64,000 nucleotides of DNA, from the NCBI RefSeq assembly GCF_000423585.1, contig NZ_AUIG01000026.1, forward strand, positions 1 through 64,000, in the 5' to 3' direction. Source of the DNA: Salinimicrobium xinjiangense DSM 19287. GTDB lineage: Bacteria; Bacteroidota; Bacteroidia; Flavobacteriales; Flavobacteriaceae. A program made the position numbers and the translations under genes. This document shows, in pieces, positions 1-64,000 of this stretch; the stretch's first letter is position 1; each line of letters starts with the position of its first letter. The notes under the pieces were generated by a model that did not search any database, was not told the DNA's origin, and was given only the letters and a program-made list of their open reading frames with translations.

Positions 1-300
1 GCTTGTCATATAGGTGTAGCTCCTTTTTCTTTTCATTCGGGAACAAGTCAAAGATCAAAAAATAAAGTGTCTCACAGAGCAAATAAAAAGCTTAAAACAC
101 TTTTCCATATGGCTGCCTTGTCAGCAATAAAAATGAAGGGTGAGCTCAGGGATTATTTTGAAAGAAAAATAGCAGAAGGAAAGAACAAAATGACTGTTGT
201 TAATGCTGTAAGAGCAAAATTAATTAACAGGATCTTCGCCTTAATTAGAGAAAACAGGCAATATGAAAAATCCCTTAATTTAACCTTGGTTTATCCATAA
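1..300 (+). CDS. IS110-family transposase, C-terminal part (cut by window edge)
   Basis: The frame is open from the first base to the stop at 298-300 and gives about 99 residues. The sequence ACHIGVAPFSFHSGTS followed by SHRANKKLKTLFHMAALSA is the typical Transposase_20 (IS116/IS110/IS902) C-terminal region that binds DNA and carries the catalytic serine motif. The N-terminal RuvC-like DEDD domain lies outside the window, so it is unknown whether the copy is intact. IS110 elements lack clear terminal inverted repeats, and I cannot place the right end; it probably falls within the next 60 bp. It marks the left edge of the polysaccharide locus as a recombination-prone site. Confidence 0.85.
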   Translation, partial: ACHIGVAPFSFHSGTSQRSKNKVSHRANKKLKTLFHMAALSAIKMKGELRDYFERKIAEGKNKMTVVNAVRAKLINRIFALIRENRQYEKSLNLTLVYP

Positions 301-369
301 GAATATCGGGACTAAAGGGTGGAAGCGCTAACGGAATTATATGTACAACGAATAATTTTCCAATCCCTG

Positions 370-476
370 CTCATCCCACACCCCACCCCACCACGGTGGG
401 CAGGCTCTCCCCAGGGGAGAGGAGCAATGAGCAACCTTGCTCCCTCTCCTTTGGAGAGGGTTGGGGAGGGGATGAG
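370..476. repeat. GC-rich nested inverted repeat
   Basis: The outer arms at about 370-387 and 459-476 pair (ctcatccc... with ...ggggatgag). Between them, ctctcccc/ggggagag and ggagcaa/ttgctcc make further hairpins. This layout suits a REP/BIME-type element; it may also act as a terminator for the transposase transcript. The wording resembles the ccctctcc...ggagaggg repeats common in Bacteroidota intergenic DNA. Confidence 0.6.
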
Positions 477-595
477 CTGAATTTACTACCCCTAAATCCC
501 CTGAAGGGGACTTAAGAATTAGCTCCGGAGGAGCGAAATATTTATAGAATTATAATTTTGCTGAAAAAGGAGCTCCAGCGGAGCGGAATTTTTTG

Positions 596-655
596 AGTAA
601 GCAGTAAGCAGTAAGGAGTAGGCAGTTATTGAGAAACAAGAGCCAAGAGCCAGAC
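596..655. repeat. Degenerate 7-bp-period arrays
   Basis: The first part steps as GTAAGCA, GTAAGCA, GTAAGGA, GTAGGCA. A second short array at about 636-655 steps as CAAGAGC, CAAGAGC. Both keep a 7-bp register although the unit sequence differs, like the other heptamer arrays in this window. Confidence 0.65.
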
Positions 656-699
656 CTTTTCTACATAATCTTTGTTACCACCAAGATTTTCATTGTAAG

Positions 700-836
700 A
701 GTCCCCTCCCTCGGAGGGAGCCTGTCCCGAACTTGTTTCGGGATGGCCGCAGGACGGGGTGGGGATTTGTAGGGGATCAACTCGCAACCCGCAACCCGCA
801 ACCCGTTCGAAACCTGCAACCTGAAACCTGCAACTT
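700..836. repeat. Dispersed repeat family A, copy 1, with heptamer tail
   Basis: Bases 701-780 match 3265-3344 with only a few differences: tcccctccctcggaggga, then cctgtcccgaacttgttt, then the cggggtgggga block. The copy contains a ccctcggaggg palindrome and a cccgaacttgtttcggg hairpin. It runs into a 7-bp-period tail (CCCGCAA, CCCGCAA, ... CCTGCAA, CCTGAAA, CCTGCAA) to about 836, as copy 2 does. Confidence 0.8.
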
Positions 837-927
837 TTTAATCTAACCCTCCTGCGCAATAGCTTCGGCGGGCAGGCAGCTAACAGCAAAAGCTAACACT
901 AAAAGAAAACCTACCATTATAAAAACT

Positions 928-935
928 TATATTTG
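928..935 (+). promoter_or_regulatory. Candidate -7 element (TATATTTG) for gmd
   Basis: TATATTTG fits the Bacteroidota -7 consensus TAnnTTTG. No clear TTG -33 box is seen about 19-20 bp upstream. Transcription would start near 942, only about 20-40 bp before the N-terminus that the Gmd family requires. Confidence 0.4.
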
Positions 936-963
936 TTTTTAGCTAATCAATCTTTGTAATACT

Positions 964-2097
964 ATCGAAACAAAATCTTCACAAAAGACCGCTTTAATTA
1001 CCGGTATCACTGGACAGGACGGGGCTTACTTAGCCGAATTTCTTCTCAAAAAAGGCTACGTGGTGCATGGGATCAAAAGAAGATCGAGCCTATTTAATAC
1101 CGAAAGAGTGGATCATCTTTACCAGGATCCTCATGAGGAGGATATCAGGTTTAAGCTACATTACGGGGACCTGAGCGATTCGATGAACCTTACACGGATC
1201 ATCCAGGAAGTGCAGCCCGATGAGATCTATAATCTGGGAGCCATGTCTCACGTAAAGGTGAGTTTTGATACTCCGGAATATACGGCTAATGTAGACGGAC
1301 TCGGTACTCTTCGTATACTTGAGGCAGTAAGATTGCTGGGGCTTACAAAAAAGACCAGGGTTTATCAGGCTTCAACTTCAGAATTATACGGATTGGTACA
1401 GCAGGTGCCGCAGACGGAGAAGACTCCATTCTATCCGCGAAGCCCTTATGGAGTGGCGAAATTATATGCTTACTGGATCACCGTGAATTATAGGGAAGCT
1501 TATGATATGTTCGCCTGCAATGGAATTTTGTTCAACCATGAATCTCCCTTGCGGGGAGAGACCTTTGTCACCCGAAAGATCACCAGGGCGGTGGCACGAA
1601 TAGCACTGGGGATGCAGGAGAAATTTTTCCTGGGAAACCTGGATGCGCAAAGAGATTGGGGGCACGCAAAGGATTATGTGGAGGCCATGTGGTTGATGCT
1701 GCAGCAGGATAAGCCTGAAGATTACGTCATCGCTACCGGTAAAACCACTTCTGTAAGAGAACTGGTGAGGATGGCTTTTGACTGTGTCGGAATAGAACTT
1801 GAATTTACGGGAGAGGGAGAGCAGGAAAAGGCTAAAGTGGTGAAGTGTGAGAATCCTGATTTTCAGATTCAGGCAGGAACAACGGTACTTGAAATTGATC
1901 CTAAATATCACCGGCCAACAGAGGTGGATCTGCTCATAGGCGACGCTTCAAAATGTAAAGAGAAACTGGGATGGGAGCCAAAACACAGTCTTCAGGACCT
2001 GGTAGAGGAAATGGTGGCAGCAGATGTAGAACTTTTCCGAAGAGAAAAATATTTGAGGGAAGGCGGACACAGGACGCTGGATTTTAGGGACGAGTAA
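964..2097 (+). CDS. gmd: GDP-mannose 4,6-dehydratase
   Basis: Converts GDP-D-mannose to GDP-4-keto-6-deoxy-D-mannose in the cytosol, the first step towards GDP-L-fucose. An SDR-fold protein: the NADP-binding TGITGQDG motif lies at about 1000-1023, with the catalytic STSELYG region and the SPYGVAK Y-x3-K pair downstream. [19 protein letters not shown] is typical of Gmd. The conserved N-terminus lies upstream of the first canonical start (GTG at 1060), yet no in-frame ATG, GTG or TTG exists between the stop at 940-942 and 1060. I place the start provisionally at an ATC (964); the true start is uncertain. Followed by fcl, its pathway partner, after a repeat-filled gap. Confidence 0.85.
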
Positions 2098-2102
2098 TTA
2101 AG

Positions 2103-2244
2103 TTTAAGAGTCAAGAGCCAAGAGACTAGAACCAAGACTTTTTTGTGGTCAGTGTTCAGTGTCAGTGATCAGAAATAAACAATAAACGGTAAACCGAAAA
2201 CGGTAAACAATAAACGGTAAACAGAAAACAGTAAACCGAAGAAA
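2103..2244. repeat. Degenerate heptamer arrays between gmd and fcl
   Basis: First TCAAGAG, CCAAGAG, ACTAGAA, CCAAGAC; then CAGTGTT-type units; then CGGTAAA, CCGAAAA, CGGTAAA, CAATAAA, CGGTAAA, CAGAAAA, CAGTAAA, CCGAAGA running up to the fcl start codon. The period is 7 bp throughout while the unit wording changes twice. Confidence 0.75.
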
Positions 2245-3165
2245 TTGAAAAAAGATTCAAAAATTTACATAGCCGGACATAACGGCATGGTGGGATCGGC
2301 ATTGGTGCGGAAGCTGAAAAAAGAAGGTTTCAAAAATCTCATTTTCCGAAGCTCTTCTGAACTGGATCTTACGCAACAGCAGGCCGTAGCGGATTTTTTT
2401 AAAGAGGAGAAACCTGATTATGTATTTCTTGCTGCTGCAAAGGTAGGTGGGATCATGGCCAACAATACCTATAGAGGTCAGTTTCTTTACGAAAACCTCA
2501 TGATCCAGAACAACGTGATCCACCAGAGCTATTTACACGGAGTGAAAAAACTCCTGTTCCTGGCTTCTTCCTGTATTTATCCGAAAATGTCTCCGCAGCC
2601 GATTAAAGAGGAATACCTGCTCAGTGGAAAGCTGGAGCCTACAAATGAGCCTTATGCCATCGCTAAGATCGCCGGACTCAAAATGTGTGAGGCTTATAAT
2701 CTGCAGTACGGCTGTGACTTTATATCGGTAATGCCGACAAACCTTTACGGGCCAAATGATAATTACGATCCTGAAACGGCTCATGTCCTGCCTGCACTGC
2801 TGCGGAAGTTTCATGAAGCAAAAGAGCAAAGTAAACCCTCAGTAGAGGTATGGGGCACAGGAGCTCCAAAAAGGGAATTCTTGCATGTTGATGATCTGGC
2901 TGAAGCCTGTCTGCACCTCATGCAAACCTACAGCGGAAATTTAAGTGTTAACATAGGGACGGGAGAGGATCTTTCTATTAAAGATCTGGCAGAAATGATA
3001 AAAAATATCACCGGCTATTCCGGAGAGATTTCCTGGGACGCCACAAAACCCGATGGCACTCCACGAAAGCTGCTGGATGTTTCACTTATCCACAGTCTGG
3101 GGTGGAAGCATTCTATTTCCCTAAAGGAGGGGATAAGGAGGGTTTATGAGGAGAAATTTATCTGA
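2245..3165 (+). CDS. fcl: GDP-L-fucose synthase
   Basis: Epimerises and reduces GDP-4-keto-6-deoxymannose to GDP-L-fucose using NADPH. Seen: the [10 protein letters not shown] nucleotide-binding motif near residue 10, SSCIYPK, and the YAIAKIAG Y-x3-K pair; [12 protein letters not shown] and [15 protein letters not shown] are family hallmarks. The 306 residues are close to the usual 310-320. The start is a TTG directly after a heptamer array; no nearer ATG keeps the Rossmann motif intact. Works with gmd upstream. GDP-fucose would feed the fucosyltransferase-like gene at 15399-16226. Confidence 0.93.
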
Positions 3166-3166
3166 A

Positions 3167-3235
3167 GCACCAAATTTCAAGCACCAAGCATTTATCCTCT
3201 GGATCTTCAGCGGAGGAGGACCAAATTCCAAACTT
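3167..3235. repeat. Heptamer-like array after fcl
   Basis: Units such as CACCAAA, TTTCAAG, CACCAAG and later ACCAAAT/TCCAAAC keep roughly a 7-bp period, interrupted by ctggatcttcagcggagg. Confidence 0.5.
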
Positions 3236-3263
3236 TTGTTTTACCTGAAAGATTGTTTAAATG

Positions 3264-3385
3264 AGTCCCCTCCCTCGGAGGGAGCCTGTCCCGAACTTGT
3301 TTCGGGATGGCCGTAGGTCGGGGTGGGGATTCGTAGGAGATCAACCCGCCACCCACAATCCGCAACTCGCTACCGGCAACGGTAA
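3264..3385. repeat. Dispersed repeat family A, copy 2, with heptamer tail
   Basis: Near-identical to 700-780 over about 80 bp, in the same orientation. It is followed by CCCGCCA, CCCACAA, TCCGCAA, CTCGCTA, CCGGCAA units with a 7-bp period. A short open frame across it is repeat-derived and not a gene. Confidence 0.8.
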
Positions 3386-3463
3386 AACATATGTCTATCT
3401 AAACTTGCTAAAAAGAGAAGGAATAGAAAAAAAGCTTTTTATTTGCAATTAACAGTTATTTGG

Positions 3464-4405
3464 ATGAAAGTACTGGTTACAGGAGCAGCGGGATTTATAG
3501 GTTCGCATACTGCGGAAAAATTGCAAAAGGCAGGAATGGAGGTGATGGGGATTGACAATTTTTCTCCTTATTATGACATAACTCTCAAACGGCAGAATGC
3601 AGATATCCTCAAAGACTTGGGAGTAGAAATTGTGGAGGTGGATCTTAGAGATAAGGAGCGTCTTCTACAAATTCCAATTAACTTTGATTTCATAATACAT
3701 TTTGCCGCACATCCCGGTCTTTCTGCTAAAAGTACCTTTGATGATTACTACACTAACAATGTTCTGGGTACCAGAAATCTTATAAATTTTGCAGAACTGA
3801 ATAAAGATCTAAAACATTTTATTTACATCTCCACTTCTTCTGTTTACGGCCTTAAAGTCGATTTTCCCGAAACTACACCTCCTAATCCGGCTTCAGATTA
3901 TGGGAGTACCAAATTGGAGGGAGAAGAACTAATTATGAAGGAAGTAGAACTAGGGAGCATGAAAGCTTCAATACTCAGACTTTTCTCTGTTTATGGTCCC
4001 AGGGAACGGCCCGATAAATTGTACACCAGGCTAATATCCTGTGGATTAAACAATGAAGTTTTTCGAATCTTTGAAGGAAGTGAAAAACATTCCCGCAGCT
4101 TTACTTATGTGGGAGATATTGTGAAAGGAATTTATCAGGCTGTCTTGAGGTATGACAAAATAAATGGAGAAATTATTAATTTGGGAGCCAGGGAAGAATA
4201 TAAGACCCTGGATGGAATTGCTCTGGTAGAGGAACTGCTGGGGAAGCAAATTAAAATTGAGGTAATTTCAAAGAGAAATGGTGATCAATTAGCGACTTCA
4301 GCCAATATTGGTAAGGCAATTGAATGGTTAGAATATAATCCGTCTACAACTCTTAAAGAGGGACTTAAAAAACAGATTGACTGGTATAAAAATTTAAGAG
4401 TGTAG
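3464..4405 (+). CDS. NAD-dependent nucleotide-sugar epimerase/dehydratase (UDP-glucuronate 4-epimerase-like)
   Basis: An extended SDR enzyme of 313 residues acting on a UDP-sugar in the cytosol. VTGAAGFIGSH is the NAD-binding motif at the N-terminus; STSSVYG and YGSTKLEGE give the catalytic Ser/Tyr/Lys; SVYGPRERPD is the substrate-loop signature of UDP-hexose/uronate epimerases. I chose ATG 3464 over an upstream in-frame start because it places the Rossmann motif directly at the N-terminus. The exact substrate (UDP-GlcA/GalA versus UDP-Glc/Gal) cannot be read with confidence. It sits alone between two repeat-filled gaps. Confidence 0.85.
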   Translation: MKVLVTGAAGFIGSHTAEKLQKAGMEVMGIDNFSPYYDITLKRQNADILKDLGVEIVEVDLRDKERLLQIPINFDFIIHFAAHPGLSAKSTFDDYYTNNVLGTRNLINFAELNKDLKHFIYISTSSVYGLKVDFPETTPPNPASDYGSTKLEGEELIMKEVELGSMKASILRLFSVYGPRERPDKLYTRLISCGLNNEVFRIFEGSEKHSRSFTYVGDIVKGIYQAVLRYDKINGEIINLGAREEYKTLDGIALVEELLGKQIKIEVISKRNGDQLATSANIGKAIEWLEYNPSTTLKEGLKKQIDWYKNLRV

Positions 4406-4507
4406 GGAATAAATTGATTTTCGCCTGTCCGCATTTTCATAATGGATAATCTGCTATAGAGGGTATTCGTTAAGGAGTCTTCCTGACTGACAGCTAGTTT
4501 GACTTTT

Positions 4508-4655
4508 TTCATCTCGACAGAGCTTCCTAACCGGAGGAAAGGAAGCGACGAGAGATCTCATGAAACAAATACGAATTCTCCTTTTGCATTTCAGGAGGCC
4601 GATTTCTCAGTCGCCAAAAAGGCTCCCCTGCCTGCCGGCAGGCAGGTTCGAAATG
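4508..4655 (+). repeat. Dispersed repeat family B, copy 1
   Basis: Contains tctcgacagagcttcc, gcgacgagagatctcatgaa and gatttctcagtcgcc in fixed order. The same order recurs in reverse complement at 63257-63425 and 63430-63600. Near its end lies a perfect 20-bp palindrome (4627-4646, CCTGCCTGCC and its complement). The rest of the 4406-4796 gap shows no gene; small open frames here are repeat-derived. Confidence 0.8.
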
Positions 4656-4796
4656 ATAAATCCCTGGAAAAAATTCCTCATTTCTTTATTCACTTCAAAA
4701 TTATTTTCCATAACTGTCGTTATATATGGACGAATAGTAACAGGTATTAAAAAAAATCTTTTTATTTGTAAATAGTTTGAAGCACAATCCAGTCTT

Positions 4797-5492
4797 ATGA
4801 AAAAAAACATTTTAGCCCTTCTAGTAATTTTTGCCTTTAGTTATACCGGTTTCTCACAAACCTTTAGTTACGGACTCAAAGGAGGGATCAATTACGCTAT
4901 GGGTGGTGAAATAAGAGGTAGTAAATCTAATGCAAATTACTGGGGTGAGACGATTCAGGGAGTTGGAGGTTTAGGCTATCATGGAGGTATATTTGGACAG
5001 GTTAACTTCGGTAAATTTTTTATCCGTCCGGAGGTGGTTTATACCTCTTTAACTCAGGAGTTTGAAATTCCACTGCGAGAGGAAAACACGCCATATGATT
5101 TGCAAACATTCACTATTCCTTTAATGTTGGGTTATAATATTTATGGTCCTCTTGATGTGTATGCAGGACCTGTTTATTCCAATGTGCTGGATGCAAAAAT
5201 TTACGGCGAACAAAATGATCAACTAATTGTTGTTCAAAATACACCAATAAACGCACAGGCCGGAGTAAAAGTTGAAGTTGGCAGATTTGGTCTTGACGTG
5301 AGATATGAACATTCTCTTTCTACTGCTGAGCGGCAGGAAATAGATCTGGATAATAACCTCTTTGGTGGACCTAACGGAGGAGCTAATAAAGGCTGGTTTA
5401 ATGACGCCAGGTTAAATCAGGTAATCGTGAGCGTTATTTTTAAAATTGGCGGGCCCGGACTGAATGAAAGAAGACGAAGAGCCTGCTATTAA
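4797..5492 (+). CDS. Outer-membrane beta-barrel protein (PorT-like family)
   Basis: 231 residues. A signal peptide (MKKNILALLVIFAFSYTGFSQ) ends at a typical flavobacterial FSQ|T site. The rest alternates short amphipathic strands: YGLKGGINYA at the start, VEVGRFGLDVRYEHSLS near the end and a final strand VIVSVIFKIGG. This resembles outer_membrane_beta-barrel_2 proteins of Bacteroidota. Its role is not known; in this setting a structural or channel role for surface polysaccharide is possible but inferred from position only. Convergent with the next gene. Confidence 0.75.
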   Translation: MKKNILALLVIFAFSYTGFSQTFSYGLKGGINYAMGGEIRGSKSNANYWGETIQGVGGLGYHGGIFGQVNFGKFFIRPEVVYTSLTQEFEIPLREENTPYDLQTFTIPLMLGYNIYGPLDVYAGPVYSNVLDAKIYGEQNDQLIVVQNTPINAQAGVKVEVGRFGLDVRYEHSLSTAERQEIDLDNNLFGGPNGGANKGWFNDARLNQVIVSVIFKIGGPGLNERRRRACY

Positions 5493-5498
5493 AAAGAA

Positions 5499-5534
5499 GT
5501 GGGCAGTAGGCAGTAGTTAGTGGGCAGTATTAAT
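5499..5534. repeat. Short heptamer array
   Basis: GTGGGCA, GTAGGCA, GTAGTTA, GTGGGCA, GTATTAA in strict 7-bp register between two convergent genes. Confidence 0.65.
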
Positions 5535-5562
5535 GAAAGGAAAATTCCGACGTTTACATTTT

Positions 5563-6402
5563 TTAATAATTTGAATATACAATTTTTTCAAGTTCCCGGT
5601 TTAATTCTTCCGGTTCAACTGTTATTCTTTCCAGGCAAAGTTTAAAGTTTTCATCGGCGATTTTTTGATCCCATTTCAATTCTTCTATTGGATCATCGAA
5701 TGCAAAATAGGTGAAGCCGTTATAAGCTTCACATGTTTTCTCTACCACGGGAATAGCCCCACAAAGAATGGCCTCAAAGAATCTGTAAGTCCAAACGCTA
5801 TTGCCGCAGGGACATAAAACAAACTTTGAATTGGCTAAATTTTGATAATATTCCTCATCCCAGGCTTTATCGGGAAACTTTCTCCCTTTTCCGGAGGGCA
5901 AAATTTTTAGTTCATTATTAAAGATAATTTGAATTTCAGGTAAACCGAAAAGGAGGCGGAAATGATTTTTTATTTTGGGTAAATATTCTTTGTGACTATG
6001 AATGCTCCGTTGAATCCCCCATTTTTCTCTAATCCAATGCTCTAATTCCTTTTTTCTTTTGCGACTCATCCATCCTGAAAACACAAATTTATCCGTGCGT
6101 TCCGCCTTCCATAGAGATTTGCAGTAATCTGTTATGGAGCGGGGAAAAATAAGAGTTTGGGTAATATTTCCAATACTAACTTTCGGTGTTTTGTGATCGA
6201 TCTTTACAAGATTGGCAATGGGAAAAACACCCTCCGTTCCTGTGCCTATGGAAATATTAAATTTTTTTTCAAGCGGTTCGACCTTAAATTTTTCAGATCG
6301 TCTTACGTTGATTTGATGTCCTGTTTCAGCAATGGCATGAATTAAACGGAGCTCCTGTAGGAGCTTTATCTCAGTTTCAAATAATATGTCCTTTCCTGCC
6401 AT
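5563..6402 (-). CDS. Exostosin-like glycosyltransferase
   Basis: 279 residues, minus strand. The C-terminal half carries FVLCPCGNSVWTYRFFEAI followed by LCGAIPVV, the pattern of exostosin-like (GT47-type) domains where a conserved R-F-E segment helps bind the nucleotide sugar. No signal peptide or membrane segment is seen, so it is probably cytosolic. It stands on the strand opposite to most of the locus and has its own promoter-like site (6420-6427). A second gene of this type lies at 41280-42365. Acceptor and donor are unknown. Confidence 0.7.
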   Translation of the reverse strand: MAGKDILFETEIKLLQELRLIHAIAETGHQINVRRSEKFKVEPLEKKFNISIGTGTEGVFPIANLVKIDHKTPKVSIGNITQTLIFPRSITDYCKSLWKAERTDKFVFSGWMSRKRKKELEHWIREKWGIQRSIHSHKEYLPKIKNHFRLLFGLPEIQIIFNNELKILPSGKGRKFPDKAWDEEYYQNLANSKFVLCPCGNSVWTYRFFEAILCGAIPVVEKTCEAYNGFTYFAFDDPIEELKWDQKIADENFKLCLERITVEPEELNRELEKIVYSNY

Positions 6403-6419
6403 TCTTTAAAGTAAGTTTT

Positions 6420-6427
6420 CAAAAATA
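6420..6427 (-). promoter_or_regulatory. Candidate -7 element (TATTTTTG)
   Basis: On the minus strand TATTTTTG fits TAnnTTTG, 18 bp upstream of the ATG at 6402. The -33 region has only a weak match. Confidence 0.35.
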
Positions 6428-6528
6428 GAATAATGTCCTGAAACCACCACATATTAAAGAACGGGGGCTATAAAAGAAAGCAAGAACAACAATACTACAC
6501 ATTTATTTTATTATTAACATTCAAAACC

Positions 6529-6536
6529 TATATTTG
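6529..6536 (+). promoter_or_regulatory. Candidate -7 element (TATATTTG) for wza-wzc
   Basis: TATATTTG fits the Bacteroidota -7 consensus and lies 20 bp upstream of the wza ATG, giving a leader of roughly 14 nt. No clear TTG -33 is visible. Confidence 0.45.
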
Positions 6537-6556
6537 TCTTTACCTATTAGTCCCAA

Positions 6557-7345
6557 ATGAGTATCAGACAATTAATCGTTGTTCTAAGCGTTTTGCTTTT
6601 TTTTTCTTCCTGTGTCCCCACCAAAAGGCTAATGTACCTGCAGGAAGACCGGACGGCAACAGATAGTTTAATAAGGGTGGAGCGGATTCAAAAACCATAT
6701 CGAATACAGGTAAATGACCTGCTGAGTATCAGAGTGAAGGCGCTGGATCAGGAGCTGGTGGGTATGTTTAACCCAATAGGAGAGGGGGATGCCAACGCTA
6801 CCGGGGAGGAGAGATTATATTATGATGGATTTTTGGTGGATGCGCACGGCAATATTAGAGTTCCTACCCTTGGCGAGGTGAACGTTTTGGGATATACTGT
6901 AGATGAGGTAAGAGAGAAGATTGAAAAGGCATTATTAGAGAATTACTTCAGGGAGCAGGCAAACATATTCGTGACCGTCAAGCTTGCGGGAATAAGATAC
7001 ACCACGATAGGCGAGATAGGATCTGGAACCCAGGTAATTTATAAGGAGCAGGTAACCATCATGGAGGCTATTGCCCAGGCCGGAGATATAAATGAATTTG
7101 GTGATCGTACCGATGTGGTGATCGTGCGGCAGTATCCCGGTGGGGAAAAGCGGCATCATATAGATCTTACAACGATAGATGCGATGCGCTCCCCTTATTA
7201 CTATATACAGCCAAATGACCTCATTATCGTAAATCCACTTCCGCAAAAAGCTTTAGGTTTTGGTACAACAGGCATGGAAGCTTTAACTACTATTTCCAGT
7301 ATTTTAGCTTTTCTTACTACTACAATATTTCTAATTACCCGGTGA
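6557..7345 (+). CDS. wza: Polysaccharide export lipoprotein (Wza-like)
   Basis: Outer-membrane/periplasmic export component that forms the exit channel for capsule or EPS with the Wzc-type protein. It opens with a lipoprotein signal, MSIRQLIVVLSVLLFFSSC, with Cys19 as the lipidated residue. YRIQVNDLLSIRV starts the Poly_export domain; IRVPTLGEVNVLGYTVDEV and a following SLBB-like segment (GIRYTTIGEIGSGTQVIY) complete it. A hydrophobic C-terminal helix (ALTTISSILAFLTTTIFLI) is present, as in Bacteroidota homologues. 262 residues is shorter than E. coli Wza, which is usual for this phylum. The stop is followed after 3 bp by the wzc-like gene. Confidence 0.92.
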   Translation: MSIRQLIVVLSVLLFFSSCVPTKRLMYLQEDRTATDSLIRVERIQKPYRIQVNDLLSIRVKALDQELVGMFNPIGEGDANATGEERLYYDGFLVDAHGNIRVPTLGEVNVLGYTVDEVREKIEKALLENYFREQANIFVTVKLAGIRYTTIGEIGSGTQVIYKEQVTIMEAIAQAGDINEFGDRTDVVIVRQYPGGEKRHHIDLTTIDAMRSPYYYIQPNDLIIVNPLPQKALGFGTTGMEALTTISSILAFLTTTIFLITR

Positions 7346-7348
7346 TGT

Positions 7349-9817
7349 ATGGCACATGAAGATGATCACATAACAGACATTGGCTCAACCTTTGATTTTA
7401 AAGGTTTTATTCTTAAGGTGCTGAGTTATTGGCAGCTTATCATTCTGTCTATTGCCATTAGTCTTGGAGTTGCCTATTACAATAACGTCCGAAAATTACC
7501 GGTCTACCGCCTTGATAATTCGATCAGTATAAAAGACGATCAAAATCCTTTCTTTACCAGTAATACCAGCCTCACCTTTAACTGGGGTGGAACTTCAGAT
7601 AAGGTGAATACTGCGATTACAATTTTAAAATCCCGTTCTCATAATGAAGAAGTTGTTGAACGTTTGCAGTATTATATAAATTACCTGGAGGATGGAGAGT
7701 ATCAAAGAGTAAATGCTTACGGCAATACTCCTTTTAAGATTGTAGCGGATACAGCCGGATTTCAGGCACTGAACACAACTTTCGAAGTGCGGTTTAAAGA
7801 TCCGGAAACTTTTTCTTTGAGTACTAACTTTTCCGGCGGGAAATCAACAACCTATAATTATGCGACGCAGGAATACCTGCAGGTCGAGGTAGAACAGGGA
7901 AAATTTAGCAGGGACTACAAATTAGGGGATCAGGTTGTTTTGCCTTTCTTTAGCGGCAGTTTTTTGCCTACGGATATTGAGCCTGTTGTTGGCAAGCCAT
8001 TTTATGTGAGTTTTGAGAATTTTGACAGGGTGGTGAACAGGTGGAAAGGGATCTCTGTTAATGCCCAGGGACAGGGTGCATCTGTACTCAACCTGGCACT
8101 AACAGGAAATAACAAAGCAGAGATAGTAGATTATCTTAATGGATCGGTAAGAGTTTTAAGTCAGAATATGCTGGAACGAAAAAATCTCTTTGCAACAAAA
8201 ACTATTCGGTTTATCGACAGCAGTCTTTCTGTTAAATCTCTGGAGCTTCAAAATGTAGAGGATGAATTGAACAGGTTCAGAAATGAGAACCAGATAATTG
8301 ACCTAGGTGCTGAGACGGGGCAGCTTAATAGCCGACTCCAGGGATTGGACGTACGCAAGGAAGCAGTCCAGAGAGAACTCGCCTATTACGAAATTCTGGA
8401 GGATTATCTGAAAACCCGGAGTGACTACTCAGAGGTTCCTGCACCCTCTGTTGCCGGCATTTCTGAAGGAAGTATCGTAGGTGGCGTAGGTCGCATTATT
8501 ACTCTAGCCGAGGAACGCAGGAAATATGAGTATTCCCTACAGCAAAATTCCCCGGTATTTGATAATATAGATAGACAGATCAATGCGGTTAAAGCGGTTC
8601 TGCTCGAAAATCTTAGTTCCTCCCAAAGCCTTCTGCGAAGAGAATTGCAGGAGATCAATAGAGATATGGCTCTGGCGGAAGCTGAAATAAGAAAGTTACC
8701 TCAGGAGCAGCAGGATCTACTTAAGATTGAAAGGAAATACTCCTTAAGTGAAAAAACTTACAACCTCTTTCTTGAAAAACGCAGCGAGGCAGGACTGATT
8801 AAGGCGGCTAATGTGAGCGATGTAATGATAATTGATATGGCCAAAGATACGGGAGGCGGTAAAATTGGACCCAACACTCAACTTAATTATGTGATGGCTT
8901 TAATGGTGGGGGGTATGATCCCGCTCACATTTGTATTCCTCCTGGTGTTTCTTAATACTAATGTGCATAATGCACAGGAGGTGACACGGCTATCTCCCAT
9001 TCCAATCCTGGGGATGATTGGAAGAAGCAGGATGGACACCAACCTCGCCGTTTTCCAGAAGCCCAAATCAGCAATTGCTGAAGGATTTCGGGGCCTACGG
9101 TCGAGTCTTCAGTTTATGTATAAGAAACAGGGAGTAACAGGTTCAAAGACAGTTCTAATTACTTCTTCGGTTTCGGGGGAGGGCAAAACCTTTTGCGCTA
9201 TGAACCTGGCCACAGTGTTCGCGCTGAGTGAAAAGAAAACTGTATTGCTAGGTGCCGATTTACGTAAACCAAAGATCTTTGATGATTTTAAGATCAATAA
9301 TGACGTGGGGGTGGTAAATTATCTCATCGGTCAGGAGACGCTCGATTCCATTATTCAGCCGAGTATGGTGCCATATCTGGATGTGATCACTGCCGGACCT
9401 ATCCCGCCAAATCCTTCTGAATTGCTTATGAATGAGCAGATGGAGGTACTTATGAATGAGCTGAAGGAGCGATATGATTATATTATTATGGATACCCCGC
9501 CTGTAGGGGTGGTGGCTGATGCCCTGAATCTCGTAAAATATGCAGATGCTACTTTATACCTGATACGCCAGGATTACACCAAACGTGGAATGCTGGAGGT
9601 GATCAACGAAAAGTATAGCAAAGGGGAGATCAAGAATATAAGTTTTGTGCTTAACCATTTTGTCCACCGGGCGAAATATGGTTATGGTTATGGCTACGGT
9701 TACGGTTATGGCTATGGCTATGGCTATGGCCAGTATGGAAAAGGATATGGACAACAGGACACCCAAACAAGTAAATTAAAGAAAAAGTGGAAGGAGTTTA
9801 TTAGGAATTTCGAGTAA
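7349..9817 (+). CDS. wzc: Polysaccharide co-polymerase / tyrosine autokinase (Wzc-like)
   Basis: 822 residues. Wzz/GNVR periplasmic part between two membrane helices (about residues 28-48 and 510-535), long coiled coil in between (about 290-480), then a cytosolic BY-kinase domain: Walker A SGEGKT near 608, Walker A' LLGADLRKPK near 633, Walker B YIIMDTPPVG near 710. The tail carries nine YG dipeptides plus two more tyrosines, the likely autophosphorylation cluster. It controls chain length and export with Wza. No Wzb-type phosphatase is seen nearby. The tail-coding hexamer repeat could vary in number without breaking the frame. Confidence 0.93.
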   Translation: MAHEDDHITDIGSTFDFKGFILKVLSYWQLIILSIAISLGVAYYNNVRKLPVYRLDNSISIKDDQNPFFTSNTSLTFNWGGTSDKVNTAITILKSRSHNEEVVERLQYYINYLEDGEYQRVNAYGNTPFKIVADTAGFQALNTTFEVRFKDPETFSLSTNFSGGKSTTYNYATQEYLQVEVEQGKFSRDYKLGDQVVLPFFSGSFLPTDIEPVVGKPFYVSFENFDRVVNRWKGISVNAQGQGASVLNLALTGNNKAEIVDYLNGSVRVLSQNMLERKNLFATKTIRFIDSSLSVKSLELQNVEDELNRFRNENQIIDLGAETGQLNSRLQGLDVRKEAVQRELAYYEILEDYLKTRSDYSEVPAPSVAGISEGSIVGGVGRIITLAEERRKYEYSLQQNSPVFDNIDRQINAVKAVLLENLSSSQSLLRRELQEINRDMALAEAEIRKLPQEQQDLLKIERKYSLSEKTYNLFLEKRSEAGLIKAANVSDVMIIDMAKDTGGGKIGPNTQLNYVMALMVGGMIPLTFVFLLVFLNTNVHNAQEVTRLSPIPILGMIGRSRMDTNLAVFQKPKSAIAEGFRGLRSSLQFMYKKQGVTGSKTVLITSSVSGEGKTFCAMNLATVFALSEKKTVLLGADLRKPKIFDDFKINNDVGVVNYLIGQETLDSIIQPSMVPYLDVITAGPIPPNPSELLMNEQMEVLMNELKERYDYIIMDTPPVGVVADALNLVKYADATLYLIRQDYTKRGMLEVINEKYSKGEIKNISFVLNHFVHRAKYGYGYGYGYGYGYGYGYGQYGKGYGQQDTQTSKLKKKWKEFIRNFE
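9677..9730 (+). repeat. In-frame hexamer repeat (TAYGGY x9) in the wzc tail
   Basis: Nine tandem 6-bp units encode (Tyr-Gly)9 at the end of the tyrosine kinase. Third positions vary (TAT/TAC, GGT/GGC), so the array is not perfectly uniform. Confidence 0.9.
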
Positions 9818-9868
9818 TTGACTTAGAGCATAAATTGGATCTAAGCACCGTATCTGTCTTTTAGTTCA

Positions 9869-10560
9869 CTATTTTTTCTGAATCCATAAATTTCCACCAG
9901 GGTTGTGGTAACATAGTGGCATGGATTCAAAAGATCCCGGTAAGTGTATATGTAAATAATGAGAAAAGAATAATATCTCAAACTCACTATTACACATTAA
10001 AAATGCTTTAATTAAATAGATTTCATTCCAACTTCTGCCCTCATATACCCATTCTTCCGGATATTCAAACGGGTAGAAAATGTCATGAAAATGAATTAAT
10101 ACATCACTCTTTAGAACGGGAAGGATATCGAACAGAACAAAGTTTAAATCACTTCCTGTTTTAGAAACATGGGAACTATCTATAAAAAGCATATCTCCTG
10201 CTTCTAACTGTTGGAAATAAGAGAGATTAATTGATTGAACCTGATTCGCTATAACATTAAAATTTTTGTCCTCTGGATTTAATAAAGTACAGCCTTTCTG
10301 GATTTGGATCTATAAAATTTAAATTAATTTTATTATGAAAAAATACTTCATTGACATCTAACATTAATGCGGAGGAGAAACCGGAACCAACTTCAATAAT
10401 TTTTTTGGGTTTAAAATATCTGATAAAAGAATAAAGAATAATTGCATCCGTGTAAGAATAGAATTTGTTCTTGAAATAATATCTCCTACCCTTTTGCTTT
10501 TCATCCTGAAACGGAATTTGGGAATAAAAACCATTGAATTCCTTTAATAGCTTTAATTTT
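9869..10560 (-). pseudogene. Broken class I SAM methyltransferase (frameshifted, 5'-truncated)
   Basis: Two minus-strand segments form one protein. The upstream part carries KFYSYTDAIILYSFIRYF and IIEVGSGFSSALMLD, a SAM-binding glycine motif. The downstream part carries GDMLFIDSSHVSKTGSDL and VLIHFHDIFYPFEYPEEW, typical of Methyltransf_24. The frames differ; a one-base shift near 10278-10290 restores NPEDKNFNVIANQVQSINL and joins them. At about 10560 the gene abuts a second methyltransferase fragment on the plus strand, and the native start appears lost. Probably non-functional. It was likely a sugar O-methyltransferase of the cluster; that role is inferred. Confidence 0.8.
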
Positions 10561-11103
10561 ATAGATTTTGTTTCTGAAAATGGAGACTTGAAGATTATCA
10601 ATGAAAAATTTGATAACGTTGTAAGCAGCCATTGCATCGAACATCAACCCGATTTAATTCAACATCTTAATGATGTAAGCCAAATATTATTTCCAGAAGG
10701 AAAATATTACCTGATCATACCAAATAAAAGATATTGTTTTGATCATTTTAATTGTGAATCTAAATTGGAAGATGTTTTAAACGCACATGAAGAAAAAAGA
10801 ATAAAACACTCTCTTAGAAGTGTTATCACTCATCGATTATCTATGCAAACACACAATGACCCCTTTATGCATTGGAAGGGAAATCATGGAGAGCGTTCAG
10901 GAGATCTGGGGATTATTAAACAGGCTTTAAGTGAATTTAAAGCTTCAAATTAAATCAATGTTCACGCGTGGTATTTTACCCCTAAAAGTTTTAAAGAAAT
11001 ATTGGCTGGATTAAATAATTTGGGAATGGTGGATTTGCAGGTAGAAAGTATAATTCCAACTAAAAAAAACAATTTTGAATTTTATGTCGTTCTGCAGAAA
11101 TAA
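10560..11103 (+). pseudogene. Broken SAM methyltransferase fragment (internal stop, 5'-truncated)
   Basis: FDNVVSSHCIEHQPDLIQHL, LFPEGKYYLIIPNKRYCFDH and, after a stop, INVHAWYFTPKSFKEIL belong to one Methyltransf_11-like protein. The TAA at 10951-10953 interrupts the frame at a position where homologues would have a coding residue before the (I)xVHxWxFTP motif. The frame then continues to a second stop at 11101-11103. The N-terminal SAM-binding GxGxG part is missing, cut off at the junction near 10560. Decayed gene; function lost. Confidence 0.8.
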
Positions 11104-11355
11104 AACTGATTAAATGCTTAAGTACAAAGTACAGGAAGAATAAAACTTAGCAAAAGAAGATATCTTATTGAAGGGCGGCCTTCCTTTTCTCACCAGTTCT
11201 TTCTCGGCAAAAAAATTGTAGTAACCACTTCATAAAATTCTTTCATATCCAAAGCCCTGGAACTCTTTAGAATGATTGATTCCATTTCAGTAAAATATTG
11301 ATGTATTCCCTAACTTGCATCATCTTTTGGTTTTAAAAACGATGTATTTATTTAA
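11104..11355. other. AT-rich gap with no gene
   Basis: Upstream of the first ABC transporter. A short minus-strand open stretch (MESIILKSSRALDMKEFYEVV) could be a gene remnant, but I cannot assign it. Confidence 0.4.
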
Positions 11356-12213
11356 ATGACAGTGCCTACAATGAAATTGCAAACCAGAGTTTATCAAAAG
11401 GAAACTAATATAAATCCCTTTATACTGCTCAAAGAAATTTTTGGAGATATTTATCGGTCCAGATTTTTAGCCAGGCAATTGGCAGAAAGAGATATTAAAG
11501 CTCAGTACCGTCAATCCTACTTGGGTATTATATGGGCATTTATCATTCCCATTACTACTGCTGCGGTATGGGTATTTCTAAATCTTTCCGGGACAATAAA
11601 GATCACTGATACGGGAATTCCTTACCCTGTTTATGCTTTTACCGGTACTTTACTCTGGTCAATTATCACTGAAGCGATTAATTCTCCCACCGCGAGTACT
11701 TTTGCAGCCAAAGGCTTTATGAATAAAATTAATTTCACCAAAGAGGCGCTGGTATTCTCGGGTATTTATAAATTAATATTTAATTCTTCTATAAAAGTTT
11801 TATTATTGCTCTTATTCGTATTCCTGTTTGGCATTGGATTTCATTGGAAACTGTTGTTACTTCCCTTTGTTATTTTAGGGGCATTGCTCTTCGGAACCAC
11901 CATAGGTCTATTTCTTGCCCCTATAAGTCTGCTGTACAAAGATGTTGGAAAAGTGGTAGTGGTGGGATTTAATTTTTTAATGTATATAACCCCGGTAGTC
12001 TATGCACTCCCAAGGGAGGGTATAATGCGCACACTTATGTTAATTAATCCTTTTACTCCTGTTATACTTACCAGCCGGGATCTCATTACAGGCACCAGTC
12101 CTGAATTTCTCACTTACTATTTTTTAGTATTGGCAGCAACACTACCTCTTTTTTTTCTGGGTTTAATTTTATACCGAATTTCTATTCCCATAATTGTTGA
12201 ACGAAATGCATAG
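11356..12213 (+). CDS. wzm: Polysaccharide ABC transporter permease (Wzm-like), first copy
   Basis: 285 residues, ABC2_membrane family. A conserved cytosolic N-terminus, LAERDIKAQYRQSYLGIIWA, precedes six predicted membrane spans, ending with FLGLILYRISIPIIVERNA. It would move lipid-linked glycan across the inner membrane with the next gene. Its end overlaps the start region of the ATPase gene, so they are translated together. The upstream 1.5 kb is decayed DNA, and no strong promoter was recognised. Confidence 0.92.
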   Translation: MTVPTMKLQTRVYQKETNINPFILLKEIFGDIYRSRFLARQLAERDIKAQYRQSYLGIIWAFIIPITTAAVWVFLNLSGTIKITDTGIPYPVYAFTGTLLWSIITEAINSPTASTFAAKGFMNKINFTKEALVFSGIYKLIFNSSIKVLLLLLFVFLFGIGFHWKLLLLPFVILGALLFGTTIGLFLAPISLLYKDVGKVVVVGFNFLMYITPVVYALPREGIMRTLMLINPFTPVILTSRDLITGTSPEFLTYYFLVLAATLPLFFLGLILYRISIPIIVERNA

Positions 12214-12214
12214 A

Positions 12215-13423
12215 ATGGAGGAAAAGGAAGTTTTAATTGAAGTGGAGAATCTCTCCAAAAAGTTTTGTAAGGATCTTAAGACCAGTTTATGGTATGGAGT
12301 GAAAGATCTTTTTTCCAGTTTAAAAGGAAATAAAGAAGAACGTCTGCTTAGGCCCCGGGAATTTTGGGCCTTAAAGGATATCAACTTTGAGCTTAGGCGC
12401 GGGGAATGTCTTGGACTTATTGGCCATAATGGAGCAGGGAAGTCAACTCTGCTAAAGATACTAAACGGACTTTTAAAACCGGACGCGGGAAAAGTGACCA
12501 TTAAAGGAAAAGTGGGGGCTCTTATCGAACTTGGCGCAGGTTTTAATCCCATACTTACAGGAAGAGAAAATATATATAACAATGGAGCAGTTCTGGGGTT
12601 CACCAGAAAAGAAATAGACCGGAAGCTGGAGGAGATCATAGACTTTGCAGAAATTCGTGAATTTATAGACATGCCGGTACAAAATTATAGCAGCGGTATG
12701 AAGGTGCGTCTGGGATTTGCCATTGCATCTCAAATGGAACCCGATGTATTAATTATAGATGAGGTTTTGGCAGTTGGAGATGTGGGATTTCATATCAAAT
12801 GCCTTAACAGAATATCGGAGCTATTAAAGAAATGTGCAGTTATTTTCGTTAGCCATAGTATGCCTCAGGTAGCAAAAATTAGTACCTCGACATTATTACT
12901 GGAAGAAGGAAAGATGATAAGTTACTCCTCGAATGTCAGTAAGGTCGTGTTAACATATTTAAGCCGTTTCGATATGGAGCAGTCTTTAAAAATTCAACAT
13001 AAAGAAACCTTATTTTCTGAAGTTAAGATCATGGGGAAAGCTTTTGATGAAAATTTAAAAGCATATGTATGTAAAAGAGATGAAGAGATTGAATTTCAAT
13101 ATGACCTCGAGATTTCCCCAAATATTGAAAAATACTGTATTACGTTGGTTTTTAATGACGTGGAACTAAAGCCGGTTGCAGCGGTAACTTCTTTGAGTGA
13201 TAACCAGCCGTTCATTAATAATGGGAGGAGAAGACATATTATCAAAATTAAAAATTATTTTGCGCCGGGGAGATATAGTATTAATTGCAACGCAATAGAA
13301 ATGCTGAACGATAGACAGTGGGGGAAAACTTTATTTCAATATCAAAACCATTTTACCATTTCTGTAATCAATGCTAACAGTTTTACACACGTACCTATAC
13401 AATTAAAAGCAAATTGGAATTAG
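12215..13423 (+). CDS. wzt: Polysaccharide ABC transporter ATPase (Wzt-like), first copy
   Basis: About 402 residues. Walker A GHNGAGKST near residue 70, signature NYSSGMKVRLGFA near 158, Walker B VLIIDEVLAVGD near 180, H-loop FVSHSM. The long insertion before Walker A (KTSLWYGVKDLF...RPREFWAL) is the Wzt/TagH type. Residues from about 250 form a beta-rich C-terminal domain, the part that in Wzt binds the glycan end and decides substrate specificity. Start chosen at ATG 12215; ATG 12206 is also possible and overlaps wzm. The C-terminal domain differs from that of the second ATPase, suggesting another cargo. Confidence 0.92.
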   Translation: MEEKEVLIEVENLSKKFCKDLKTSLWYGVKDLFSSLKGNKEERLLRPREFWALKDINFELRRGECLGLIGHNGAGKSTLLKILNGLLKPDAGKVTIKGKVGALIELGAGFNPILTGRENIYNNGAVLGFTRKEIDRKLEEIIDFAEIREFIDMPVQNYSSGMKVRLGFAIASQMEPDVLIIDEVLAVGDVGFHIKCLNRISELLKKCAVIFVSHSMPQVAKISTSTLLLEEGKMISYSSNVSKVVLTYLSRFDMEQSLKIQHKETLFSEVKIMGKAFDENLKAYVCKRDEEIEFQYDLEISPNIEKYCITLVFNDVELKPVAAVTSLSDNQPFINNGRRRHIIKIKNYFAPGRYSINCNAIEMLNDRQWGKTLFQYQNHFTISVINANSFTHVPIQLKANWN

Positions 13424-13482
13424 TACTGAATAATTTATTCTAAATTTATTTGAACCTGTTTTGACACCTGAAATGAATCCTG

Positions 13483-14244
13483 ATGATAGATCTTAAAAAA
13501 AATATCCAAAAACTTATTAGCCGATATAAAAGTTTACCGTTTCTAAAAAAGGATTTTGAAAGAATCAAATTAGAAATAGATGATATTTATTCATTTCAGT
13601 TACTACAACCTCTTTTGGTAAATAATAGATACCTGCCATTAAATGGAGGGGCTATGCGGCCTATGGGGATTGCTTATATATTAAATGAGATATTGATTAA
13701 TAATAGGAAGAATATATTAGAATTTGGTGCGGGTATTTCCACCATCTTAATAGCAAGATTAATTAAGAAAAATAACTTAGGAATTCAATTGCATACAATT
13801 GAACATAATAAGGAGTGGATAATAGATCTGCAAAGAATGTTAGAAGATGAAGGTTTATCCGATCATGTAGTTTTTATTCATTCTGATCTAAAGGTAGATT
13901 CTAATATAGAAAACTGTAAATGGTATGATGAAAATTTACTGATTAAAAAATTGGAGAAGATGTTCTTTGATTTAGTGATAATTGACGGTCCTCCTGCTGA
14001 TATTCCAAAAATCTCTTTTTCAAGATATCCCATCATTAATTTTATCGAGAAAAGATTGGAAAAAGATTTCTGTATTTTTTTAGATGATGCAAACAGGATA
14101 GGTGAAAGAAAACTTGTCCAGGATTTAAAAATTCTATTTCCTAAAAATAAATCCTCTCATATAAGTAAAACTTTTTTTGTTACTTATAGTGATTTAAATT
14201 TCAATCCCATTCCATTACATTATATACTCCCAAAGAGCTCATGA
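13483..14244 (+). CDS. SAM-dependent methyltransferase
   Basis: 253 residues. ILEFGAGISTILIARLI near residue 80 is the SAM-binding motif I; LHTIEHNKEWI is motif II; FDLVIIDGPPAD is the post-motif acidic strand; FCIFLDDANR follows. It resembles Methyltransf_24-type enzymes found in glycan clusters. It overlaps the next gene by 4 bp (ATGA). Very AT-rich relative to the sugar-enzyme genes at 1-4 kb, suggesting separate acquisition. Target sugar unknown. Confidence 0.75.
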   Translation: MIDLKKNIQKLISRYKSLPFLKKDFERIKLEIDDIYSFQLLQPLLVNNRYLPLNGGAMRPMGIAYILNEILINNRKNILEFGAGISTILIARLIKKNNLGIQLHTIEHNKEWIIDLQRMLEDEGLSDHVVFIHSDLKVDSNIENCKWYDENLLIKKLEKMFFDLVIIDGPPADIPKISFSRYPIINFIEKRLEKDFCIFLDDANRIGERKLVQDLKILFPKNKSSHISKTFFVTYSDLNFNPIPLHYILPKSS

Positions 14245-15014
14245 AAATTGCTGTATATACCGCTATTTTTGGTGAGAAAGATTTACTTCGGGATCCATTA
14301 AACTATGTTCAAGATCCCAATATTGATTATTTTTTAATTACCGATAATAAAAATTGTGAAAGTGACATATATAAGATTATTTTAAAGAAAATCTTTAATA
14401 AAGATATAGCGAAAAATGCACGGTATTATAAGATCTTAGGCTTGGCAGAATTTAAAGGTTATGATTTCTTAATATGGCACGATGCAAATCTACAGTTAAA
14501 ACATAACACCATTCAGGACCTCGTTGATTTGGTTAGGAATAAGCAAATAGCAACTTTTCAACATCCAAAACGAACTAACTTTTATGACGAGGCTATCGCC
14601 TGTATAAGAGATAGAAAGGAGGAGCCACTTACTTTATTTTATCAGTGTCTATATTACTTTTCTAAAAATTATTCCCCTTATTGCGGTTTGTATGAAACTT
14701 CAATTTTGATTAAAAATATGAGTGTTGGTAAAAATAGTTTATATAACAACTGGTGGGATGAAGTAAAACGTTTCAGTCGACGAGATCAAATTTCTCTTCC
14801 AATTGTCTTGGATAAACATAATTCTTTAATAAATATATTGAATGGTGAAAGGTTAAACTCTCCTTATGCTATCTTCCATGAACATGAATATAAAAAATAT
14901 CTTTCAGGAAAAAGAACAGTAAGATGGCCCAGAATTTTTAAGAAATTAATTATAAAACTTATAGAAGGTTTAAATATATTAAGCAGAAACATAAATTCTA
15001 GTAATAAAAATTGA
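14241..15014 (+). CDS. DUF616 / TOD1-MUCI70-like glycosyltransferase
   Basis: 257 residues. MKIAVYTAIFGEKDLL, YFLITDNKN, then NARYYKILG and YDFLIWHDANLQLK match the DUF616 family. That family is known from plant TOD1/MUCI70 and from bacterial capsule clusters and is considered a GT-A-like hexosyltransferase. WHDAN supplies the expected acidic metal-binding residue. FQHPKRTNFYDEA is another family motif. It overlaps the methyltransferase upstream by 4 bp. No membrane segment, so cytosolic. Donor and linkage are unknown. Confidence 0.75.
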   Translation: MKIAVYTAIFGEKDLLRDPLNYVQDPNIDYFLITDNKNCESDIYKIILKKIFNKDIAKNARYYKILGLAEFKGYDFLIWHDANLQLKHNTIQDLVDLVRNKQIATFQHPKRTNFYDEAIACIRDRKEEPLTLFYQCLYYFSKNYSPYCGLYETSILIKNMSVGKNSLYNNWWDEVKRFSRRDQISLPIVLDKHNSLINILNGERLNSPYAIFHEHEYKKYLSGKRTVRWPRIFKKLIIKLIEGLNILSRNINSSNKN

Positions 15015-15110
15015 AGTTTTGTAACTTTTTCTTGTAGTATTAAAAGTATATTAAGATGATTGCCGCATGGCAGTATCATTAAAGAAAAATCAGTCACATT
15101 AAGTATTAAA

Positions 15111-15296
15111 TTAGGAATTAAAAAAGTGGCTAATATTTCTTCGTTGTTTTATAAACATAAGATCATTATACGATAGTCTCTCTGCAGAAGTTCCTTTTAT
15201 ATGTTCAAACCAATAATTAAAATATGACTCCGGATTTTTGGAGAAATTATAAGTTCCTGAAGCAAGAATTACCAGCGCCAATTTAAAAAGAGACAA
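15111..15296 (-). pseudogene. Possible minus-strand gene remnant
   Basis: A short open stretch reads SLFKLALVILASGTYNF, SYFNYWFEHIKGTSAERL and FIKQRRNISHFF. It looks like the C-terminal end of a real protein rather than random sequence, but I do not recognise the family. The surrounding 15015-15398 gap is AT-rich and otherwise empty. Confidence 0.3.
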
Positions 15297-15398
15297 GAAT
15301 TAGAGTCTATGAAAAATTTAAAAAAGGAAGGTGATATTTTGCACCCTTACAGGAAATCATGAGTTTCTTATTGGGGGTATTTTGCACAACGTTTAGCG

Positions 15399-16226
15399 TC
15401 AGAAGCGCCTCAATGCATTTTTGCACATTGAAAGCAAACGTTTTTTTAACATTGATAAATCCATAGAAGAAGAAACCTCTTCCAAATAAAGGTCTTTACG
15501 ATATAAAGCATTTAATTCGTACTTAAATAGGGCTTTGTATCTTTTTTCTATACTGTCATCAAAAGAAAAAGAAATTAAAGGAATATTTCCAATTAAAGAA
15601 GCTGTAATTGCAAATGAAGAAAACTTAGAACACATAATTATTTCTTCACATAAAGTAAGTGCAAAAAAATCTACATATTCAGCACTTACATCTTTATCAT
15701 AGACTGGATTTATAATAATAATCTGTTTATTCAAATTTTCAATAAAAACTTCACGAGTATTAGAATCATCCGAGGTTACGAAAATATGCTTTGGGCTCTT
15801 ATTATTTATTACCTCTAGTGCTTTCGATAAAAACGAGAAAAATTCCTTTTTATCTTTCATAAAATGTGGATGATTATTGTTGTTAATTCTGTCTGTTCCT
15901 CTTATATGAATTCCAATAGGCTTTATGCCATTTTTAAAATGGATATCAAAATTTGGTTTTACCTCTTTACCAGACTTTAAAATTTCATTTTGACTTAAGT
16001 TTACCTTTATTTCAGATAAGGTTTTATAAGGAACATTTTGCTCACTTTTTTCTGATATTTTGAGATGATTTGAAGTAAGCTTGATATCATATGTTCTATT
16101 CTTTATTTTATTGTTCCAAATGTAATTAGCATATTGACCCTCTTTGGAACAAAATGCACTTGCTAAAATAATCTCTTCTATTCTGTTACCAAGTCCATCT
16201 GGTCTACCTAAAATATTAAAATTCAT
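15399..16226 (-). CDS. Fucosyltransferase-like protein (HxRGTD motif)
   Basis: 275 residues, minus strand. An N-terminal GRPDGLGNRIEEIILAS loop and the central GIHIRGTDR motif match the fold shared by NodZ/FUT8 and O-fucosyltransferase-type enzymes, where the Arg binds GDP-fucose. IFVTSDDSNTREVF and FFALTLCEEIIMCSKFSSFA are further typical segments. GDP-fucose is expected from gmd/fcl in this window. No membrane segment is seen. A perfect 12-bp palindrome (CGAATCGATTCG, 16251-16262) lies just upstream of its start and might be an operator. Assignment to an exact GT family is not certain. Confidence 0.65.
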   Translation of the reverse strand: MNFNILGRPDGLGNRIEEIILASAFCSKEGQYANYIWNNKIKNRTYDIKLTSNHLKISEKSEQNVPYKTLSEIKVNLSQNEILKSGKEVKPNFDIHFKNGIKPIGIHIRGTDRINNNNHPHFMKDKKEFFSFLSKALEVINNKSPKHIFVTSDDSNTREVFIENLNKQIIIINPVYDKDVSAEYVDFFALTLCEEIIMCSKFSSFAITASLIGNIPLISFSFDDSIEKRYKALFKYELNALYRKDLYLEEVSSSMDLSMLKKRLLSMCKNALRRF

Positions 16227-16727
16227 TATTTTCTAAATTCTGATTATCGTCGAATCGATTCGTTGAAACTCATTTTAGAATAGATTTCGGATCTTCTGGT
16301 CTGAACTCCAAATTAGTTATTTTTTCTTTTAACACGTCACGAAGTTTTTATAACTCTGGAAGAAGTCTTTTAAATCTTAATATAGCTGGCCACATTCGGC
16401 ACCGGGGCAGTATATTTAAACTTTCAAATTCAGAAGACACTCTGGAAAACACCAATTAGCTTTCATTGACCCTGCAAATGATGCTATTAGTTATGAAATA
16501 TGTAGAACAGAAAGTAGAGGTCATTTGTAAAATGAAAAAAACTGGAGGGTATATATTTCATATAAAATTAAAATTAAAATAGAATCAAGAATATCATCAT
16601 TTTATATAATATTGAAGAGAGTTATCAAATAATTTTTCTTTGTTTAAAAACTAAGGGATCATTTCATTCATTCATTCAGGAATAAGAAAAGAGAAACAAA
16701 ACCTTTAGTAGTATTTTGTAAGAAATT
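16227..16727. other. AT-rich 500-bp gap, possible remnants
   Basis: No intact gene. A short plus-strand stretch near 16440-16535 reads GKHQLAFIDPANDAISYEIC and might be a gene remnant, interrupted by stops on both sides. A 12-bp palindrome lies at 16251-16262. The gap separates the minus-strand transferase from a plus-strand operon. Confidence 0.4.
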
Positions 16728-17672
16728 ATGAAAAATAAGATCACGATAGTAATTCCTGTTTTTAATGATTGGAACTGTATTGAATCTCTGATGTATAATA
16801 TAAGTAAGACTCTGGCAAGTAGAGTTGATGCTATCCATTTGGTTGCTATAAACGACTGTTCTATTGAATTACCCTCAAAAACATTTAAGATCCCTGAAAA
16901 TATCTCTTATTCGCAAATTGATTTAGTTACAAATGTTGGACATCAAAGAGCTATCTTGATTGGACTATGTTATTGCTTTGAACAGCCAATTGATCCTGAT
17001 TATATAATTGTAATGGATTCTGACGGAGAAGATAATCCGAAATATATAAGTCATTTTCTGGACAAGGTCAATTCCTCCAGTAAAGACCAAATAATATTCG
17101 CTAAGAGGTCAAAACGTTCAGAAAGTTTAAAGTTTAGATTATTCTATGTTTTATACAAACTACTGTTCAGGCTATTAACAGGTTCATCAATTTCATTTGG
17201 AAATTTCAGTTGTGTTCCAAAATCATTATTATCTACAATATGTAATCATCCAAGTTTTTGGAATCATTATTCTGCATCCGTATTGAAATACAAGCTGCCA
17301 CATAGTCTTATATCGACCGAAAGGGGTAAGCGATATTCGGGGTTTTCGAAAATGAATTCCAGCAGCCTCATTCTTCATGGACTAAGTTCACTATCTGTAT
17401 ATATTGAGTCAATAATTATCCGGGTACTTAAGCTAAGTTTTATAGTCTTTCTACTCTTGATCCTTATTAGTATCCTTGTGGTATTTGTCAAGTACTTTTC
17501 TGGCTACGCGATTCCGGGATGGGCTACCAATGTATTTGGATTTATTCTCAATTTACTAATTACAGTAGTGCTGTTTAATCTACTCATCATCCTTACCCAC
17601 CTCAACAATCGAAATAAACCTATTTCCAAACCTCTAGATTTTTACAGATCTTATATTAAACAGAATCCATGA
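16728..17672 (+). CDS. GtrB/DPM1-like polyprenyl-phosphate glycosyltransferase (GT2)
   Basis: 314 residues. The N-terminal GT2 domain starts ITIVIPVFNDW; YIIVMDSDGEDNP holds the catalytic DxD-type acidic residues, and TNVGHQRAILIGL is a GtrB-like motif. Two hydrophobic helices follow at about residues 232-255 and 265-290. Such enzymes transfer a sugar to undecaprenyl phosphate on the cytosolic face, to be used outside by a GT-C enzyme. The gene two positions downstream is exactly such a membrane transferase candidate. Overlaps the next gene by 4 bp. Confidence 0.8.
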   Translation: MKNKITIVIPVFNDWNCIESLMYNISKTLASRVDAIHLVAINDCSIELPSKTFKIPENISYSQIDLVTNVGHQRAILIGLCYCFEQPIDPDYIIVMDSDGEDNPKYISHFLDKVNSSSKDQIIFAKRSKRSESLKFRLFYVLYKLLFRLLTGSSISFGNFSCVPKSLLSTICNHPSFWNHYSASVLKYKLPHSLISTERGKRYSGFSKMNSSSLILHGLSSLSVYIESIIIRVLKLSFIVFLLLILISILVVFVKYFSGYAIPGWATNVFGFILNLLITVVLFNLLIILTHLNNRNKPISKPLDFYRSYIKQNP

Positions 17673-18373
17673 ATGATTCCAAATATGTTGGTGACGAATT
17701 AACCGTATTTAAGGATGCTGTAAACTGGAAAAAGTATTGGTACAATTCAATCAGTAAATTTATAAAAGGGGATGTACTTGAAGTAGGTGCAGGAATAGGG
17801 ATAAATACGAATCTCATTCTACAAAATCAATTGGAGGTTAGGAGTATTGTATCTATTGAGCCAGATAAATCATTGGCAGATCAAATCTTAAATAATATCA
17901 CAGTAGATAATTCAAAAGTAACAGTCCTTAATCAATATTTGCATGATCTACCCACTGTTCAGAAATTCGACACCATTATTTACATTGATGTAATAGAACA
18001 TATAGAAGATGATTCCGGAGAACTTAATAAGGCTAAATTACACCTAAAGAAAGGGGGGCACTTAATTATTTTGGTTCCTGCATTTAATTTTTTATTTAGC
18101 TCTTTTGATGAGGCAGTTGGGCATTACAGAAGATATAACAGGAAAATGCTTGTCAATGCAATTCCCGATGAATTGAGTAAGTTAAAAATATTTTACCTTG
18201 ACTCTCTGGGAGTGTGCGCTTCTTTAGTGAATAAGTTTGTCTTGAAACAATCTTATCCCACAAAAAAACAAATTCTAAAGTACGACAGGATGATCGTGCC
18301 GATATCGAAGATTTTAGACCAGCTAATATTTCATTCACTTGGTAAATCATTAGTGGGGATATGGAAAAAATAA
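17669..18373 (+). CDS. SAM-dependent methyltransferase
   Basis: 234 residues. VLEVGAGIGINTNLIL near residue 36 is motif I, VSIEPDKSLA motif II, FDTIIYIDVIEHIEDD motif III and HLKKGGHLIILVPAFNFL the conserved Methyltransf_11/23 segment. It is sandwiched between a GtrB-like transferase and a membrane GT-C candidate, with overlaps of 4 and 13 bp. It may modify the polyprenyl-linked sugar or be a house companion of this cassette; the role is inferred. Confidence 0.8.
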   Translation: MNDSKYVGDELTVFKDAVNWKKYWYNSISKFIKGDVLEVGAGIGINTNLILQNQLEVRSIVSIEPDKSLADQILNNITVDNSKVTVLNQYLHDLPTVQKFDTIIYIDVIEHIEDDSGELNKAKLHLKKGGHLIILVPAFNFLFSSFDEAVGHYRRYNRKMLVNAIPDELSKLKIFYLDSLGVCASLVNKFVLKQSYPTKKQILKYDRMIVPISKILDQLIFHSLGKSLVGIWKK

Positions 18374-19863
18374 ATAGCGATTATATTTACTATTTGTTTA
18401 AAAAAACTTATTTCCTTGCCGTAATTGGAGTGGTTTTCCTGATAGGATTGTCTATCTTTTTTCAATCTGATTTGAGAGGAGTGGAATCCAATGTTATTTA
18501 TTCTATTCAATTGGCTGTAGAAAATAATGGATTACTATACAAATCTCCTGAAACACCTCCTTTTAATATAACCCAATACTCCCCATTATATTATATTACC
18601 AGCGATGCAGTCATTACTTCATTGCTAATTGAACCAGATGATTATTTTAAAATTCGAGTTGTCACGAGAATCATATCAGTGGTGTTATTGCTTTTATCTT
18701 TATTTGTTGTAAAGGACATCCTCCAACGCATTATTGGGGTTAAGAAAAGTACCAGTTTAATAATTGTATTAACTTATCTTTTAATAAGTTTTCCCTGGTT
18801 CAATATATCAAGGCCCGATGTTTTGATCCTGTTGTTTTTTACTTTGTCTATCCGAAGTATCCTGTTGTACCAAAAAAATGGGAACAAGAGGAATACAGCA
18901 ATTCTTTTAGGGGTTTTTATGGCACTGGGTATCCTGTCGAAACTAACCATGGGAATTTATATCATCGCCTTCGGATTTTATATGATAATTGCAAGAACAT
19001 GGAATTTGGCATTTTTTTCAGCTATTTCTTTTGTGGTGTCATTAATCTTAATGTGTGCATTAATTCAAATACTAGGTTACGACTTAACATATCTTTACGA
19101 GAATATATTTAAAGGTATCGATAATGGGACTTCCATTAATTCGGCCTGGGAGACATCCTACAGGCATTATTTCGCATACTTCGGCTGGTTTTCTTTAGCG
19201 TTCATCCTATTAAGTGTGATTTATTTGAAGAATTGGAAGTACTTAAAAACAAATACCAGCCTACTTTTTTTTATTACGATAAGCTATTCCATTGCTCTTT
19301 TCTCTTTTTTCTCGGCCCTTAAAGTTGGCTCGGCTATAAACTACTTTAATGAGTTATTACTATGCTTACTACTTTTTATGATTTCTTTTTTGGAAAGCCA
19401 CCATATAATTAAAAAGAAATTATACCTGATAGGCTTTATGTTTTTTGGGATTTTCATTGCAATCATTCATACTTTTAATTATGCACCACGATTAATAAAT
19501 AACTTTGTTCATTTGACTTCTGGCAATAACCAGGAGGGTGATATTCCGGAAATAATAGATTTTTTGAATTCAAACCTGGGGAACAGCTATTTTTATTCTC
19601 AGAACATAAATATTGCTCAGTCTTTTCCTCAAAAATCCGTATTATTTCCAACACCTATCCATGTTTTAACCTTCAAACGAGAGGTTTACGATTATTCTTT
19701 AGTGGAAAAATGGGCGAAACAAAATCTTAGGTTCATCATTGTTCATCCAAATAGAACGAATTTATATAGCATAGATATAAAAGAACATTATTCCCTGAAA
19801 ATTAAATACCGCAACTATCACTTATATGAATTAAATTCCTACAACAAAGATAAAAGCCATTAA
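18361..19863 (+). CDS. Polytopic membrane glycosyltransferase candidate (GT-C, ArnT/PMT-like)
   Basis: 500 residues with about 11 hydrophobic segments. The first periplasmic loop after the first helix holds the acidic residue expected in GT-C enzymes (FFQSDLRGVESNVIYSI), followed by NITQYSPLYY. A soluble C-terminal part (about 400-500) ends the protein. The architecture fits GT39/GT83-type enzymes that use polyprenyl-phosphate sugars outside the inner membrane. It is translationally coupled to the upstream methyltransferase and GtrB-like gene, so the three probably form a glycan-decoration cassette. Confidence 0.65.
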   Translation: MEKINSDYIYYLFKKTYFLAVIGVVFLIGLSIFFQSDLRGVESNVIYSIQLAVENNGLLYKSPETPPFNITQYSPLYYITSDAVITSLLIEPDDYFKIRVVTRIISVVLLLLSLFVVKDILQRIIGVKKSTSLIIVLTYLLISFPWFNISRPDVLILLFFTLSIRSILLYQKNGNKRNTAILLGVFMALGILSKLTMGIYIIAFGFYMIIARTWNLAFFSAISFVVSLILMCALIQILGYDLTYLYENIFKGIDNGTSINSAWETSYRHYFAYFGWFSLAFILLSVIYLKNWKYLKTNTSLLFFITISYSIALFSFFSALKVGSAINYFNELLLCLLLFMISFLESHHIIKKKLYLIGFMFFGIFIAIIHTFNYAPRLINNFVHLTSGNNQEGDIPEIIDFLNSNLGNSYFYSQNINIAQSFPQKSVLFPTPIHVLTFKREVYDYSLVEKWAKQNLRFIIVHPNRTNLYSIDIKEHYSLKIKYRNYHLYELNSYNKDKSH

Positions 19864-19894
19864 AATAGCGTTTTTTCAAAGCCTTACGTCATAC

Positions 19895-19923
19895 TTGCAA
19901 ACATTTCAATTTATTCATATTTG
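19895..19923 (+). promoter_or_regulatory. Candidate promoter for second wzm-wzt
   Basis: TTG at 19895-19897 and CATATTTG at 19916-19923 are 18 bp apart. That is one mismatch from the Bacteroidota TTG-N19-TAnnTTTG pattern. It leaves about 50 nt before the ATG at 19978. Confidence 0.5.
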
Positions 19924-19977
19924 TTTTGAGAGACAACAACAAAACTTTTACCTTCGGACTTTTAATAAATGTTTTAA

Positions 19978-20838
19978 ATGACAGAAAATGAAGAGGGTTG
20001 GCTCTATGAGATTTCTCCAAAACGCAAATTGATTGATCTTAATTTTGGAGAAATATGGCGCTACAGGGATCTGCTGATGCTGTTCGTGAAACGAAATATT
20101 ATTACGGTCTATAAGCAGACGATTCTTGGTCCTTTATGGTATTTCATTCAGCCAATATTTACCGCTATAACCTTTACCCTTGTTTTTAATAAAATTGCCA
20201 ATATTCCCACTGGGGAAATTCCTCCATTCCTGTTTAATCTTACAGGTATAACTGCGTGGAATTATTTTGCTCAATGTTTAACAGGCACTTCTAATACTTT
20301 TAAATCAAACGCAGGTATTTTTGGAAAAGTGTATTTCCCCAGGGTTATAATGCCTATTTCCAATGTAATTACAAATCTTTTTAAATTCGGGATCCAGATA
20401 GGGATTTTGCTCTTCGCTTATTTTTATATCCTTTGGACCGGTATAGAAATAAAACCCAATATCAATTTATTGCTTTTTCCAGTATACATTGTTATGATGG
20501 CGTTAATGGGTTTAGGGCTTGGAATGATAATCTCTGCTTTTACAACTAAATATCGGGATCTTTCAATTCTGGTAGGTTTCGCTACTTCTTTATTGATATA
20601 TATATCTGCTGTACCCTATCCATTGGCAGAAGTAGAAAAAGAAATGCCCGAATATGCCTGGATAGTTCAATATAATCCGTTAACACATATTATTGAAGGT
20701 TTCAGGTATATGATCCTGGATACCGGTATCTTTACCTGGGGTTCATTTTTCTATACCCTAGCCATTTCATTAATTCTGTTTTTCGCGGGTCTGATTACCT
20801 TCAACAGAACTGAAAAGAATTTCATTGATACTGTTTAA
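19978..20838 (+). CDS. wzm: Polysaccharide ABC transporter permease (Wzm-like), second copy
   Basis: 286 residues, ABC2_membrane type. The N-terminal FVKRNIITVYKQTILGPLWY is the family signature before the first span. Six spans are predicted, with YNPLTHIIEGFRYMILDTG in the last loop. It is a distant paralogue of the permease at 11356-12213: topology and motif order agree, sequence is clearly diverged. It has its own upstream promoter candidate, and the ATPase follows after 32 bp. Confidence 0.92.
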   Translation: MTENEEGWLYEISPKRKLIDLNFGEIWRYRDLLMLFVKRNIITVYKQTILGPLWYFIQPIFTAITFTLVFNKIANIPTGEIPPFLFNLTGITAWNYFAQCLTGTSNTFKSNAGIFGKVYFPRVIMPISNVITNLFKFGIQIGILLFAYFYILWTGIEIKPNINLLLFPVYIVMMALMGLGLGMIISAFTTKYRDLSILVGFATSLLIYISAVPYPLAEVEKEMPEYAWIVQYNPLTHIIEGFRYMILDTGIFTWGSFFYTLAISLILFFAGLITFNRTEKNFIDTV

Positions 20839-20870
20839 TACCCATTGCTAAGAATGGATAATTTTATAAG

Positions 20871-22157
20871 ATGAGGACTATTTTAACAGCTCAGAATATA
20901 TCAAAACAATATAGACTCGGACTGGTGGGGACAGGAAGTTTAAAACATGACCTCAACCGATGGTGGCATATGATTAAGGGAAAGGAAGATCCCTATCTTA
21001 AAATGGGGGCAACGAATTACCGGGACAAAAAAGCTGTAGAAGATTATGTTTGGGCACTAAAAGATATAAATTTTGAAGTAAAAGAAGGAGAGGTTTTAGG
21101 TTTGATTGGTCAGAATGGAGCCGGTAAGTCAACTTTATTAAAAATTTTGTCCCGGGTAACTTCCCCAACCACCGGCAATATTAAAACGAGAGGGCGCATT
21201 GCATCTCTCCTGGAGGTAGGAACAGGATTTCATGGGGAGCTCACCGGCAGGGAAAATATCTACATGAATGGAGCGGTGCTGGGAATGACCAAGGCAGAAA
21301 TAAATAGAAAGCTTGATGAAATTATTGATTTTTCCGGCTGTGAGATGTATATAGATACCCCAATTAAAAGGTATAGTAGCGGGATGACTGTTCGACTAGG
21401 GTTTGCTGTGGCAGCCCATCTCGAACCTGAGATCTTGGTAGTTGATGAGGTTTTGGCAGTAGGAGATGCAGAATTTCAGAAAAAAGCCATTGGAAAAATG
21501 CAGGATCTTTCTCATGGACAGGGGAGAACTGTACTTTTTGTAAGCCATAATATGGCCAGTATTCAAAGCTTATGCACGAGAACAATTGTTATGGACAAGG
21601 GGGTAATTAATTTTAAGGGTGATACAAATGATGCAATAAATTTTTATTTAAATAATAAAAATTCTTTCATTACTAAAAATTTTCAGGATAGACAAGATCG
21701 CGAAGGAAATGGGAAATTGGAATTTATTGATTATTCAATTACTGATCACAGGAATAATAGGCTTACTTCCTTAATTAGTGGACAGAAAGTAATTTTTAAA
21801 TTTAAGTGTAGAGTGAAAAGAAAAAATCTTGAAAATCTTAAAGTTTCATTTACTGTATATAAAAAAAATGGAGAATTATTGGCTACGTTTATGTCTCAGC
21901 TTACCAATGAATCGTTCAGTTTAAATGATTCAGACGAAATTATCTTTGGATGTGTAATAGAGAAACTACCTTTTATGGGAGGAGAGTACAACTGTAGTGT
22001 TATAGTATGGGAAAATGAAAATATTGCTGATTGGTTGCAAAATGCCTTCAATATTGAAGTAATTGATGGAGATTTTTTTGGTACAGGTAAAACTGTTCCG
22101 AAAAGTCATGTTAGTGTCTTAGTAAGTCATCATTGGTATTTGCCATCCAATTTTTAA
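20871..22157 (+). CDS. wzt: Polysaccharide ABC transporter ATPase (Wzt-like), second copy
   Basis: 428 residues. Walker A GQNGAGKST near residue 80, signature RYSSGMTVRLGFA near 166, Walker B ILVVDEVLAVGD near 187, FVSHNMASIQ H-loop. The N-terminus carries a long insertion (KHDLNRWWHMIKGKEDPYLK) typical of this exporter class. The region from about 265 on is a beta-rich Wzt-type C-terminal domain ending in VSHHWYLPSNF. That domain differs from the first ATPase, so each pair may recognise a different glycan end. An 11-bp gap leads to a methyltransferase, so the following gene block may start from this operon. Confidence 0.92.
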   Translation: MRTILTAQNISKQYRLGLVGTGSLKHDLNRWWHMIKGKEDPYLKMGATNYRDKKAVEDYVWALKDINFEVKEGEVLGLIGQNGAGKSTLLKILSRVTSPTTGNIKTRGRIASLLEVGTGFHGELTGRENIYMNGAVLGMTKAEINRKLDEIIDFSGCEMYIDTPIKRYSSGMTVRLGFAVAAHLEPEILVVDEVLAVGDAEFQKKAIGKMQDLSHGQGRTVLFVSHNMASIQSLCTRTIVMDKGVINFKGDTNDAINFYLNNKNSFITKNFQDRQDREGNGKLEFIDYSITDHRNNRLTSLISGQKVIFKFKCRVKRKNLENLKVSFTVYKKNGELLATFMSQLTNESFSLNDSDEIIFGCVIEKLPFMGGEYNCSVIVWENENIADWLQNAFNIEVIDGDFFGTGKTVPKSHVSVLVSHHWYLPSNF

Positions 22158-22167
22158 TAGATTTTCG

Positions 22168-22815
22168 ATGAAAGGGAGAATTAATAAATTGCTTGAAAAA
22201 GCTAGACGTAAAGTTCAAAGATTATACAAAAAGTATAAAGAGAAATATGAGTTTCTTAAATATAAAAACCATGTTAAACGTACGCAAAAATTAAACGTTG
22301 GTTCTGGTTACACCGAGTTTGATGAAAGTTGGTTTTCATGCGATAAAAATATTTTGGATATTTCAAAGAAGAATAGTTGGAGCAAGTTATTAGGTAATTT
22401 AAAAGTTGAGAACATATTTGCTGAACATGTATGGGAGCATTTGACGGAAGAAGAAGCTAGTGCTGCTAACGAAAATTGTTATTCTTTCTTAAGAAGAAAA
22501 GGTAAACTTAGAATCGCAGTGCCTGACGGATTTCATCCTTCAAAAGAATATATAGAATATGTAAAACCTAATGGTAACGGAATTGGCTCTGAAGACCATA
22601 AAATTTTATATAATTATCAAACTCTTTCTTTTAAGCTTCAGGAAGTAGGATTTGAGGTTTATTTGTTAGAATATTGGGACGAGAAAGGAAATTTTCATTC
22701 CAAAAATTGGGATATTAAAGATGGTAAAGTAAAGCGTTCTAAACAATTTGATGAAAGAAATAAGAACGGAAAGCTAAATTATACATCTTTAATTGTTGAT
22801 GCTGTTAAAAAATGA
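22168..22815 (+). CDS. Predicted SAM-dependent methyltransferase (short class)
   Basis: 215 residues. KLNVGSGYTEFDESWFSCD is the SAM-binding start of this class, IFAEHVWEHLTEEEA is its motif III, and GKLRIAVPDGFHPSKEYIEY the conserved P-D-G segment. A basic N-terminal 40 residues with KARRKVQRLYKKYKEKYEFL precede it. These proteins are frequent in glycan clusters. It overlaps the next gene by 4 bp. Confidence 0.8.
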   Translation: MKGRINKLLEKARRKVQRLYKKYKEKYEFLKYKNHVKRTQKLNVGSGYTEFDESWFSCDKNILDISKKNSWSKLLGNLKVENIFAEHVWEHLTEEEASAANENCYSFLRRKGKLRIAVPDGFHPSKEYIEYVKPNGNGIGSEDHKILYNYQTLSFKLQEVGFEVYLLEYWDEKGNFHSKNWDIKDGKVKRSKQFDERNKNGKLNYTSLIVDAVKK

Positions 22816-24509
22816 ATTTAGCTCCTATAATATTATTTGTTTATAAGCGGCCATGGCATACCAGGCAGGTACTTGAATCTTTAAAATCCAATACACTGGC
22901 CGGGGACAGCAAACTTTATATTTTTAGTGATGGCCCCCAACAAAATGCCGATCATAATGAGATTTCCGGGATTCATGAAGTTCGGGAGTTAATACGTGAA
23001 GAAAAATGGTGTGGAGAAGTAGAGATTATTGAAAGAGACCGGAATTTAGGATTGGCTCAATCTGTCATAACGGGTGTATCTGAAATTATCTCTGAATATG
23101 GTAAAGTAATTGTACTTGAAGATGACCTGATTGGAGGTAGGTATTTTCTGGAGTTTCTAAACGACGGTTTAAATAAATATGAAAGCCAGAAGGAAGTTTT
23201 TGGAATTTCAGGATATAAATTCCATTCTGCTAACAAAATCCAGAAATCCACATTTTTTTTGCCTGTAATGAGTTCCTGGGGGTATGGAACCTGGGCAGAC
23301 AGATGGAATAAGATTAATTTTGATGCTAAAGCATTACTGGCAGAAATAAATTCAAGAGAAACTGGTAAAGAACTTGACTTTGGGAATATTTCCTTTTATG
23401 ATATGTTGCGGGATCAGGTAAAAGGCAAGATTGATTCCTGGGCGATTTGCTTTTATGCTTCCATGTTTTTAAAAAAAGGTGTTTTTCTTTTCCCCAATAC
23501 CTCGTTGCTCAGAAATATTGGCTTCGATGGTACCGGGATCCATTCCGGCTCTTCAATACCTTCCCATTATAATAGCTCTGAGAAACCTGATGAAAAAATA
23601 GAGGTTAAAAGAAAAGCAGTTATCCTGGAAAGGGATATAGTAGAAAATATTAAGAAAGGTACTTATCATTCTGAAGTAAAAAGGAATGGGGGGATCATGG
23701 GATTTTTGAAACGAAGAATGCCCCCGGAATTTATTCAGTTCGCCCGCCGGAAATTAAATCGTGATATTAAGCATCCTAAGAACGTATACCAATTTCCCCG
23801 CTATACAAAGACTAAGAAGCAGGTTTTAGGGAAGGAGTTTGATATACCCGATCTGGCTTCATTCAATTTTATGTATAGGGAGATCTTCGTACATGAAATC
23901 TATAAGTTTTATACAGGAAAGAAAGCCCCATATATAATTGACGGGGGAGCCAACATAGGTCTTTCTACCACTTATTTCAAAAAACTATATCCTCATTCAA
24001 AAATAATTGCCTTTGAACCTGATCCTGAAATTTTTGAATTTCTTAGGGTAAATATTGACAAATTCAATTATAAAGAAGTAAACCTGGTCAACAAAGGTTT
24101 ATGGGATATGGAAGGAGAATTGGATTTCTGGTCTGAAGGAGCAGATGGCGGACTATTAACAAAGGTCGATAGTGCGAATAAGGCTTCTGTCAAAATAGAA
24201 ACAGTTTCTTTAAAGAGATTTCTAAACCAGGAAGTAGATTTGTTGAAATTAGATATAGAGGGGGCCGAAACAGTAGTGCTAAGGGATATACAACATAATC
24301 TGGATAAAGTGAAGCGTATATTCATTGAGTACCATTCCTTTAAGGATAAACCCCAGAATTTAGATGAAGTTTTAAATATTTTGATCTCTGCAGGATTCAG
24401 ACTTCATATTAACTCACCGGGTATTTCGAGCAAATCTCCTTTTGTGAAATTGAACACCTATAATAATATGGATATGCAATTAAATATTTATGCTTTCAAA
24501 ATATATTGA
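22812..24509 (+). CDS. Fusion: GNT-I-like glycosyltransferase + FkbM methyltransferase
   Basis: 565 residues in two parts. Residues 1 to about 290 look like a GT-A transferase of the GNT-I-like group: APIILFVYKRPWHTRQVL, YIFSDGPQ, IVLEDDLIGGRYFLEFLN (acidic EDD) and SSWGYGTWADRW. From about 374 the FkbM methyltransferase domain begins with IIDGGANIGLSTTYF, then IIAFEPDPEIFEFLR, KLDIEGAE and IEYHSF. Between lies a basic linker. The reading frame is continuous across the join, so one polypeptide could add a sugar and methylate it. Overlaps both neighbours by 4 bp. Confidence 0.82.
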   Translation: MNLAPIILFVYKRPWHTRQVLESLKSNTLAGDSKLYIFSDGPQQNADHNEISGIHEVRELIREEKWCGEVEIIERDRNLGLAQSVITGVSEIISEYGKVIVLEDDLIGGRYFLEFLNDGLNKYESQKEVFGISGYKFHSANKIQKSTFFLPVMSSWGYGTWADRWNKINFDAKALLAEINSRETGKELDFGNISFYDMLRDQVKGKIDSWAICFYASMFLKKGVFLFPNTSLLRNIGFDGTGIHSGSSIPSHYNSSEKPDEKIEVKRKAVILERDIVENIKKGTYHSEVKRNGGIMGFLKRRMPPEFIQFARRKLNRDIKHPKNVYQFPRYTKTKKQVLGKEFDIPDLASFNFMYREIFVHEIYKFYTGKKAPYIIDGGANIGLSTTYFKKLYPHSKIIAFEPDPEIFEFLRVNIDKFNYKEVNLVNKGLWDMEGELDFWSEGADGGLLTKVDSANKASVKIETVSLKRFLNQEVDLLKLDIEGAETVVLRDIQHNLDKVKRIFIEYHSFKDKPQNLDEVLNILISAGFRLHINSPGISSKSPFVKLNTYNNMDMQLNIYAFKIY

Positions 24510-25792
24510 AATTGAAAATCTTACTTGTAAATACATTCGACAAGGGTGGAGCAGCCAATTCATGTAAAAGGTTACATCTTGCTCTACTGAATGGGGGTGT
24601 GCATTCTAAAGTTCTATTAAAACATAAGCAGCACAACTGGCCGGAAAGCTACGAGTTTGACCAAATTGAGCCAAAATTCTCCTTAAAGCATAAGATTAAA
24701 AGAAAAATAAGAAGACTGGCGCAGGAATTAAAGATATATAAGCCTGGTAAAGTTATGGATCATAACGCCGAATTTTTACAGAGCAGACCCAAAAGACTGG
24801 AAATGTTTAGCTTTCCTGAAACCCGATTTGATATAACAAATTCACCCTTATACAAAGAAGCTGATATTATAAACCTTCACTGGGTTGCTCAGTTTCTCGA
24901 TTTCAAGTCATTCTTTAAAAAGAACAAAAAGCCGGTAGTTTGGACACTTCACGATATGAATCCCATTAGTGGAGGTGAACATTATGAAGAAGAATTTTAT
25001 GGCATTAATGATTCAGGACTTCCTTTAAAAAGAAAATATTCAGAAGAAGAATTGCGTGTTATAAATAAAAATGTTGAATACAAAAAAAAGGTAGTATCGC
25101 TGGTAGAGAATTTAACTTTAGTCGCTCCATCAAAATGGTTGGCCGAAAAGGCGAGAAAAAGTGAGATCTTTAAGGGGAGGCCAGTTTATCATATTCCCTA
25201 TGGTTTAGATCAAGATATTTTTTCCCCTAAAGATAAAATTGCTTCAAGAAATAAGTTAAACATTCCATTAAATAAGAAAGTAATTTTATTTGTTGCAGAT
25301 TCAATTAAGAATAACAGAAAGGGTTTTATCTTTCTCATAAAAGCACTAACAAAATTAAATAGAGCTGATGTAGTTCTTTGTGCGGTGGGAAGCCATTCAG
25401 AGACATTACTGGATTTAAATTACATTGCGTTAGGAGAAATACAAGATGAGAAGGAAATGAGTTATGCATATTCAGCTGCCGATGTATTTGTTATTCCCTC
25501 TTTAATGGATAATTTGCCCAATACAGTTTTGGAATCTATTATGTGCGGTACGCCGGTTGTGGGATTCCCGGTAGGAGGTATTCCTGAAATAATTGAGGAA
25601 GGGATTAATGGTATGGTAACCCCAGAAATTAGTGCTTCGTCTCTTTCCCAAACTTTAAATGATTTTTTAAATTCCCTTGAAATCTTTGATCCAACAATGA
25701 TCAGGCAACAAGCAGTTAAAAAATATGGACTCCAAGTTCAGGCGAACAATTATATTAATCTTTTCCAGGAAATTTTAGAAAACACCAAATAA
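24506..25792 (+). CDS. GT4-family glycosyltransferase
   Basis: 428 residues, GT-B fold. The N-terminal LLVNTFDKGGAANSCKRLH is the acceptor-side glycine loop seen in many wcaC-like transferases; INLHWVAQFLDF and VWTLHDMNPISGGEHY are typical of that subgroup. Donor site: VLESIMCGTPVVGFPVGG, with the E-x7-type acid. TTG start overlapping the fusion gene by 4 bp. Retaining transferase expected; donor unknown. Confidence 0.88.
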   Translation: MKLKILLVNTFDKGGAANSCKRLHLALLNGGVHSKVLLKHKQHNWPESYEFDQIEPKFSLKHKIKRKIRRLAQELKIYKPGKVMDHNAEFLQSRPKRLEMFSFPETRFDITNSPLYKEADIINLHWVAQFLDFKSFFKKNKKPVVWTLHDMNPISGGEHYEEEFYGINDSGLPLKRKYSEEELRVINKNVEYKKKVVSLVENLTLVAPSKWLAEKARKSEIFKGRPVYHIPYGLDQDIFSPKDKIASRNKLNIPLNKKVILFVADSIKNNRKGFIFLIKALTKLNRADVVLCAVGSHSETLLDLNYIALGEIQDEKEMSYAYSAADVFVIPSLMDNLPNTVLESIMCGTPVVGFPVGGIPEIIEEGINGMVTPEISASSLSQTLNDFLNSLEIFDPTMIRQQAVKKYGLQVQANNYINLFQEILENTK

Positions 25793-25855
25793 TAGTATTC
25801 AGTTATATTATTAAAGCAAAGTCACATTTTTTGCGGTGGCTATAAAAATATAATA

Positions 25856-26683
25856 TTGGCAAAAAACAAAATCCATATAAGTATAATTATTCCTACGTAT
25901 AATTCAGCAGCTTCTCTTTCTATAGCTCTGGACAGTATTAAAAGCCAGGTATTTAAGGATCTGGAGGTTCTGATAATAGATGGAGTGTCTACAGATAACA
26001 CTCTAGAAATTGCACAAAAATATAAATCAGATTTTCAAGTTCTCACTGTGGTTTCTGAACCTGATAAAGGAATATATGATGCCATGAACAAAGGGATCAG
26101 TTTAGCTAAAGGGGAATGGCTTTTTTTTATGGGGAGTGATGACTCACTTTTTAATTCACATGTTTTAGAAAAGATTTTTTCTCTTCGAGCAGCTAAAACC
26201 CATGATGTGATATATGGAAATGTTCAATCTACAAGATTTGAACATCCCTATGATGAAGAATTTTCATATTACAAACTGGCCACTAAGAACATTTGTCACC
26301 AATCCATCTTTTTTAGAAAAAGTGTTTTTAAAAAAATAGGTAAGTTTAATCTCAAATATAAAATTTGGGCAGATTGGGATCATAACATCCGATGGTTCTA
26401 CTCTTCCCGTATTAAGAAGTATTATACTGACGAAATAATTGCGAATTATGCTGACGGTGGTTTAAGCTCACTTAATGAAGATATACTTTTTCTTAAGCGG
26501 AAAAATTTAAAATTGCTTACTCATGGTTTTGCGGAATTACCTCCTGCAGCCAGAAGAGATATCTGTTACCTTGCCATAGAACAATCCCAAAAGGAAGGAT
26601 CATTTATTTTGCTAGGATTTTTAAAGGTGGTAAGATTTGTGCTTAAAATCCATAAGTTCATTTCTCATAAATTCAAAAAATAA
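25856..26683 (+). CDS. GT2-family glycosyltransferase
   Basis: 275 residues. ISIIIPTYNSAASLSIALDS opens the GT-A domain; VLIIDGVSTDNTLEIAQKY and GIYDAMNKGISLAKGEWLFF lead to GSDDSLF, the DxD-equivalent. ICHQSIFFRKSVF is a wcaA/WbbD-like acceptor-side motif. TTG start (25856), chosen because the fold begins within nine residues. No membrane helix. Confidence 0.88.
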   Translation: MAKNKIHISIIIPTYNSAASLSIALDSIKSQVFKDLEVLIIDGVSTDNTLEIAQKYKSDFQVLTVVSEPDKGIYDAMNKGISLAKGEWLFFMGSDDSLFNSHVLEKIFSLRAAKTHDVIYGNVQSTRFEHPYDEEFSYYKLATKNICHQSIFFRKSVFKKIGKFNLKYKIWADWDHNIRWFYSSRIKKYYTDEIIANYADGGLSSLNEDILFLKRKNLKLLTHGFAELPPAARRDICYLAIEQSQKEGSFILLGFLKVVRFVLKIHKFISHKFKK

Positions 26684-26692
26684 ATTCCTTCA

Positions 26693-27547
26693 GTGAAAAA
26701 CCTTCCATTGGTATCGATTTGTATTCCCACTTTTAATGGGGAAAAATATGTTTCAGAAGCACTCGAATCTGCAAATGCACAGACCTATAAAAACCTGGAA
26801 ATAATTATTTCAGATGATGACTCAAAGGACAATACTCTCAGGCTGATCAAAAAATTCAAGCATAGCACCAATATCCCCGTGAGGATATATCACCACGAAC
26901 CTTCTGGGATAGGGGCTAACTGGAATAATTGCATCAAAAATTCCGGTGGGGAATATATTAAGTTTTTATTTCAGGACGACATTCTTTATCCAACCTGCGT
27001 GGAAGAACTAGTTGAGATCTTAATCAATGACGAAAAAGTAGGCCTTGTGGCCTGTAAACGATCCATCTTGATAGAAGGGGAAGCTTCTGCAGAAACAGAG
27101 AGCTGGAAAAATAATTATGGAAATCTTCAGGAGGGAATTGAGTTGAATAAAAAAGGATTATATACCTACCATTCACAATTTCTAAAAGATGAAAAATTCA
27201 TAAAAAATAACAAGGTTGGAGAACCTTCCACAGTTTTATTCGCGCGGGATCTGATCCAAAGAACCGGATTCTTTAGAGAAGATCTTATTCAGGTTTTGGA
27301 TATTGAATTTTACTACCGCATATTAAAACACCACAAGATCCTTATTGTAGACAAGGAATTAGTTGCCTTCAGGATTCATCCTGCCCAGGCTACGAATGTC
27401 AATAAAAACAAGATCTCGAAAGATTATGAAAAGTATTACCGGCTCTTGTATAGGAATTTTTTCTGGTACCTTGGTTACAAAACTCAAAAGAAGCTTCTAA
27501 AGCAATACCATCCAATTGGTAGGTTATATCGTTATCTTCGTCAGTAG
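26693..27547 (+). CDS. GT2-family glycosyltransferase
   Basis: 284 residues. VSICIPTFNGEKYVSEALES, EIIISDDDSKDNTLRLI and KFLFQDDILYPTCVEEL (QDD as DxD) define an inverting GT-A enzyme. FRIHPAQATNVNK near the end is a common C-terminal motif of this subgroup. GTG start 9 bp after the previous stop. Donor and acceptor unknown. Confidence 0.88.
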   Translation: MKNLPLVSICIPTFNGEKYVSEALESANAQTYKNLEIIISDDDSKDNTLRLIKKFKHSTNIPVRIYHHEPSGIGANWNNCIKNSGGEYIKFLFQDDILYPTCVEELVEILINDEKVGLVACKRSILIEGEASAETESWKNNYGNLQEGIELNKKGLYTYHSQFLKDEKFIKNNKVGEPSTVLFARDLIQRTGFFREDLIQVLDIEFYYRILKHHKILIVDKELVAFRIHPAQATNVNKNKISKDYEKYYRLLYRNFFWYLGYKTQKKLLKQYHPIGRLYRYLRQ

Positions 27548-27579
27548 TATCTAAATTCCCTGGTAGAGACCCTAATCGA

Positions 27580-28596
27580 ATGAAGATTATGTCCAATTGT
27601 CCTCTCGTTTCAGTTATAGTTCCCAATTACAATCATGCTGATTTTTTAAGACAAAGAATTGAGAGTATTTTAAAACAGACTTATACTAGTTTTGAAGTGT
27701 TTTTACTTGACGATGGTTCTACGGATGAAAGTCTGGAGATTCTTAATCATTACAAAGAGCATCCGAGGGTGAAGGCGGTAATTTCGAACCGGAAGAATTC
27801 AGGATCGGTTTTTAGACAATGGGTTAAAGGGATCCACCTGGCTAGAGGAAAATATCTTTGGATTGCAGAAAGTGATGACTTTGCTCACGAAACATTTCTG
27901 GAAGAAACTGTAAAACTGGCAGAAGAACATGAAAATGCAGGATTAGTTTTTACTGACTCGTTTAATGTCGATCAGGATTCTAATATCAAGGAAAGAATTT
28001 CTGAACGTCACAAACTTATTAATTCAATTAAATCAGATTTTCACCTCTTTAGTGACAAGACAAAAGCTCCACAATATTTTATAGATAACATGTTGATCCT
28101 GAATGTGAGTGCTGTTCTCTTTAATTTGAAGAAATTCAAAGAAACAGTAGATATTTTGGAATTAAAGAAATATAAAAACACGGGTGATCAATTCTCCTAT
28201 CTTTCATTATTTCTCAAGCATGAGATCATTTATCTTAATAAGCCTTTGAATTATAGACGAATTCACGGAAGTAACACGACTGCGATAAACTTTGTGAATG
28301 GAACCATATACAATGAAAGAATAAAAATTATAAATTATTTTTTTTCAGTCCTAATGAGTTTTCCTGCATCCAAACCAGCTTTTAATAATTATCTAAGACA
28401 AAATTTTCTGAAGGTTATAGATTTTGGCCTGTTCCAGGAAATGGATAAGCTTTTGAACAGATTTTATAAGGCCGGATATTTATCTTTTCAAAAATATCTT
28501 CTGTTGAAATTGTATATATTGATCTCCAGGATTGCTCCGAAACAACCTCCCAACAAATTCCGAAGTGAAATTAAAAAGGTCCTGAGTAAGAAATGA
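27580..28596 (+). CDS. GT2-family glycosyltransferase
   Basis: 338 residues. VSVIVPNYNHADFLRQRI, VFLLDDGSTDESLEIL, and LWIAESDDFAHETFLEE (ESDD as DxD). LNYRRIHGSNTTAINF in the C-terminal part. It closely resembles the gene at 32685-33599 in its opening (VPNYNHA.., WIAESDD), so the two are probably paralogues. Overlaps the next gene by 4 bp. Confidence 0.88.
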   Translation: MKIMSNCPLVSVIVPNYNHADFLRQRIESILKQTYTSFEVFLLDDGSTDESLEILNHYKEHPRVKAVISNRKNSGSVFRQWVKGIHLARGKYLWIAESDDFAHETFLEETVKLAEEHENAGLVFTDSFNVDQDSNIKERISERHKLINSIKSDFHLFSDKTKAPQYFIDNMLILNVSAVLFNLKKFKETVDILELKKYKNTGDQFSYLSLFLKHEIIYLNKPLNYRRIHGSNTTAINFVNGTIYNERIKIINYFFSVLMSFPASKPAFNNYLRQNFLKVIDFGLFQEMDKLLNRFYKAGYLSFQKYLLLKLYILISRIAPKQPPNKFRSEIKKVLSKK

Positions 28597-29552
28597 ATCC
28601 GTTAGTATCCATTATTGTCCCTACCTACAACAGATGCGCTTTCATTGGTGAGACATTAGAATCAATTTTGGCTCAACAATATTCGAATTGGGAGTGTATA
28701 ATTGTAGATGATGGCTCAACGGATTATACCAAAGAATTAGTTGATTTTTATTGTAGTAAGGATGAACGAATAAAGTATTTTAAAAGGCCTGATTCATTAC
28801 AAAATGGAGCTAACAATTGTAGGAATTACGGATTTAGTATAAGTAAAGGTATCTATATTAATTGGTTTGATGATGACGACGTAATGTTGCCCAATTTTCT
28901 TTCTGAACGCATTTCCTACATGAATCAAGGAGTGGAGGTAGTGATCTGTTCCTTTTTTCCTGTTGATCCATTGCTGAACAGGAAAACGGCAGTGTCCCTA
29001 AAAAAATCCGTTAATCTGTTTAGGAGTTATGCCCTGTATGAACTCAAGCTGGTAACTAACTCTGTCCTGTTTAACCGGAAAATTTTTAAAGACAAAATTT
29101 TGTTTTTGCCTGGCCTGGAGTATGGAGATGAAACTGAACTGTTTCTTAGGATCTTTTATAGGCATCCCGAACCTTCTCATATCATTATTGATAAACCTTT
29201 ATTTCTTTACCGCCAGCACGATGCAAGTAAAACAAAGCAGAATGAAAAGCCTGATCCTGCTTTTAGGTTCTCTGTTATTTATGTCGCTCTTCAAAATCTT
29301 TCCCGCGGTATTGAAACTAAAGATACTGAGCTTATAAATTTCTACTATAAAAGACTTATGTCGATGTTTTTCAGATCTCTGGATACAAGACAGACTTCAA
29401 ATTCAGTATATTTAATAGGTGAATTAATCCCGTTAGTTCGAAGGATAAATTTTGCACTAAGTCTAGAGTTACAATTTTGGGGCAGGATCTTTATCTTTTT
29501 TGGGAAGGGCTCTTATAAAGTTGAAAAAAGACTAAAACATTTTTTTGATTAA
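28593..29552 (+). CDS. GT2-family glycosyltransferase
   Basis: 319 residues. VSIIVPTYNRCAFIGETLES, CIIVDDGSTDYTKELV and INWFDDDDVMLPNFLSE (DDD) mark the GT-A core. FLYRQHDASKTKQNE is the C-terminal acceptor-side motif. After its stop comes an 86-bp gap, one of the few breaks in this run of genes. Confidence 0.88.
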   Translation: MNPLVSIIVPTYNRCAFIGETLESILAQQYSNWECIIVDDGSTDYTKELVDFYCSKDERIKYFKRPDSLQNGANNCRNYGFSISKGIYINWFDDDDVMLPNFLSERISYMNQGVEVVICSFFPVDPLLNRKTAVSLKKSVNLFRSYALYELKLVTNSVLFNRKIFKDKILFLPGLEYGDETELFLRIFYRHPEPSHIIIDKPLFLYRQHDASKTKQNEKPDPAFRFSVIYVALQNLSRGIETKDTELINFYYKRLMSMFFRSLDTRQTSNSVYLIGELIPLVRRINFALSLELQFWGRIFIFFGKGSYKVEKRLKHFFD

Positions 29553-29626
29553 ATTCATTAGAATTCGGGTGGTCAACTTTTTATCCATTTAACTTAAACT
29601 CCGGCTTCTTCCTTTTCCGTTATCAG

Positions 29627-29634
29627 TATATTTG
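29627..29634 (+). promoter_or_regulatory. TATATTTG -7-like element
   Basis: A perfect TAnnTTTG match 4 bp before the ATG at 29639. If used, the message would be nearly leaderless; no -33 TTG is seen. It lies in one of the few gaps of the long gene run, so an internal promoter is possible. Confidence 0.25.
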
Positions 29635-29638
29635 TTCT

Positions 29639-30778
29639 ATGAGAATATCAATTCTTCACCCATTTACTCCTGAGGTAGTAGGACTAAATGAAAAGAATCT
29701 GCCAACGATTCATAGTCAGCCTCATTTGAAAGCTTTACAGATTCTATCCAAAAAGAGAAATTTTGAATGTTCGATGGAATATTTCACCTCAAGATCACGG
29801 GGATACTCTTTTAAAATAGAAGATGTCATCTATAGGTTTTACCCGGTGCGATATAAGTGGAGTGGGGACCATAAAAAATGGAAGAAACAAAGCTCTTCCT
29901 CTTGTTTAAGGTACTATAAGGAGAAAACACCTGATGTTACCATTATAAATATGTCGGGCCATTCAAGTCCTTTTTCTTACGAGTTATCCAAGGTAATTAA
30001 AAGCAGGGATAAAGTATATATTGCCATGTTGGGAGGACAGCATTACAGTGATCATATTAGGAATCGTGAGTATTATAAAAATGCACATCATATTCTGGTC
30101 CACACACAGTCTCAAAAAGTGGGGATGCATCAAATGGATCTTTTTAAAAATTTAGATATTCGGGTTTTTCCTTTGGGAGTTGATTGTAATATATTCAAGC
30201 CTAGGGTAAAAAAGAATGAAGATCCCAAACTATTATATGTTGGAAGAATTGTGGAATTAAAAGGAATTCACTTAGCTATTGATGCTGTTAAAAAATTAGT
30301 TACTAACGGCTTTATCGATGCTCACTTTGATATTATTGGTCCCATAAGTGCTAAACCTTATTTTGCTTTTTTAGAGCAATTAATAGTCGAGTTACAACTG
30401 GAAAGAAATGTGAGGTTTTTGGGTGAAATGGAACATTCAGAATTAATTCCTTTTCTCCAAAAGGCTGACTTATTCACTCTCCCGAGTAATAAAGAAACCT
30501 TTGGAATGGTAATGATAGAAGCTATGGCTTGTGGAACCCCTGTAGTAGCCATTAATGATTCCGGTGGTCCCGTAGATGTTATAGAGCATTGGAAAAATGG
30601 GATTTTAACTACTCCTGAAGATTTTAGTGAAGATGTTTTAAAGTATTTTAAAAATGAGGAATCACAGGTGGAATTGCCTAAAAGAGCCAGGGAAAAGGTG
30701 GAAGCCTCTTATAGTCTTAATGCAACCTATCAAGCTTTAGAAGATTCTGTAGATTCAGTTTTAAATTTCAAAACTTAA
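29639..30778 (+). CDS. GT4-family glycosyltransferase
   Basis: 379 residues, GT-B. LLYVGRIVELKGIHLAIDA is the start of the C-terminal donor domain; MVMIEAMACGTPVVAIND holds the E-x7-type donor-binding acid. N-terminal half: ISILHPFTPEVVGLNEKN. Only 2 bp separate it from the next gene, so the two are co-expressed. Confidence 0.88.
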   Translation: MRISILHPFTPEVVGLNEKNLPTIHSQPHLKALQILSKKRNFECSMEYFTSRSRGYSFKIEDVIYRFYPVRYKWSGDHKKWKKQSSSSCLRYYKEKTPDVTIINMSGHSSPFSYELSKVIKSRDKVYIAMLGGQHYSDHIRNREYYKNAHHILVHTQSQKVGMHQMDLFKNLDIRVFPLGVDCNIFKPRVKKNEDPKLLYVGRIVELKGIHLAIDAVKKLVTNGFIDAHFDIIGPISAKPYFAFLEQLIVELQLERNVRFLGEMEHSELIPFLQKADLFTLPSNKETFGMVMIEAMACGTPVVAINDSGGPVDVIEHWKNGILTTPEDFSEDVLKYFKNEESQVELPKRAREKVEASYSLNATYQALEDSVDSVLNFKT

Positions 30779-30780
30779 AT

Positions 30781-31863
30781 TTGAATTATTTTCTGGTACC
30801 TTCCATGAATTTTGGAATAAAAAGAATAATGCCTTCGAACCTAATACATATACATCATCGTTCCCAAAACCATGCAGGTAAATCTGGTTATAGCAGGTTG
30901 ACTGATTATATGCCTGTGACCTCAATTTATGGAAATACCCGATTACCTTATTATGTGGCTAAACTAGTGAGTAAGCCTCATTCCAACAAAAGAGGTTTGT
31001 ATAATGCCGGGAGCGTCTGGAAGGAAGCAGAATTATTGGAACATTTGCGCAGGAGCAGGAAGGAAAGCTCTGTAGTTCATTACCTTAATGCAGAAAGGGA
31101 TGTACGTTATTTCGTCAAATTCAGGAAGTTCTTCCCGGTTACAAAGTTTTGCGGCACATTTCACAAGCCGCCGGAGGTGTTATATCAAACTATAACAGAC
31201 TTTAAAATATTGCAGAACCTTCATGGGGCTATTGCAGTTGGAGAGAACCAGGTTGAATTTCTAAAAGAAAAGCTCCGGCTGCAGAACATTGCTTTTATTC
31301 CCCACGGAGTGGATACTGAATTTTTTACACCCGATCGTGTAAAGAAAGAATCAAACACAATTATCTTTGTCGGCAACCATCTCAGAGATTTCGATGCTTT
31401 CAATTTTTGTATTCCCAGGATTTCAGAAAAAGTAAAGGGTTTAAAGGTGCATGTAGTTCTTCCTAAAGATCACCAAAATAAAATTACACCTCATGGGAGC
31501 ATTACAATACATTCAGACATTCATGATTTTGAGTTGAGAAATCTCTATAATTGTTCTTCTCTACTTTTTTTACCGCTCAGGGAGGCTACTGCGTGTAATT
31601 CCCTTCTGGAAGGTTTGGCTTGCGGTCTTCCGATAGTGAGCACAGATGTAGGGGGGAATAGATTCTACCTGGAGGGAACAAAAAATCTATTGCTGCCTAA
31701 GGGAGATAATAATGCTTATATTGATGCCGTAGCCCACTTATTAAGCAGGCCTGAAACTTTACAGGAGATGGCCATATCTTCCCGCGAAAAAGCGCTTACA
31801 CTAAGTTGGGAGAAAATTGCTCAGAAGGTGACAGCTTTTTATGAAGATATATCAAAGGAATAG
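30781..31863 (+). CDS. GT4-family glycosyltransferase
   Basis: 360 residues, GT-B. Acceptor-side motif IHIHHRSQNHAGKSGYSRL; VVHYLNAERDVRYF; donor side FIPHGVDTEFFTPD and NSLLEGLACGLPIVSTDVGG. The TTG at 30781 follows the upstream stop closely; ATG codons at 30805 and 30829 are possible later starts, the last giving the most typical N-terminus. Followed by a methyltransferase after 2 bp. Confidence 0.86.
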   Translation: MNYFLVPSMNFGIKRIMPSNLIHIHHRSQNHAGKSGYSRLTDYMPVTSIYGNTRLPYYVAKLVSKPHSNKRGLYNAGSVWKEAELLEHLRRSRKESSVVHYLNAERDVRYFVKFRKFFPVTKFCGTFHKPPEVLYQTITDFKILQNLHGAIAVGENQVEFLKEKLRLQNIAFIPHGVDTEFFTPDRVKKESNTIIFVGNHLRDFDAFNFCIPRISEKVKGLKVHVVLPKDHQNKITPHGSITIHSDIHDFELRNLYNCSSLLFLPLREATACNSLLEGLACGLPIVSTDVGGNRFYLEGTKNLLLPKGDNNAYIDAVAHLLSRPETLQEMAISSREKALTLSWEKIAQKVTAFYEDISKE

Positions 31864-31865
31864 AA

Positions 31866-32684
31866 ATGAAGCAAAAAATGGAAGAAGTTCTCAAAGCCAA
31901 TAAGAGGCAAAAGGAATTTTATAATTCCACGCGGGAGGCCAAAAAGAGTCTGCCCACTAAGCTGTGGTTCAGTTTGCGAAACAAGTTTTTGGATCCTTTC
32001 AGAAGGACATTTGATATTAAATCCCGGGTATATGAGCAACACAAAATATGGCTTGGGGATCTAAGTGATAAAAAGATCCTGGATCTGGGTTGTCTTAGGG
32101 GAAACGCACTTTCCCTTTATATGGCAAAAAATGCCAAAGAATACATTGGCATTGATCTTAGTGACAGAGCTATTGAGGACCTAAATAAAAAATTAAGAAA
32201 GGCAGACTGCCATAGAGCAAAAGCACTTGCAGTTGATTTTTTGTCCACAGATTTTGAAGAGAAAGACTTTGATATTATATACGCCTATGGGGTTTTGCAT
32301 CATTTTGAAAATCTTGAGATCTTAATTGAAAGAATTAAGCAGAAATTGAAGATTGGTGGTACAGTGATATCTTACGATCCATTAGACACAAGTGCACCTG
32401 TAAAAATACTGAGAAAATTATACAGGCCTTTTCAAAGTGATAAAGACTGGGAATGGCCTTTTACAAAAAGGACGATGAAAGAGTTCGAGGGGCACTTTAA
32501 AATTGAGGAAGTGAGGGGAATCCTGGGTAAAAGTAAATATGGTCTTTTAATTAACCTATTGCCTTTAAAAGCTTCGTATAAAGAGAAAACAATTAAAAAA
32601 CTCATTGAAGATGACTGGTATGCACAGGATCCTGAGCAGGTTTACCACTGTATGCAAGTGACAATGTTGTTTCGAAATACCTAA
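31866..32684 (+). CDS. SAM-dependent methyltransferase
   Basis: 272 residues. ILDLGCLRGNALSLYMAKNA is motif I, YIGIDLSDRAIEDLN motif II, FDIIYAYGVLHHFENLEIL motif III, and LKIGGTVISYDPL the next conserved strand: a standard Methyltransf_11/25 enzyme. The C-terminus ends directly before the next gene. Probably methylates a sugar of the repeat or caps the chain; a chain-capping methyl group would suit ABC-dependent export but this is inference. Confidence 0.82.
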   Translation: MKQKMEEVLKANKRQKEFYNSTREAKKSLPTKLWFSLRNKFLDPFRRTFDIKSRVYEQHKIWLGDLSDKKILDLGCLRGNALSLYMAKNAKEYIGIDLSDRAIEDLNKKLRKADCHRAKALAVDFLSTDFEEKDFDIIYAYGVLHHFENLEILIERIKQKLKIGGTVISYDPLDTSAPVKILRKLYRPFQSDKDWEWPFTKRTMKEFEGHFKIEEVRGILGKSKYGLLINLLPLKASYKEKTIKKLIEDDWYAQDPEQVYHCMQVTMLFRNT

Positions 32685-33599
32685 TTGAATATTCTTCTAA
32701 ACAGTAACAAGCAAATGTTAGAGAGGCCTCTGGTATCTGTAATACTTCCAAACTATAATCACGCTCTATATCTACAGGAGCGGATGGATAGTATTCTGAA
32801 TCAGACTTATAGAAATTTTGAGCTCATCATTCTCGATGATGCTTCCACTGATCAAAGTCATGAAATACTTGAAAAATACCGGGATCACGAAAAGGTAACG
32901 CAATTTTTAATTAACCGGATAAATACAGGAAGTCCTTTTGTGCAGTGGAAAAAAGGCCTGGAACTGGCCCGGGGAGAAATCATCTGGATTGCTGAAAGTG
33001 ATGATAGTTGTGAAAGCAATTTTCTTGAAGTCCAGGTTCAGCAGCTAGGAGGTGGCAGTATAAGTGTTGCTAAAACTTTAAAATTTAATCAGCAAGGAAT
33101 TCAGGGGGAAGTCCAGCATCCTGTATTTAAAAAAAATGTAGAGATAATAGGGAATGAACAGATCTTATTTTGTCCGGTTCTTAATGTAAGTGCAATACTT
33201 TTTAGAGCTCCTGAATTAAAAGAAATCGCCAGATCCCAATTTTCCACATTTCAGCTCATTGGAGATCGGGTGTTTTATTTTGAGTTTTTCCAGCATAAAT
33301 CAGTTATTGATAATAGGGAAACAATAGCCTATTTTAGAAAGGAAACTGCTGGGCTCTCTAATCTAAAAGAAAAGGATTTGGACTATTTGACCAGGTATTT
33401 CGAAGAACACGTAAGATTTATCCGTTTAGCTGCAAAAAAAGAAAAAGGAGCCCTGGATCAAAAGGTTAACCCTTATATTCATCGGTTTTTCAAAAGGGTA
33501 AGAAACCGCGTTTCAAGGAAAAGGAAATTATCCTTCGCTTACCTTAAACTCTATTGCTGTTATCGAGGTGAATTAATAAAAACAAAATTTCTTTCCTGA
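32685..33599 (+). CDS. GT2-family glycosyltransferase
   Basis: 304 residues from a TTG; the ATG at 32715 (MLERPLVSVILPNYNHA) is the more likely start since the GT-A fold begins there. LIILDDASTDQSHEIL and WIAESDDSCESNFLE (ESDD) give the nucleotide-sugar site. Paralogous in style to 27580-28596. Ends one base into the next gene's start. Confidence 0.87.
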   Translation: MNILLNSNKQMLERPLVSVILPNYNHALYLQERMDSILNQTYRNFELIILDDASTDQSHEILEKYRDHEKVTQFLINRINTGSPFVQWKKGLELARGEIIWIAESDDSCESNFLEVQVQQLGGGSISVAKTLKFNQQGIQGEVQHPVFKKNVEIIGNEQILFCPVLNVSAILFRAPELKEIARSQFSTFQLIGDRVFYFEFFQHKSVIDNRETIAYFRKETAGLSNLKEKDLDYLTRYFEEHVRFIRLAAKKEKGALDQKVNPYIHRFFKRVRNRVSRKRKLSFAYLKLYCCYRGELIKTKFLS

Positions 33600-34597
33600 T
33601 GAAGATTGCAATAGTTCTTACTGTGAGGAATGAAGAACGCCTGTTGCGGCAAAATCTTCTGTATCATCACGCCATAGGAGTAGAGAAGGTGTATATTTAT
33701 TTTGATAACACTACAGACAATGGGAAAGAGAGTATCAAAGATTTACAATTTGTGGAAGTGAGCGATTCTGTTTCTGCCGATAATTTGCTTCAATATTCTT
33801 ATCTGGAAAAGTTTATGAGGCAGGCAGATGAACATCATACCGCACGCCAATGCCTAAATATTTTTGACGCTTCTATTAAGGCAGAAAAACAAGGTTTTGA
33901 CTGGCTTATTTCCCTTGATGCTGATGAACTAATAGCAACCGGAACAGAGAAAATTTCTGACCTTAAAGATTTTTTCTCTCAAATCAGTGCCGACTATAAT
34001 GCAGTAAAATTCCCGGTGAAGGAAGTTTTGCAGGCAAAGAAGTTTTATCAAAACGTTTTCGCAGAAGAGACGCTTTTTAAATCTCAACCGAGATTTAAAA
34101 GGTATTTTCAGAATATTTTTAAAAAGTTTTATGATCCTGTTACCGGTAAGCATGAGAAGTATATCTATTGGTATGGTCATCAAATGGGTAAAATGGCAAT
34201 TCGCCTGAATAAAGGCTTAATTCCATTTAATGTTCATCGCTTTACAAACCGAGAAGGTGAAAAACCTAAAACTACAGTAAAAGGTTTATTACTGCATTAT
34301 CATTCTTTTGATTCTGAAGATTTTGTGAAAAAATATAAAAATTTTAAGTCCCACCCCAATACTTATCTCTCCGGGAGAAAGGTAGAGAAGTTGAAAATGT
34401 TTTTAATTGAGGTAGTAAATCATTGTAGGAAGGATAATAAAGAGCTTGAGGATTACTTCGAAAAAAATCTTATGTTTCAGGAAAAGGAAATCCAAAAAAT
34501 GCAGAGGAATAGGGTTTATCTGTTTTTTAGAAGGGAAGTACCTGTTTTAACCGAAATTACTTCTGTTCAGAAGGTCTTTCAAAATTTGATAAAGTAA
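33599..34597 (+). CDS. Glycosyltransferase, Glyco_tranf_2_4 / GT92-like
   Basis: 332 residues. IAIVLTVRNEERLLRQNLLY, VEKVYIYFDNTTDNGKE and FDWLISLDADELI (DAD as DxD) match the Glyco_tranf_2_4 group, related to GT92 (DUF23). LLLHYHSFDSEDFVKKYKN is the typical C-terminal motif. One-base overlaps at both ends point to translational coupling. Confidence 0.85.
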   Translation: MKIAIVLTVRNEERLLRQNLLYHHAIGVEKVYIYFDNTTDNGKESIKDLQFVEVSDSVSADNLLQYSYLEKFMRQADEHHTARQCLNIFDASIKAEKQGFDWLISLDADELIATGTEKISDLKDFFSQISADYNAVKFPVKEVLQAKKFYQNVFAEETLFKSQPRFKRYFQNIFKKFYDPVTGKHEKYIYWYGHQMGKMAIRLNKGLIPFNVHRFTNREGEKPKTTVKGLLLHYHSFDSEDFVKKYKNFKSHPNTYLSGRKVEKLKMFLIEVVNHCRKDNKELEDYFEKNLMFQEKEIQKMQRNRVYLFFRREVPVLTEITSVQKVFQNLIK

Positions 34598-35778
34598 TGC
34601 CTTTAAAAATTATCATATTTGAAGGTAGTTTGCAGCCCCCGGTCTTTATAAGAAGATTAATGGAAGGTTTAGCTGAAGAGGGACATCATATTTACCTCCT
34701 GCATTTCGGAGGAAACATAAGTTCATCCAAAGAAAATTTAAAATATCTTTCTCTTGGAAGTAGTCAAAATAACATTCAGTTAATTTTTCAAAGCCTTAAA
34801 ATTGCTTTTGAATATAACATTTTTGCAACTTTTTCCACTTTAAAGAAAATTGTTCTCGGCAATAGAAAAAACCTGCAAAAGAGGAATTTGGAGGTTCTCC
34901 TCAATGAATTAGAACCGGACCTTATTCATGTTCAATGGCCGGTTCTTCTGGAGGTGTTGGAAGAAGTAATAAATGAGAGAAAATATCCCGTTGTTCTTAG
35001 TCAGCGGGGATATCAGATAAACGTAAAGCCATTTGTTAATAATAGCTATTTTCAAAAACTGAGCTCTATCTTTCCTAAATTATCAGGCTTTCATTCCGTC
35101 TCTAAGGCCATATCTCAGGAGGGAGATAAAATATGGAATTCACCTGCAAAGTTAGATGAAGTTGTCTATACGGGATTAGACCTCCAAAGTTTCCAATTTC
35201 AGGAAAATTATTCCAGAAATGAGAAGCTGAAACTTATTACAGTAGGCAGGCCACACTGGAAAAAAGGTTTACACGATGCAATTCATGCCTGCGCAATCCT
35301 TGTTAAAAAGGATGTTGAGTTTGAAATAACTATTGTGGGAGGTAAGGGAAATGAGGAAATATTATTTTTAACGAATATGTACCATCTGGAGGAGCGGGTA
35401 AATATTTTAGGAAAATTACCTCAGAAGAAGGTTTACGAGCTTATGACAGAAGCTGATCTACTTATCGTTTCAAGTTTAGAAGAAGGTATACCTAATGTGC
35501 TGGTGGAAGCGATGGCCCTCGGAATTCCGGTAATTAGCACTTCCTGTGGGGGTGTTGAGGAACTTATTGATCATGCCAGGGAGGGATGGGTTGTGCCTAC
35601 CCGGGATCCGGCGGCTTTAGCAGCACAGATCGAATTCTTTACCGCTTTGCCTGAAGGATCAATTGAAATTGTTCGACGCGCTGCAAGGGAAAAAGTGGAA
35701 GAACAGCATTCCAATGATCAGATGATCCGGGGTATGGAAAGCTTATACAAAAAAGTTTTACAAAGGAGTAAAGTATGA
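34597..35778 (+). CDS. GT4-family glycosyltransferase
   Basis: 393 residues, GT-B. LKLITVGRPHWKKGLHDAI starts the donor domain; NVLVEAMALGIPVISTSCGG carries the donor-binding acid. VQWPVLLEVLEEV and SQRGYQINVKPF lie in the acceptor half. It overlaps the asparagine-synthase-like gene by 4 bp. Confidence 0.88.
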   Translation: MPLKIIIFEGSLQPPVFIRRLMEGLAEEGHHIYLLHFGGNISSSKENLKYLSLGSSQNNIQLIFQSLKIAFEYNIFATFSTLKKIVLGNRKNLQKRNLEVLLNELEPDLIHVQWPVLLEVLEEVINERKYPVVLSQRGYQINVKPFVNNSYFQKLSSIFPKLSGFHSVSKAISQEGDKIWNSPAKLDEVVYTGLDLQSFQFQENYSRNEKLKLITVGRPHWKKGLHDAIHACAILVKKDVEFEITIVGGKGNEEILFLTNMYHLEERVNILGKLPQKKVYELMTEADLLIVSSLEEGIPNVLVEAMALGIPVISTSCGGVEELIDHAREGWVVPTRDPAALAAQIEFFTALPEGSIEIVRRAAREKVEEQHSNDQMIRGMESLYKKVLQRSKV

Positions 35779-37172
35779 AGGAGATTAGAACCAGCATTAT
35801 TCCTGTTTTCCCTTCCTTTTATAAGGTGAGGAATGCCCCCTCCGAGCCGGATCTTAAAGCCATTTGTGTATTCGCAGCTACCGGTTTTTTTCTTGATCAG
35901 GATACCTATTGGAAAGATAAAAAAGTGATGAGGCCGGGTACCATTAATACTTTGGATAACGATGGTTTTTTAATAAATAGCACTTCCCGGTTTGAATGGT
36001 ATTACCAGCCTCGGGGAATTAGTTTTGAGCAGGCTTTAGCTGAATTTACAAGCTTATTTGAACACATTGTAAAAGATCAGGTGCAGGATTCCCCCGTGAT
36101 CCTTCCCTTATCAGGAGGCCTTGATAGCAGGAGCCAGGCATTGGCTCTGTTAAGGTTAGGCAATGAAGTTTTGAGCTATAGTTATTCTTTTTCCGGAGGC
36201 TATCCTGAAAGTAAAATAGCCGGGAAAGTTGCAGAAGTTTGCCAATTCCCATTTAAGGAAATTCAAATTCCAGCCGGCTATCTGTGGCAGGAGATCGATG
36301 AGCTTGCAGAGATCAATAAATGCTATTCTGAATTCACACATCCCCGGCAAATGGCGGTGCTGCCGGAATTAAAGAAATTGCAGGGAATATTCTCCCTTGG
36401 CCACTGGGGAGATGTATTATTTGATAAAGGGGCTCCCGAAAATTTAGCAGAAAAAGATCAGTTGTCTTATTTGTTAAAAGGAGTGGTCAAAAAAAGCGGA
36501 ATGGAACTGGCGGTTTCTCTTTGGGAAGCCTGGGGTCTTGAAGGCCGGTATGAGGATTATCTTAAAGATAGAATATCAACTTTACTTTCAGCTATAAAAA
36601 TAGAAAACTCCAGTGCGCGGATAAGAGCTTTTAAATCTATGTACTGGGCTCCCCGCTGGACTTCAACCAACCTTGCGATTTTTGCCAGGGCGAATCCTGT
36701 AAGTCTGCCTTATTATGATGACAGAATGTGTAAATTCATCTGTGAAATACCTGAAGCTTTTCTTGCGAACCGGCGTTTACAGCTTTCTTATATAAAACAG
36801 CATAAGGATCTGGGTAAAATTACCTGGGAAGCTCATAAACCTTTTAATTTGCATAATTACCCATTTAATAGAGTACCCTATAATTTACCCTACAGGGTCA
36901 TTAGTAAAGTTCAAAGGGAATCTGCTGCCCTGATTGGAAAAAAATATATCCAGCGTAATTGGGAACTGCAATTTCTGGGAAATAAAAATGAGGAGAATTT
37001 GCTTAACTATCTTTATGAAGATTCATTCAGCGAATTTATCCCTCCAGCAATAGTCAAAGAATTTTATAAGAAATTCAAAGAGCAGGATGGAGTGCAATTC
37101 TCCCATTCAGTTAGTACCTTGCTGACCTTATCAGTTTGGAATAAAAAATTCAATCATGCAACGCCGAATTAA
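35775..37172 (+). CDS. Asparagine-synthase-like ATP-dependent enzyme lacking the glutaminase cysteine
   Basis: 465 residues. The PP-loop LPLSGGLDSRSQA near residue 110 marks the asparagine-synthetase ATP-pyrophosphatase fold. YYDDRMCKFICEIPE and LSYIKQHKDL are also typical. The first 95 residues recall a shrunken class II glutaminase domain (RPGTINTL...FEWYYQP), but there is no Cys2, so glutamine hydrolysis is not expected. Such paralogues in glycan clusters are proposed to amidate uronic acids or use another nucleophile; the substrate here is unknown. Overlaps both neighbours (4 and 17 bp). Confidence 0.78.
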   Translation: MKEIRTSIIPVFPSFYKVRNAPSEPDLKAICVFAATGFFLDQDTYWKDKKVMRPGTINTLDNDGFLINSTSRFEWYYQPRGISFEQALAEFTSLFEHIVKDQVQDSPVILPLSGGLDSRSQALALLRLGNEVLSYSYSFSGGYPESKIAGKVAEVCQFPFKEIQIPAGYLWQEIDELAEINKCYSEFTHPRQMAVLPELKKLQGIFSLGHWGDVLFDKGAPENLAEKDQLSYLLKGVVKKSGMELAVSLWEAWGLEGRYEDYLKDRISTLLSAIKIENSSARIRAFKSMYWAPRWTSTNLAIFARANPVSLPYYDDRMCKFICEIPEAFLANRRLQLSYIKQHKDLGKITWEAHKPFNLHNYPFNRVPYNLPYRVISKVQRESAALIGKKYIQRNWELQFLGNKNEENLLNYLYEDSFSEFIPPAIVKEFYKKFKEQDGVQFSHSVSTLLTLSVWNKKFNHATPN

Positions 37173-38250
37173 GGTCTTATTTACCATTCCGAATTTTGAT
37201 ACTGCCGGTAGCGGCAAGGTGGTGTATGATCTGGTCAAAGGCCTGGATAAGAACAGGTTTGAAATTAGCATAGCCTGTGAACATAACAGAGGTGAATTTT
37301 TTAAGGAAGTAGAGAAGCTGAATGTTCCTGTTGTTATCATGAATACCAATGTTGATTACCGGCCATATATTACATTAATTAAAAGGCTGCAGCCTGTAAT
37401 CGCTTTTTTTAAAGAAAATCATTTTGACCTTATCCACTCCTGGCACTGGAGCAGTGACTGGACAGAAGCCCTGGCAGCAAAATTGGCCGGTGTAAAATGG
37501 ATCTATACCAAGAAAGCGATGAGCTGGGGTAACAGACACTGGAAAATACGAAGTTTTATGGCTAATTACATAATCACCATAAATCACGAAATGCGGGATT
37601 ACTTTCCTTACAAAAAATCCCAACAGCTCATCCCAATAGGTATTGACACGCGTTATTACAATCCGGAGATCTTCAGTTCAACAAAAAAAGAAGAAGATCA
37701 ATATTTTAAAATTGTCACAGTGGCCAATCTTGTTCCTGTTAAGGGAATTGAAATTTTAATTAAAGCAGTACATCTACTTGATGATAAGATGGTCAGGTTA
37801 AAGATAGTGGGAAACGATAGGGATCCTTATTCAGAAAAATTACGACAACTTACAGGTCAGTTAGATCTTGAGCAGCAAGTGGAATTCACAGGGAAACAGA
37901 AAGACGTGAGGCCTTTTATCACCGGGGCCGGCGTATTTGTTATTCCAACTCTGGATGAGGGAAGGAAAGAAGGAATGCCAATGGCTTTGGTGGAAGCGAT
38001 GAGTATGGGTATCCCGGTGCTGGGATCTGCTATTTCTGGAATTAACTTTGTTCTGAAAGATTTTCCGAAACTTATGTTCGAAGCCTCCAATGAGAAAGAC
38101 CTTGCCAAAAAACTCAGGGAACTAAAAGGTAGCGGGGAAATTTACAGACAGGAATTAGGTCACACATTAAGAAAATATACGGTAGAACATTTTTCTATGG
38201 ATCAGTTTATTCAGGATCATGAAAAACTATATGTAAAGCTTTGCTCTTAA
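37156..38250 (+). CDS. GT4-family glycosyltransferase
   Basis: 364 residues, GT-B. VLFTIPNFDTAGSGKVVYDL is the acceptor-side glycine loop; FKIVTVANLVPVKGIEILI begins the donor domain; MALVEAMSMGIPVLGSAISG carries the donor-binding acid. It starts 17 bp inside the previous gene and ends 1 bp before the next. Confidence 0.88.
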   Translation: MQRRIKVLFTIPNFDTAGSGKVVYDLVKGLDKNRFEISIACEHNRGEFFKEVEKLNVPVVIMNTNVDYRPYITLIKRLQPVIAFFKENHFDLIHSWHWSSDWTEALAAKLAGVKWIYTKKAMSWGNRHWKIRSFMANYIITINHEMRDYFPYKKSQQLIPIGIDTRYYNPEIFSSTKKEEDQYFKIVTVANLVPVKGIEILIKAVHLLDDKMVRLKIVGNDRDPYSEKLRQLTGQLDLEQQVEFTGKQKDVRPFITGAGVFVIPTLDEGRKEGMPMALVEAMSMGIPVLGSAISGINFVLKDFPKLMFEASNEKDLAKKLRELKGSGEIYRQELGHTLRKYTVEHFSMDQFIQDHEKLYVKLCS

Positions 38251-38251
38251 T

Positions 38252-39109
38252 TTGAAAAACAGGTACAATAAACATATAATAATAGTGGGTTCTGCCAGAA
38301 GCGGTACCAGTTGGCTGGCTGAAACCATTGCAGCGCAGCATCGATATCGTCTTTTATTTGAACCGGAACATGAATTTAGTACGGAGCTTGGGAAGCTGAT
38401 CTGTGATAAGGATCTCAATTCCCGTAATATTTCTCCTCTTACTGAAAATTATTTCAAAAAGATATTTTTAAATCAGGTGGATAATGATTGGATAGCACAA
38501 TGCAGTAACAGGAAATTCAAAAGACATCTCTGGCCTTTGATCCCTAAAAAGATCATTGTCAAATTTGTTCGTGCAAATCTGGCTGCACATTTTATGAATG
38601 AGCATTTTCAAATTCCCCTGATTCATATTCTCCGGAATCCTTATGGCGTAATTCATTCCCAGCAAAGGGTGAGGTTTTCCTGGCTCTATGATCTCAGCCA
38701 TTTTCAGCAGCAGGAAGAACTTGTGGAACAGGTCTATTCCAAATTTAAGGTCAATTTAAAAGAAGTCGATAATTATTCTGAAATTGAAGTTCTTGCCCTA
38801 AGATGGTGTCTGGAAAATGTAATTCCGCTTCAGACGAGAGAACCTTATTCTTATAAATCCAGAATTATTTACCATGAACATTTGAGAAGCGACATTAATA
38901 ATTTCCTGGAACTTTGTGAGCATTTTAAGCTGCAGCCAGTAAACGATCTTCCTAATAGATATACCTTGCCTTCCAGCAAAACCCACCCCGGCAGTGAGAT
39001 AAGAGGTTCGGTTATGGATCAGGCAAAATTTTCACCGAAGCAATACAGGGAAATTAATGTTATCCTGGATAAATTTGAATGTGAGCTTTATCAAAGACAA
39101 ACCTCGTAA
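38252..39109 (+). CDS. Sulfotransferase-like enzyme
   Basis: 285 residues. IIIVGSARSGTSWLAETIA near residue 10 is the PAPS 5'-phosphosulfate-binding loop; IPLIHILRNPYGVIHSQQR near 120 is the 3'-phosphate motif (RNP...S). It should move sulfate from PAPS to a sugar hydroxyl. TTG start with a 1-bp gap from the GT4 stop. With the second sulfotransferase at 42349 it implies a sulfated polymer, known from marine bacteria. Genes for making PAPS are not in this window. Confidence 0.82.
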   Translation: MKNRYNKHIIIVGSARSGTSWLAETIAAQHRYRLLFEPEHEFSTELGKLICDKDLNSRNISPLTENYFKKIFLNQVDNDWIAQCSNRKFKRHLWPLIPKKIIVKFVRANLAAHFMNEHFQIPLIHILRNPYGVIHSQQRVRFSWLYDLSHFQQQEELVEQVYSKFKVNLKEVDNYSEIEVLALRWCLENVIPLQTREPYSYKSRIIYHEHLRSDINNFLELCEHFKLQPVNDLPNRYTLPSSKTHPGSEIRGSVMDQAKFSPKQYREINVILDKFECELYQRQTS

Positions 39110-39110
39110 T

Positions 39111-40283
39111 ATGACCATAGGGATCGTACTTGCCAAACCACCGGGTTATACTGAGACATTTTTCAGGTCAAAGATCAAGGGGCTGCAGGAAAAAGGTTTT
39201 AAAGTAAATTTATACTGTCAGGAGAATGAAATCGGATTTGATTTATGCCCTGTATATACCAGGCCACCTCTGTCCAAAAACCCTGCATTGCAAATTTTTC
39301 ATACGCTTTTCACTTACATCGGACTGGTAGGTTCTCTTAATAATGTCCGGAGATTTATAAGTTTCGAAAAGAAAGAAGGCACGACTTTATCTAAAATCCT
39401 AAAAAAAATATATTTGAATTCCCACATGCTAAAGGCAGAAGTGGATTGGCTTCATTTTGGTTTTGCAACTATGGCACTGGAGAGGGAATGCATAGCAGAA
39501 GCTATTGGAGCTAAAATGGCAGTTAGTTTTAGAGGTTTTGATATAGACGTATATCCATTAAAAAATCCCGGGTGTTATCAATTGTTTTGGAAAAAGGTGG
39601 ATAAGGTACATGCTATTTCTGAATACCTTCTCAATAAAGCGATGCATCTGGGCTTACCTAAAGAAAAACCGGCTGAGATTATACATCCGGCCGTGAACCC
39701 GGTGATGCTTCCAAAATTTTCCAGGTCCAGGATTAAAAATGACAAATTAAAACTTATAACCGTTGCCAGATTGCATTGGATCAAAGGCATGGATATACTG
39801 ATAGCTGCAGCAGAAATTTTGAGAGAAAAAAATATTGAATTTGAATGGTTAATTGCAGGAGCCGGGGATAAAAAGGAAGAGGAGCGTTACCGCTTTCATG
39901 TATATGAGAAAAAGCTGGAGAAACATGTTGTTTTTCTGGGAGCTCTTTCGCATGCGCAGACGATTCAAAATATTAATGATGCAGATATCTATGTGCAAAC
40001 AAGTTTAAGCGAAGGATTCTGTAACGCAGTTTTAGAAGCTCAGGCCCTGGGAAAGATATGTATTGCATTTTCTGTAGGAGGCCTTCCTGAAAATATCGAA
40101 AATGAAAAATCCGGACTTTTGGTAGATTCTCTTTCAGCAGAGAAATTGGCGATCAAAATAACCGAAGTGCTGGCATTCCCTGCATCCAAATTATCTAATT
40201 ATTCCGAATATGCAGTCCGAAGGGTGAAAGATAATTTTTCAACTGATATGCAAAGTACCTCATTCCAGAGATTTTATGAATAA
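39111..40283 (+). CDS. GT4-family glycosyltransferase
   Basis: 390 residues from ATG 39111, one base after the sulfotransferase stop; an earlier in-frame start would overlap that gene by 50 bp and adds no family-like sequence. VLAKPPGYTETFFRSKIKGL is a typical N-terminus, LITVARLHWIKGMDILI begins the donor domain, and NAVLEAQALGKICIAFSVGG holds the donor site. Overlaps the following FkbM gene by 8 bp. Confidence 0.88.
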   Translation: MTIGIVLAKPPGYTETFFRSKIKGLQEKGFKVNLYCQENEIGFDLCPVYTRPPLSKNPALQIFHTLFTYIGLVGSLNNVRRFISFEKKEGTTLSKILKKIYLNSHMLKAEVDWLHFGFATMALERECIAEAIGAKMAVSFRGFDIDVYPLKNPGCYQLFWKKVDKVHAISEYLLNKAMHLGLPKEKPAEIIHPAVNPVMLPKFSRSRIKNDKLKLITVARLHWIKGMDILIAAAEILREKNIEFEWLIAGAGDKKEEERYRFHVYEKKLEKHVVFLGALSHAQTIQNINDADIYVQTSLSEGFCNAVLEAQALGKICIAFSVGGLPENIENEKSGLLVDSLSAEKLAIKITEVLAFPASKLSNYSEYAVRRVKDNFSTDMQSTSFQRFYE

Positions 40284-41169
40284 TCTAAAGAGAATTAATC
40301 AAAGGTATAAACAGTTCAGGAGCCATCCGCTTACCTGCAAAAATCCAGTGGCAGCATTTTGCCGCTACTTGTTATTTCATATAAGGAGCAGGTTTAAGCA
40401 GGAACAAACGATATCCTGGATCGAGGGACTAAAATTTTATGCCAGAAAGGGTGATGCAGGCTTAGTTGCTAATATTTATTACGGGCTGTATGAATTTGAG
40501 GAATCAATCTTTTTGCTGCATTTCATGAAGGAGGATGATCTTTTTTTGGACATAGGAGCAAATTTAGGGCATTATTCTATGCTGCTTTCCGGTCTTACCA
40601 AATGTAGGTCAATCGCTGTAGAGCCGGTACCTGAAACTTTCAGACAACTACGTCGCAACATCAAATTAAACCGGCTGGAACAATTAATACAACCTTTAAA
40701 TCTTGGCATTTCACATTCAGAGAATAATTTGTTTTTTTCAACCGACCGGAATACTATGGATAGAATTGTTTCTGATTCTTACGCTAATGCTGTTCAGGTC
40801 AAGGTTACCACTATAGATCACTTATTAAGGAATGAAATCCCTGAAGCCATTAAACTTGATGTTGAGGGATATGAATACTTTGCTCTAAAAGGAGCAAATA
40901 AAATTTTGAGATCTGAAAAACTTAAGGTGCTGATAATGGAACTCAACAGATCGGGGAAAAGGTATGGTATTGATGATGAAGATATTTTTAAAGAAATTGT
41001 CGAATTGGGTTTTACTCCTTATGCTTATAATTATAATTCCAGGAAGTTAATAGTTCTCGATTCCTATAACAAAGAAAAATTTAATACACTTTTCATCAGG
41101 GATGAAGAAGCCGTTCGAAACAGGGTTCTGAGAAGTAGAGCGATTAAAATCAAAAAACATGAATTTTAA
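40276..41169 (+). CDS. FkbM-family methyltransferase
   Basis: 297 residues. DDLFLDIGANLGHYSMLLSG is motif I, SIAVEPVPETFRQLRRNI motif II; IKLDVEGYEYFALKGA and VLIMELNRSG are the FkbM-specific downstream segments. Stand-alone counterpart of the domain fused in 22812-24509. It probably O-methylates a sugar. It is followed by a 110-bp gap with no gene. Confidence 0.88.
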   Translation: MNNLKRINQRYKQFRSHPLTCKNPVAAFCRYLLFHIRSRFKQEQTISWIEGLKFYARKGDAGLVANIYYGLYEFEESIFLLHFMKEDDLFLDIGANLGHYSMLLSGLTKCRSIAVEPVPETFRQLRRNIKLNRLEQLIQPLNLGISHSENNLFFSTDRNTMDRIVSDSYANAVQVKVTTIDHLLRNEIPEAIKLDVEGYEYFALKGANKILRSEKLKVLIMELNRSGKRYGIDDEDIFKEIVELGFTPYAYNYNSRKLIVLDSYNKEKFNTLFIRDEEAVRNRVLRSRAIKIKKHEF

Positions 41170-41279
41170 TTTTTTAAATAATATCTGTAATAAACCTGAT
41201 AGAAGTTGAACTTGTTTATCATCGTTGCAAAAAGATCCACAGAAGCCATGTCAAAAATATTATTGTATTGACTTTAGAA

Positions 41280-42365
41280 ATGAAAAGGGCGAAAATATTT
41301 TATCCAAAGGAGCTTTATGATGCCGGTTATCGTGGACATATGTTTCCTTTACTGAAGCCTTTCTTGAAAATTAAAGGATATTCTGATGCGGAACGAATAA
41401 GTTTATATGGAATATCTTCAAGTGATATTTCTTTTGTTGAGGATCCAACATTAGCAGATGTTTTAATACTTCCTATGTCGTGGAATTATTATGTAATTTC
41501 CGGGAAAAGGGAGTCGGCGTTAAAATTTATTGATCAATTTTCTCACCAGGGCAAAAAAATTTTTATTTATAATGCCGGGGATATAGGTCTTAAAATTCCA
41601 TTTTTTCCAAATGTCCTAATATTCAGACTGGCAGTGAATAAAACCTCCAGGAAGGAAAATGAGATAATTATTCCACCGTTTATACTGGATCCTTTAAAAA
41701 CTTTTTACGATTCCCGCCAAATCTTCATGAGAACCTATGGAGATCTACCTAAAGTAGGTTTTTGTGGTTTTGCTAAAACTTCAAGAGTCGATGCAGCAAT
41801 TGAACTGATGAAAATTGAACTTCAAAATGTATTGTCTCTCCTGGATCTGAGAAATGAAGAGCCACAACAATTCCTGTCGAGTTCTTACTTTAGAGGTAGA
41901 GTTCTGGGTATTCTTAAAAACTCTCCCGGGATTAAAACAAATTTTATAGTTAGAAAGAATTATAGAGCAGGTATAATGCATGATTTTTCCCATGACAGCG
42001 TAATAGAATTTTTTAATAATATCAAAGATTCAGACTATGTTTTTTGCGCGAGGGGATCAGGGAATTTTTCAGTGCGGTTTTATGAAACCCTGGCTATGGG
42101 TAGAATTCCTGTTTATGTAAATACCAACGGAGGTTTGCCACTGGATAACCAGATTGAATGGAAGGATCATGTGGTGTGGGTAGAAAAGAGCGAAATTAAT
42201 TGTATAGGAGAAAAGATCGATCATTTTCATAAAAAAATGAACTCAGGTGGATTTAAGAAACTATTGATCAATAACAGGAAACTCTGGGAGGAACGATTAA
42301 CTCTGGGCCCTTATTTTAAAACTATATTAGCTACAGAAATTTCGCGGAATGGGAATGAGGAGTAA
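41280..42365 (+). CDS. Exostosin-like glycosyltransferase
   Basis: 361 residues from ATG 41280; a TTG at 41268 is an alternative. AKIFYPKELYDAGYRGHMFP at the start, LPKVGFCGFAKTSR centrally, then YVFCARGSGNFSVRFYETL and AMGRIPVYVNTNGGLP, the R-F-Y-E signature of exostosin-like domains. Related in type to 5563-6402 but longer. The last 17 bp overlap the next sulfotransferase gene. Confidence 0.78.
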   Translation: MKRAKIFYPKELYDAGYRGHMFPLLKPFLKIKGYSDAERISLYGISSSDISFVEDPTLADVLILPMSWNYYVISGKRESALKFIDQFSHQGKKIFIYNAGDIGLKIPFFPNVLIFRLAVNKTSRKENEIIIPPFILDPLKTFYDSRQIFMRTYGDLPKVGFCGFAKTSRVDAAIELMKIELQNVLSLLDLRNEEPQQFLSSSYFRGRVLGILKNSPGIKTNFIVRKNYRAGIMHDFSHDSVIEFFNNIKDSDYVFCARGSGNFSVRFYETLAMGRIPVYVNTNGGLPLDNQIEWKDHVVWVEKSEINCIGEKIDHFHKKMNSGGFKKLLINNRKLWEERLTLGPYFKTILATEISRNGNEE

Positions 42366-42960
42366 AGTGTTTGTCATAGGGTTTCATAAAACAGGTACTA
42401 CCTCGCTTGAAACAGCACTCAAGCGTTTGGGTTACAGGGTATATGGAGGTGATAAGAATCTTTTGAAGTTTGAAGACAGTAAGGATCTGAAGGATTATAT
42501 CCATAGAACCCTGCAAGATTGGGATGCTGTGCAGGATATGCCCTGGCCTCTTTTCTATAAAGAATTACACGATCTTTATCCCGACGCAAAATTTATACTG
42601 ACCCTTAGAGAAACCAAAGGCTGGATAAATAGTGTTGTAAGGCACTGGGGCAGCATTAGGGTGCCATTGCATAGAAAGATCTATAATGTTCCCTGTGCTG
42701 AAGGCTTCGAGGAAACCTACAAAAGGATCTATACAGGCCATAATAAGAAGGTTTTAGATTTCTTTCAAAATAAGCCCAATTTTTTGGTTATGGAACAAGG
42801 AAAGAATTTCGATTATAAAACCTTGTGTGATTTTCTGGGCTTGGAGATCCCTCTGGAAGAATTTCCTCATAGTAGAAAAAATACCAGGTTACGGGCGAAA
42901 ATTAAATTATACCGGGATCTGAGATCTTATTACTGGAATAAAAAGAATAACTGGAAGTAA
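42349..42960 (+). CDS. Sulfotransferase-family protein
   Basis: 203 residues. FVIGFHKTGTTSLETALKRL is the PAPS-binding loop, FILTLRETKGWINSVVRHW the 3'-phosphate motif. This short type with KTGTTSL matches the Sulfotransfer_4-like group. ATG 42349 or 42355. It overlaps the upstream gene by 17 bp and the next by 1 bp. A second sulfate-adding enzyme of a different subfamily from 38252-39109, so two positions may be modified. Confidence 0.8.
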   Translation: MGMRSKVFVIGFHKTGTTSLETALKRLGYRVYGGDKNLLKFEDSKDLKDYIHRTLQDWDAVQDMPWPLFYKELHDLYPDAKFILTLRETKGWINSVVRHWGSIRVPLHRKIYNVPCAEGFEETYKRIYTGHNKKVLDFFQNKPNFLVMEQGKNFDYKTLCDFLGLEIPLEEFPHSRKNTRLRAKIKLYRDLRSYYWNKKNNWK

Positions 42961-44027
42961 TGAAAATATTATTTCTTTTTACCTACAACAAAGGATTACT
43001 CTCTGATTTTTTCATGGACTTAGGCCAACAGCTAATTGAAGATGGTCATGAAGTAAAGGTATATTCCCTAAAGGAACACCCGGGAAAATATAAGGTTGGA
43101 AGTTTAGAAATTATTGTCGAAGAAAAAGGAGGTTATGTAAGCGACTATTTTCAAATTTTTAAATGCATAAAAGAAATTTCTCCCGATGTTATTATTTCCA
43201 ATTTCAGTTATGCTAATCCGTCCATGTTAGCGGGTAAAATTTTAAATATAAAAAGAAATATTGTCTGGGTCCACTCTTTAAAAAAACACGGTGATCCGGG
43301 ACATTATGTAATTATTATAAAGAGGCAGTTCTATAAACTTGCTGACAAGATCATAGTCAATTCCCATATTCTCGAAAAAGAGTTAAAGGAGGTTTTTCAT
43401 GTTAGAGGGTCTAAAATTATCCCTATACCTTTTTGGTCAAATATTCAAGAGGTTAAACCAAAACTGATCGAAATTGAAGAAACAAGGGATCAATTTTTAA
43501 TAGGTTGCCCCGGAAGATTTACAATAATTAAAAATCAGCAGGTAATTATAAAGGCTATTGCCTCAGCAAAAGCCAATGCTTCAAAAGAGTTGAAATTTTA
43601 TTTGGCGGGAGATGGTCCTAACCGCAAAAACCTGGAAATACAGGTAAGCGAACTCAACCTTAGAGAGGAAGTGAACTTTTTAGGAGTTTTGTCAGCAGGC
43701 CAGATGGTGGATTTTTATAATAAAATGGATCTGATCATTTTACCGAGTCTTTTTGAATCTTTTGGATTGGTTTTTATTGAAGCACTTTCTTTAGGTATCC
43801 CTGTTCTTGTATCGGAAAGATTTGGCGCCCTTGATTTTGTGGATAAAGAAAACACAGAAGTCAAACAGATCCTTTTCGATCCTGAAGATCCTGAAGCTTT
43901 AGCTCAAAAAATTGCTGATATCGTAAGTCTGGAAAGCATAGACAGGAACTTTTATAAAACCTTATATAGAGAACATTTTAAAAAAGAGAAAATATACCGG
44001 GAAGTTCTCGAAGTTCTAATAGAATAA
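42960..44027 (+). CDS. GT4-family glycosyltransferase
   Basis: 355 residues, GT-B. FLFTYNKGLLSDFFMDLGQ at the N-terminus; LIGCPGRFTIIKNQQVIIKA begins the donor domain; LVFIEALSLGIPVLVSERFG holds the donor-binding acid. Start overlaps the sulfotransferase stop by one base. Confidence 0.88.
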   Translation: MKILFLFTYNKGLLSDFFMDLGQQLIEDGHEVKVYSLKEHPGKYKVGSLEIIVEEKGGYVSDYFQIFKCIKEISPDVIISNFSYANPSMLAGKILNIKRNIVWVHSLKKHGDPGHYVIIIKRQFYKLADKIIVNSHILEKELKEVFHVRGSKIIPIPFWSNIQEVKPKLIEIEETRDQFLIGCPGRFTIIKNQQVIIKAIASAKANASKELKFYLAGDGPNRKNLEIQVSELNLREEVNFLGVLSAGQMVDFYNKMDLIILPSLFESFGLVFIEALSLGIPVLVSERFGALDFVDKENTEVKQILFDPEDPEALAQKIADIVSLESIDRNFYKTLYREHFKKEKIYREVLEVLIE

Positions 44028-44039
44028 GAAAATTCAGGA

Positions 44040-44912
44040 ATGGCAAAAAAGAAATATTCTTTTTTAAAAACTACCTATCTTAATTTTCACCAGTTATATC
44101 TTGATCTGGTGAATAATTGGAGGAAACTGAAGTCCGGGATTTATAGGAAAAAAATAATTCATTCTTATTATGCCCGGATCAATAATTTTGGAGATAGTTT
44201 TAACAGAGATCTGGTACATTTTTTTGGTGCTGAATTGATATTTGCTTCTCCCGCAGAAAGTGAAACGGTATTGACTGGTTCAATCCTGGGAAACTTTAAA
44301 AGGGAGTTTTCAGGATATTTACTCGGCGCCGGCTTTATTTCTGAAAGGTATGACAGACAAAGGAATCAATGGAAAATAAAGATAATCAGAGGACCCCTGA
44401 GCGGAAAAAGATGTGATGCACCCCCTGAAGTTTTATATGCTGATCCGGGGATACTTGCTTCTAAAATTTACCCATGTCAGGAGAAGAAAAAGTTTAAATT
44501 GGGAATAGTACCCCATAAAAGAGATATTGATTTTATTAAAAATTTATCTTGTGTTGCTGAAATCAAGATCATAGATCCAAGAGATCATCCATTTAAGGTA
44601 GCCAAACAGATTAAGCAATGTCATTTTATAGCTTCCTCTTCTCTTCACGGGCTTATTTTTGCTGATTCATTCAGAATTCCCAATATTCACCTTCGGTTTG
44701 GGGACAGGCCGGTGGGCGGACTTTTTAAGTTTAAGGATTATTACTACGGAATGGATGTTGATCCTGAACATCTTGATTATAGACCGGATTTATTGGTAGA
44801 GGAGATCATTGGAAGGTGTAAACTAAGATATACTGAAAATTATTTAGTTGAAAAACAGCAGGAAATTGAAAGAATTTATAATTCAGTTTTTTCCAAAATC
44901 AATCAAAATTAA
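44040..44912 (+). CDS. Polysaccharide pyruvyl transferase
   Basis: 290 residues. NNFGDSFNRDLVHFFG in the first part and CHFIASSSLHGLIFADSF towards the end are the two hallmarks of PS_pyruv_trans, a GT-B-like fold that adds a pyruvate ketal from phosphoenolpyruvate to a sugar. The ketal gives the polymer a negative charge. LGIVPHKRDIDFIKN fits the family too. Cytosolic. The next gene starts 19 bp later if ATG 44932 is used. Confidence 0.85.
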   Translation: MAKKKYSFLKTTYLNFHQLYLDLVNNWRKLKSGIYRKKIIHSYYARINNFGDSFNRDLVHFFGAELIFASPAESETVLTGSILGNFKREFSGYLLGAGFISERYDRQRNQWKIKIIRGPLSGKRCDAPPEVLYADPGILASKIYPCQEKKKFKLGIVPHKRDIDFIKNLSCVAEIKIIDPRDHPFKVAKQIKQCHFIASSSLHGLIFADSFRIPNIHLRFGDRPVGGLFKFKDYYYGMDVDPEHLDYRPDLLVEEIIGRCKLRYTENYLVEKQQEIERIYNSVFSKINQN

Positions 44913-44931
44913 TACCCTCTCTCACAAATTT

Positions 44932-46260
44932 ATGATGTTCCATTTCCTGAAATATCTTCAACCGACACATTACTTTCAATTATACCGAAAGGATGGAACT
45001 TCAATCTTTCCCCTTGTTTCTCATCTGCCCGAGAGAGTATTGGAACAAATTCCTCCCGATCGGGATTTCATTAATTCCTCTGCCGCTGAATATGACAGAT
45101 CCTGGCGGGCGTTAAAATTTGGGTATACCGGTCCTGCTCCAACCTATTCAAAATTTAAAGAAATCCCTCTGGAGGATGAATATCGTTTTCTCAGAAAATA
45201 TTTTCACCCGGTTTGGGTGATGTATGTTTTTCTGCTACGGATCATATCTTTCAATAACGTCGTTAGAGAAGTCATTGCCTTGAGAAGGAGTAGCAGTAAA
45301 AAAAGGATTACAAATTTTTCCATCCTGAGTAATGATTTGGAATGGGAAAATTACAAATCTACTCTCTTAAAGGAAGAGCCGCTCATTAGTGTAATCATTC
45401 CGACTTTAAATCGCTATGAATACCTGGGGGATGTTTTATCTGATTTTGAGAGACAGGATTATAAAAATTTCGAAATTATTATTATTGATCAATCGCAACC
45501 CTTTAGGCAGGACTTCTATTCAGAATTCCGTTTAAAGATCAGGGTATTGAAACAGAAGGAAAAAGCACTTTGGCTCGCCCGCAACAGGGGGGTAGAGGAG
45601 GCTAAATCTAATATTGTTGCATTTTCTGAAGATGATGTACGAATACCTGCAGACTGGTTAAGCAGTCATCTGGCTTGCCTGGATTTTTTCGATGCAGATA
45701 TTTCAGCCGGGGTTTTTTTTCCTGAGGGAGCGGAGATTCCTCAAGATCGATCATTTTTTGCGATTGCCTCCCAATTTGCTTCCGGAAACGCAATGCTCTA
45801 CAAACACATTTTTAAAAAAACAGGTCTGTTTGACAGGCAATTTGAAAAGCAGAGAATGGGGGATGGGGAATTCGGCTTACGGACTTTCCTCCTTGGCTTC
45901 AAAAGTATTTCCAATCCTTATGCTTTTTGTATTGACTTAAAAGCGCATTCAGGTGGATTAAGAGAAATGGGAAGTTGGGATTCGTTCCGGCCAAAAAACT
46001 TACTTTCCCCAAGACCGGTCCCCAGTGTGCTTTACTTTTACAGGAAATATTTTGGAACAAAAAGAAGTCTTTTAGCTCTGCTAAAATCAGTTCCGCCTTC
46101 TATAATACCTTATCGTTACAGAAATGAAAGGAAATTTGTAGTTTTTGGAGCATTTATCTCTCTACTTTTGTTTCCGTTGGTCTTGCTTCAGGTTTTGATT
46201 TCCTGGAGACTGGCAACTAAAAAAATAGAGCAAGGAGCACGAATTCATGGGTTTAAGTAA
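44932..46260 (+). CDS. GT2-family glycosyltransferase with long N-terminal extension
   Basis: About 442 residues from ATG 44932, chosen to avoid a long overlap with the pyruvyl transferase. An N-terminal part of about 150 residues (DRSWRALKFGYTGPAPTYS) precedes the GT-A domain: ISVIIPTLNRYEYLGDVLSD, IIIIDQSQPFRQDF, VAFSEDDVRIPADWL (EDD). A hydrophobic helix near the C-terminus (VVFGAFISLLLFPLVLLQVL) may anchor it. Overlaps the next GT4 gene by 14 bp. Confidence 0.82.
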   Translation: MMFHFLKYLQPTHYFQLYRKDGTSIFPLVSHLPERVLEQIPPDRDFINSSAAEYDRSWRALKFGYTGPAPTYSKFKEIPLEDEYRFLRKYFHPVWVMYVFLLRIISFNNVVREVIALRRSSSKKRITNFSILSNDLEWENYKSTLLKEEPLISVIIPTLNRYEYLGDVLSDFERQDYKNFEIIIIDQSQPFRQDFYSEFRLKIRVLKQKEKALWLARNRGVEEAKSNIVAFSEDDVRIPADWLSSHLACLDFFDADISAGVFFPEGAEIPQDRSFFAIASQFASGNAMLYKHIFKKTGLFDRQFEKQRMGDGEFGLRTFLLGFKSISNPYAFCIDLKAHSGGLREMGSWDSFRPKNLLSPRPVPSVLYFYRKYFGTKRSLLALLKSVPPSIIPYRYRNERKFVVFGAFISLLLFPLVLLQVLISWRLATKKIEQGARIHGFK

Positions 46261-47341
46261 AATTTCCATATTTACTTCCGAATTTCCACCCCAGCCCGGC
46301 GGCATAGGAAACCATTCTTATAATCTCGCTCAGGGTCTGGCAGATCACGGGTATTCTGTTACTGTTCTTACTGACAGACGTTCAGAGACAGGAGAAGAAG
46401 AAAGTAAATTTGATGCTGCTCTCGATTTTCAGGTGGTAAGAATTCCGAGAAGAAAGCTGATAATTTTAAGCTATTTGCACAGAATAAAAATAGCTTTTCA
46501 TCTGGCGGGTAGGAGTGAAGTAATTTTAGCTTCAGGCAAATTTCAGTTGTGGTTAGGAGCATTTTTATCATTTCGTAAGAATAAAAGAAATATTGCCATG
46601 GTCCATGGAAGTGAGCTTTTACTACCGAATAGAGGTTTACGTAATTTCACAGATTTTTCTTTGAGACGCTTTGATAAAGTTGTTGCTGTTAGTAACTTCA
46701 CGAAATCCTTACTTAAATTATCATCTTTAAAAGAAGTACATGTCATCCATAATGGTTTCCGTCTGCAATGTCCCCGGATGGAGAGTATTGGACCGGAAAG
46801 CAGGCCTGTTCTGATCACTGTTGGCAATGTGACTCAAAGAAAGGGACAACAGAATGTTGTTAAAGCTCTTCCCCGCCTTCTGGAGAAATATCCTGATCTT
46901 AGATATTATATAATAGGTATTCCTACTGAAAAAGAGAAGTTGCAGGACCTGGCAAGGCAGTTAAAGGTTGAAGAGGCAATTATATTCTTCGGTGCTGTGA
47001 ATGAGGCTGAAAAATGTAATTTACTTCTAAAAGCTGATATTTTCGTGATGCTAAGTGAAAATACCAAAGTGGGCGATGTAGAAGGTTTTGGGATTGCAAT
47101 TCTTGAAGCCAATTCTCTTGGTATACCATCCATAGGTTCAAAGGGATGTGGAATTGAAGAAGCTGTTCAGGATGGTTTTTCAGGAGTGCTGGTTAATAAA
47201 AGTGATACGGAAGAAGTATTTGCTGCAGTTGATGGGATTCTCGCGAATTATCAAGAATATAGTTCTAATGCTGTGCAGTGGGCCCGGCAGTTCCGGTGGG
47301 AAAAAGTAATAGGGAAATATATAGAATTACTGGAAGAATGA
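46247..47341 (+). CDS. GT4-family glycosyltransferase
   Basis: 364 residues, GT-B. ISIFTSEFPPQPGGIGNHSY is a clear N-terminal acceptor loop; LITVGNVTQRKGQQNVVKAL begins the donor domain; IAILEANSLGIPSIGSKGCG carries the donor site. Starts 14 bp inside the previous gene and overlaps the next by 4 bp. Confidence 0.9.
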   Translation: MGLSKISIFTSEFPPQPGGIGNHSYNLAQGLADHGYSVTVLTDRRSETGEEESKFDAALDFQVVRIPRRKLIILSYLHRIKIAFHLAGRSEVILASGKFQLWLGAFLSFRKNKRNIAMVHGSELLLPNRGLRNFTDFSLRRFDKVVAVSNFTKSLLKLSSLKEVHVIHNGFRLQCPRMESIGPESRPVLITVGNVTQRKGQQNVVKALPRLLEKYPDLRYYIIGIPTEKEKLQDLARQLKVEEAIIFFGAVNEAEKCNLLLKADIFVMLSENTKVGDVEGFGIAILEANSLGIPSIGSKGCGIEEAVQDGFSGVLVNKSDTEEVFAAVDGILANYQEYSSNAVQWARQFRWEKVIGKYIELLEE

Positions 47342-48474
47342 TCTTAGCGATTATTTCACATACTGCTCATTACAGAACATCCGATGGACGCATTGTGGGA
47401 TGGGGACCAACAGTGGCTGAGATCGATCATCTCTCATCTATTTTTGAAAAAATCTATCATGTTGCCTTCCTCCATAAAGAAGATGCTCCTCTCAGTGCAG
47501 TTCCCTACAAGTCCGGCAAGGTGGAATTTGTGCCTCTGCCGCCTTCCGGAGGAAATTCTCTAAAAGAAAAATTGACGGTTTTAGGCAATTTGAGAAAAAC
47601 AATTGGAATTGTGTCCGGGGTCTTAGAAAGATCAGATATATTTCAGTTTCGGGCTCCTACCGGAATAGGGATTTACCTGATCCCTTACCTAACCATGAAA
47701 TATAAGAAGAAGGGCTGGTTTAAGTACGCGGGAAACTGGAAGCAGGAAAATCCTCCCCTGGGGTATTCTTTGCAACGCTGGATGCTAAAGCAGCAGAGCC
47801 GTAAGGTAACTGTGAATGGTTCCTGGCCAGATCATGCAGAGAACATAATCCCTTTTGAAAATCCGTGTCTAACAGAAAAGAATAGGGAATCAGGAAAGAT
47901 TATAATTGAACAAAAAACAATTGCAGAGGGTGTAAATATATGTTTCGTAGGAAACCTGACAGAAAAGAAAGGCTTTGATATTTTTATGTCTGCTTTGGAA
48001 GATCTCAAATATAAATTTGACCGGGTGCATATTGTAGGAGATGGGCCATTAAAAGAGAAATATGAACATATCATGCCCGGAATTGTCTTTCACGGTTCTC
48101 AGCCAAGAGAAAAGGTACATTCAATTCTTTCAACGTGCCACTTTATTGTTCTTCCTTCCCAAAGTGAGGGTTTTCCAAAGGTGATAGCTGAAGGAATGAA
48201 TTATGGATGCCTACCTATAGTTTCAGATGTCTCCTGTATTGATCAATTAGTCAAAGATGGAGAAAACGGATTTTTACTAATGCCGATAACAAAAGAAAGA
48301 TTATTTTCCGTTTTGGAAAAAAGTTTCTTGCTGAAGGAAGCGGAGTACAGAGAAATTGTGACACGGAATTATATGTTATCCTCTAAATTTACGTTTAATT
48401 CCTTTTTAAACGAAGTCAAAGAAAAAATTTTGCAGAAAGAAGTACCGGGTCATGGGGAGCATATTAAATTATAA
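47338..48474 (+). CDS. GT4-family glycosyltransferase
   Basis: 378 residues from ATG 47338 (MILAIISHTAHYRTSDGRIV); a longer frame upstream lies within the previous gene. ICFVGNLTEKKGFDIFMSAL begins the donor domain, then SEGFPKVIAEGMNYGCLPIV, with the acid expected in the E-x7 site. FRAPTGIGIYLIPYL in the acceptor half. Overlaps the polymerase/ligase gene by 23 bp. Confidence 0.86.
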   Translation: MILAIISHTAHYRTSDGRIVGWGPTVAEIDHLSSIFEKIYHVAFLHKEDAPLSAVPYKSGKVEFVPLPPSGGNSLKEKLTVLGNLRKTIGIVSGVLERSDIFQFRAPTGIGIYLIPYLTMKYKKKGWFKYAGNWKQENPPLGYSLQRWMLKQQSRKVTVNGSWPDHAENIIPFENPCLTEKNRESGKIIIEQKTIAEGVNICFVGNLTEKKGFDIFMSALEDLKYKFDRVHIVGDGPLKEKYEHIMPGIVFHGSQPREKVHSILSTCHFIVLPSQSEGFPKVIAEGMNYGCLPIVSDVSCIDQLVKDGENGFLLMPITKERLFSVLEKSFLLKEAEYREIVTRNYMLSSKFTFNSFLNEVKEKILQKEVPGHGEHIKL

Positions 48475-49825
48475 TTATTTTACACTTGTGCTGCTTCATG
48501 TAGCTATAGGTTTCGTTGTGTTTTTACACAGACCTTTGGCTGCTTTAATTTTACCTGTCGTTTTCATTCTGCTAATATTGTTAGTTCTTAACAATCGAAA
48601 TAGACATAATGAAGCTTTAATGGCTGCTGCCTATATGGCCGGCGCCGAAGTTTTCTTTCGGATGACGCATGCGACGGTTTTTTGGGAAACAGGAAAATAT
48701 TCCGTTATCCTGTTTTTGTTGATTGGGATGTTCTATAAAGGTGCCTCTGCGAAAACAATCCCCTATTGGATCTATCTTCTTCTGCTATTTCCAGCCATTT
48801 TTGTAGCGTCTCAATCTATGGATAGTACTTTAGGGGAATTTAGGAGATCTGTAGCTTTTAATCTTAGCGGTCCCGTCTGTCTCGGTATATCTGCCTTGTA
48901 TTGCTACTACAAAAAAATTTCCAGGAAGGAATTTAATTTAGTGCTTTTAATGTTGGTGCTGCCTTTGGTGTCCACTATGATATATCTGTATTTCCGTACC
49001 CCAAGTGTGGGTGAAACTCTTATGTATGGAACTAATTCAAACTTTGCAACATCGGGGGGATACGGACCAAATCAAATTGCTACAGTATTAGGTTTAGGTT
49101 CAGTGGTACTTTTTATGAGGCTTTTTACAATCAGGAACAGTTATATAAATGTTGTTGATTTAATCCTTTTTGCTTTGATGAGCTACAGAGCCCTGGTTAC
49201 TTTTTCAAGAGGAGGCGTAATAACTGCCATTATTTGCATAGTAGCTTTTGTATTTCTTTTTTACTACAAGCAAAACGCAAAAGAAAGAAGCGGAATTCTG
49301 GTTAAATTAGGGATGCTGGGAATAGCAGCATTAATAGTAGTTGGATACACTGCCAGAGAGACACAGGGTTTAATTGTGAACAGGTATACCGGTCGTGACG
49401 CGTCAGGAGAACTAAAAGATGATATTACTACCGGTAGAGCAGAATTAATAATAACTGAATTAGAGGGGTTTTACGAAAATCCATTTATAGGAATTGGTGT
49501 GGATAGGGGAAAGAAATTTAGAGGATGGGCAGTAGCTTCTCACAATGAATTAAGCCGCCTCTTATCAGAACATGGTATGTTTGGTATTTTTGCCATCCTT
49601 ATTCTTATATTTGTGCCTTTATTATTCTGGCTGAAATTTAAAAATAATTACTACTTTTTAGCCTTTGTCGCCTTTTGGTTCCTTACCATAAACCATTCGG
49701 CGATGAGGATCGCCTTGCCGGCATTTGTATATGGATTGGCTCTTTTATACATCGTGGAGGACAAGAAAAAATCAGGAAAAGTAAAAAGCCTTGAAGAAAA
49801 AACGGCCGGTACGGCTATAGAATAG
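48452..49825 (+). CDS. O-antigen polymerase/ligase (Wzy/WaaL family)
   Basis: 457 residues with about 11 membrane spans. VTFSRGGVITAIICIVAF followed by a periplasmic loop containing GRAELIITELEGFYENPFIG and VASHNELSRLLSEHG is the Wzy_C pattern; the Arg and His in this loop are the conserved functional residues. It would polymerise repeat units or ligate finished chains on the periplasmic side. Whether it is polymerase or ligase cannot be told by sequence reading. It is the only clear Wzy_C protein here. Confidence 0.85.
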   Translation: MGSILNYNYFTLVLLHVAIGFVVFLHRPLAALILPVVFILLILLVLNNRNRHNEALMAAAYMAGAEVFFRMTHATVFWETGKYSVILFLLIGMFYKGASAKTIPYWIYLLLLFPAIFVASQSMDSTLGEFRRSVAFNLSGPVCLGISALYCYYKKISRKEFNLVLLMLVLPLVSTMIYLYFRTPSVGETLMYGTNSNFATSGGYGPNQIATVLGLGSVVLFMRLFTIRNSYINVVDLILFALMSYRALVTFSRGGVITAIICIVAFVFLFYYKQNAKERSGILVKLGMLGIAALIVVGYTARETQGLIVNRYTGRDASGELKDDITTGRAELIITELEGFYENPFIGIGVDRGKKFRGWAVASHNELSRLLSEHGMFGIFAILILIFVPLLFWLKFKNNYYFLAFVAFWFLTINHSAMRIALPAFVYGLALLYIVEDKKKSGKVKSLEEKTAGTAIE

Positions 49826-49828
49826 TTG

Positions 49829-50866
49829 ATGAAAAAAAGAATTCTTTATATAGGTAACAATCTTTCCAATCCCACCTTTACCGCTACCTATATTTCTTTT
49901 TTTAGTGAAGTATTAAAGCAGGAGGGTTACTGGGTTAAAACCGCTTCCGGGAAAGATAACAAAGCCCTCCGCCTGGTAGAAATGCTTTCCCTCATCTGGA
50001 GCCATCGCAAAGAAACTGATGTGGTGCTTATCGATACTTACGGCGCTCAGAATTTTTATTATGCCTATAGCATTGGTAAGCTTTGCCAGCAATTAAAACT
50101 GCCTTACATCCCTATATTACACGGCGGAAATTTAAAGGAACGTCTGGATAAAACCCCTAATCTTACCAAATCGCTTTTCGGCAACGCCCGTATTAATGTT
50201 GCCCCTTCACATTTTTTATATGACATCTTTGTAGATCACGGCTTTACCAACTCCCGGATCATTCCAAACTCCATCACCCTCGAAAATTATCCTTTTAAGG
50301 AGAGGAAGACATTTAAGCCCAATTTTCTTTGGGTCCGGAGGTTTCAGGAACGTTATAATCCGCTGATGGCTATTAAGGTCTTTGAACAGGTATACAGAAA
50401 TCATCCCGAAGCCAAATTGTGCATGGTGGGGCCGGAGAAGGATGGTTCTCTGGCCAAATGTTTGGAATATGCGTCAGAAAATAATTTACCTGTTGAATTT
50501 CCGGGGAAAATGAAGAAGAAGGAATGGTCAGCACTCTCTGTGAACTACGATTTTTTTATAAACTCTACCGATGTTGATAATACGCCGATTAGCGTAATAG
50601 AAGCCATGGCCCTCGGTCTCCCCGTGATCTCTACGGATGTCGGCGGAATGCCTTACCTTATAGAAAACGGCAAGGACGGCATCCTCGTACCACAGAACGA
50701 CGTCCCCGCCATGGTCTCTGCTATAGAAGACCTGCTCCAGAACCCGGAAAAGTGTCAGAATATAGCTAAAGCGGCCTATGAGAAGGTCAGGAGGTTTGAT
50801 TGGGAGATCGTGAAGGAGGAGTGGATTTCTGTTTTGAATGAATCAGTTGTGAGTTGTCAGTTGTGA
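49829..50866 (+). CDS. GT4-family glycosyltransferase (paralogue of 54737-55750)
   Basis: 345 residues, GT-B. ILYIGNNLSNPTFTATYISF, LIDTYGAQNFYYAYSIGKL, YIPILHGGNLKERLDKTP and SVIEAMALGLPVISTDVGG run parallel to the gene at 54737-55750; about half the residues agree by eye. The last residues (ESVVSCQL) are encoded by a 14-bp (2x7) tandem repeat that continues past the stop, so the native C-terminus was probably altered. ATG 49829 preferred over an adjacent TTG. Confidence 0.88.
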   Translation: MKKRILYIGNNLSNPTFTATYISFFSEVLKQEGYWVKTASGKDNKALRLVEMLSLIWSHRKETDVVLIDTYGAQNFYYAYSIGKLCQQLKLPYIPILHGGNLKERLDKTPNLTKSLFGNARINVAPSHFLYDIFVDHGFTNSRIIPNSITLENYPFKERKTFKPNFLWVRRFQERYNPLMAIKVFEQVYRNHPEAKLCMVGPEKDGSLAKCLEYASENNLPVEFPGKMKKKEWSALSVNYDFFINSTDVDNTPISVIEAMALGLPVISTDVGGMPYLIENGKDGILVPQNDVPAMVSAIEDLLQNPEKCQNIAKAAYEKVRRFDWEIVKEEWISVLNESVVSCQL

Positions 50867-50903
50867 GTTGTCAGTTGTGAGTTGTCAGTTGTGAGTTGTC
50901 AGT
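50840..50903. repeat. Tandem heptamer array (2x7-bp unit)
   Basis: GTTGTGAGTTGTCA repeats about four times, i.e. alternating GTTGTGA and GTTGTCA heptamers. It starts inside the GT4 gene (encoding its last eight residues) and ends at the IS256-type element. It reads as the reverse complement of the CTGACAA-type units at 52277-52394. Confidence 0.9.
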
Positions 50904-50906
50904 GGG

Positions 50907-52184
50907 AGTGTTCAATTAAGTGTGTCATCGGTTAAAAATCTATTATCAAAGTAAGCTACCAGATCTTTACGAACTGATGACCATCCAAACATACAACCAT
51001 TCCATTTGGTTTTAGCGTTGATTGTTGCTAAATATATTTGTTTCACAATAGCGTATTCTGATGTGAAAGCTCCTTTGGTTTTAGTGACCTTTCGTACCAT
51101 TCTATGGAAGCTTTCAATGGGATTATTAGTGTATATGACTCTTCTTAATGCAGGTGGATATTTGTAAAAGTTAATTAATCTACCCCAGTTAGCTCTCCAA
51201 CTTTTAAAAATTACATTGTATTTATTTCCCCACTTTTCCTCTGCCAGAGTCAAAAATTGCTCTGCTGCATCTACATTTATAGCTGTATAGATCTTTCTTA
51301 GATCTGTAATGATAGGTTTAACATCTTTATGAGATACATATTTAAGACTATTCCTCATTTGATGTACCAGGCATAGCTGTACATCAGTTTTAGGGAATAT
51401 ATCTTCAATAGCATCTGCAAATCCTTTGAGATTATCTATACACGCTACAAAAACATCCTGAACCCCTCTGGACTGAAGTTTGTGAAGTACTTGTCTCCAA
51501 AAGCTACTGGATTCATTGTCTCCGAAGTAGATCCCCAGCACTTCTTTCTCTCCGTCTCTGTTAACCCCTAAAACAGAATAAACAGCCTTAGCAATTACTT
51601 TACCATGTTCTCTGACTTTGAAGTGCATTGCATCAAGCAAATCACTGGGTAAACACTCTCTAAAGGTCTGGCTTGCCATTCTAAAATCTCTGGGATTATC
51701 CGATCTGTAATGGCATTTAGAGTACCGACAGAGATTTCAACATCATACATCTCTTTAAGATGATCTTGTATATCCCGGTAACTCATTCCTTTACCATAGA
51801 GGGAAAGAATACGTGCATCTATATCACTACTGATGCGCCGTTGTCGCTTTTTTATGATCTCAGGTTGGAACGAACCGTCCCGGTCACGCGGCGAAAAAAT
51901 CTCAAAGCCGCCCAACGAGCTATTGATATTTTTTCGCCCACGCCCATTGCGGCGGTTCTTTGCTAACTTACCTTCAGAATTTAAGTGAGCATCCATTTCT
52001 CCTTCTAAACTCGCTTCGATCACTCGTTTTAATAGTGGGGTAAAAACACCATCCTTACCAGTCAAGGATTGACCAGAAGAAACGCCTTTAGCTAATTCAG
52101 CTACTAAGGCGTCATAATCATTTGGCTTTTCTTTATTTTCCATGTATCTAATTTATTAAATTGACACACTTTTCTGAACAGTCT
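50907..52184 (-). mobile_element. IS256-family insertion sequence
   Basis: Terminal inverted repeats are visible: TGTTCAATTAAGTGTGTCA at 50909-50927, and the reverse complement of 52162-52180 reads TGTTCAGAAAAGTGTGTCA, 16 of 19 matching. Short gag/gagac extensions lie outside. It encloses one transposase gene broken by a frameshift. I see no clear 8-9 bp target duplication. Confidence 0.85.
50912..52143 (-). pseudogene. IS256-family transposase, frameshifted
   Basis: Two minus-strand frames give one Transposase_mut protein. The first part (52143 down to about 51630) holds DGVFTPLLKRVIEASLEGEM and FEIFSPRDRDGSFQPEIIKK. The second (to 50912) holds LDAMHFKVREHG, FVACIDNLKGFADAIEDIFP, CLVHQMRNSLKYV and TNNPIESFHRMVRKVTK, with the D, D and E catalytic residues. 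The frame breaks near 51629-51638, in the strand carrying the first Asp (VICL/DAMHF): one base appears missing. IS256 elements do not usually rely on programmed frameshifting, so the copy is probably inactive. Confidence 0.88.
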
Positions 52185-52276
52185 CCCTGGCTCAGTTAAT
52201 TTCGCTAGGTTCAGTCTTAACTGATAGTCTAATCTTATTCTTAGCTTAAGGCCGACAACTAATGATTAAACTCCAC

Positions 52277-52394
52277 ATAATTGAAACCGATAACTGAGAA
52301 CCGACAACCGGTAAACTGACAACCCAGAACTGACAACCGAGAACCGATAACCGGGAACTGAGAACGGACAACTGATAACCGAAAACTGAAAGAC
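52277..52394. repeat. Degenerate heptamer array upstream of four-helix-bundle gene
   Basis: About fifteen units of form CYGANAA: CCGATAA, CTGAGAA, CCGACAA, (CCGGTAAA), CTGACAA, CCCAGAA, CTGACAA, CCGAGAA, CCGATAA, CCGGGAA, CTGAGAA, CGGACAA, CTGATAA, CCGAAAA, CTGAAAG. It stops directly before the ATG at 52395. Open frames on the minus strand here are repeat artefacts. Confidence 0.9.
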
Positions 52395-52757
52395 ATGAAA
52401 AGCTACAAAGATCTGGATATTTACAATTTGGCATTTGCCTATGCTATAGAAGTACATAAAGCTTCTCTGAAAATGCCAAAATTTGAATTATATGAGCAGG
52501 GGAGTCAGGTGAGACGATCCTCTAAGAGTATAAAAGATAATATAGTCGAAGGATATGGTAGAAGAACCTATAAACAGGATTTCATTAAATTCCTGACTTA
52601 CAGTCACGCCTCTCTTCTTGAATGTTTTTCTCAGCTGGAAATGATTGATGAACTTTATGAAATTCCGGAGATAAAGGATTTGAGAAAGAAATATGATCTT
52701 TTGGGCGGTAAAATATTTTCTTTCATTCAATATGTAGAGAAAAACTGGAAAAGTTAA
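52395..52757 (+). CDS. Four-helix-bundle protein (23S rRNA IVS / S23-type)
   Basis: 120 residues, all helical: MKSYKDLDIYNLAFAYAIEV, QGSQVRRSSKSIKDNIVEGY, GRRTYKQDFIKFLTYSHASL and ECFSQLEMIDELYE. This is the TIGR02436/S23 family, related to the accessory protein Avd of diversity-generating retroelements and to proteins encoded in rRNA intervening sequences. The function is unknown; nucleic-acid binding is likely given the basic surface. The gene is closely bracketed by heptamer arrays (52277-52394 and 52757-52846), suggesting it belongs to the same element as the repeats. Confidence 0.88.
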   Translation: MKSYKDLDIYNLAFAYAIEVHKASLKMPKFELYEQGSQVRRSSKSIKDNIVEGYGRRTYKQDFIKFLTYSHASLLECFSQLEMIDELYEIPEIKDLRKKYDLLGGKIFSFIQYVEKNWKS

Positions 52758-52846
52758 GCTCAGTTCTCAGTTGTGAGTTGTCAGATTTGCTTCCTTAAAC
52801 CGAACCGACAACCGACAACCGACAACCGACAACCGACAACCGACAT
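52757..52846. repeat. Heptamer arrays downstream of four-helix-bundle gene
   Basis: First CAGTTCT, CAGTTGT, GAGTTGT, CAG (reverse orientation of the left array), a 20-bp spacer, then six CCGACAA units in forward orientation (about 52804-52845). The left and first right arrays are therefore inverted relative to each other around the gene. Confidence 0.85.
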
Positions 52847-52848
52847 CT

Positions 52849-53106
52849 TCAGTCATAATGAAACCTACATTTCGCGATTAATATTTCTCCTTCATTATAT
52901 TGATATATCAGTCTATGTTCGCTATCAATTCGTCTTGACCAAAATCCTGCGTATTTATGTTTTAAGGGTTCAGGTTTTCCAATTCCATCAAAAGGGTTTC
53001 GGGAGATGTCTTTCAGAAGTTCATTTATTTTCTTCAACTTTTTCTTATCTGTTTTTTGCCAATACAAATAATCCTCCCAGGATTCGTCTACGAAGATATA
53101 CTTCAT
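52849..53106 (-). CDS. yoeB: Txe/YoeB-family toxin
   Basis: 85 residues, the usual length. KYIFVDESWEDYLYWQKTDK opens the RelE-like fold; RNPFDGIGKPEPLKHKYAG and FWSRRIDSEHRLIYQY follow, with the E, R and H/Y residues of YoeB ribosome-dependent mRNA interferases, ending ILIAKCRFHYD. The start codon abuts the antitoxin stop, as in yefM-yoeB operons. Its 3' end touches the CCGACAA array. Appears intact. Confidence 0.92.
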   Translation of the reverse strand: MKYIFVDESWEDYLYWQKTDKKKLKKINELLKDISRNPFDGIGKPEPLKHKYAGFWSRRIDSEHRLIYQYNEGEILIAKCRFHYD

Positions 53107-53361
53107 TTATTTTTCGATTAAATCTTTGTTGAAAGTCGTTCCGCTTTTTAGCTTGGCAATTGCAGAATCTAACCTTTGTTCATTCTTTCGGGAAGACAAT
53201 TCGTGATTTGTAGCCATTAAAGAATTGTATTCTTGCAGAGACATAACTACAATTCCAGAATCTTTTCCACGATTGATGATCAATGTTTCAAAGTTCTTTA
53301 CAACCCGGTCCAGGTAAGTTTTGATATCTTTTCTAAATTCCGAAACAGTTGTTATTAGCAT
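53107..53361 (-). CDS. yefM: Phd/YefM-family antitoxin
   Basis: 84 residues. MLITTVSEFRKDIKTYLDRV and TLIINRGKDSGIVVMSLQEY are the YefM N-terminal DNA-binding dimer motifs; the C-terminal part (SRKNEQRLDSAIAKLKSG) would wrap the toxin. It is the first gene of the operon. An operator-like palindrome with TGTACA cores lies 19-34 bp upstream, overlapping the -7 element, so autorepression as in E. coli yefM-yoeB is likely. Confidence 0.92.
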   Translation of the reverse strand: MLITTVSEFRKDIKTYLDRVVKNFETLIINRGKDSGIVVMSLQEYNSLMATNHELSSRKNEQRLDSAIAKLKSGTTFNKDLIEK

Positions 53362-53379
53362 AATTCTGTATTTTTAGAA

Positions 53380-53395
53380 GTACAAATATATGTAC
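53380..53395 (-). promoter_or_regulatory. YefM operator candidate overlapping -7 element
   Basis: GTACAAATATATGTAC forms an inverted repeat with GTACA/TGTAC arms; on the minus strand TGTACA and TTGTAC half-sites flank TATATTTG (53383-53390), a perfect TAnnTTTG. YefM of E. coli is known to bind TGTACA cores. Confidence 0.65.
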
Positions 53396-53440
53396 AAAAA
53401 ATGATTTGTGAGATTTTGTTTTGGGTGAATTGTCGGTTCC

Positions 53441-53477
53441 AACCCTGTCAGCGGTTAGCAACCCTGACAGCGGTTAG
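53441..53477. repeat. 18-bp direct repeat
   Basis: AACCCTGTCAGCGGTTAG and AACCCTGACAGCGGTTAG, one mismatch, one base apart, between the two toxin-antitoxin operons. The rest of 53396-53603 shows nothing recognisable. Confidence 0.8.
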
Positions 53478-53603
53478 TTTTATCCGTTTAAATTCTGGCC
53501 ATTGGCTGCCGGTGCTTCAGTAAAGTTCGTTTCCTAAGTACTTCCCGGATTATTAAGTTTTATAGTCGGTAATGTATTCCCCAGGAGATCTATAGAGAAG
53601 AAA

Positions 53604-53930
53604 TTAAGATAATTTCAACTCCTGATTTAACAAGGTGACATTGAAATTTACTTTAGCGTTTAAGGCTTTGAATACTCTCATTATTGTATCAAAACGTGCA
53701 TCTGTTATATGATTTTCAATTTTTGAAATTTGAGCCTTTTGAACTCCCACTAATTCTCCAAGTTGAGCTTGTGTAAGATTTCTTTCTTTGCGTGCCTCTT
53801 TAATTGCATGTCCTATTAGATCTAGCCGAAGTTCGTTTTCGAACGCATCTCTTTCCGGCGTCCCAACTCTTCCAACATATTTTTCGGTTATCTCGTCTAA
53901 ACTTTTAGTCGTCATATTTTTATTGCTCAT
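53604..53930 (-). CDS. higA: HigA-type antitoxin (XRE helix-turn-helix)
   Basis: 108 residues. The helix-turn-helix lies in RKERNLTQAQLGELVGVQKA, followed by QISKIENHITDARFDTIMRV and a short beta tail (KVNFNVTLLNQ). It follows the toxin gene by 4 bp, the toxin-first order of higBA operons. Looks intact, whereas its toxin partner appears damaged. Confidence 0.85.
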   Translation of the reverse strand: MSNKNMTTKSLDEITEKYVGRVGTPERDAFENELRLDLIGHAIKEARKERNLTQAQLGELVGVQKAQISKIENHITDARFDTIMRVFKALNAKVNFNVTLLNQELKLS

Positions 53931-53934
53931 AACT

Positions 53935-54219
53935 TTATTTTTTTGCTGCGAAATATTGTTTCATTATTTCTTCGGTTTTTTTGATCTCTTTGGAAGGTGT
54001 TTTAGCAGTTTTCTTTTCTATACCATGCGTCGATATGATCAGTGTTTCTTTTTTATCAGTTTTGTCCCAGAAAGCGATTAGCTTTTTAAAAAGTTCATTA
54101 TCGTTTATAACCTGTGCCTTACGAATATTATAAAGGATTTTTGTTCTCGTCTTGTCATCCAGTCCCTCTAAAAAGTGATCAACTTCCTCAAGAAATTCCA
54201 CTTTAAATCTCTGTGTCAT
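53935..54219 (-). CDS. higB: HigB/Gp49-type toxin with central deletion
   Basis: 94 residues, about 20 shorter than usual. FKVEFLEEVDHFLEGLDDKT and ILYNIRKAQVINDNELFKKL match the start of the phage Gp49-like/HigB family. AFWDKTDKKETLIISTHGIE, KKTAKTPSKEIKKTEEIMKQ match its end. The strand normally between them, holding the conserved W-E-F-R segment and the Tyr-Arg-Leu strand, is missing, with the join at about 54078-54082 in frame. The toxin is probably inactive, leaving a HigA regulator. Confidence 0.8.
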   Translation of the reverse strand: MTQRFKVEFLEEVDHFLEGLDDKTRTKILYNIRKAQVINDNELFKKLIAFWDKTDKKETLIISTHGIEKKTAKTPSKEIKKTEEIMKQYFAAKK

Positions 54220-54237
54220 ATACTACTACCATTTCAA

Positions 54238-54268
54238 CAAAGGTAAATGTTTCTTGATAAGGAAACAA
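54238..54268 (-). promoter_or_regulatory. Candidate promoter of higBA
   Basis: On the minus strand TTG (54266-54268) and TACCTTTG (54238-54245) are separated by 20 bp, matching the Bacteroidota TTG/TAnnTTTG pattern. The higB ATG begins about 19 bp downstream. Confidence 0.5.
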
Positions 54269-54736
54269 TAGTAGGTAAAATATAATTCGATTTCATTCTC
54301 CCTTCCTAGGATGGAAGAATACAATGAATCTGGGCAGCTTTCATTCCAAAAAATCAGATAAATATTAAGGTTTAATGCTTCTCACTAAAGCTGCTTTTTC
54401 TTCGGATTAAGGCGGTCTACAAAAAATTTACGGCAAAATTTAAAGAAGTCAGCCTTAAATTTCTGATGTCTGCCACTAGGGTCAGGCGGGTTTGCGCGTC
54501 CTGATCTTTTCTCGTTATAAAAATCTCTCACGCGAGTTCACAAAAATTAGACAGCGAACGAAGAATTTAGACCCATTTTCGTAAGCTTAGTCCGGAGGCG
54601 TCGGGATTGGTTCTCCTAAGCGGAGTTGAAGGATTCATCAATGGAAATCGAAGATTCACGAATTCCAAGAGAAAATAGTATTCATGAATAAAAAGAACAG
54701 AAAGAAAATTTCCTATTTTTACTTCAGCTTCTTCAA
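54269..54736. other. Intergenic region without recognisable gene
   Basis: About 470 bp separating the toxin-antitoxin island from the second GT4 paralogue. Short open frames on the minus strand lack family features. No clear terminator or long repeat was seen. Confidence 0.5.
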
Positions 54737-55750
54737 ATGCAAAACCTGATTTATATTGGAAACAAACTTCGTTCCCGCGGCGGCACTCCCACCTCCATTG
54801 ATACTCTGGCACCACTACTTAGAGAAGAAGGATTTAATGTAAAAACCGCTTCTTCCAAAAAGAACAAACTCCTGCGCCTTGCAGATATGCTCCGACTGGT
54901 GTACAGGAACAGAAAAAAAGCTGACTTCGTCCTTATCGATACTTACAGCACTCAAAATTTCTGGTACGCTTATGCAATTGGCCGATTTTGCCAAAAGCTG
55001 AACTTAAAATACATCCCCATCCTCCACGGCGGCGAACTTCCCGCCCGACTCGACCGCTCCCCGGGGGCTTCAAAAAAGCTGTTTGGGAAGGCCTTTTTAA
55101 ACGTGGCTCCGTCGCTGTACATGAAAACCGTTTTTCAGCAGGCGGGAATCTTGAACGTAAGATATATTCCAAATTCTATTAATCTGGAAGATTACCCGTT
55201 TAAAGAACGTGTTGAACTTCGTCCGAGGCTACTTTGGGTGCGGGCTTTTGCAGAAATGTACAATCCGCTGCAGGCTCTAAAAGTTCTGGAACTATTGCTG
55301 CCGGACTATCCCAATGCCGAACTTTGCATGGCAGGTCCCGAAAAAGATGATTCCTGGAAAACATGCATCCGCTATGCAAAACTCCACCGCCTGCCCGTTC
55401 GCTTTCCCGGTCAGTTGCCAAAGGAAGAATGGATTGCTCTTTCTGAACAATATGATATCTTCCTCAACACCACCAATATTGATAACACTCCGGTAAGTGT
55501 TATAGAAGCCATGGCTGTCGGATTACCTGTGGTTTCCACCAATGTCGGCGGACTCCCATACCTTATTTCCGCCGATATAGACGGAGTACTGGTGCCGCCA
55601 AATGACCCCGAAAGAATGGCCGCTGCCGTAAATAACCTCTTCAAGGATCCAGAACGCGCTGTGGAAAGAATACTTGCAGCAAGGAAGAAAGTGGAAGCTT
55701 TTGATTGGGAGAGGGTGAGACTAATGTGGAAAGGGATATTGGATTCTTAA
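54737..55750 (+). CDS. GT4-family glycosyltransferase (paralogue of 49829-50866)
   Basis: 337 residues, GT-B. NLIYIGNKLRSRGGTPTSID, LIDTYSTQNFWYAYAIGRF, YIPILHGGELPARLDRSP and SVIEAMAVGLPVVSTNVGG. It aligns along its whole length with the gene at 49829. GC and codon use are higher than in the preceding island. It restarts the glycan block after the accessory insert. Confidence 0.88.
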   Translation: MQNLIYIGNKLRSRGGTPTSIDTLAPLLREEGFNVKTASSKKNKLLRLADMLRLVYRNRKKADFVLIDTYSTQNFWYAYAIGRFCQKLNLKYIPILHGGELPARLDRSPGASKKLFGKAFLNVAPSLYMKTVFQQAGILNVRYIPNSINLEDYPFKERVELRPRLLWVRAFAEMYNPLQALKVLELLLPDYPNAELCMAGPEKDDSWKTCIRYAKLHRLPVRFPGQLPKEEWIALSEQYDIFLNTTNIDNTPVSVIEAMAVGLPVVSTNVGGLPYLISADIDGVLVPPNDPERMAAAVNNLFKDPERAVERILAARKKVEAFDWERVRLMWKGILDS

Positions 55751-55897
55751 GGTTTGATGCATGAGAAATTAAGAAGGAGGAAACCCTGACATAAAGGCTG
55801 TAGGATTTAAATAATTATACATACTTTTAACTCCACTAACGCCGGTCCCTATCTTTTTTATGTATCTATATTATTTTCCCATACTACATTGTACGTA

Positions 55898-56626
55898 ATG
55901 AAATCCAATTTTGCTGTTATAATTCCCCTGGCGAATGAATCTCCAGATTTTCATCCATTTGTTTCCTCTTTGTCCGAAGTATTAGATGGTTTAGGAAATG
56001 GAACAATATATTTCATCGTGGATGAAGTTTCTCGTGATAACACTCTGGAATTATGTAAGGCCCTTTCACAAACTGATAAAAGATTTATCACAGTTTGGGC
56101 TCCTGAAAACAGAAATGTTGTTGATGCTTACATGAAAGGTTATAGAGAAGCACTAATAAACGGGCATCAAATTATTATTGAAATGGATGCGGGACTTTCT
56201 CACGATCCAAAAGCTTTGCCAATGTTCCTGAGAGTCTTAAATGAAGGAAATGAGTGTGCATTTGGAAGTCGTTTTATTAATGGTGGTTCCATATGTGATT
56301 CTACATGGAAACGCAGCTTCTTGTCTAAATTCGGAACTATTTTGTCAAATGTTCTTTTAGGTACAAATTTGTATGATATGACTTCAGGTTATCAGGGTTT
56401 TCATGCACACATTGTAGAAAGATTTGTTGATTATAAATTATTATCTAAAGCTCATTTTTATCAAACAGAGTTGCGCTATTTATTGCGTAAAAGCAGGTAT
56501 GCAGAGATCCCAATACACTACCGTGCTCCTTCTCCAAGTGTTTCCCAAAAGGCGATTAAAAATTCATTTCAAGTATTACTTTATTATTTTTTCCTGCGGT
56601 TAAAATTAAAAACTCCTGTAGTTTAA
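55898..56626 (+). CDS. GT2-family glycosyltransferase (DPM1-like)
   Basis: 242 residues from ATG 55898; a TTG three codons earlier is less likely. FAVIIPLANESPDFHPFVSS, YFIVDEVSRDNTLELCKAL and IIIEMDAGLSHDPKALPMFL (MDAG) match polyprenyl-phosphate sugar synthase-like GT2 proteins. FGSRFINGG and MTSGYQGFHAHIVE are DPM-like motifs. No C-terminal membrane helices. It could make a lipid-linked sugar for the membrane protein at 57685-58944; inference from proximity. Confidence 0.82.
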   Translation: MKSNFAVIIPLANESPDFHPFVSSLSEVLDGLGNGTIYFIVDEVSRDNTLELCKALSQTDKRFITVWAPENRNVVDAYMKGYREALINGHQIIIEMDAGLSHDPKALPMFLRVLNEGNECAFGSRFINGGSICDSTWKRSFLSKFGTILSNVLLGTNLYDMTSGYQGFHAHIVERFVDYKLLSKAHFYQTELRYLLRKSRYAEIPIHYRAPSPSVSQKAIKNSFQVLLYYFFLRLKLKTPVV

Positions 56627-56673
56627 TGAAACTGCAAAATAGTCCAGACTATTAAGATTTGAAATATCAGATT

Positions 56674-57669
56674 ATGGATAAAACATTTTTGATAATTACC
56701 TCCATTGCAGATGACAGAAATTCTGTCTTAAGAACTTTTGCTGAGGAAACTCATAAAAATAATATTGGATATATTGTAATAGGAGATACTAAAAGTCCTG
56801 TAGATTTTAATCTGGAAGGCTGTGACTTTTATTCTGTTAAGCGACAACAATCCTTACAATATTCCCTTGCCAAAACTTTACCTCTAAAGCACTATGCCCG
56901 GAAAAATCTTGGTTATTTAATAGCAATTTCTAACGGTGCACAGAAAATTATTGAAACTGATGATGATAATTTTCCTCTCGAAGATTTCTGGATAAACAGA
57001 AGCAAAAGCGTACCGGCGTACTTATTAGAGAATGAAGGTTGGGTTAATGTTTATAAGTTTTTTACAAAAGCTAATATATGGCCCAGGGGGTTTCCACTTG
57101 AAAAGATTAAAAATACATTACCCGAATTGACTACAAGAAATTTAGTTGATTGTCCGATTCAGCAGGGATTGGCGGATGAAAATCCAGATGTAGATGCCAT
57201 ATTCAGACTTACTTGTTCTTTGCCATTAACTTTTGATAAATTTCCCAATATAGCTTTAGGAAAGAAAACTTTTTGTCCCTTTAACAGTCAGAACACTACA
57301 TGGTTTAAAGAAGCTTTTCCATTATTATATTTACCTTCATTTTGTAGCTTTCGGATGACAGATATATGGCGCTCTTTTGTGGCTCAAAGGATTGCCTGGA
57401 CTTGTGGATGGCCAGTTTTATTCCATCAGAGTACTGTTCGACAGGAAAGAAATGATCATGACCTTATGAAAGACTTTCAGGATGAGATTGAAGGGTACAC
57501 AAAAAATTTGGAAATAGGCAGATGTTTGAATGACCTGGACCTTAAATTAGGAAAAGAACACATTCCCGAAAATATGAGTACATGCTACAAAGAGTTAGTT
57601 CGATTAGGCTTTGTTGGGGAAAAGGAACTTGACTTATTACATAATTGGTTAGACGATATTAAATCTTAA
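56674..57669 (+). CDS. STELLO/DUF288-like glycosyltransferase
   Basis: 331 residues from ATG 56674 (TTG 56659 possible). TFLIITSIADDRNSVLRTFA, YIVIGDTKSPVDF, ARKNLGYLIAISNGAQKIIE and TDDDNFPLEDFW (DDD) are the marks of the STELLO family, first described as plant Golgi proteins and also found in bacterial glycan loci. WRSFVAQRIAWTCGWPVLFH is its second conserved block. Cytosolic by sequence. Activity uncertain. Confidence 0.78.
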   Translation: MDKTFLIITSIADDRNSVLRTFAEETHKNNIGYIVIGDTKSPVDFNLEGCDFYSVKRQQSLQYSLAKTLPLKHYARKNLGYLIAISNGAQKIIETDDDNFPLEDFWINRSKSVPAYLLENEGWVNVYKFFTKANIWPRGFPLEKIKNTLPELTTRNLVDCPIQQGLADENPDVDAIFRLTCSLPLTFDKFPNIALGKKTFCPFNSQNTTWFKEAFPLLYLPSFCSFRMTDIWRSFVAQRIAWTCGWPVLFHQSTVRQERNDHDLMKDFQDEIEGYTKNLEIGRCLNDLDLKLGKEHIPENMSTCYKELVRLGFVGEKELDLLHNWLDDIKS

Positions 57670-57684
57670 CCAGTATTAGTGCCC

Positions 57685-58944
57685 ATGAAGTTTTTATACT
57701 CCAGAACCTTAATTCTTAGTTGTTACCTTTTTCTTTTTTCTTTTTTCCTGATCTATCTACTAATCCAAAAAATCAGATTGGGATATGATAAAGAGAGTTG
57801 GCAAATTACCGAGTTCTTAATTAATTACCAGGGAGGTTTTGTTAGGAGGGGATTACTCGGGGAAATAATTCTAAAACTGCATTCATGTTGTGGATTAGAC
57901 CCGTATAATGCAATTATAACTTTGACTTTAATTTCTTTTGTTCTTTTAATAGGTTTTTTTGTAATTAATTTAAAAAGAGGTGGTTTTACATTGTTTTTCC
58001 TGCCTTTTGTATTTTTTTTAGGAGGTCCTATTATTCATGATTTCTGGGTAAGAAAGGATATTCTGTTAGTACTTATTTTTATACTGACAATTCATCTGCT
58101 CACAAGAAGAAACAGACCCAACTTCATATTGGTCAATCTTTCTCTAATAAGTGGTATTTTAATCCACGAATCGATTGCTTTTTTCAGTTTTCCAATTATG
58201 TTTTTACTGCTCTATTCCAGAAAGAAATCCTTTTGGGTTCCTGCATTATTTTTATTACCCTCCTTGCTGGTCTTTTTTCTGGTGGTATATTTTAAGGGGT
58301 CGCTTTACATTTCTCAAGAAATATGGAACTCATGGAAAGCTATTTCATTTCCATATGAATCTGCTGAAAAATCAGGAATTCCAGCAGCAGTTGATGGTTT
58401 ATCCTGGACCCTTAAGGAAGGCCTATTATATAGCTACCACACCTTAAGGAATTTTAATGATGGTATATATGCTCTTATAGGATGGTCAATAATTATAATT
58501 CTGATCTATTATGTTTTGACTAACACGGATAAGTTGAACCCTAAATTGTTCGGTTACAAAGTGGAAAAATATTTTGATAAAACAATTATTTCAAATCTCC
58601 TGCTTCTTCAATTTTTTTCTGTTATTCCATTATTTATTTTAGGCTGGGACTATGGCCGATGGATATTCTTTTGGACAACATCTTCTTTTGCTGTATATTT
58701 AGTAGTTCCTCAAAGGCAATTAAATCAGCTATTCCCTCTTATTATTTCCGATACTTCGCGGAAAATGAACGGATCCTTAACACATCTATTTAAAGGAACT
58801 TCTGTTTTACTCCTGTGCATATTAATTGGTTTTCCAGCACACTCATGGAGCCTTACCGGCACTGTCAATTCCAGCTCCTTTATAATTGTTTTAAGGTTTA
58901 TTTCCAGAGTAATAGAACTCCTATTAGCAATGTTAGGTATGTAA
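57685..58944 (+). CDS. Polytopic membrane protein, candidate polymerase or GT-C
   Basis: About 419 residues with roughly 10 hydrophobic spans. The first periplasmic loop reads GYDKESWQITEFLINYQGGF then VRRGLLGEIILKL, and a later loop has FWVRKDILLV. An acidic first loop followed by an Arg-rich motif recalls EpsG/Wzy-like or GT-C enzymes, but I cannot assign a family. It follows a DPM-like GT2 and a STELLO-like gene and precedes the initiating transferase, so a role in polymerisation or periplasmic sugar transfer is plausible. Confidence 0.6.
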   Translation: MKFLYSRTLILSCYLFLFSFFLIYLLIQKIRLGYDKESWQITEFLINYQGGFVRRGLLGEIILKLHSCCGLDPYNAIITLTLISFVLLIGFFVINLKRGGFTLFFLPFVFFLGGPIIHDFWVRKDILLVLIFILTIHLLTRRNRPNFILVNLSLISGILIHESIAFFSFPIMFLLLYSRKKSFWVPALFLLPSLLVFFLVVYFKGSLYISQEIWNSWKAISFPYESAEKSGIPAAVDGLSWTLKEGLLYSYHTLRNFNDGIYALIGWSIIIILIYYVLTNTDKLNPKLFGYKVEKYFDKTIISNLLLLQFFSVIPLFILGWDYGRWIFFWTTSSFAVYLVVPQRQLNQLFPLIISDTSRKMNGSLTHLFKGTSVLLLCILIGFPAHSWSLTGTVNSSSFIIVLRFISRVIELLLAMLGM

Positions 58945-59708
58945 TTCATCCAACCTTGCCCGTCCCGGCGGCATTTTTTGGAGGAGGAGAGAAGAGAAAG
59001 TGATTTCAGGGACAACAGCACTTCACATTTACTTCAGTCGCCTTGTCGGCTCTCTCGCAAAGATGTTCCACAATCAAGATTAGATTGATGGTTAATTGAA
59101 TTTAAACGCAAACAAATTAAGCCAAAAAAAAATAAATCTTGAATCGAATCCGCTGGCGCGGATTTGTAATCCGTGACGAGTGCGAAGCATACACAATTAT
59201 AGCCCCCTTCAGAGCTTGTCCCGATCTTTTGCGGGAGGGTTGGGGGTAGTTGAACGGGGAAAGGATGAGAGCAAAAAGTTTGCAGTGCTCAGTATTCAGT
59301 TGGCAGAAAAATTTTAAAAAAGGAACTAAAAAGTATTTTCAGTAGATTTCAAGAGAAAGATTGCTTCAGTCGCCTTGTCGGCTCTTTCGCAAAGACATAC
59401 CCCGGTCAGGGTTAGGGTGAGAGTTTAGCGGAGTTAAATACCGATAATCTTGAATTTTAAATTTTAAGTCTTGAATCCTCTGTTGGCGCGGATTTGTAAT
59501 CCGTGACGAGTGTGAAGCATACAGAAGAATTCGTGAACCTGCCCGTCCGGCAGGTGGGTTCGTAGCTCAGACTCCTAACAAAAACAACAAACAACAAACA
59601 TTTTTTTTACTAATAAACTTATAATTACTACTTTAACTGCAGATTCAGCTCCCTCCCTACATGTTTATTTCGTCCTAAACGGGACCTTAACCATACGATA
59701 AACACTAA
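58945..59708. repeat. Repeat-filled 760-bp gap with a 330-bp tandem composite
   Basis: No gene. Element D (cttcagtcgccttgtcggct) lies at 59032-59066 and 59364-59395; element C (ggcgcggatttgtaatccgt) at 59155-59192 and 59485-59522. The D-to-C distance is the same in both (about 90 bp), so a unit of about 330 bp is duplicated. Also a shortened family A block (59198-59257) and heptamer arrays (59281-59310, CAGTGCT/CAGTATT/CAGTTGG; 59446-59480, ATCTTGA/ATTTTAA/ATTTTAA/GTCTTGA). A cctgcccg/tccggcagg hairpin is near 59537-59556. Confidence 0.8.
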
Positions 59709-61190
59709 ATGGCAGAGACAGAACTTCTTGAAAAACTTAGTGGTAACAGGCGCGCTGCGTTAAAGTCTTCCTTATATTTACGCCGTAAAAGTTTTTACAT
59801 GCCCCGTAAAACGAACCTGCATTTTGAAATTTCCGAAAGGAAGGTATTTCTCCGCATTTTTGATGTTGTGTGGGTGCTGTTCGCCCTGTACGTGGTGAGC
59901 ATTATTTTTAGACTGGATTATTTTCATATCGACAGCAACTCCTGGCCCTGGAGTATTGTACTGGCCGTGTATATCGCTCTGTTTAACGGAATCTTCGAGC
60001 TTTATGATTTACAGAAAGCCAGCAACTATTATAAAGTCCTGCAGAATGTGGTGCTGGCGAGTTCAGTGACAGTGCTCTTTTTTCTTATGACCCCGGTTGT
60101 AACGCCGGTACTGCCCGAGAACCGGCTGCAGATCCTGTACTTTTTTCTCACTATTCTGCTTACCTTGTTGCTGTGGAGATTTGCTTACATCACTCTTATC
60201 TCTTCCCCCCGGTTTTACCGCAGGGTGTTGATCATTGGGGAACCGCTGGAAGTGGAGCTCGTGGCTTCCCATTTACAGCAGTCAGATCCCAATTACAGTA
60301 TTATCGGCTTTGTGAATACCGGAACCGGTGCTGTTCTAAGAGCTGATGCCATTGGCTTAAAAGAGTTTTCTTCGGAAGAGCTGGAGGAAACCATTCGCAA
60401 AAATGGAATTGATGAGCTGCTTATTTCCAGTGTGACTTCTGCCACTGCGGAAGGTTTATATTCGCAGGTATTCAACCTGCTTAAAAAAGGCTTTCCGGTA
60501 AAGGATTTTAATGAGGTCTATGAAGATAAGACCAACCGGATACCTGTCCAGCATATTGAGCGGAATTTTTACCAGTTCTTTCCGCTAAGCCGGAGTAACA
60601 ACAATAAGTTTTACCTCTTTTTTCACCGCCTGGCCGATGTGCTTATTTCTATTGTGGGTTTGGTCGTGGGATGTTTTTTAATGCTCTTTGTTTACTTCGG
60701 AAATATGATCGCCAACAAAGGCTGTCTATTTTACCGGCAGGAGCGGGTAGGAAAGAACGGAAGATCCTTTACCATTCTGAAATTCCGCACCATGCGCTGT
60801 GACGCTGAAGCCAACGGTGCAGTATGGGCTACCAAGAATGATGTACGTATTACCCGTTTCGGAAAGTTTCTGCGTCGCTCCAGACTGGATGAATTTCCGC
60901 AGTTCTGGAATATCCTGAAGGGGGAGATGAGTGTCATAGGTCCCCGTCCCGAACGTCCTGTATTCGTAAAAGAACTATCTGATCTCATCCCATTTTACGA
61001 TACCCGCCATTTTGTAAAACCCGGACTAACAGGCTGGGCGCAGGTAATGTGCGATTACGCCGATAGTCACGCCGATAGCCTGGAAAAGCTGCAGTACGAT
61101 CTCTACTACATCAAACACCGCAACATCTTCCTCGACATCACCATCCTCACCAAAACCCTGAGTACAGTTATTTTCTTTAGAGGACAGTAG
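59709..61190 (+). CDS. Undecaprenyl-phosphate sugar-1-phosphate transferase (WcaJ/WbaP-type)
   Basis: 493 residues. Four hydrophobic helices between about residues 45 and 160, a CoA-binding-like Rossmann region (VLIIGEPLEVELVASHL), one more helix near 305-330, then the bacterial sugar transferase domain: YRQERVGKNGRSFTILKFRT, RRSRLDEFPQFWNILKGEMS, VIGPRPERP and PGLTGWAQV. It transfers a sugar-1-phosphate, often glucose, to undecaprenyl phosphate, the first membrane step of repeat-unit assembly. Set apart from the cluster by repeats on both sides. Confidence 0.93.
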   Translation: MAETELLEKLSGNRRAALKSSLYLRRKSFYMPRKTNLHFEISERKVFLRIFDVVWVLFALYVVSIIFRLDYFHIDSNSWPWSIVLAVYIALFNGIFELYDLQKASNYYKVLQNVVLASSVTVLFFLMTPVVTPVLPENRLQILYFFLTILLTLLLWRFAYITLISSPRFYRRVLIIGEPLEVELVASHLQQSDPNYSIIGFVNTGTGAVLRADAIGLKEFSSEELEETIRKNGIDELLISSVTSATAEGLYSQVFNLLKKGFPVKDFNEVYEDKTNRIPVQHIERNFYQFFPLSRSNNNKFYLFFHRLADVLISIVGLVVGCFLMLFVYFGNMIANKGCLFYRQERVGKNGRSFTILKFRTMRCDAEANGAVWATKNDVRITRFGKFLRRSRLDEFPQFWNILKGEMSVIGPRPERPVFVKELSDLIPFYDTRHFVKPGLTGWAQVMCDYADSHADSLEKLQYDLYYIKHRNIFLDITILTKTLSTVIFFRGQ

Positions 61191-61563
61191 TTCCAGTGGG
61201 CAGTGCGCAGTGATTTAGTTGGCAGTTAGTGTTCAGTGATCGGTGATTAGTGTTCAACCTTAAAAAATGCAGATTGTCTATTCGAAGGAGCTTCTACTGC
61301 GACAGAGAAATCTGTCTCCCCACCCCGCCCTGTGGGCACCCCTCCGCAGGAGGGGAGGGAAAAAATTGACATCGCAGCAAGAAAACAATCTTAGATCTTT
61401 AATTTTAAATTCTTTTGCTGGCGCGGATTTGCAATCCGTGACGTGTGCGAAGCATAAACGGTTAAAGCCCCCTTCAGAGCTTGTCCCGATCTTTATCGGG
61501 AGGGTTGGGGGTTTTGAGCGGAGGAGAGCATGAACAATTTTGAATCTTGAATTTTATCTTGAA
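61191..61563. repeat. Repeat-filled gap between convergent genes
   Basis: Heptamers at 61191-61258 (CAGTGGG, CAGTGCG, CAGTGAT... TGATCGG, TGATTAG), a partial family B/A mix (61279-61350), heptamers at 61388-61415, element C (61420-61457), a shortened family A block (61465-61522) and ATCTTGA heptamers (61538-61563). Small open frames here are repeat-derived. Confidence 0.75.
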
Positions 61564-63153
61564 TCATCTCCTCGACCTTTTCCACGGTACCATGGCAAAC
61601 AAAAAGATAAACAGCGCCAGGAACAAAGAAATCCTTGCGATATAGTCTCCGAAACGAGTGTAAAAGGTGAGTCGGTCGTTGAGGGTGACTTCACCGCGGA
61701 GCGCTCCCTGTTCTTCATAACCAAGAGTGGCAGTAATTTCTCCTTTTTCGTTTATAAATGCTGATATTCCTGTGTTCGCACTACGTGCTATGGCACGTCG
61801 GGTTTCAATGGCGCGGAGACGGGCGTAGCTGAGGTGCTGTTTATGTCCCTGAGTATTTCCCCACCAGGCATCATTTGTAATAATGGCCAGGAAATCTGCA
61901 CCTTCATTCACATAACCTGTAACGAAATCCCCATAGACCGATTCGTAGCAGATAATAGGACCTACTTCTTCGGTTCCGGAAACATTAAAAGTGCCCCGAT
62001 CTTGTTGTGTGGTCTTCATGGCTACCGTTCCGCCGAGGTCTATCATCACATTGCCGAGAATCGGCCGCAGTACTTCCTGATAAGGGAAATTTTCTACTCC
62101 GACTACCAGTTTTGACTTGTGGTAAAAATGAACGGAATCATTGGCAGAGATCATAAATGCCGAATTATAATCGTCATACCAGTCATTAGGTCCTAACTGG
62201 TTGCTTTGCCCTCTCACTCTTCCCGGATCACTGAAGCGATCGTACATAGAGATCCCGCTTAAAAATGAGATTTCAGGATGATTATTTACAAATTGGGTGG
62301 TAAAGAAATTTGCTTCAGAATCTTCAAACCGGCTTAAAACGGTTCCGTCGGCAAAGACAGTCTCGGGCGCGACTACTATTTTAGTTTCAGGAGTAATATT
62401 TTCTTCAGCAAGTTCAGTTAGCAATTCTCCTATCCGCCGGTCGTTTGTATTGTACTTTTCCGTATACGGATTAACATTCGGCTGCAATACCACTGCTTCG
62501 AGTGATCTTTCACTTTCCTCATAATTCCAGAGGATCAGATAAGAAATTCCGATAGGAACAAGGATCAGCAAAGCGTTTTTGACTAATCCGCGGTATAGAA
62601 TTTCTTTGGCTTTATGTTCCTTGTAAAGCAGGATCATCTTAAGCAGCGCAATATTTGTGAGTAATACCCAAAGCGTACCGCCAAAAGTTCCGGTGAATTC
62701 ATACCATTGGATCCAATGCGCAAATTCTGAAAAACCGTTACCGAGATTCAGCCATGGCCAGGAGAATTCCCAGTTGAGGTGCAGGTATTCAAAGGCTATC
62801 CATATGCTGATAAAAAAAGAGGAAGAGGCACTGAAATTTAGCCTTTTTGCCACTATATGAAACAGCAGGAATACAACGGACATTAACAGCGAGTTTACGG
62901 TGATGGCAAAGATCCCTCCAAAAGGGGTTGAGAAATAGAGCCAGTAAGTGGTGATGAGATTCCAGATAAAAAAGCTGAGATATGAAAGTCCCAGGATCTT
63001 CCATTTTCTGTTGTGTGCCTGTTCCATTCTTATTCTGTGCTCGGCATAGAGCAAAGGCACAAAGGCAAAGAACAACAGCAGTGGAAAGCCATAGGTAGGC
63101 CATGCCAGCGCCAGCAATATTCCGGAAAGTAAAGCGTAAAGGAAGTGTTTCAT
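61564..63153 (-). CDS. lnt: Apolipoprotein N-acyltransferase
   Basis: 529 residues from ATG 63153 (MKHFLYALLSGILLALAWPT); an upstream TTG is less likely. Six hydrophobic N-terminal helices, then a nitrilase-like domain with Glu in VVAPETVFADG, Lys in FYHKSKLVVGVENFPYQE and Cys in GPIICYESVYGDFV, the catalytic triad, and a final C-terminal helix. It adds the third acyl chain to lipoproteins in the inner membrane. A housekeeping gene that marks the right border of the glycan locus. Confidence 0.95.
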   Translation of the reverse strand: MKHFLYALLSGILLALAWPTYGFPLLLFFAFVPLLYAEHRIRMEQAHNRKWKILGLSYLSFFIWNLITTYWLYFSTPFGGIFAITVNSLLMSVVFLLFHIVAKRLNFSASSSFFISIWIAFEYLHLNWEFSWPWLNLGNGFSEFAHWIQWYEFTGTFGGTLWVLLTNIALLKMILLYKEHKAKEILYRGLVKNALLILVPIGISYLILWNYEESERSLEAVVLQPNVNPYTEKYNTNDRRIGELLTELAEENITPETKIVVAPETVFADGTVLSRFEDSEANFFTTQFVNNHPEISFLSGISMYDRFSDPGRVRGQSNQLGPNDWYDDYNSAFMISANDSVHFYHKSKLVVGVENFPYQEVLRPILGNVMIDLGGTVAMKTTQQDRGTFNVSGTEEVGPIICYESVYGDFVTGYVNEGADFLAIITNDAWWGNTQGHKQHLSYARLRAIETRRAIARSANTGISAFINEKGEITATLGYEEQGALRGEVTLNDRLTFYTRFGDYIARISLFLALFIFLFAMVPWKRSRR

Positions 63154-63165
63154 AGTGTCAGGAGA

Positions 63166-63173
63166 CAAAGTTA
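63166..63173 (-). promoter_or_regulatory. Candidate -7 element (TAACTTTG) for lnt
   Basis: On the minus strand TAACTTTG fits TAnnTTTG, about 13 bp before the lnt ATG. No clear -33 box. Confidence 0.35.
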
Positions 63174-63256
63174 TGAAAAGCTAGTATTAATATTACTAAA
63201 TGGGTTTTTAAAACGAATGTTTATGCAATATTAGAGGTACTCGTCGAGTGACTAAG

Positions 63257-63425
63257 AAATCCGCTTCTTCTTTCCTGTCATTTCGAAGGAGCCTTTGTGG
63301 CGACTGAGAAATCTGCCAATTGAGATGAGAGAATATTCTTTTGGGAATAAACATTTTACTCAGATTCGTGAGATCTCTCGTCGCTTTCTTCACTGCCGCT
63401 CAGAAAGCTCTGTCGAGATGACTGT
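63257..63425 (-). repeat. Dispersed repeat family B, copy 2
   Basis: In reverse complement it carries ctcgacagagctttctgagc, gcgacgagagatctcacgaa and gatttctcagtcgcc in the same order as 4508-4655. The tctcgtcgctttct and agaaagctctgtcgaga parts can pair into an imperfect hairpin. Confidence 0.8.
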
Positions 63426-63429
63426 GGAA

Positions 63430-63600
63430 TTTTTGTTCTTGAGTAGTCATTTTGAAGGAGCTTTTCTAGCGACTGAGAAATCTGGTGCTTGAGAAGAGAA
63501 AATACCTTTTTGCTAAGGAACCTTTTCCTCTTATTCATGAGATCTCTCGTCGCTTCCTCTCCATCCGGAAGAAAGCTCTGTCGAGATGACGTTAAGGATG
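63430..63600 (-). repeat. Dispersed repeat family B, copy 3
   Basis: Same layout and orientation as copy 2, directly adjacent to it, so the two form a diverged tandem between lnt and pssA. It is followed by a partial element C (about 63606-63630) and a CTTGGCT-type heptamer array (63640-63676). Confidence 0.8.
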
Positions 63601-63717
63601 AGCAGGTGTAGAGATTTGCAATCCCTGACGAGCTAACGAATAAAAGTCTTGGCTCTAGTTTCTTGGCTCTTGCAGCGTAGCGGTCTTTTTTTCCTATTTT
63701 TACACAAAACCAACCAT

Positions 63718-64000
63718 ATGAGCTTTGCAAGGCACGTTCCTAATATCATTACATTATTCAACCTGCTAAGCGGCAGTATCGCTGCTATCTTTGCTGTACA
63801 GGGAGACCTGGTTATGGCGGCTATCTTCGTAGCACTCGGGATCTTCTTTGATTTTTTCGACGGACTCGCTGCCCGGGCGTTGGATGTAAAATCTGAACTC
63901 GGACTACAACTCGACTCCCTGGCTGATATGGTGACCAGCGGACTGGTGCCGGGTATTGTCATGTTTCAGCTGTTTAGACAGGCTCTTCCGGGTTCGGCTG
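63718..64000 (+). CDS. pssA: CDP-diacylglycerol-serine O-phosphatidyltransferase, N-terminal part (cut by window edge)
   Basis: Ninety-four residues before the window ends. SFARHVPNIITLFNLLSGSI is the typical PssA N-terminus. DFFDGLAARALDVKSELG followed by LQLDSLAD gives the full CDP-alcohol phosphatidyltransferase motif D-x2-DG-x2-AR-x8-G-x3-D-x3-D. It makes phosphatidylserine in the inner membrane. Start ATG 63718. The variation PssA versus other CDP-alcohol transferases is decided by the HVPN..TL.N start, usual in Bacteroidota PssA. Confidence 0.9.
   Translation, partial: MSFARHVPNIITLFNLLSGSIAAIFAVQGDLVMAAIFVALGIFFDFFDGLAARALDVKSELGLQLDSLADMVTSGLVPGIVMFQLFRQALPGSA

Follow-up and report, generated by a model that had tools for sequence, protein, structure and literature searches.

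The 64,000-nucleotide stretch of Salinimicrobium xinjiangense DSM 19287 analysed here (the window; positions 1 to 64,000 of contig NZ_AUIG01000026.1) raises the question of why so many of its intergenic gaps hold short tandem arrays with a period of seven base pairs, and what fixes their wording. The original prediction had described arrays of strict period and changing, arbitrary words, and had ascribed them to one copying mechanism acting on any heptamer seed.

Period-7 arrays in the window and in the genome

All thirteen intervals on which that description was based exceeded 500 dinucleotide shuffles of themselves at lag 7 (p 0.000 to 0.028), and lag 7 was the best lag of 4 to 12 in twelve of them, the exception being 61538-61563. 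Six intervals (596-655, 781-836, 2103-2244, 50840-50903, 52277-52394 and 52757-52846) contain an array that passes the cut-off used when arrays were counted genome-wide, and the other seven are weaker or degenerate and fall below it. The arrays lying apart from the gene cassette of the next section are the following.

596..626, + strand: solo array of 4.4 AGTAAGC units, followed by about two CAAGAGC-type units to 655 (TRF)
778..834, - strand: a CAACCCG array adjoining an AACCTGC array, both downstream of a palindromic repeat (TRF)
2106..2240, no strand assigned: composite gap with AAGAGCC-type, CAGTG-type and then TAAACAG/TAAACGG units (TRF), beginning about 8 bp past the stop codon of the frame ending at 2097
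3343..3385, - strand: weak degenerate CAACCCG-type array (p 0.006, dinucleotide shuffles)
5499..5534, + strand: degenerate GTGGGCA/GTAGGCA array shortly past a stop codon (lag-7 shuffle test)
50843..50903, + strand: TCAGTTG and TGAGTTG in alternation (double unit of 14 bp); an open reading frame overlaps the array with its 3' end (TRF)
59281..59310, + strand: short CAGTGCT/CAGTATT array (lag-7 shuffle test)
59446..59480, no strand assigned: degenerate ATCTTGA/AATTTTA array (lag-7 shuffle test)
61191..61258, + strand: degenerate CAGTGNN array directly past a stop codon (lag-7 shuffle test); by eye, a similar array lies at the matching place in Salinimicrobium sediminilitoris (L045)

The autocorrelation that had been proposed as a check was carried out on 856,669 of the 3,764,506 bp (about 0.857 Mb) of the genome of this marine bacterium, with genes called, as in every scripted analysis, by a simple home-made caller. 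The lag-7 match fraction of intergenic DNA was 0.298 compared to 0.275 after shuffling (z 23.8), and the harmonics were also raised (lag 14, z 15.4; lag 21, z 8.3), with a lesser excess at lag 3 (z 14.7), lag 6 and lag 2; in coding DNA of the same sample the fraction was 0.251 and the peak was absent. When arrays were counted by period in the gaps extended by 40 bp of flank on each side, 88 were found at period 7, against 0.2 in shuffled gaps, 57 at 14 and 24 at 21, and 0 to 6 at each of the remaining periods from 4 to 20; shuffled gaps gave 0.0 to 0.8 over all periods. Coding sequence trimmed by 40 bp at both ends held no array at lag 7, and 86 of the 88 period-7 arrays lay mainly outside called genes, as many dispersed copies spread unevenly over the genome. 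Autocorrelation, array counts and array words thus bear out the strict period, the confinement to intergenic DNA and the wording that varies between arrays.

The words are not arbitrary, since they recur at unlinked sites and fall into classes. The CAGT class comprises 21 arrays with 93 units, in which one phase is almost free (0.12 bits) and G and T are near-invariant. Placement is also ordered: 35 of the 49 arrays within 20 bp of a gene edge lie 3' of the gene on its sense strand (three of the 88 arrays, having no usable flanking gene, were left out of the placement count), and among 291 control genes of this genome an array was present downstream of 36 and upstream of nine. Gaps bearing an array were longer than the orthologous array-free gaps by a median of 89.5 bp, in 33 of 44 non-independent comparisons. 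In one orthologous gap followed by eye through four species, in two of which the array passes the threshold, its place and about five units are kept and the words differ by substitution.

Plain replication slippage in steps of 7 nt, an idea of Mrazek (2007) as cited in PMC4679880 and PMC4692102, supposes that the contact length of the polymerase fits 7 nt, that any seed will serve and that the product is tolerated only between genes. It agrees with a large excess found only at period 7 and its multiples and lacking in coding DNA, and also with the report that heptamers are the commonest long unit in most surveyed genomes and that most differences between two Cyanothece strains are indels in 7-nt steps (PMC4679880). 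It nevertheless appears somewhat unlikely, because recurrent classes with one free phase in unlinked arrays, anchoring at stop codons on the sense strand, and a place and unit number kept in four species by eye while words are substituted all speak against it. Recognition of the arrays in untranslated regions by an RNA or DNA regulator, as suggested for the TAACTGA repeats of Beggiatoaceae, would suit the near-invariant core with its free position and the placement at stop codons here and at start codons in Beggiatoaceae; this reading would be quite unlikely, given several distinct word classes and the statement of MacGregor (2015, PMC4679880) that the genes downstream of TAACTGA follow no functional pattern.

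Inverted arms at S23 genes

Within the window two arrays, 52285-52391 and 52759-52784, bracket a PF05635 gene as inverted arms, and a third array lies farther out.

52285..52391, - strand: left arm of about 15 degenerate heptamers (AACCGAG/AACTGAC type on the + strand), its end lying 3 bp upstream of the start codon of the S23 gene (TRF, arm alignment)
52395..52757, + strand: S23 / 23S-rRNA-IVP four-helix-bundle gene, 120 aa (Pfam PF05635, E 2.8e-22; PDB sequence match 2gsc, XCC0516, E 3.4e-6)
52759..52784, + strand: right arm (GTTCTCA GTTGTGA GTTGTCA), which repeats the left arm in inverted orientation and begins 1 bp past the stop codon of the S23 gene (arm alignment)
52803..52845, - strand: outer right array of 6.1 perfect AACCGAC units, on the strand of the left arm and directly similar to it (TRF, arm alignment)

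The same arrangement was found at PF05635 genes of the genus, of other Bacteroidota, of Chloroflexota, of a deltaproteobacterium and of cyanobacterial plasmids. The cassette consists of a heptamer array W, an S23 (PF05635) gene and the reverse complement of W, placed between neighbouring genes; heptamer arrays as matched inverted arms of S23 genes, in several phyla, are a new finding. The loci were the best-scoring PF05635 matches listed per search (at most 30), not a random draw, and several are orthologues. From 32 loci of the genus one without a frame and three below 100 aa were dropped, leaving 28; of 30 Bacteroidota loci 27 entered the permutation test and 24 the flank-lag, wobble and per-locus tests; 22 of 30 loci from other phyla had a frame of 95-200 aa and were used; and of 23 plasmid records with a PF05635 match 17 were cyanobacterial, 14 of these being analysed. 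PF05635 proteins occur in 75 of 99 Bacteroidota genomes.

The upstream flank was compared with the reverse complement of the downstream flank within and between loci. The arm score was 14.3 within compared to 8.1 between loci in the genus (none of 100,000 permutations as good), 13.4 compared to 8.0 in Bacteroidota (three of the 27 loci having a wrongly picked long frame), 18.5 compared to 7.7 in other phyla and 18.5 compared to 9.65 in cyanobacterial plasmids (none of 20,000 permutations in each), and the flanks peaked at lag 7 in all four sets. Taken locus by locus, the match exceeded z 3 at 54 of 88 S23 loci and at eight of the 291 control genes, which are from this genome only; at the other 34 S23 loci it was not clear. 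Direct, non-inverted similarity of the flanks was also above background, to a lesser degree (10.5 compared to 8.0 in the genus), with 0 of 100,000 permutations as good in the genus and 1, 0 and 112 of 20,000 in Bacteroidota, other phyla and cyanobacterial plasmids. In Bacteroidota outside the genus a period-7 array was detectable in either flank at 7 of 24 loci, against 42 of 291 control genes. Among 1952 genes scored, which may include further PF05635 genes, inverted flanks reached at least 16 in 19, and lag-7 arrays stood on both sides of only two, both of them PF05635 genes.

Words differ between cassettes and are shared by the two arms of one cassette; at one junction three S23 subfamilies occur, each with its own word. 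At one gene junction, 12 genomes were compared by eye: arrays are absent from the three that lack an S23 frame, and in the other nine, where the S23 gene is intact, broken or decayed, at least one whole or partial arm is retained. Inverted partner arrays would not arise from slippage acting independently on random seeds. With the recurring words and the sense-strand placement at stop codons, these partners speak against the proposal that any seed serves, and they refute slippage as the whole story. S23 proteins and words showed a rank correlation of 0.22 for different-site pairs (none of 2000 permutations), a trend that is confounded by kinship and by neighbouring coding sequence in the flanks and is for these reasons not used as support.

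The arms might be matched because the transcript folds them into a stem that has the S23 frame as its loop and is cut by RNase III, as 23S rRNA intervening sequences are, selection keeping the arms complementary. Their inversion, a flank duplex energy of -27.9 within compared to -19.2 between loci of the genus, the in vitro cleavage of a 23S IVS by RNase III (PMC4990558) and the heptamer-built stem of the Nostoc tRNA-Leu intron (PMC4476775) are consistent with such a stem. However, arm mismatches showed no excess of the G.U type in sense RNA (51 compared to 58 in the 53 of 74 loci scoring 12 or more; 45 compared to 51 and 29 compared to 34 at stricter cuts), so that a constraint on RNA only was rejected, and a same-strand control duplex was on average equally stable (-27.5), perhaps owing to partly self-complementary words. 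An RNA stem would accordingly be possible, though we lean against it.

One arm could instead be rewritten from the other when the replication fork switches template between the inverted repeats, in which case the arms would match without function. The symmetry of the mismatches, and words that differ between cassettes while arms stay alike, agree with such copying. Same-gap pairs are not homogenised as inverted partners, although in 24 of 29 the two arrays are nearer to each other than S23 arms are; opposite strands occur in only 11 of the 29 pairs, which makes this test weak. Between species, the right arms of four near-identical cassettes appear, by eye, better conserved than the left. We regard arm-to-arm copying as doubtful.

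Solo arrays and a tentative common explanation

Most arrays in this genome are solo and unpaired. Neighbouring arrays in one gap are not inverted partners in general (29 pairs, two of which adjoin S23 genes; 14,850 of 20,000 permutations as good), and word-matched pairing in one gap was rejected as a general rule. S23 remnants were searched for in 56 array-bearing gaps and none was found, so that solo arrays as S23 relics were likewise rejected. The number of S23 genes as driver of genome-wide arrays fared no better: copy number did not predict array density among 22 genomes sampled over 15 to 857 kb, some by only 15-60 kb (Spearman 0.25, p 0.25), and four genomes of one genus carry 11-16 S23 genes, yet 0-3 arrays per 60 kb sampled.

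In solo arrays the G-richer strand is the sense strand, and the left arms of S23 cassettes are mostly alike in this, the C-rich left arm 52285..52391 being opposite to the usual bias. The more numerous solo arrays, which start at stop codons in that orientation just as most left arms do, may be arms of the S23-cassette kind without an S23 gene. Their units would be added and lost through 7-nt slippage within 3' flanks, where frame-breaking units would be tolerated. Joint reading or pairing of the two arms, either in a stem or as paired binding arrays of the ring-shaped S23 protein, would hold each cassette together, and words could drift provided that both arms and the 7-nt spacing followed. 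That such cassettes exist, with an S23 gene between inverted arms that share one word, is taken as close to certain. The whole explanation, with two linked sorts of array, S23-cassette arms and solo arms, and drift with coupled arms, is held tentatively, its chances being put a little short of even.

It is tempting to speculate further that S23 elements are the source of heptamer arrays across phyla, with those of cyanobacteria (STRRs) included, as arms still in place or left stranded, and that an S23 homopentamer ring reads one heptamer per subunit, so that ring geometry and not the polymerase would set the period. Five sevens would make 35 nt, near the usual four to five units, and the bases between contacts could drift; the TRAP ring reads spaced triplets in a comparable way. 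We think this broader proposal rather improbable.

That heptamers are in excess among the longer tandem repeats of bacteria was published as early as 2007, its explanation being unsettled (as cited in PMC4679880 and PMC4692102). The widespread S23 four-helix-bundle proteins, for their part, are described as of no known function (PMC4990558). The anatomical link between heptamers and S23 in several phyla makes both questions testable. S23 genes were seen inside cas operons at some loci, as also in PMC3936711; in these and other operons they may be insertions and not members of the pathway.

Comparison with known systems

The S23 frame stands alone between the arms read, with no transposase or recombinase gene as an autonomous DNA transposon would carry, and PF05635 is not known as a transposase family. 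Avd is the accessory protein of diversity-generating retroelements; bAvd-like proteins are related to S23 by a distant Pfam similarity (PF22296, below cut-off in two of three S23 proteins scanned), but only two PF00078 matches were found in the whole genome. These two score equally; one was scanned and proved to be a group II intron maturase. On this ground we rejected the idea that a telomerase-like reverse transcriptase of the DRT10 type, a bacterial enzyme making tandem-repeat DNA (PMC12632851), adds the heptamers from a template; with words also varying within arrays, the idea is extremely improbable.

The P6b stem of the Nostoc tRNA-Leu intron resembles the present arrays in its heptanucleotide motifs and its gain and loss of 7-nt units, but it is one RNA locus, and S23 does not figure in the account given of it (PMC4476775). 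Heptamer (TAACTGA) arrays were reported by MacGregor (2015) in Beggiatoaceae, cyanobacteria and five Bacteroidetes (PMC4679880); the statement of the original prediction that no mechanism was established in Bacteroidota is hence valid, but does not extend to occurrence. Like the arrays here the TAACTGA repeats are heptameric, intergenic and adjoin start or stop codons, but they have mainly one word and lie at start codons, whereas here there are many words, mostly at stop codons.

The cyanobacterial STRRs (GGGGATT and others) share the period of 7, the intergenic position and the degeneracy (PMC4692102), and the arrays here are likewise tandem degenerate heptamers in many dispersed copies. No link between STRRs and S23 genes appeared among the papers listed in the literature searches; in cyanobacterial plasmids heptamer arrays bracket S23 genes as inverted arms, with an arm match at 8 of 14 loci.

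The closest likeness is to the 23S rRNA IVS of Coxiella and Leptospira, in which an S23/PF05635 frame lies in the loop of inverted terminal repeats. In a published IVS the terminal stem measures 28 bp and the S23 frame is preceded by two or three tandem heptamers, and in Coxiella heptameric repeats stand just before the start codon, as here (PMC4990558). The cassettes share the PF05635 frame and the inverted terminal repeats capable of forming a stem, clear in 54 of 88 loci. Their readable neighbours are protein genes, between which they lie, whereas IVS lie in rRNA; and unlike in the 23S IVS, both arms are often built of heptamers, with words specific to each cassette.

Period-7 arrays in the window and the genome

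The original prediction had listed 13 intervals of tandem degenerate heptamers in the window. In every one of them the self-similarity at lag 7 exceeded that of 500 shuffles of the interval (p at most 0.028); in 12 of them it was also the best lag. Seven of the 13 did not reach the cut-off applied when arrays were counted genome-wide. The window belongs to contig 20 of a genome of 3.76 Mb in 45 contigs, which was sampled as stretches amounting to 856,669 bp, window included; a simple gene caller divided this sample into 490 gaps (112,819 bp) and 760 coding regions. Among named sequences, a window protein matched Salinimicrobium sediminilitoris best, at 77% identity, and Salinimicrobium is very probably the genus. 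Autocorrelation of the gaps showed peaks at lag 7 (z 23.8), 14 (15.4) and 21 (8.3), and the confinement of the signal to intergenic DNA was borne out, such peaks being absent from the 760 coding regions. The sample contained 88 period-7 arrays compared to 0.2 in shuffles, and 0 to 6 arrays at other periods, the harmonics 14 and 21 excepted; the count for coding sequence at period 7 was zero. Their density was uneven, with no arrays in 16 of the 41 sampled pieces and 11 within the 12.7 kb directly past the window. The observation is real and general.

The words do not support the proposed copying of any heptamer seed. Aligned by rotation and strand, they are not arbitrary but form recurrent classes, including GTGATCA/GTGTTCA, AGGTTCA/AGATTCA, GTATTGA, TTGTTAA, GTTGTCA and GGGTTGC. 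The CAGT class (21 arrays, 93 units) was selected by its G and T positions, which are near-invariant (0.97 and 0.95), and its sixth position, which had no part in the selection, was almost free (0.12 bits). Among the 64 arrays with at least three deviating bases each, the best two adjoining phases held 65% of the deviations, compared to 55% under random placement.

The arrays also showed preferences of placement and strand. Convergent gaps held 37 of the 85 arrays with both neighbours present (63 of 399 gaps of at least 60 bp were convergent), whereas divergent gaps held only 4 (92 of 399). Of the 49 arrays lying no more than 20 bp from a gene edge, 35 were placed at a 3' gene end and had the aligned strand as the sense strand, as did 25 of 29 among those of clearer strand. 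Neighbouring arrays sharing one gap were on opposite strands in 11 of 29 pairs, always plus then minus, an order due in part to the 3'-sense rule. When one gap was compared by eye between its orthologues in four species, an array of about five units stayed in place while its words were altered by substitution, the array threshold being passed in two of the four. Array-bearing gaps exceeded their array-free orthologues by a median of 89.5 bp (33 of 44 comparisons, which are non-independent); the median length difference between array-free orthologous gaps was 3 bp (774 pairs).

S23 genes flanked by inverted arrays

Two genes of the sample had arrays on both sides, window 52395-52757 and 2571-2942 of the stretch of contig 20 just beyond the window (L025), and both encode PF05635, the 23S-rRNA-intervening-sequence or S23 four-helix-bundle family. 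This family was found in 11 of 12 searched genomes of the genus, with 12 copies in this genome. The flanks of 30 of its loci and of the two genes above showed that many have arrays directly before the start and after the stop codon, the downstream arrays resembling the reverse complement of the upstream ones. At 28 full-length loci the mean local score between the upstream flank and the reverse-complemented downstream flank was 14.3 within and 8.1 between loci, and none of 100,000 permutations equalled the within-locus value; direct similarity was raised as well, but less so (10.5 versus 8.0, 0/100,000 permutations). A unit composed of an array, an S23 gene and an inverted array (the cassette, with the arrays as its arms) is shown. 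The claim of copying on any seed is superseded by a more specific one, that the heptamer arrays are arms of S23 cassettes, demonstrably so for part of them.

The matching of the arms extends beyond the genus, as the same per-locus shuffle test, applied to S23 loci and to 291 control genes of this genome, indicated.

Arm match at S23 loci (set; mean score within versus between loci; loci with z>3; loci with a period-7 array in either flank)
Genus; 14.3 versus 8.1 (28 loci); 19/28; 22/28
Bacteroidota, best matches in 99 genomes; 13.4 versus 8.0 (27 loci, a wrongly picked frame in 3); 13/24; 7/24
Other phyla; 18.5 versus 7.7 (22 loci); 14/22; 13/22
Cyanobacterial plasmids; 18.5 versus 9.65 (14 loci); 8/14; 10/14
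All S23 loci; z>3 in 54/88
Control genes; z>3 in 8/291; array in 42/291

PF05635 was carried by 75 of the 99 Bacteroidota genomes, and the few arrays at Bacteroidota loci (7/24) imply that arms outside the genus are mostly short or degenerate there. The other-phyla set comprised Chloroflexota, one deltaproteobacterium, one Paceibacterota genome and Verrucomicrobia; the match was strong in Chloroflexota and the deltaproteobacterium (two of its three loci), borderline at the Paceibacterota locus (z 3.0) and absent at the Verrucomicrobia loci. The clearest plasmid arms consisted of G-rich heptamers, e.g. GGGAGTA and GGGAACA. The S23 flanks of every set peaked at lag 7, and the Bacteroidota and other-phyla sets had a minor lag-8 peak as well. 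Read on the coding strand of S23, the left arm had more G than C in 48 of the 54 arm-matched loci, the window's own cassette being an exception.

The fetched stretches and named loci gave 1952 genes to test. Inverted flanks scored at least 16 in 19 of them, and only two of these, both PF05635, had a period-7 array on each side. The remaining 17 were 14 small genes, two copies of one palindrome-flanked gene and one Y1 transposase gene. The small genes, from the related genomes G006 and G008 (L160, L161, L174, L175), each have a common repeated flank (...CAACAACATATAAAAACAATGC...) behind them and resemble integron gene cassettes with attC-like sites. The Y1 transposase (PF01797) gene, L025 7934-8395 on contig 20 past the window, has palindromic flanks, as is typical of REP-associated transposases, and a heptamer array upstream.

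Solo arrays, S23 junctions and neighbouring elements

Only about six of the 88 arrays lie next to either of the two sampled S23 genes. Solo arrays, i.e. those lacking an S23 gene, have the period, word classes, strand rule and stop-codon placement in common with left arms, and for this reason they are read as arms without a gene. Array pairs sharing a gap were generally not inverted partners, a search for S23 remnants in array-bearing gaps found none, and array density did not track S23 copy number in 22 genomes. Plain slippage is a serious rival for the origin of solo arrays.

The junction preceding a gene whose product starts MELLDGKK, MTLLDGKK or MTILDGKK was compared by eye in 12 genomes, the left arm of one locus (L325) being taken from L206. 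In eight of them an S23 gene, broken in one case, has one arm or more; a ninth (L333) retains a decayed frame and a partial right arm, and the other three have neither S23 frame nor arrays. At a second junction three S23 subfamilies, about 40 to 50% identical, share the site across species, and the word is subfamily-specific. Arms thus travel with their gene, and the site was occupied more than once. The second junction (...QHMLQKGKPLRN / MN(K/R)TAYIVKGYRTA...) is a hot spot of S23 cassettes in many genomes of the genus (L179-L190, L193), and its neighbours resemble fatty-acid oxidation genes.

Other elements of the window lie close to arrays or to the cassette:

~697-770 and 3265-3340: long palindromic repeat CCCCTCCCTCGGAGGGAG...GGGTGGGGATT, two copies
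50912-52143, minus strand: split Mutator-family transposase in two overlapping frames
53604-53930, minus strand: helix-turn-helix protein near the S23 cassette, matching an addiction-module antidote family below threshold
near 59150, 59487 and 61420: palindromic repeat GCGCGGATTTG(T/C)AATCCGTG, three copies

Both copies of the long repeat have a CAACCCG-type heptamer array close behind, and related genomes carry similar elements in their gaps; the three-copy repeat sits in gaps close to degenerate heptamer arrays. The split transposase has an array on one side and the S23 cassette on the other. Near the ends of contigs 8 and 14 of this genome lie two equally scoring reverse-transcriptase matches, the former a group II intron maturase.

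Matching of the arms and comparison with known systems

Earlier papers describe period-7 arrays in cyanobacteria, Xanthomonas, Beggiatoaceae and five Bacteroidetes (PMC4679880, PMC4692102), both of them citing a polymerase-length explanation of heptamers (Mrazek 2007). S23 genes in cas loci are likewise on record (PMC3936711). In the present plasmid set, three S23 genes lie among cas genes of cyanobacterial plasmids: two separate cas6 from cas4, and one separates cas10 from a cmr3-family gene. The flanks of L342 and L348 match as inverted copies, and L338 is bracketed by long direct AAAGCTA-type arrays. In the accessible text of the best-matching open-licence PMC papers on S23 or four-helix bundles and repeats or intervening sequences, S23 and heptamers were joined only in the Coxiella IVS paper, a scope that does not prove the absence of an earlier link.

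Pairing of the arms at the RNA level could in principle keep them matched, and arm duplexes were indeed stabler within than between loci (-27.9 versus -19.2). However, the same-strand control duplex was equally stable on average (-27.5), and of the arm mismatches at 53 of 74 loci 51 were of a kind tolerated by RNA and 58 were not, so that RNA-level pairing alone is not supported. DNA-level pairing, arm-to-arm copying or a protein reading both arms remain candidate routes. In Xanthomonas the S23 protein forms a homopentameric ring (Lin 2006, cited in PMC4990558 and PMC3936711), and it is tempting to propose, not as a result, that S23 reads heptamers: a ring reading one heptamer per subunit would set the period and leave linker bases to drift.

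The cassette resembles one published 23S rRNA intervening sequence, in which a 28-bp terminal stem, cleaved by RNase III in vitro, encloses the S23 frame in its loop, and 2 or 3 tandem heptamers, variable among strains and regarded by the authors as a variable local feature, directly precede the start codon (PMC4990558). Heptanucleotide motifs also make up the stem of a tRNA intron in Nostoc (PMC4476775).
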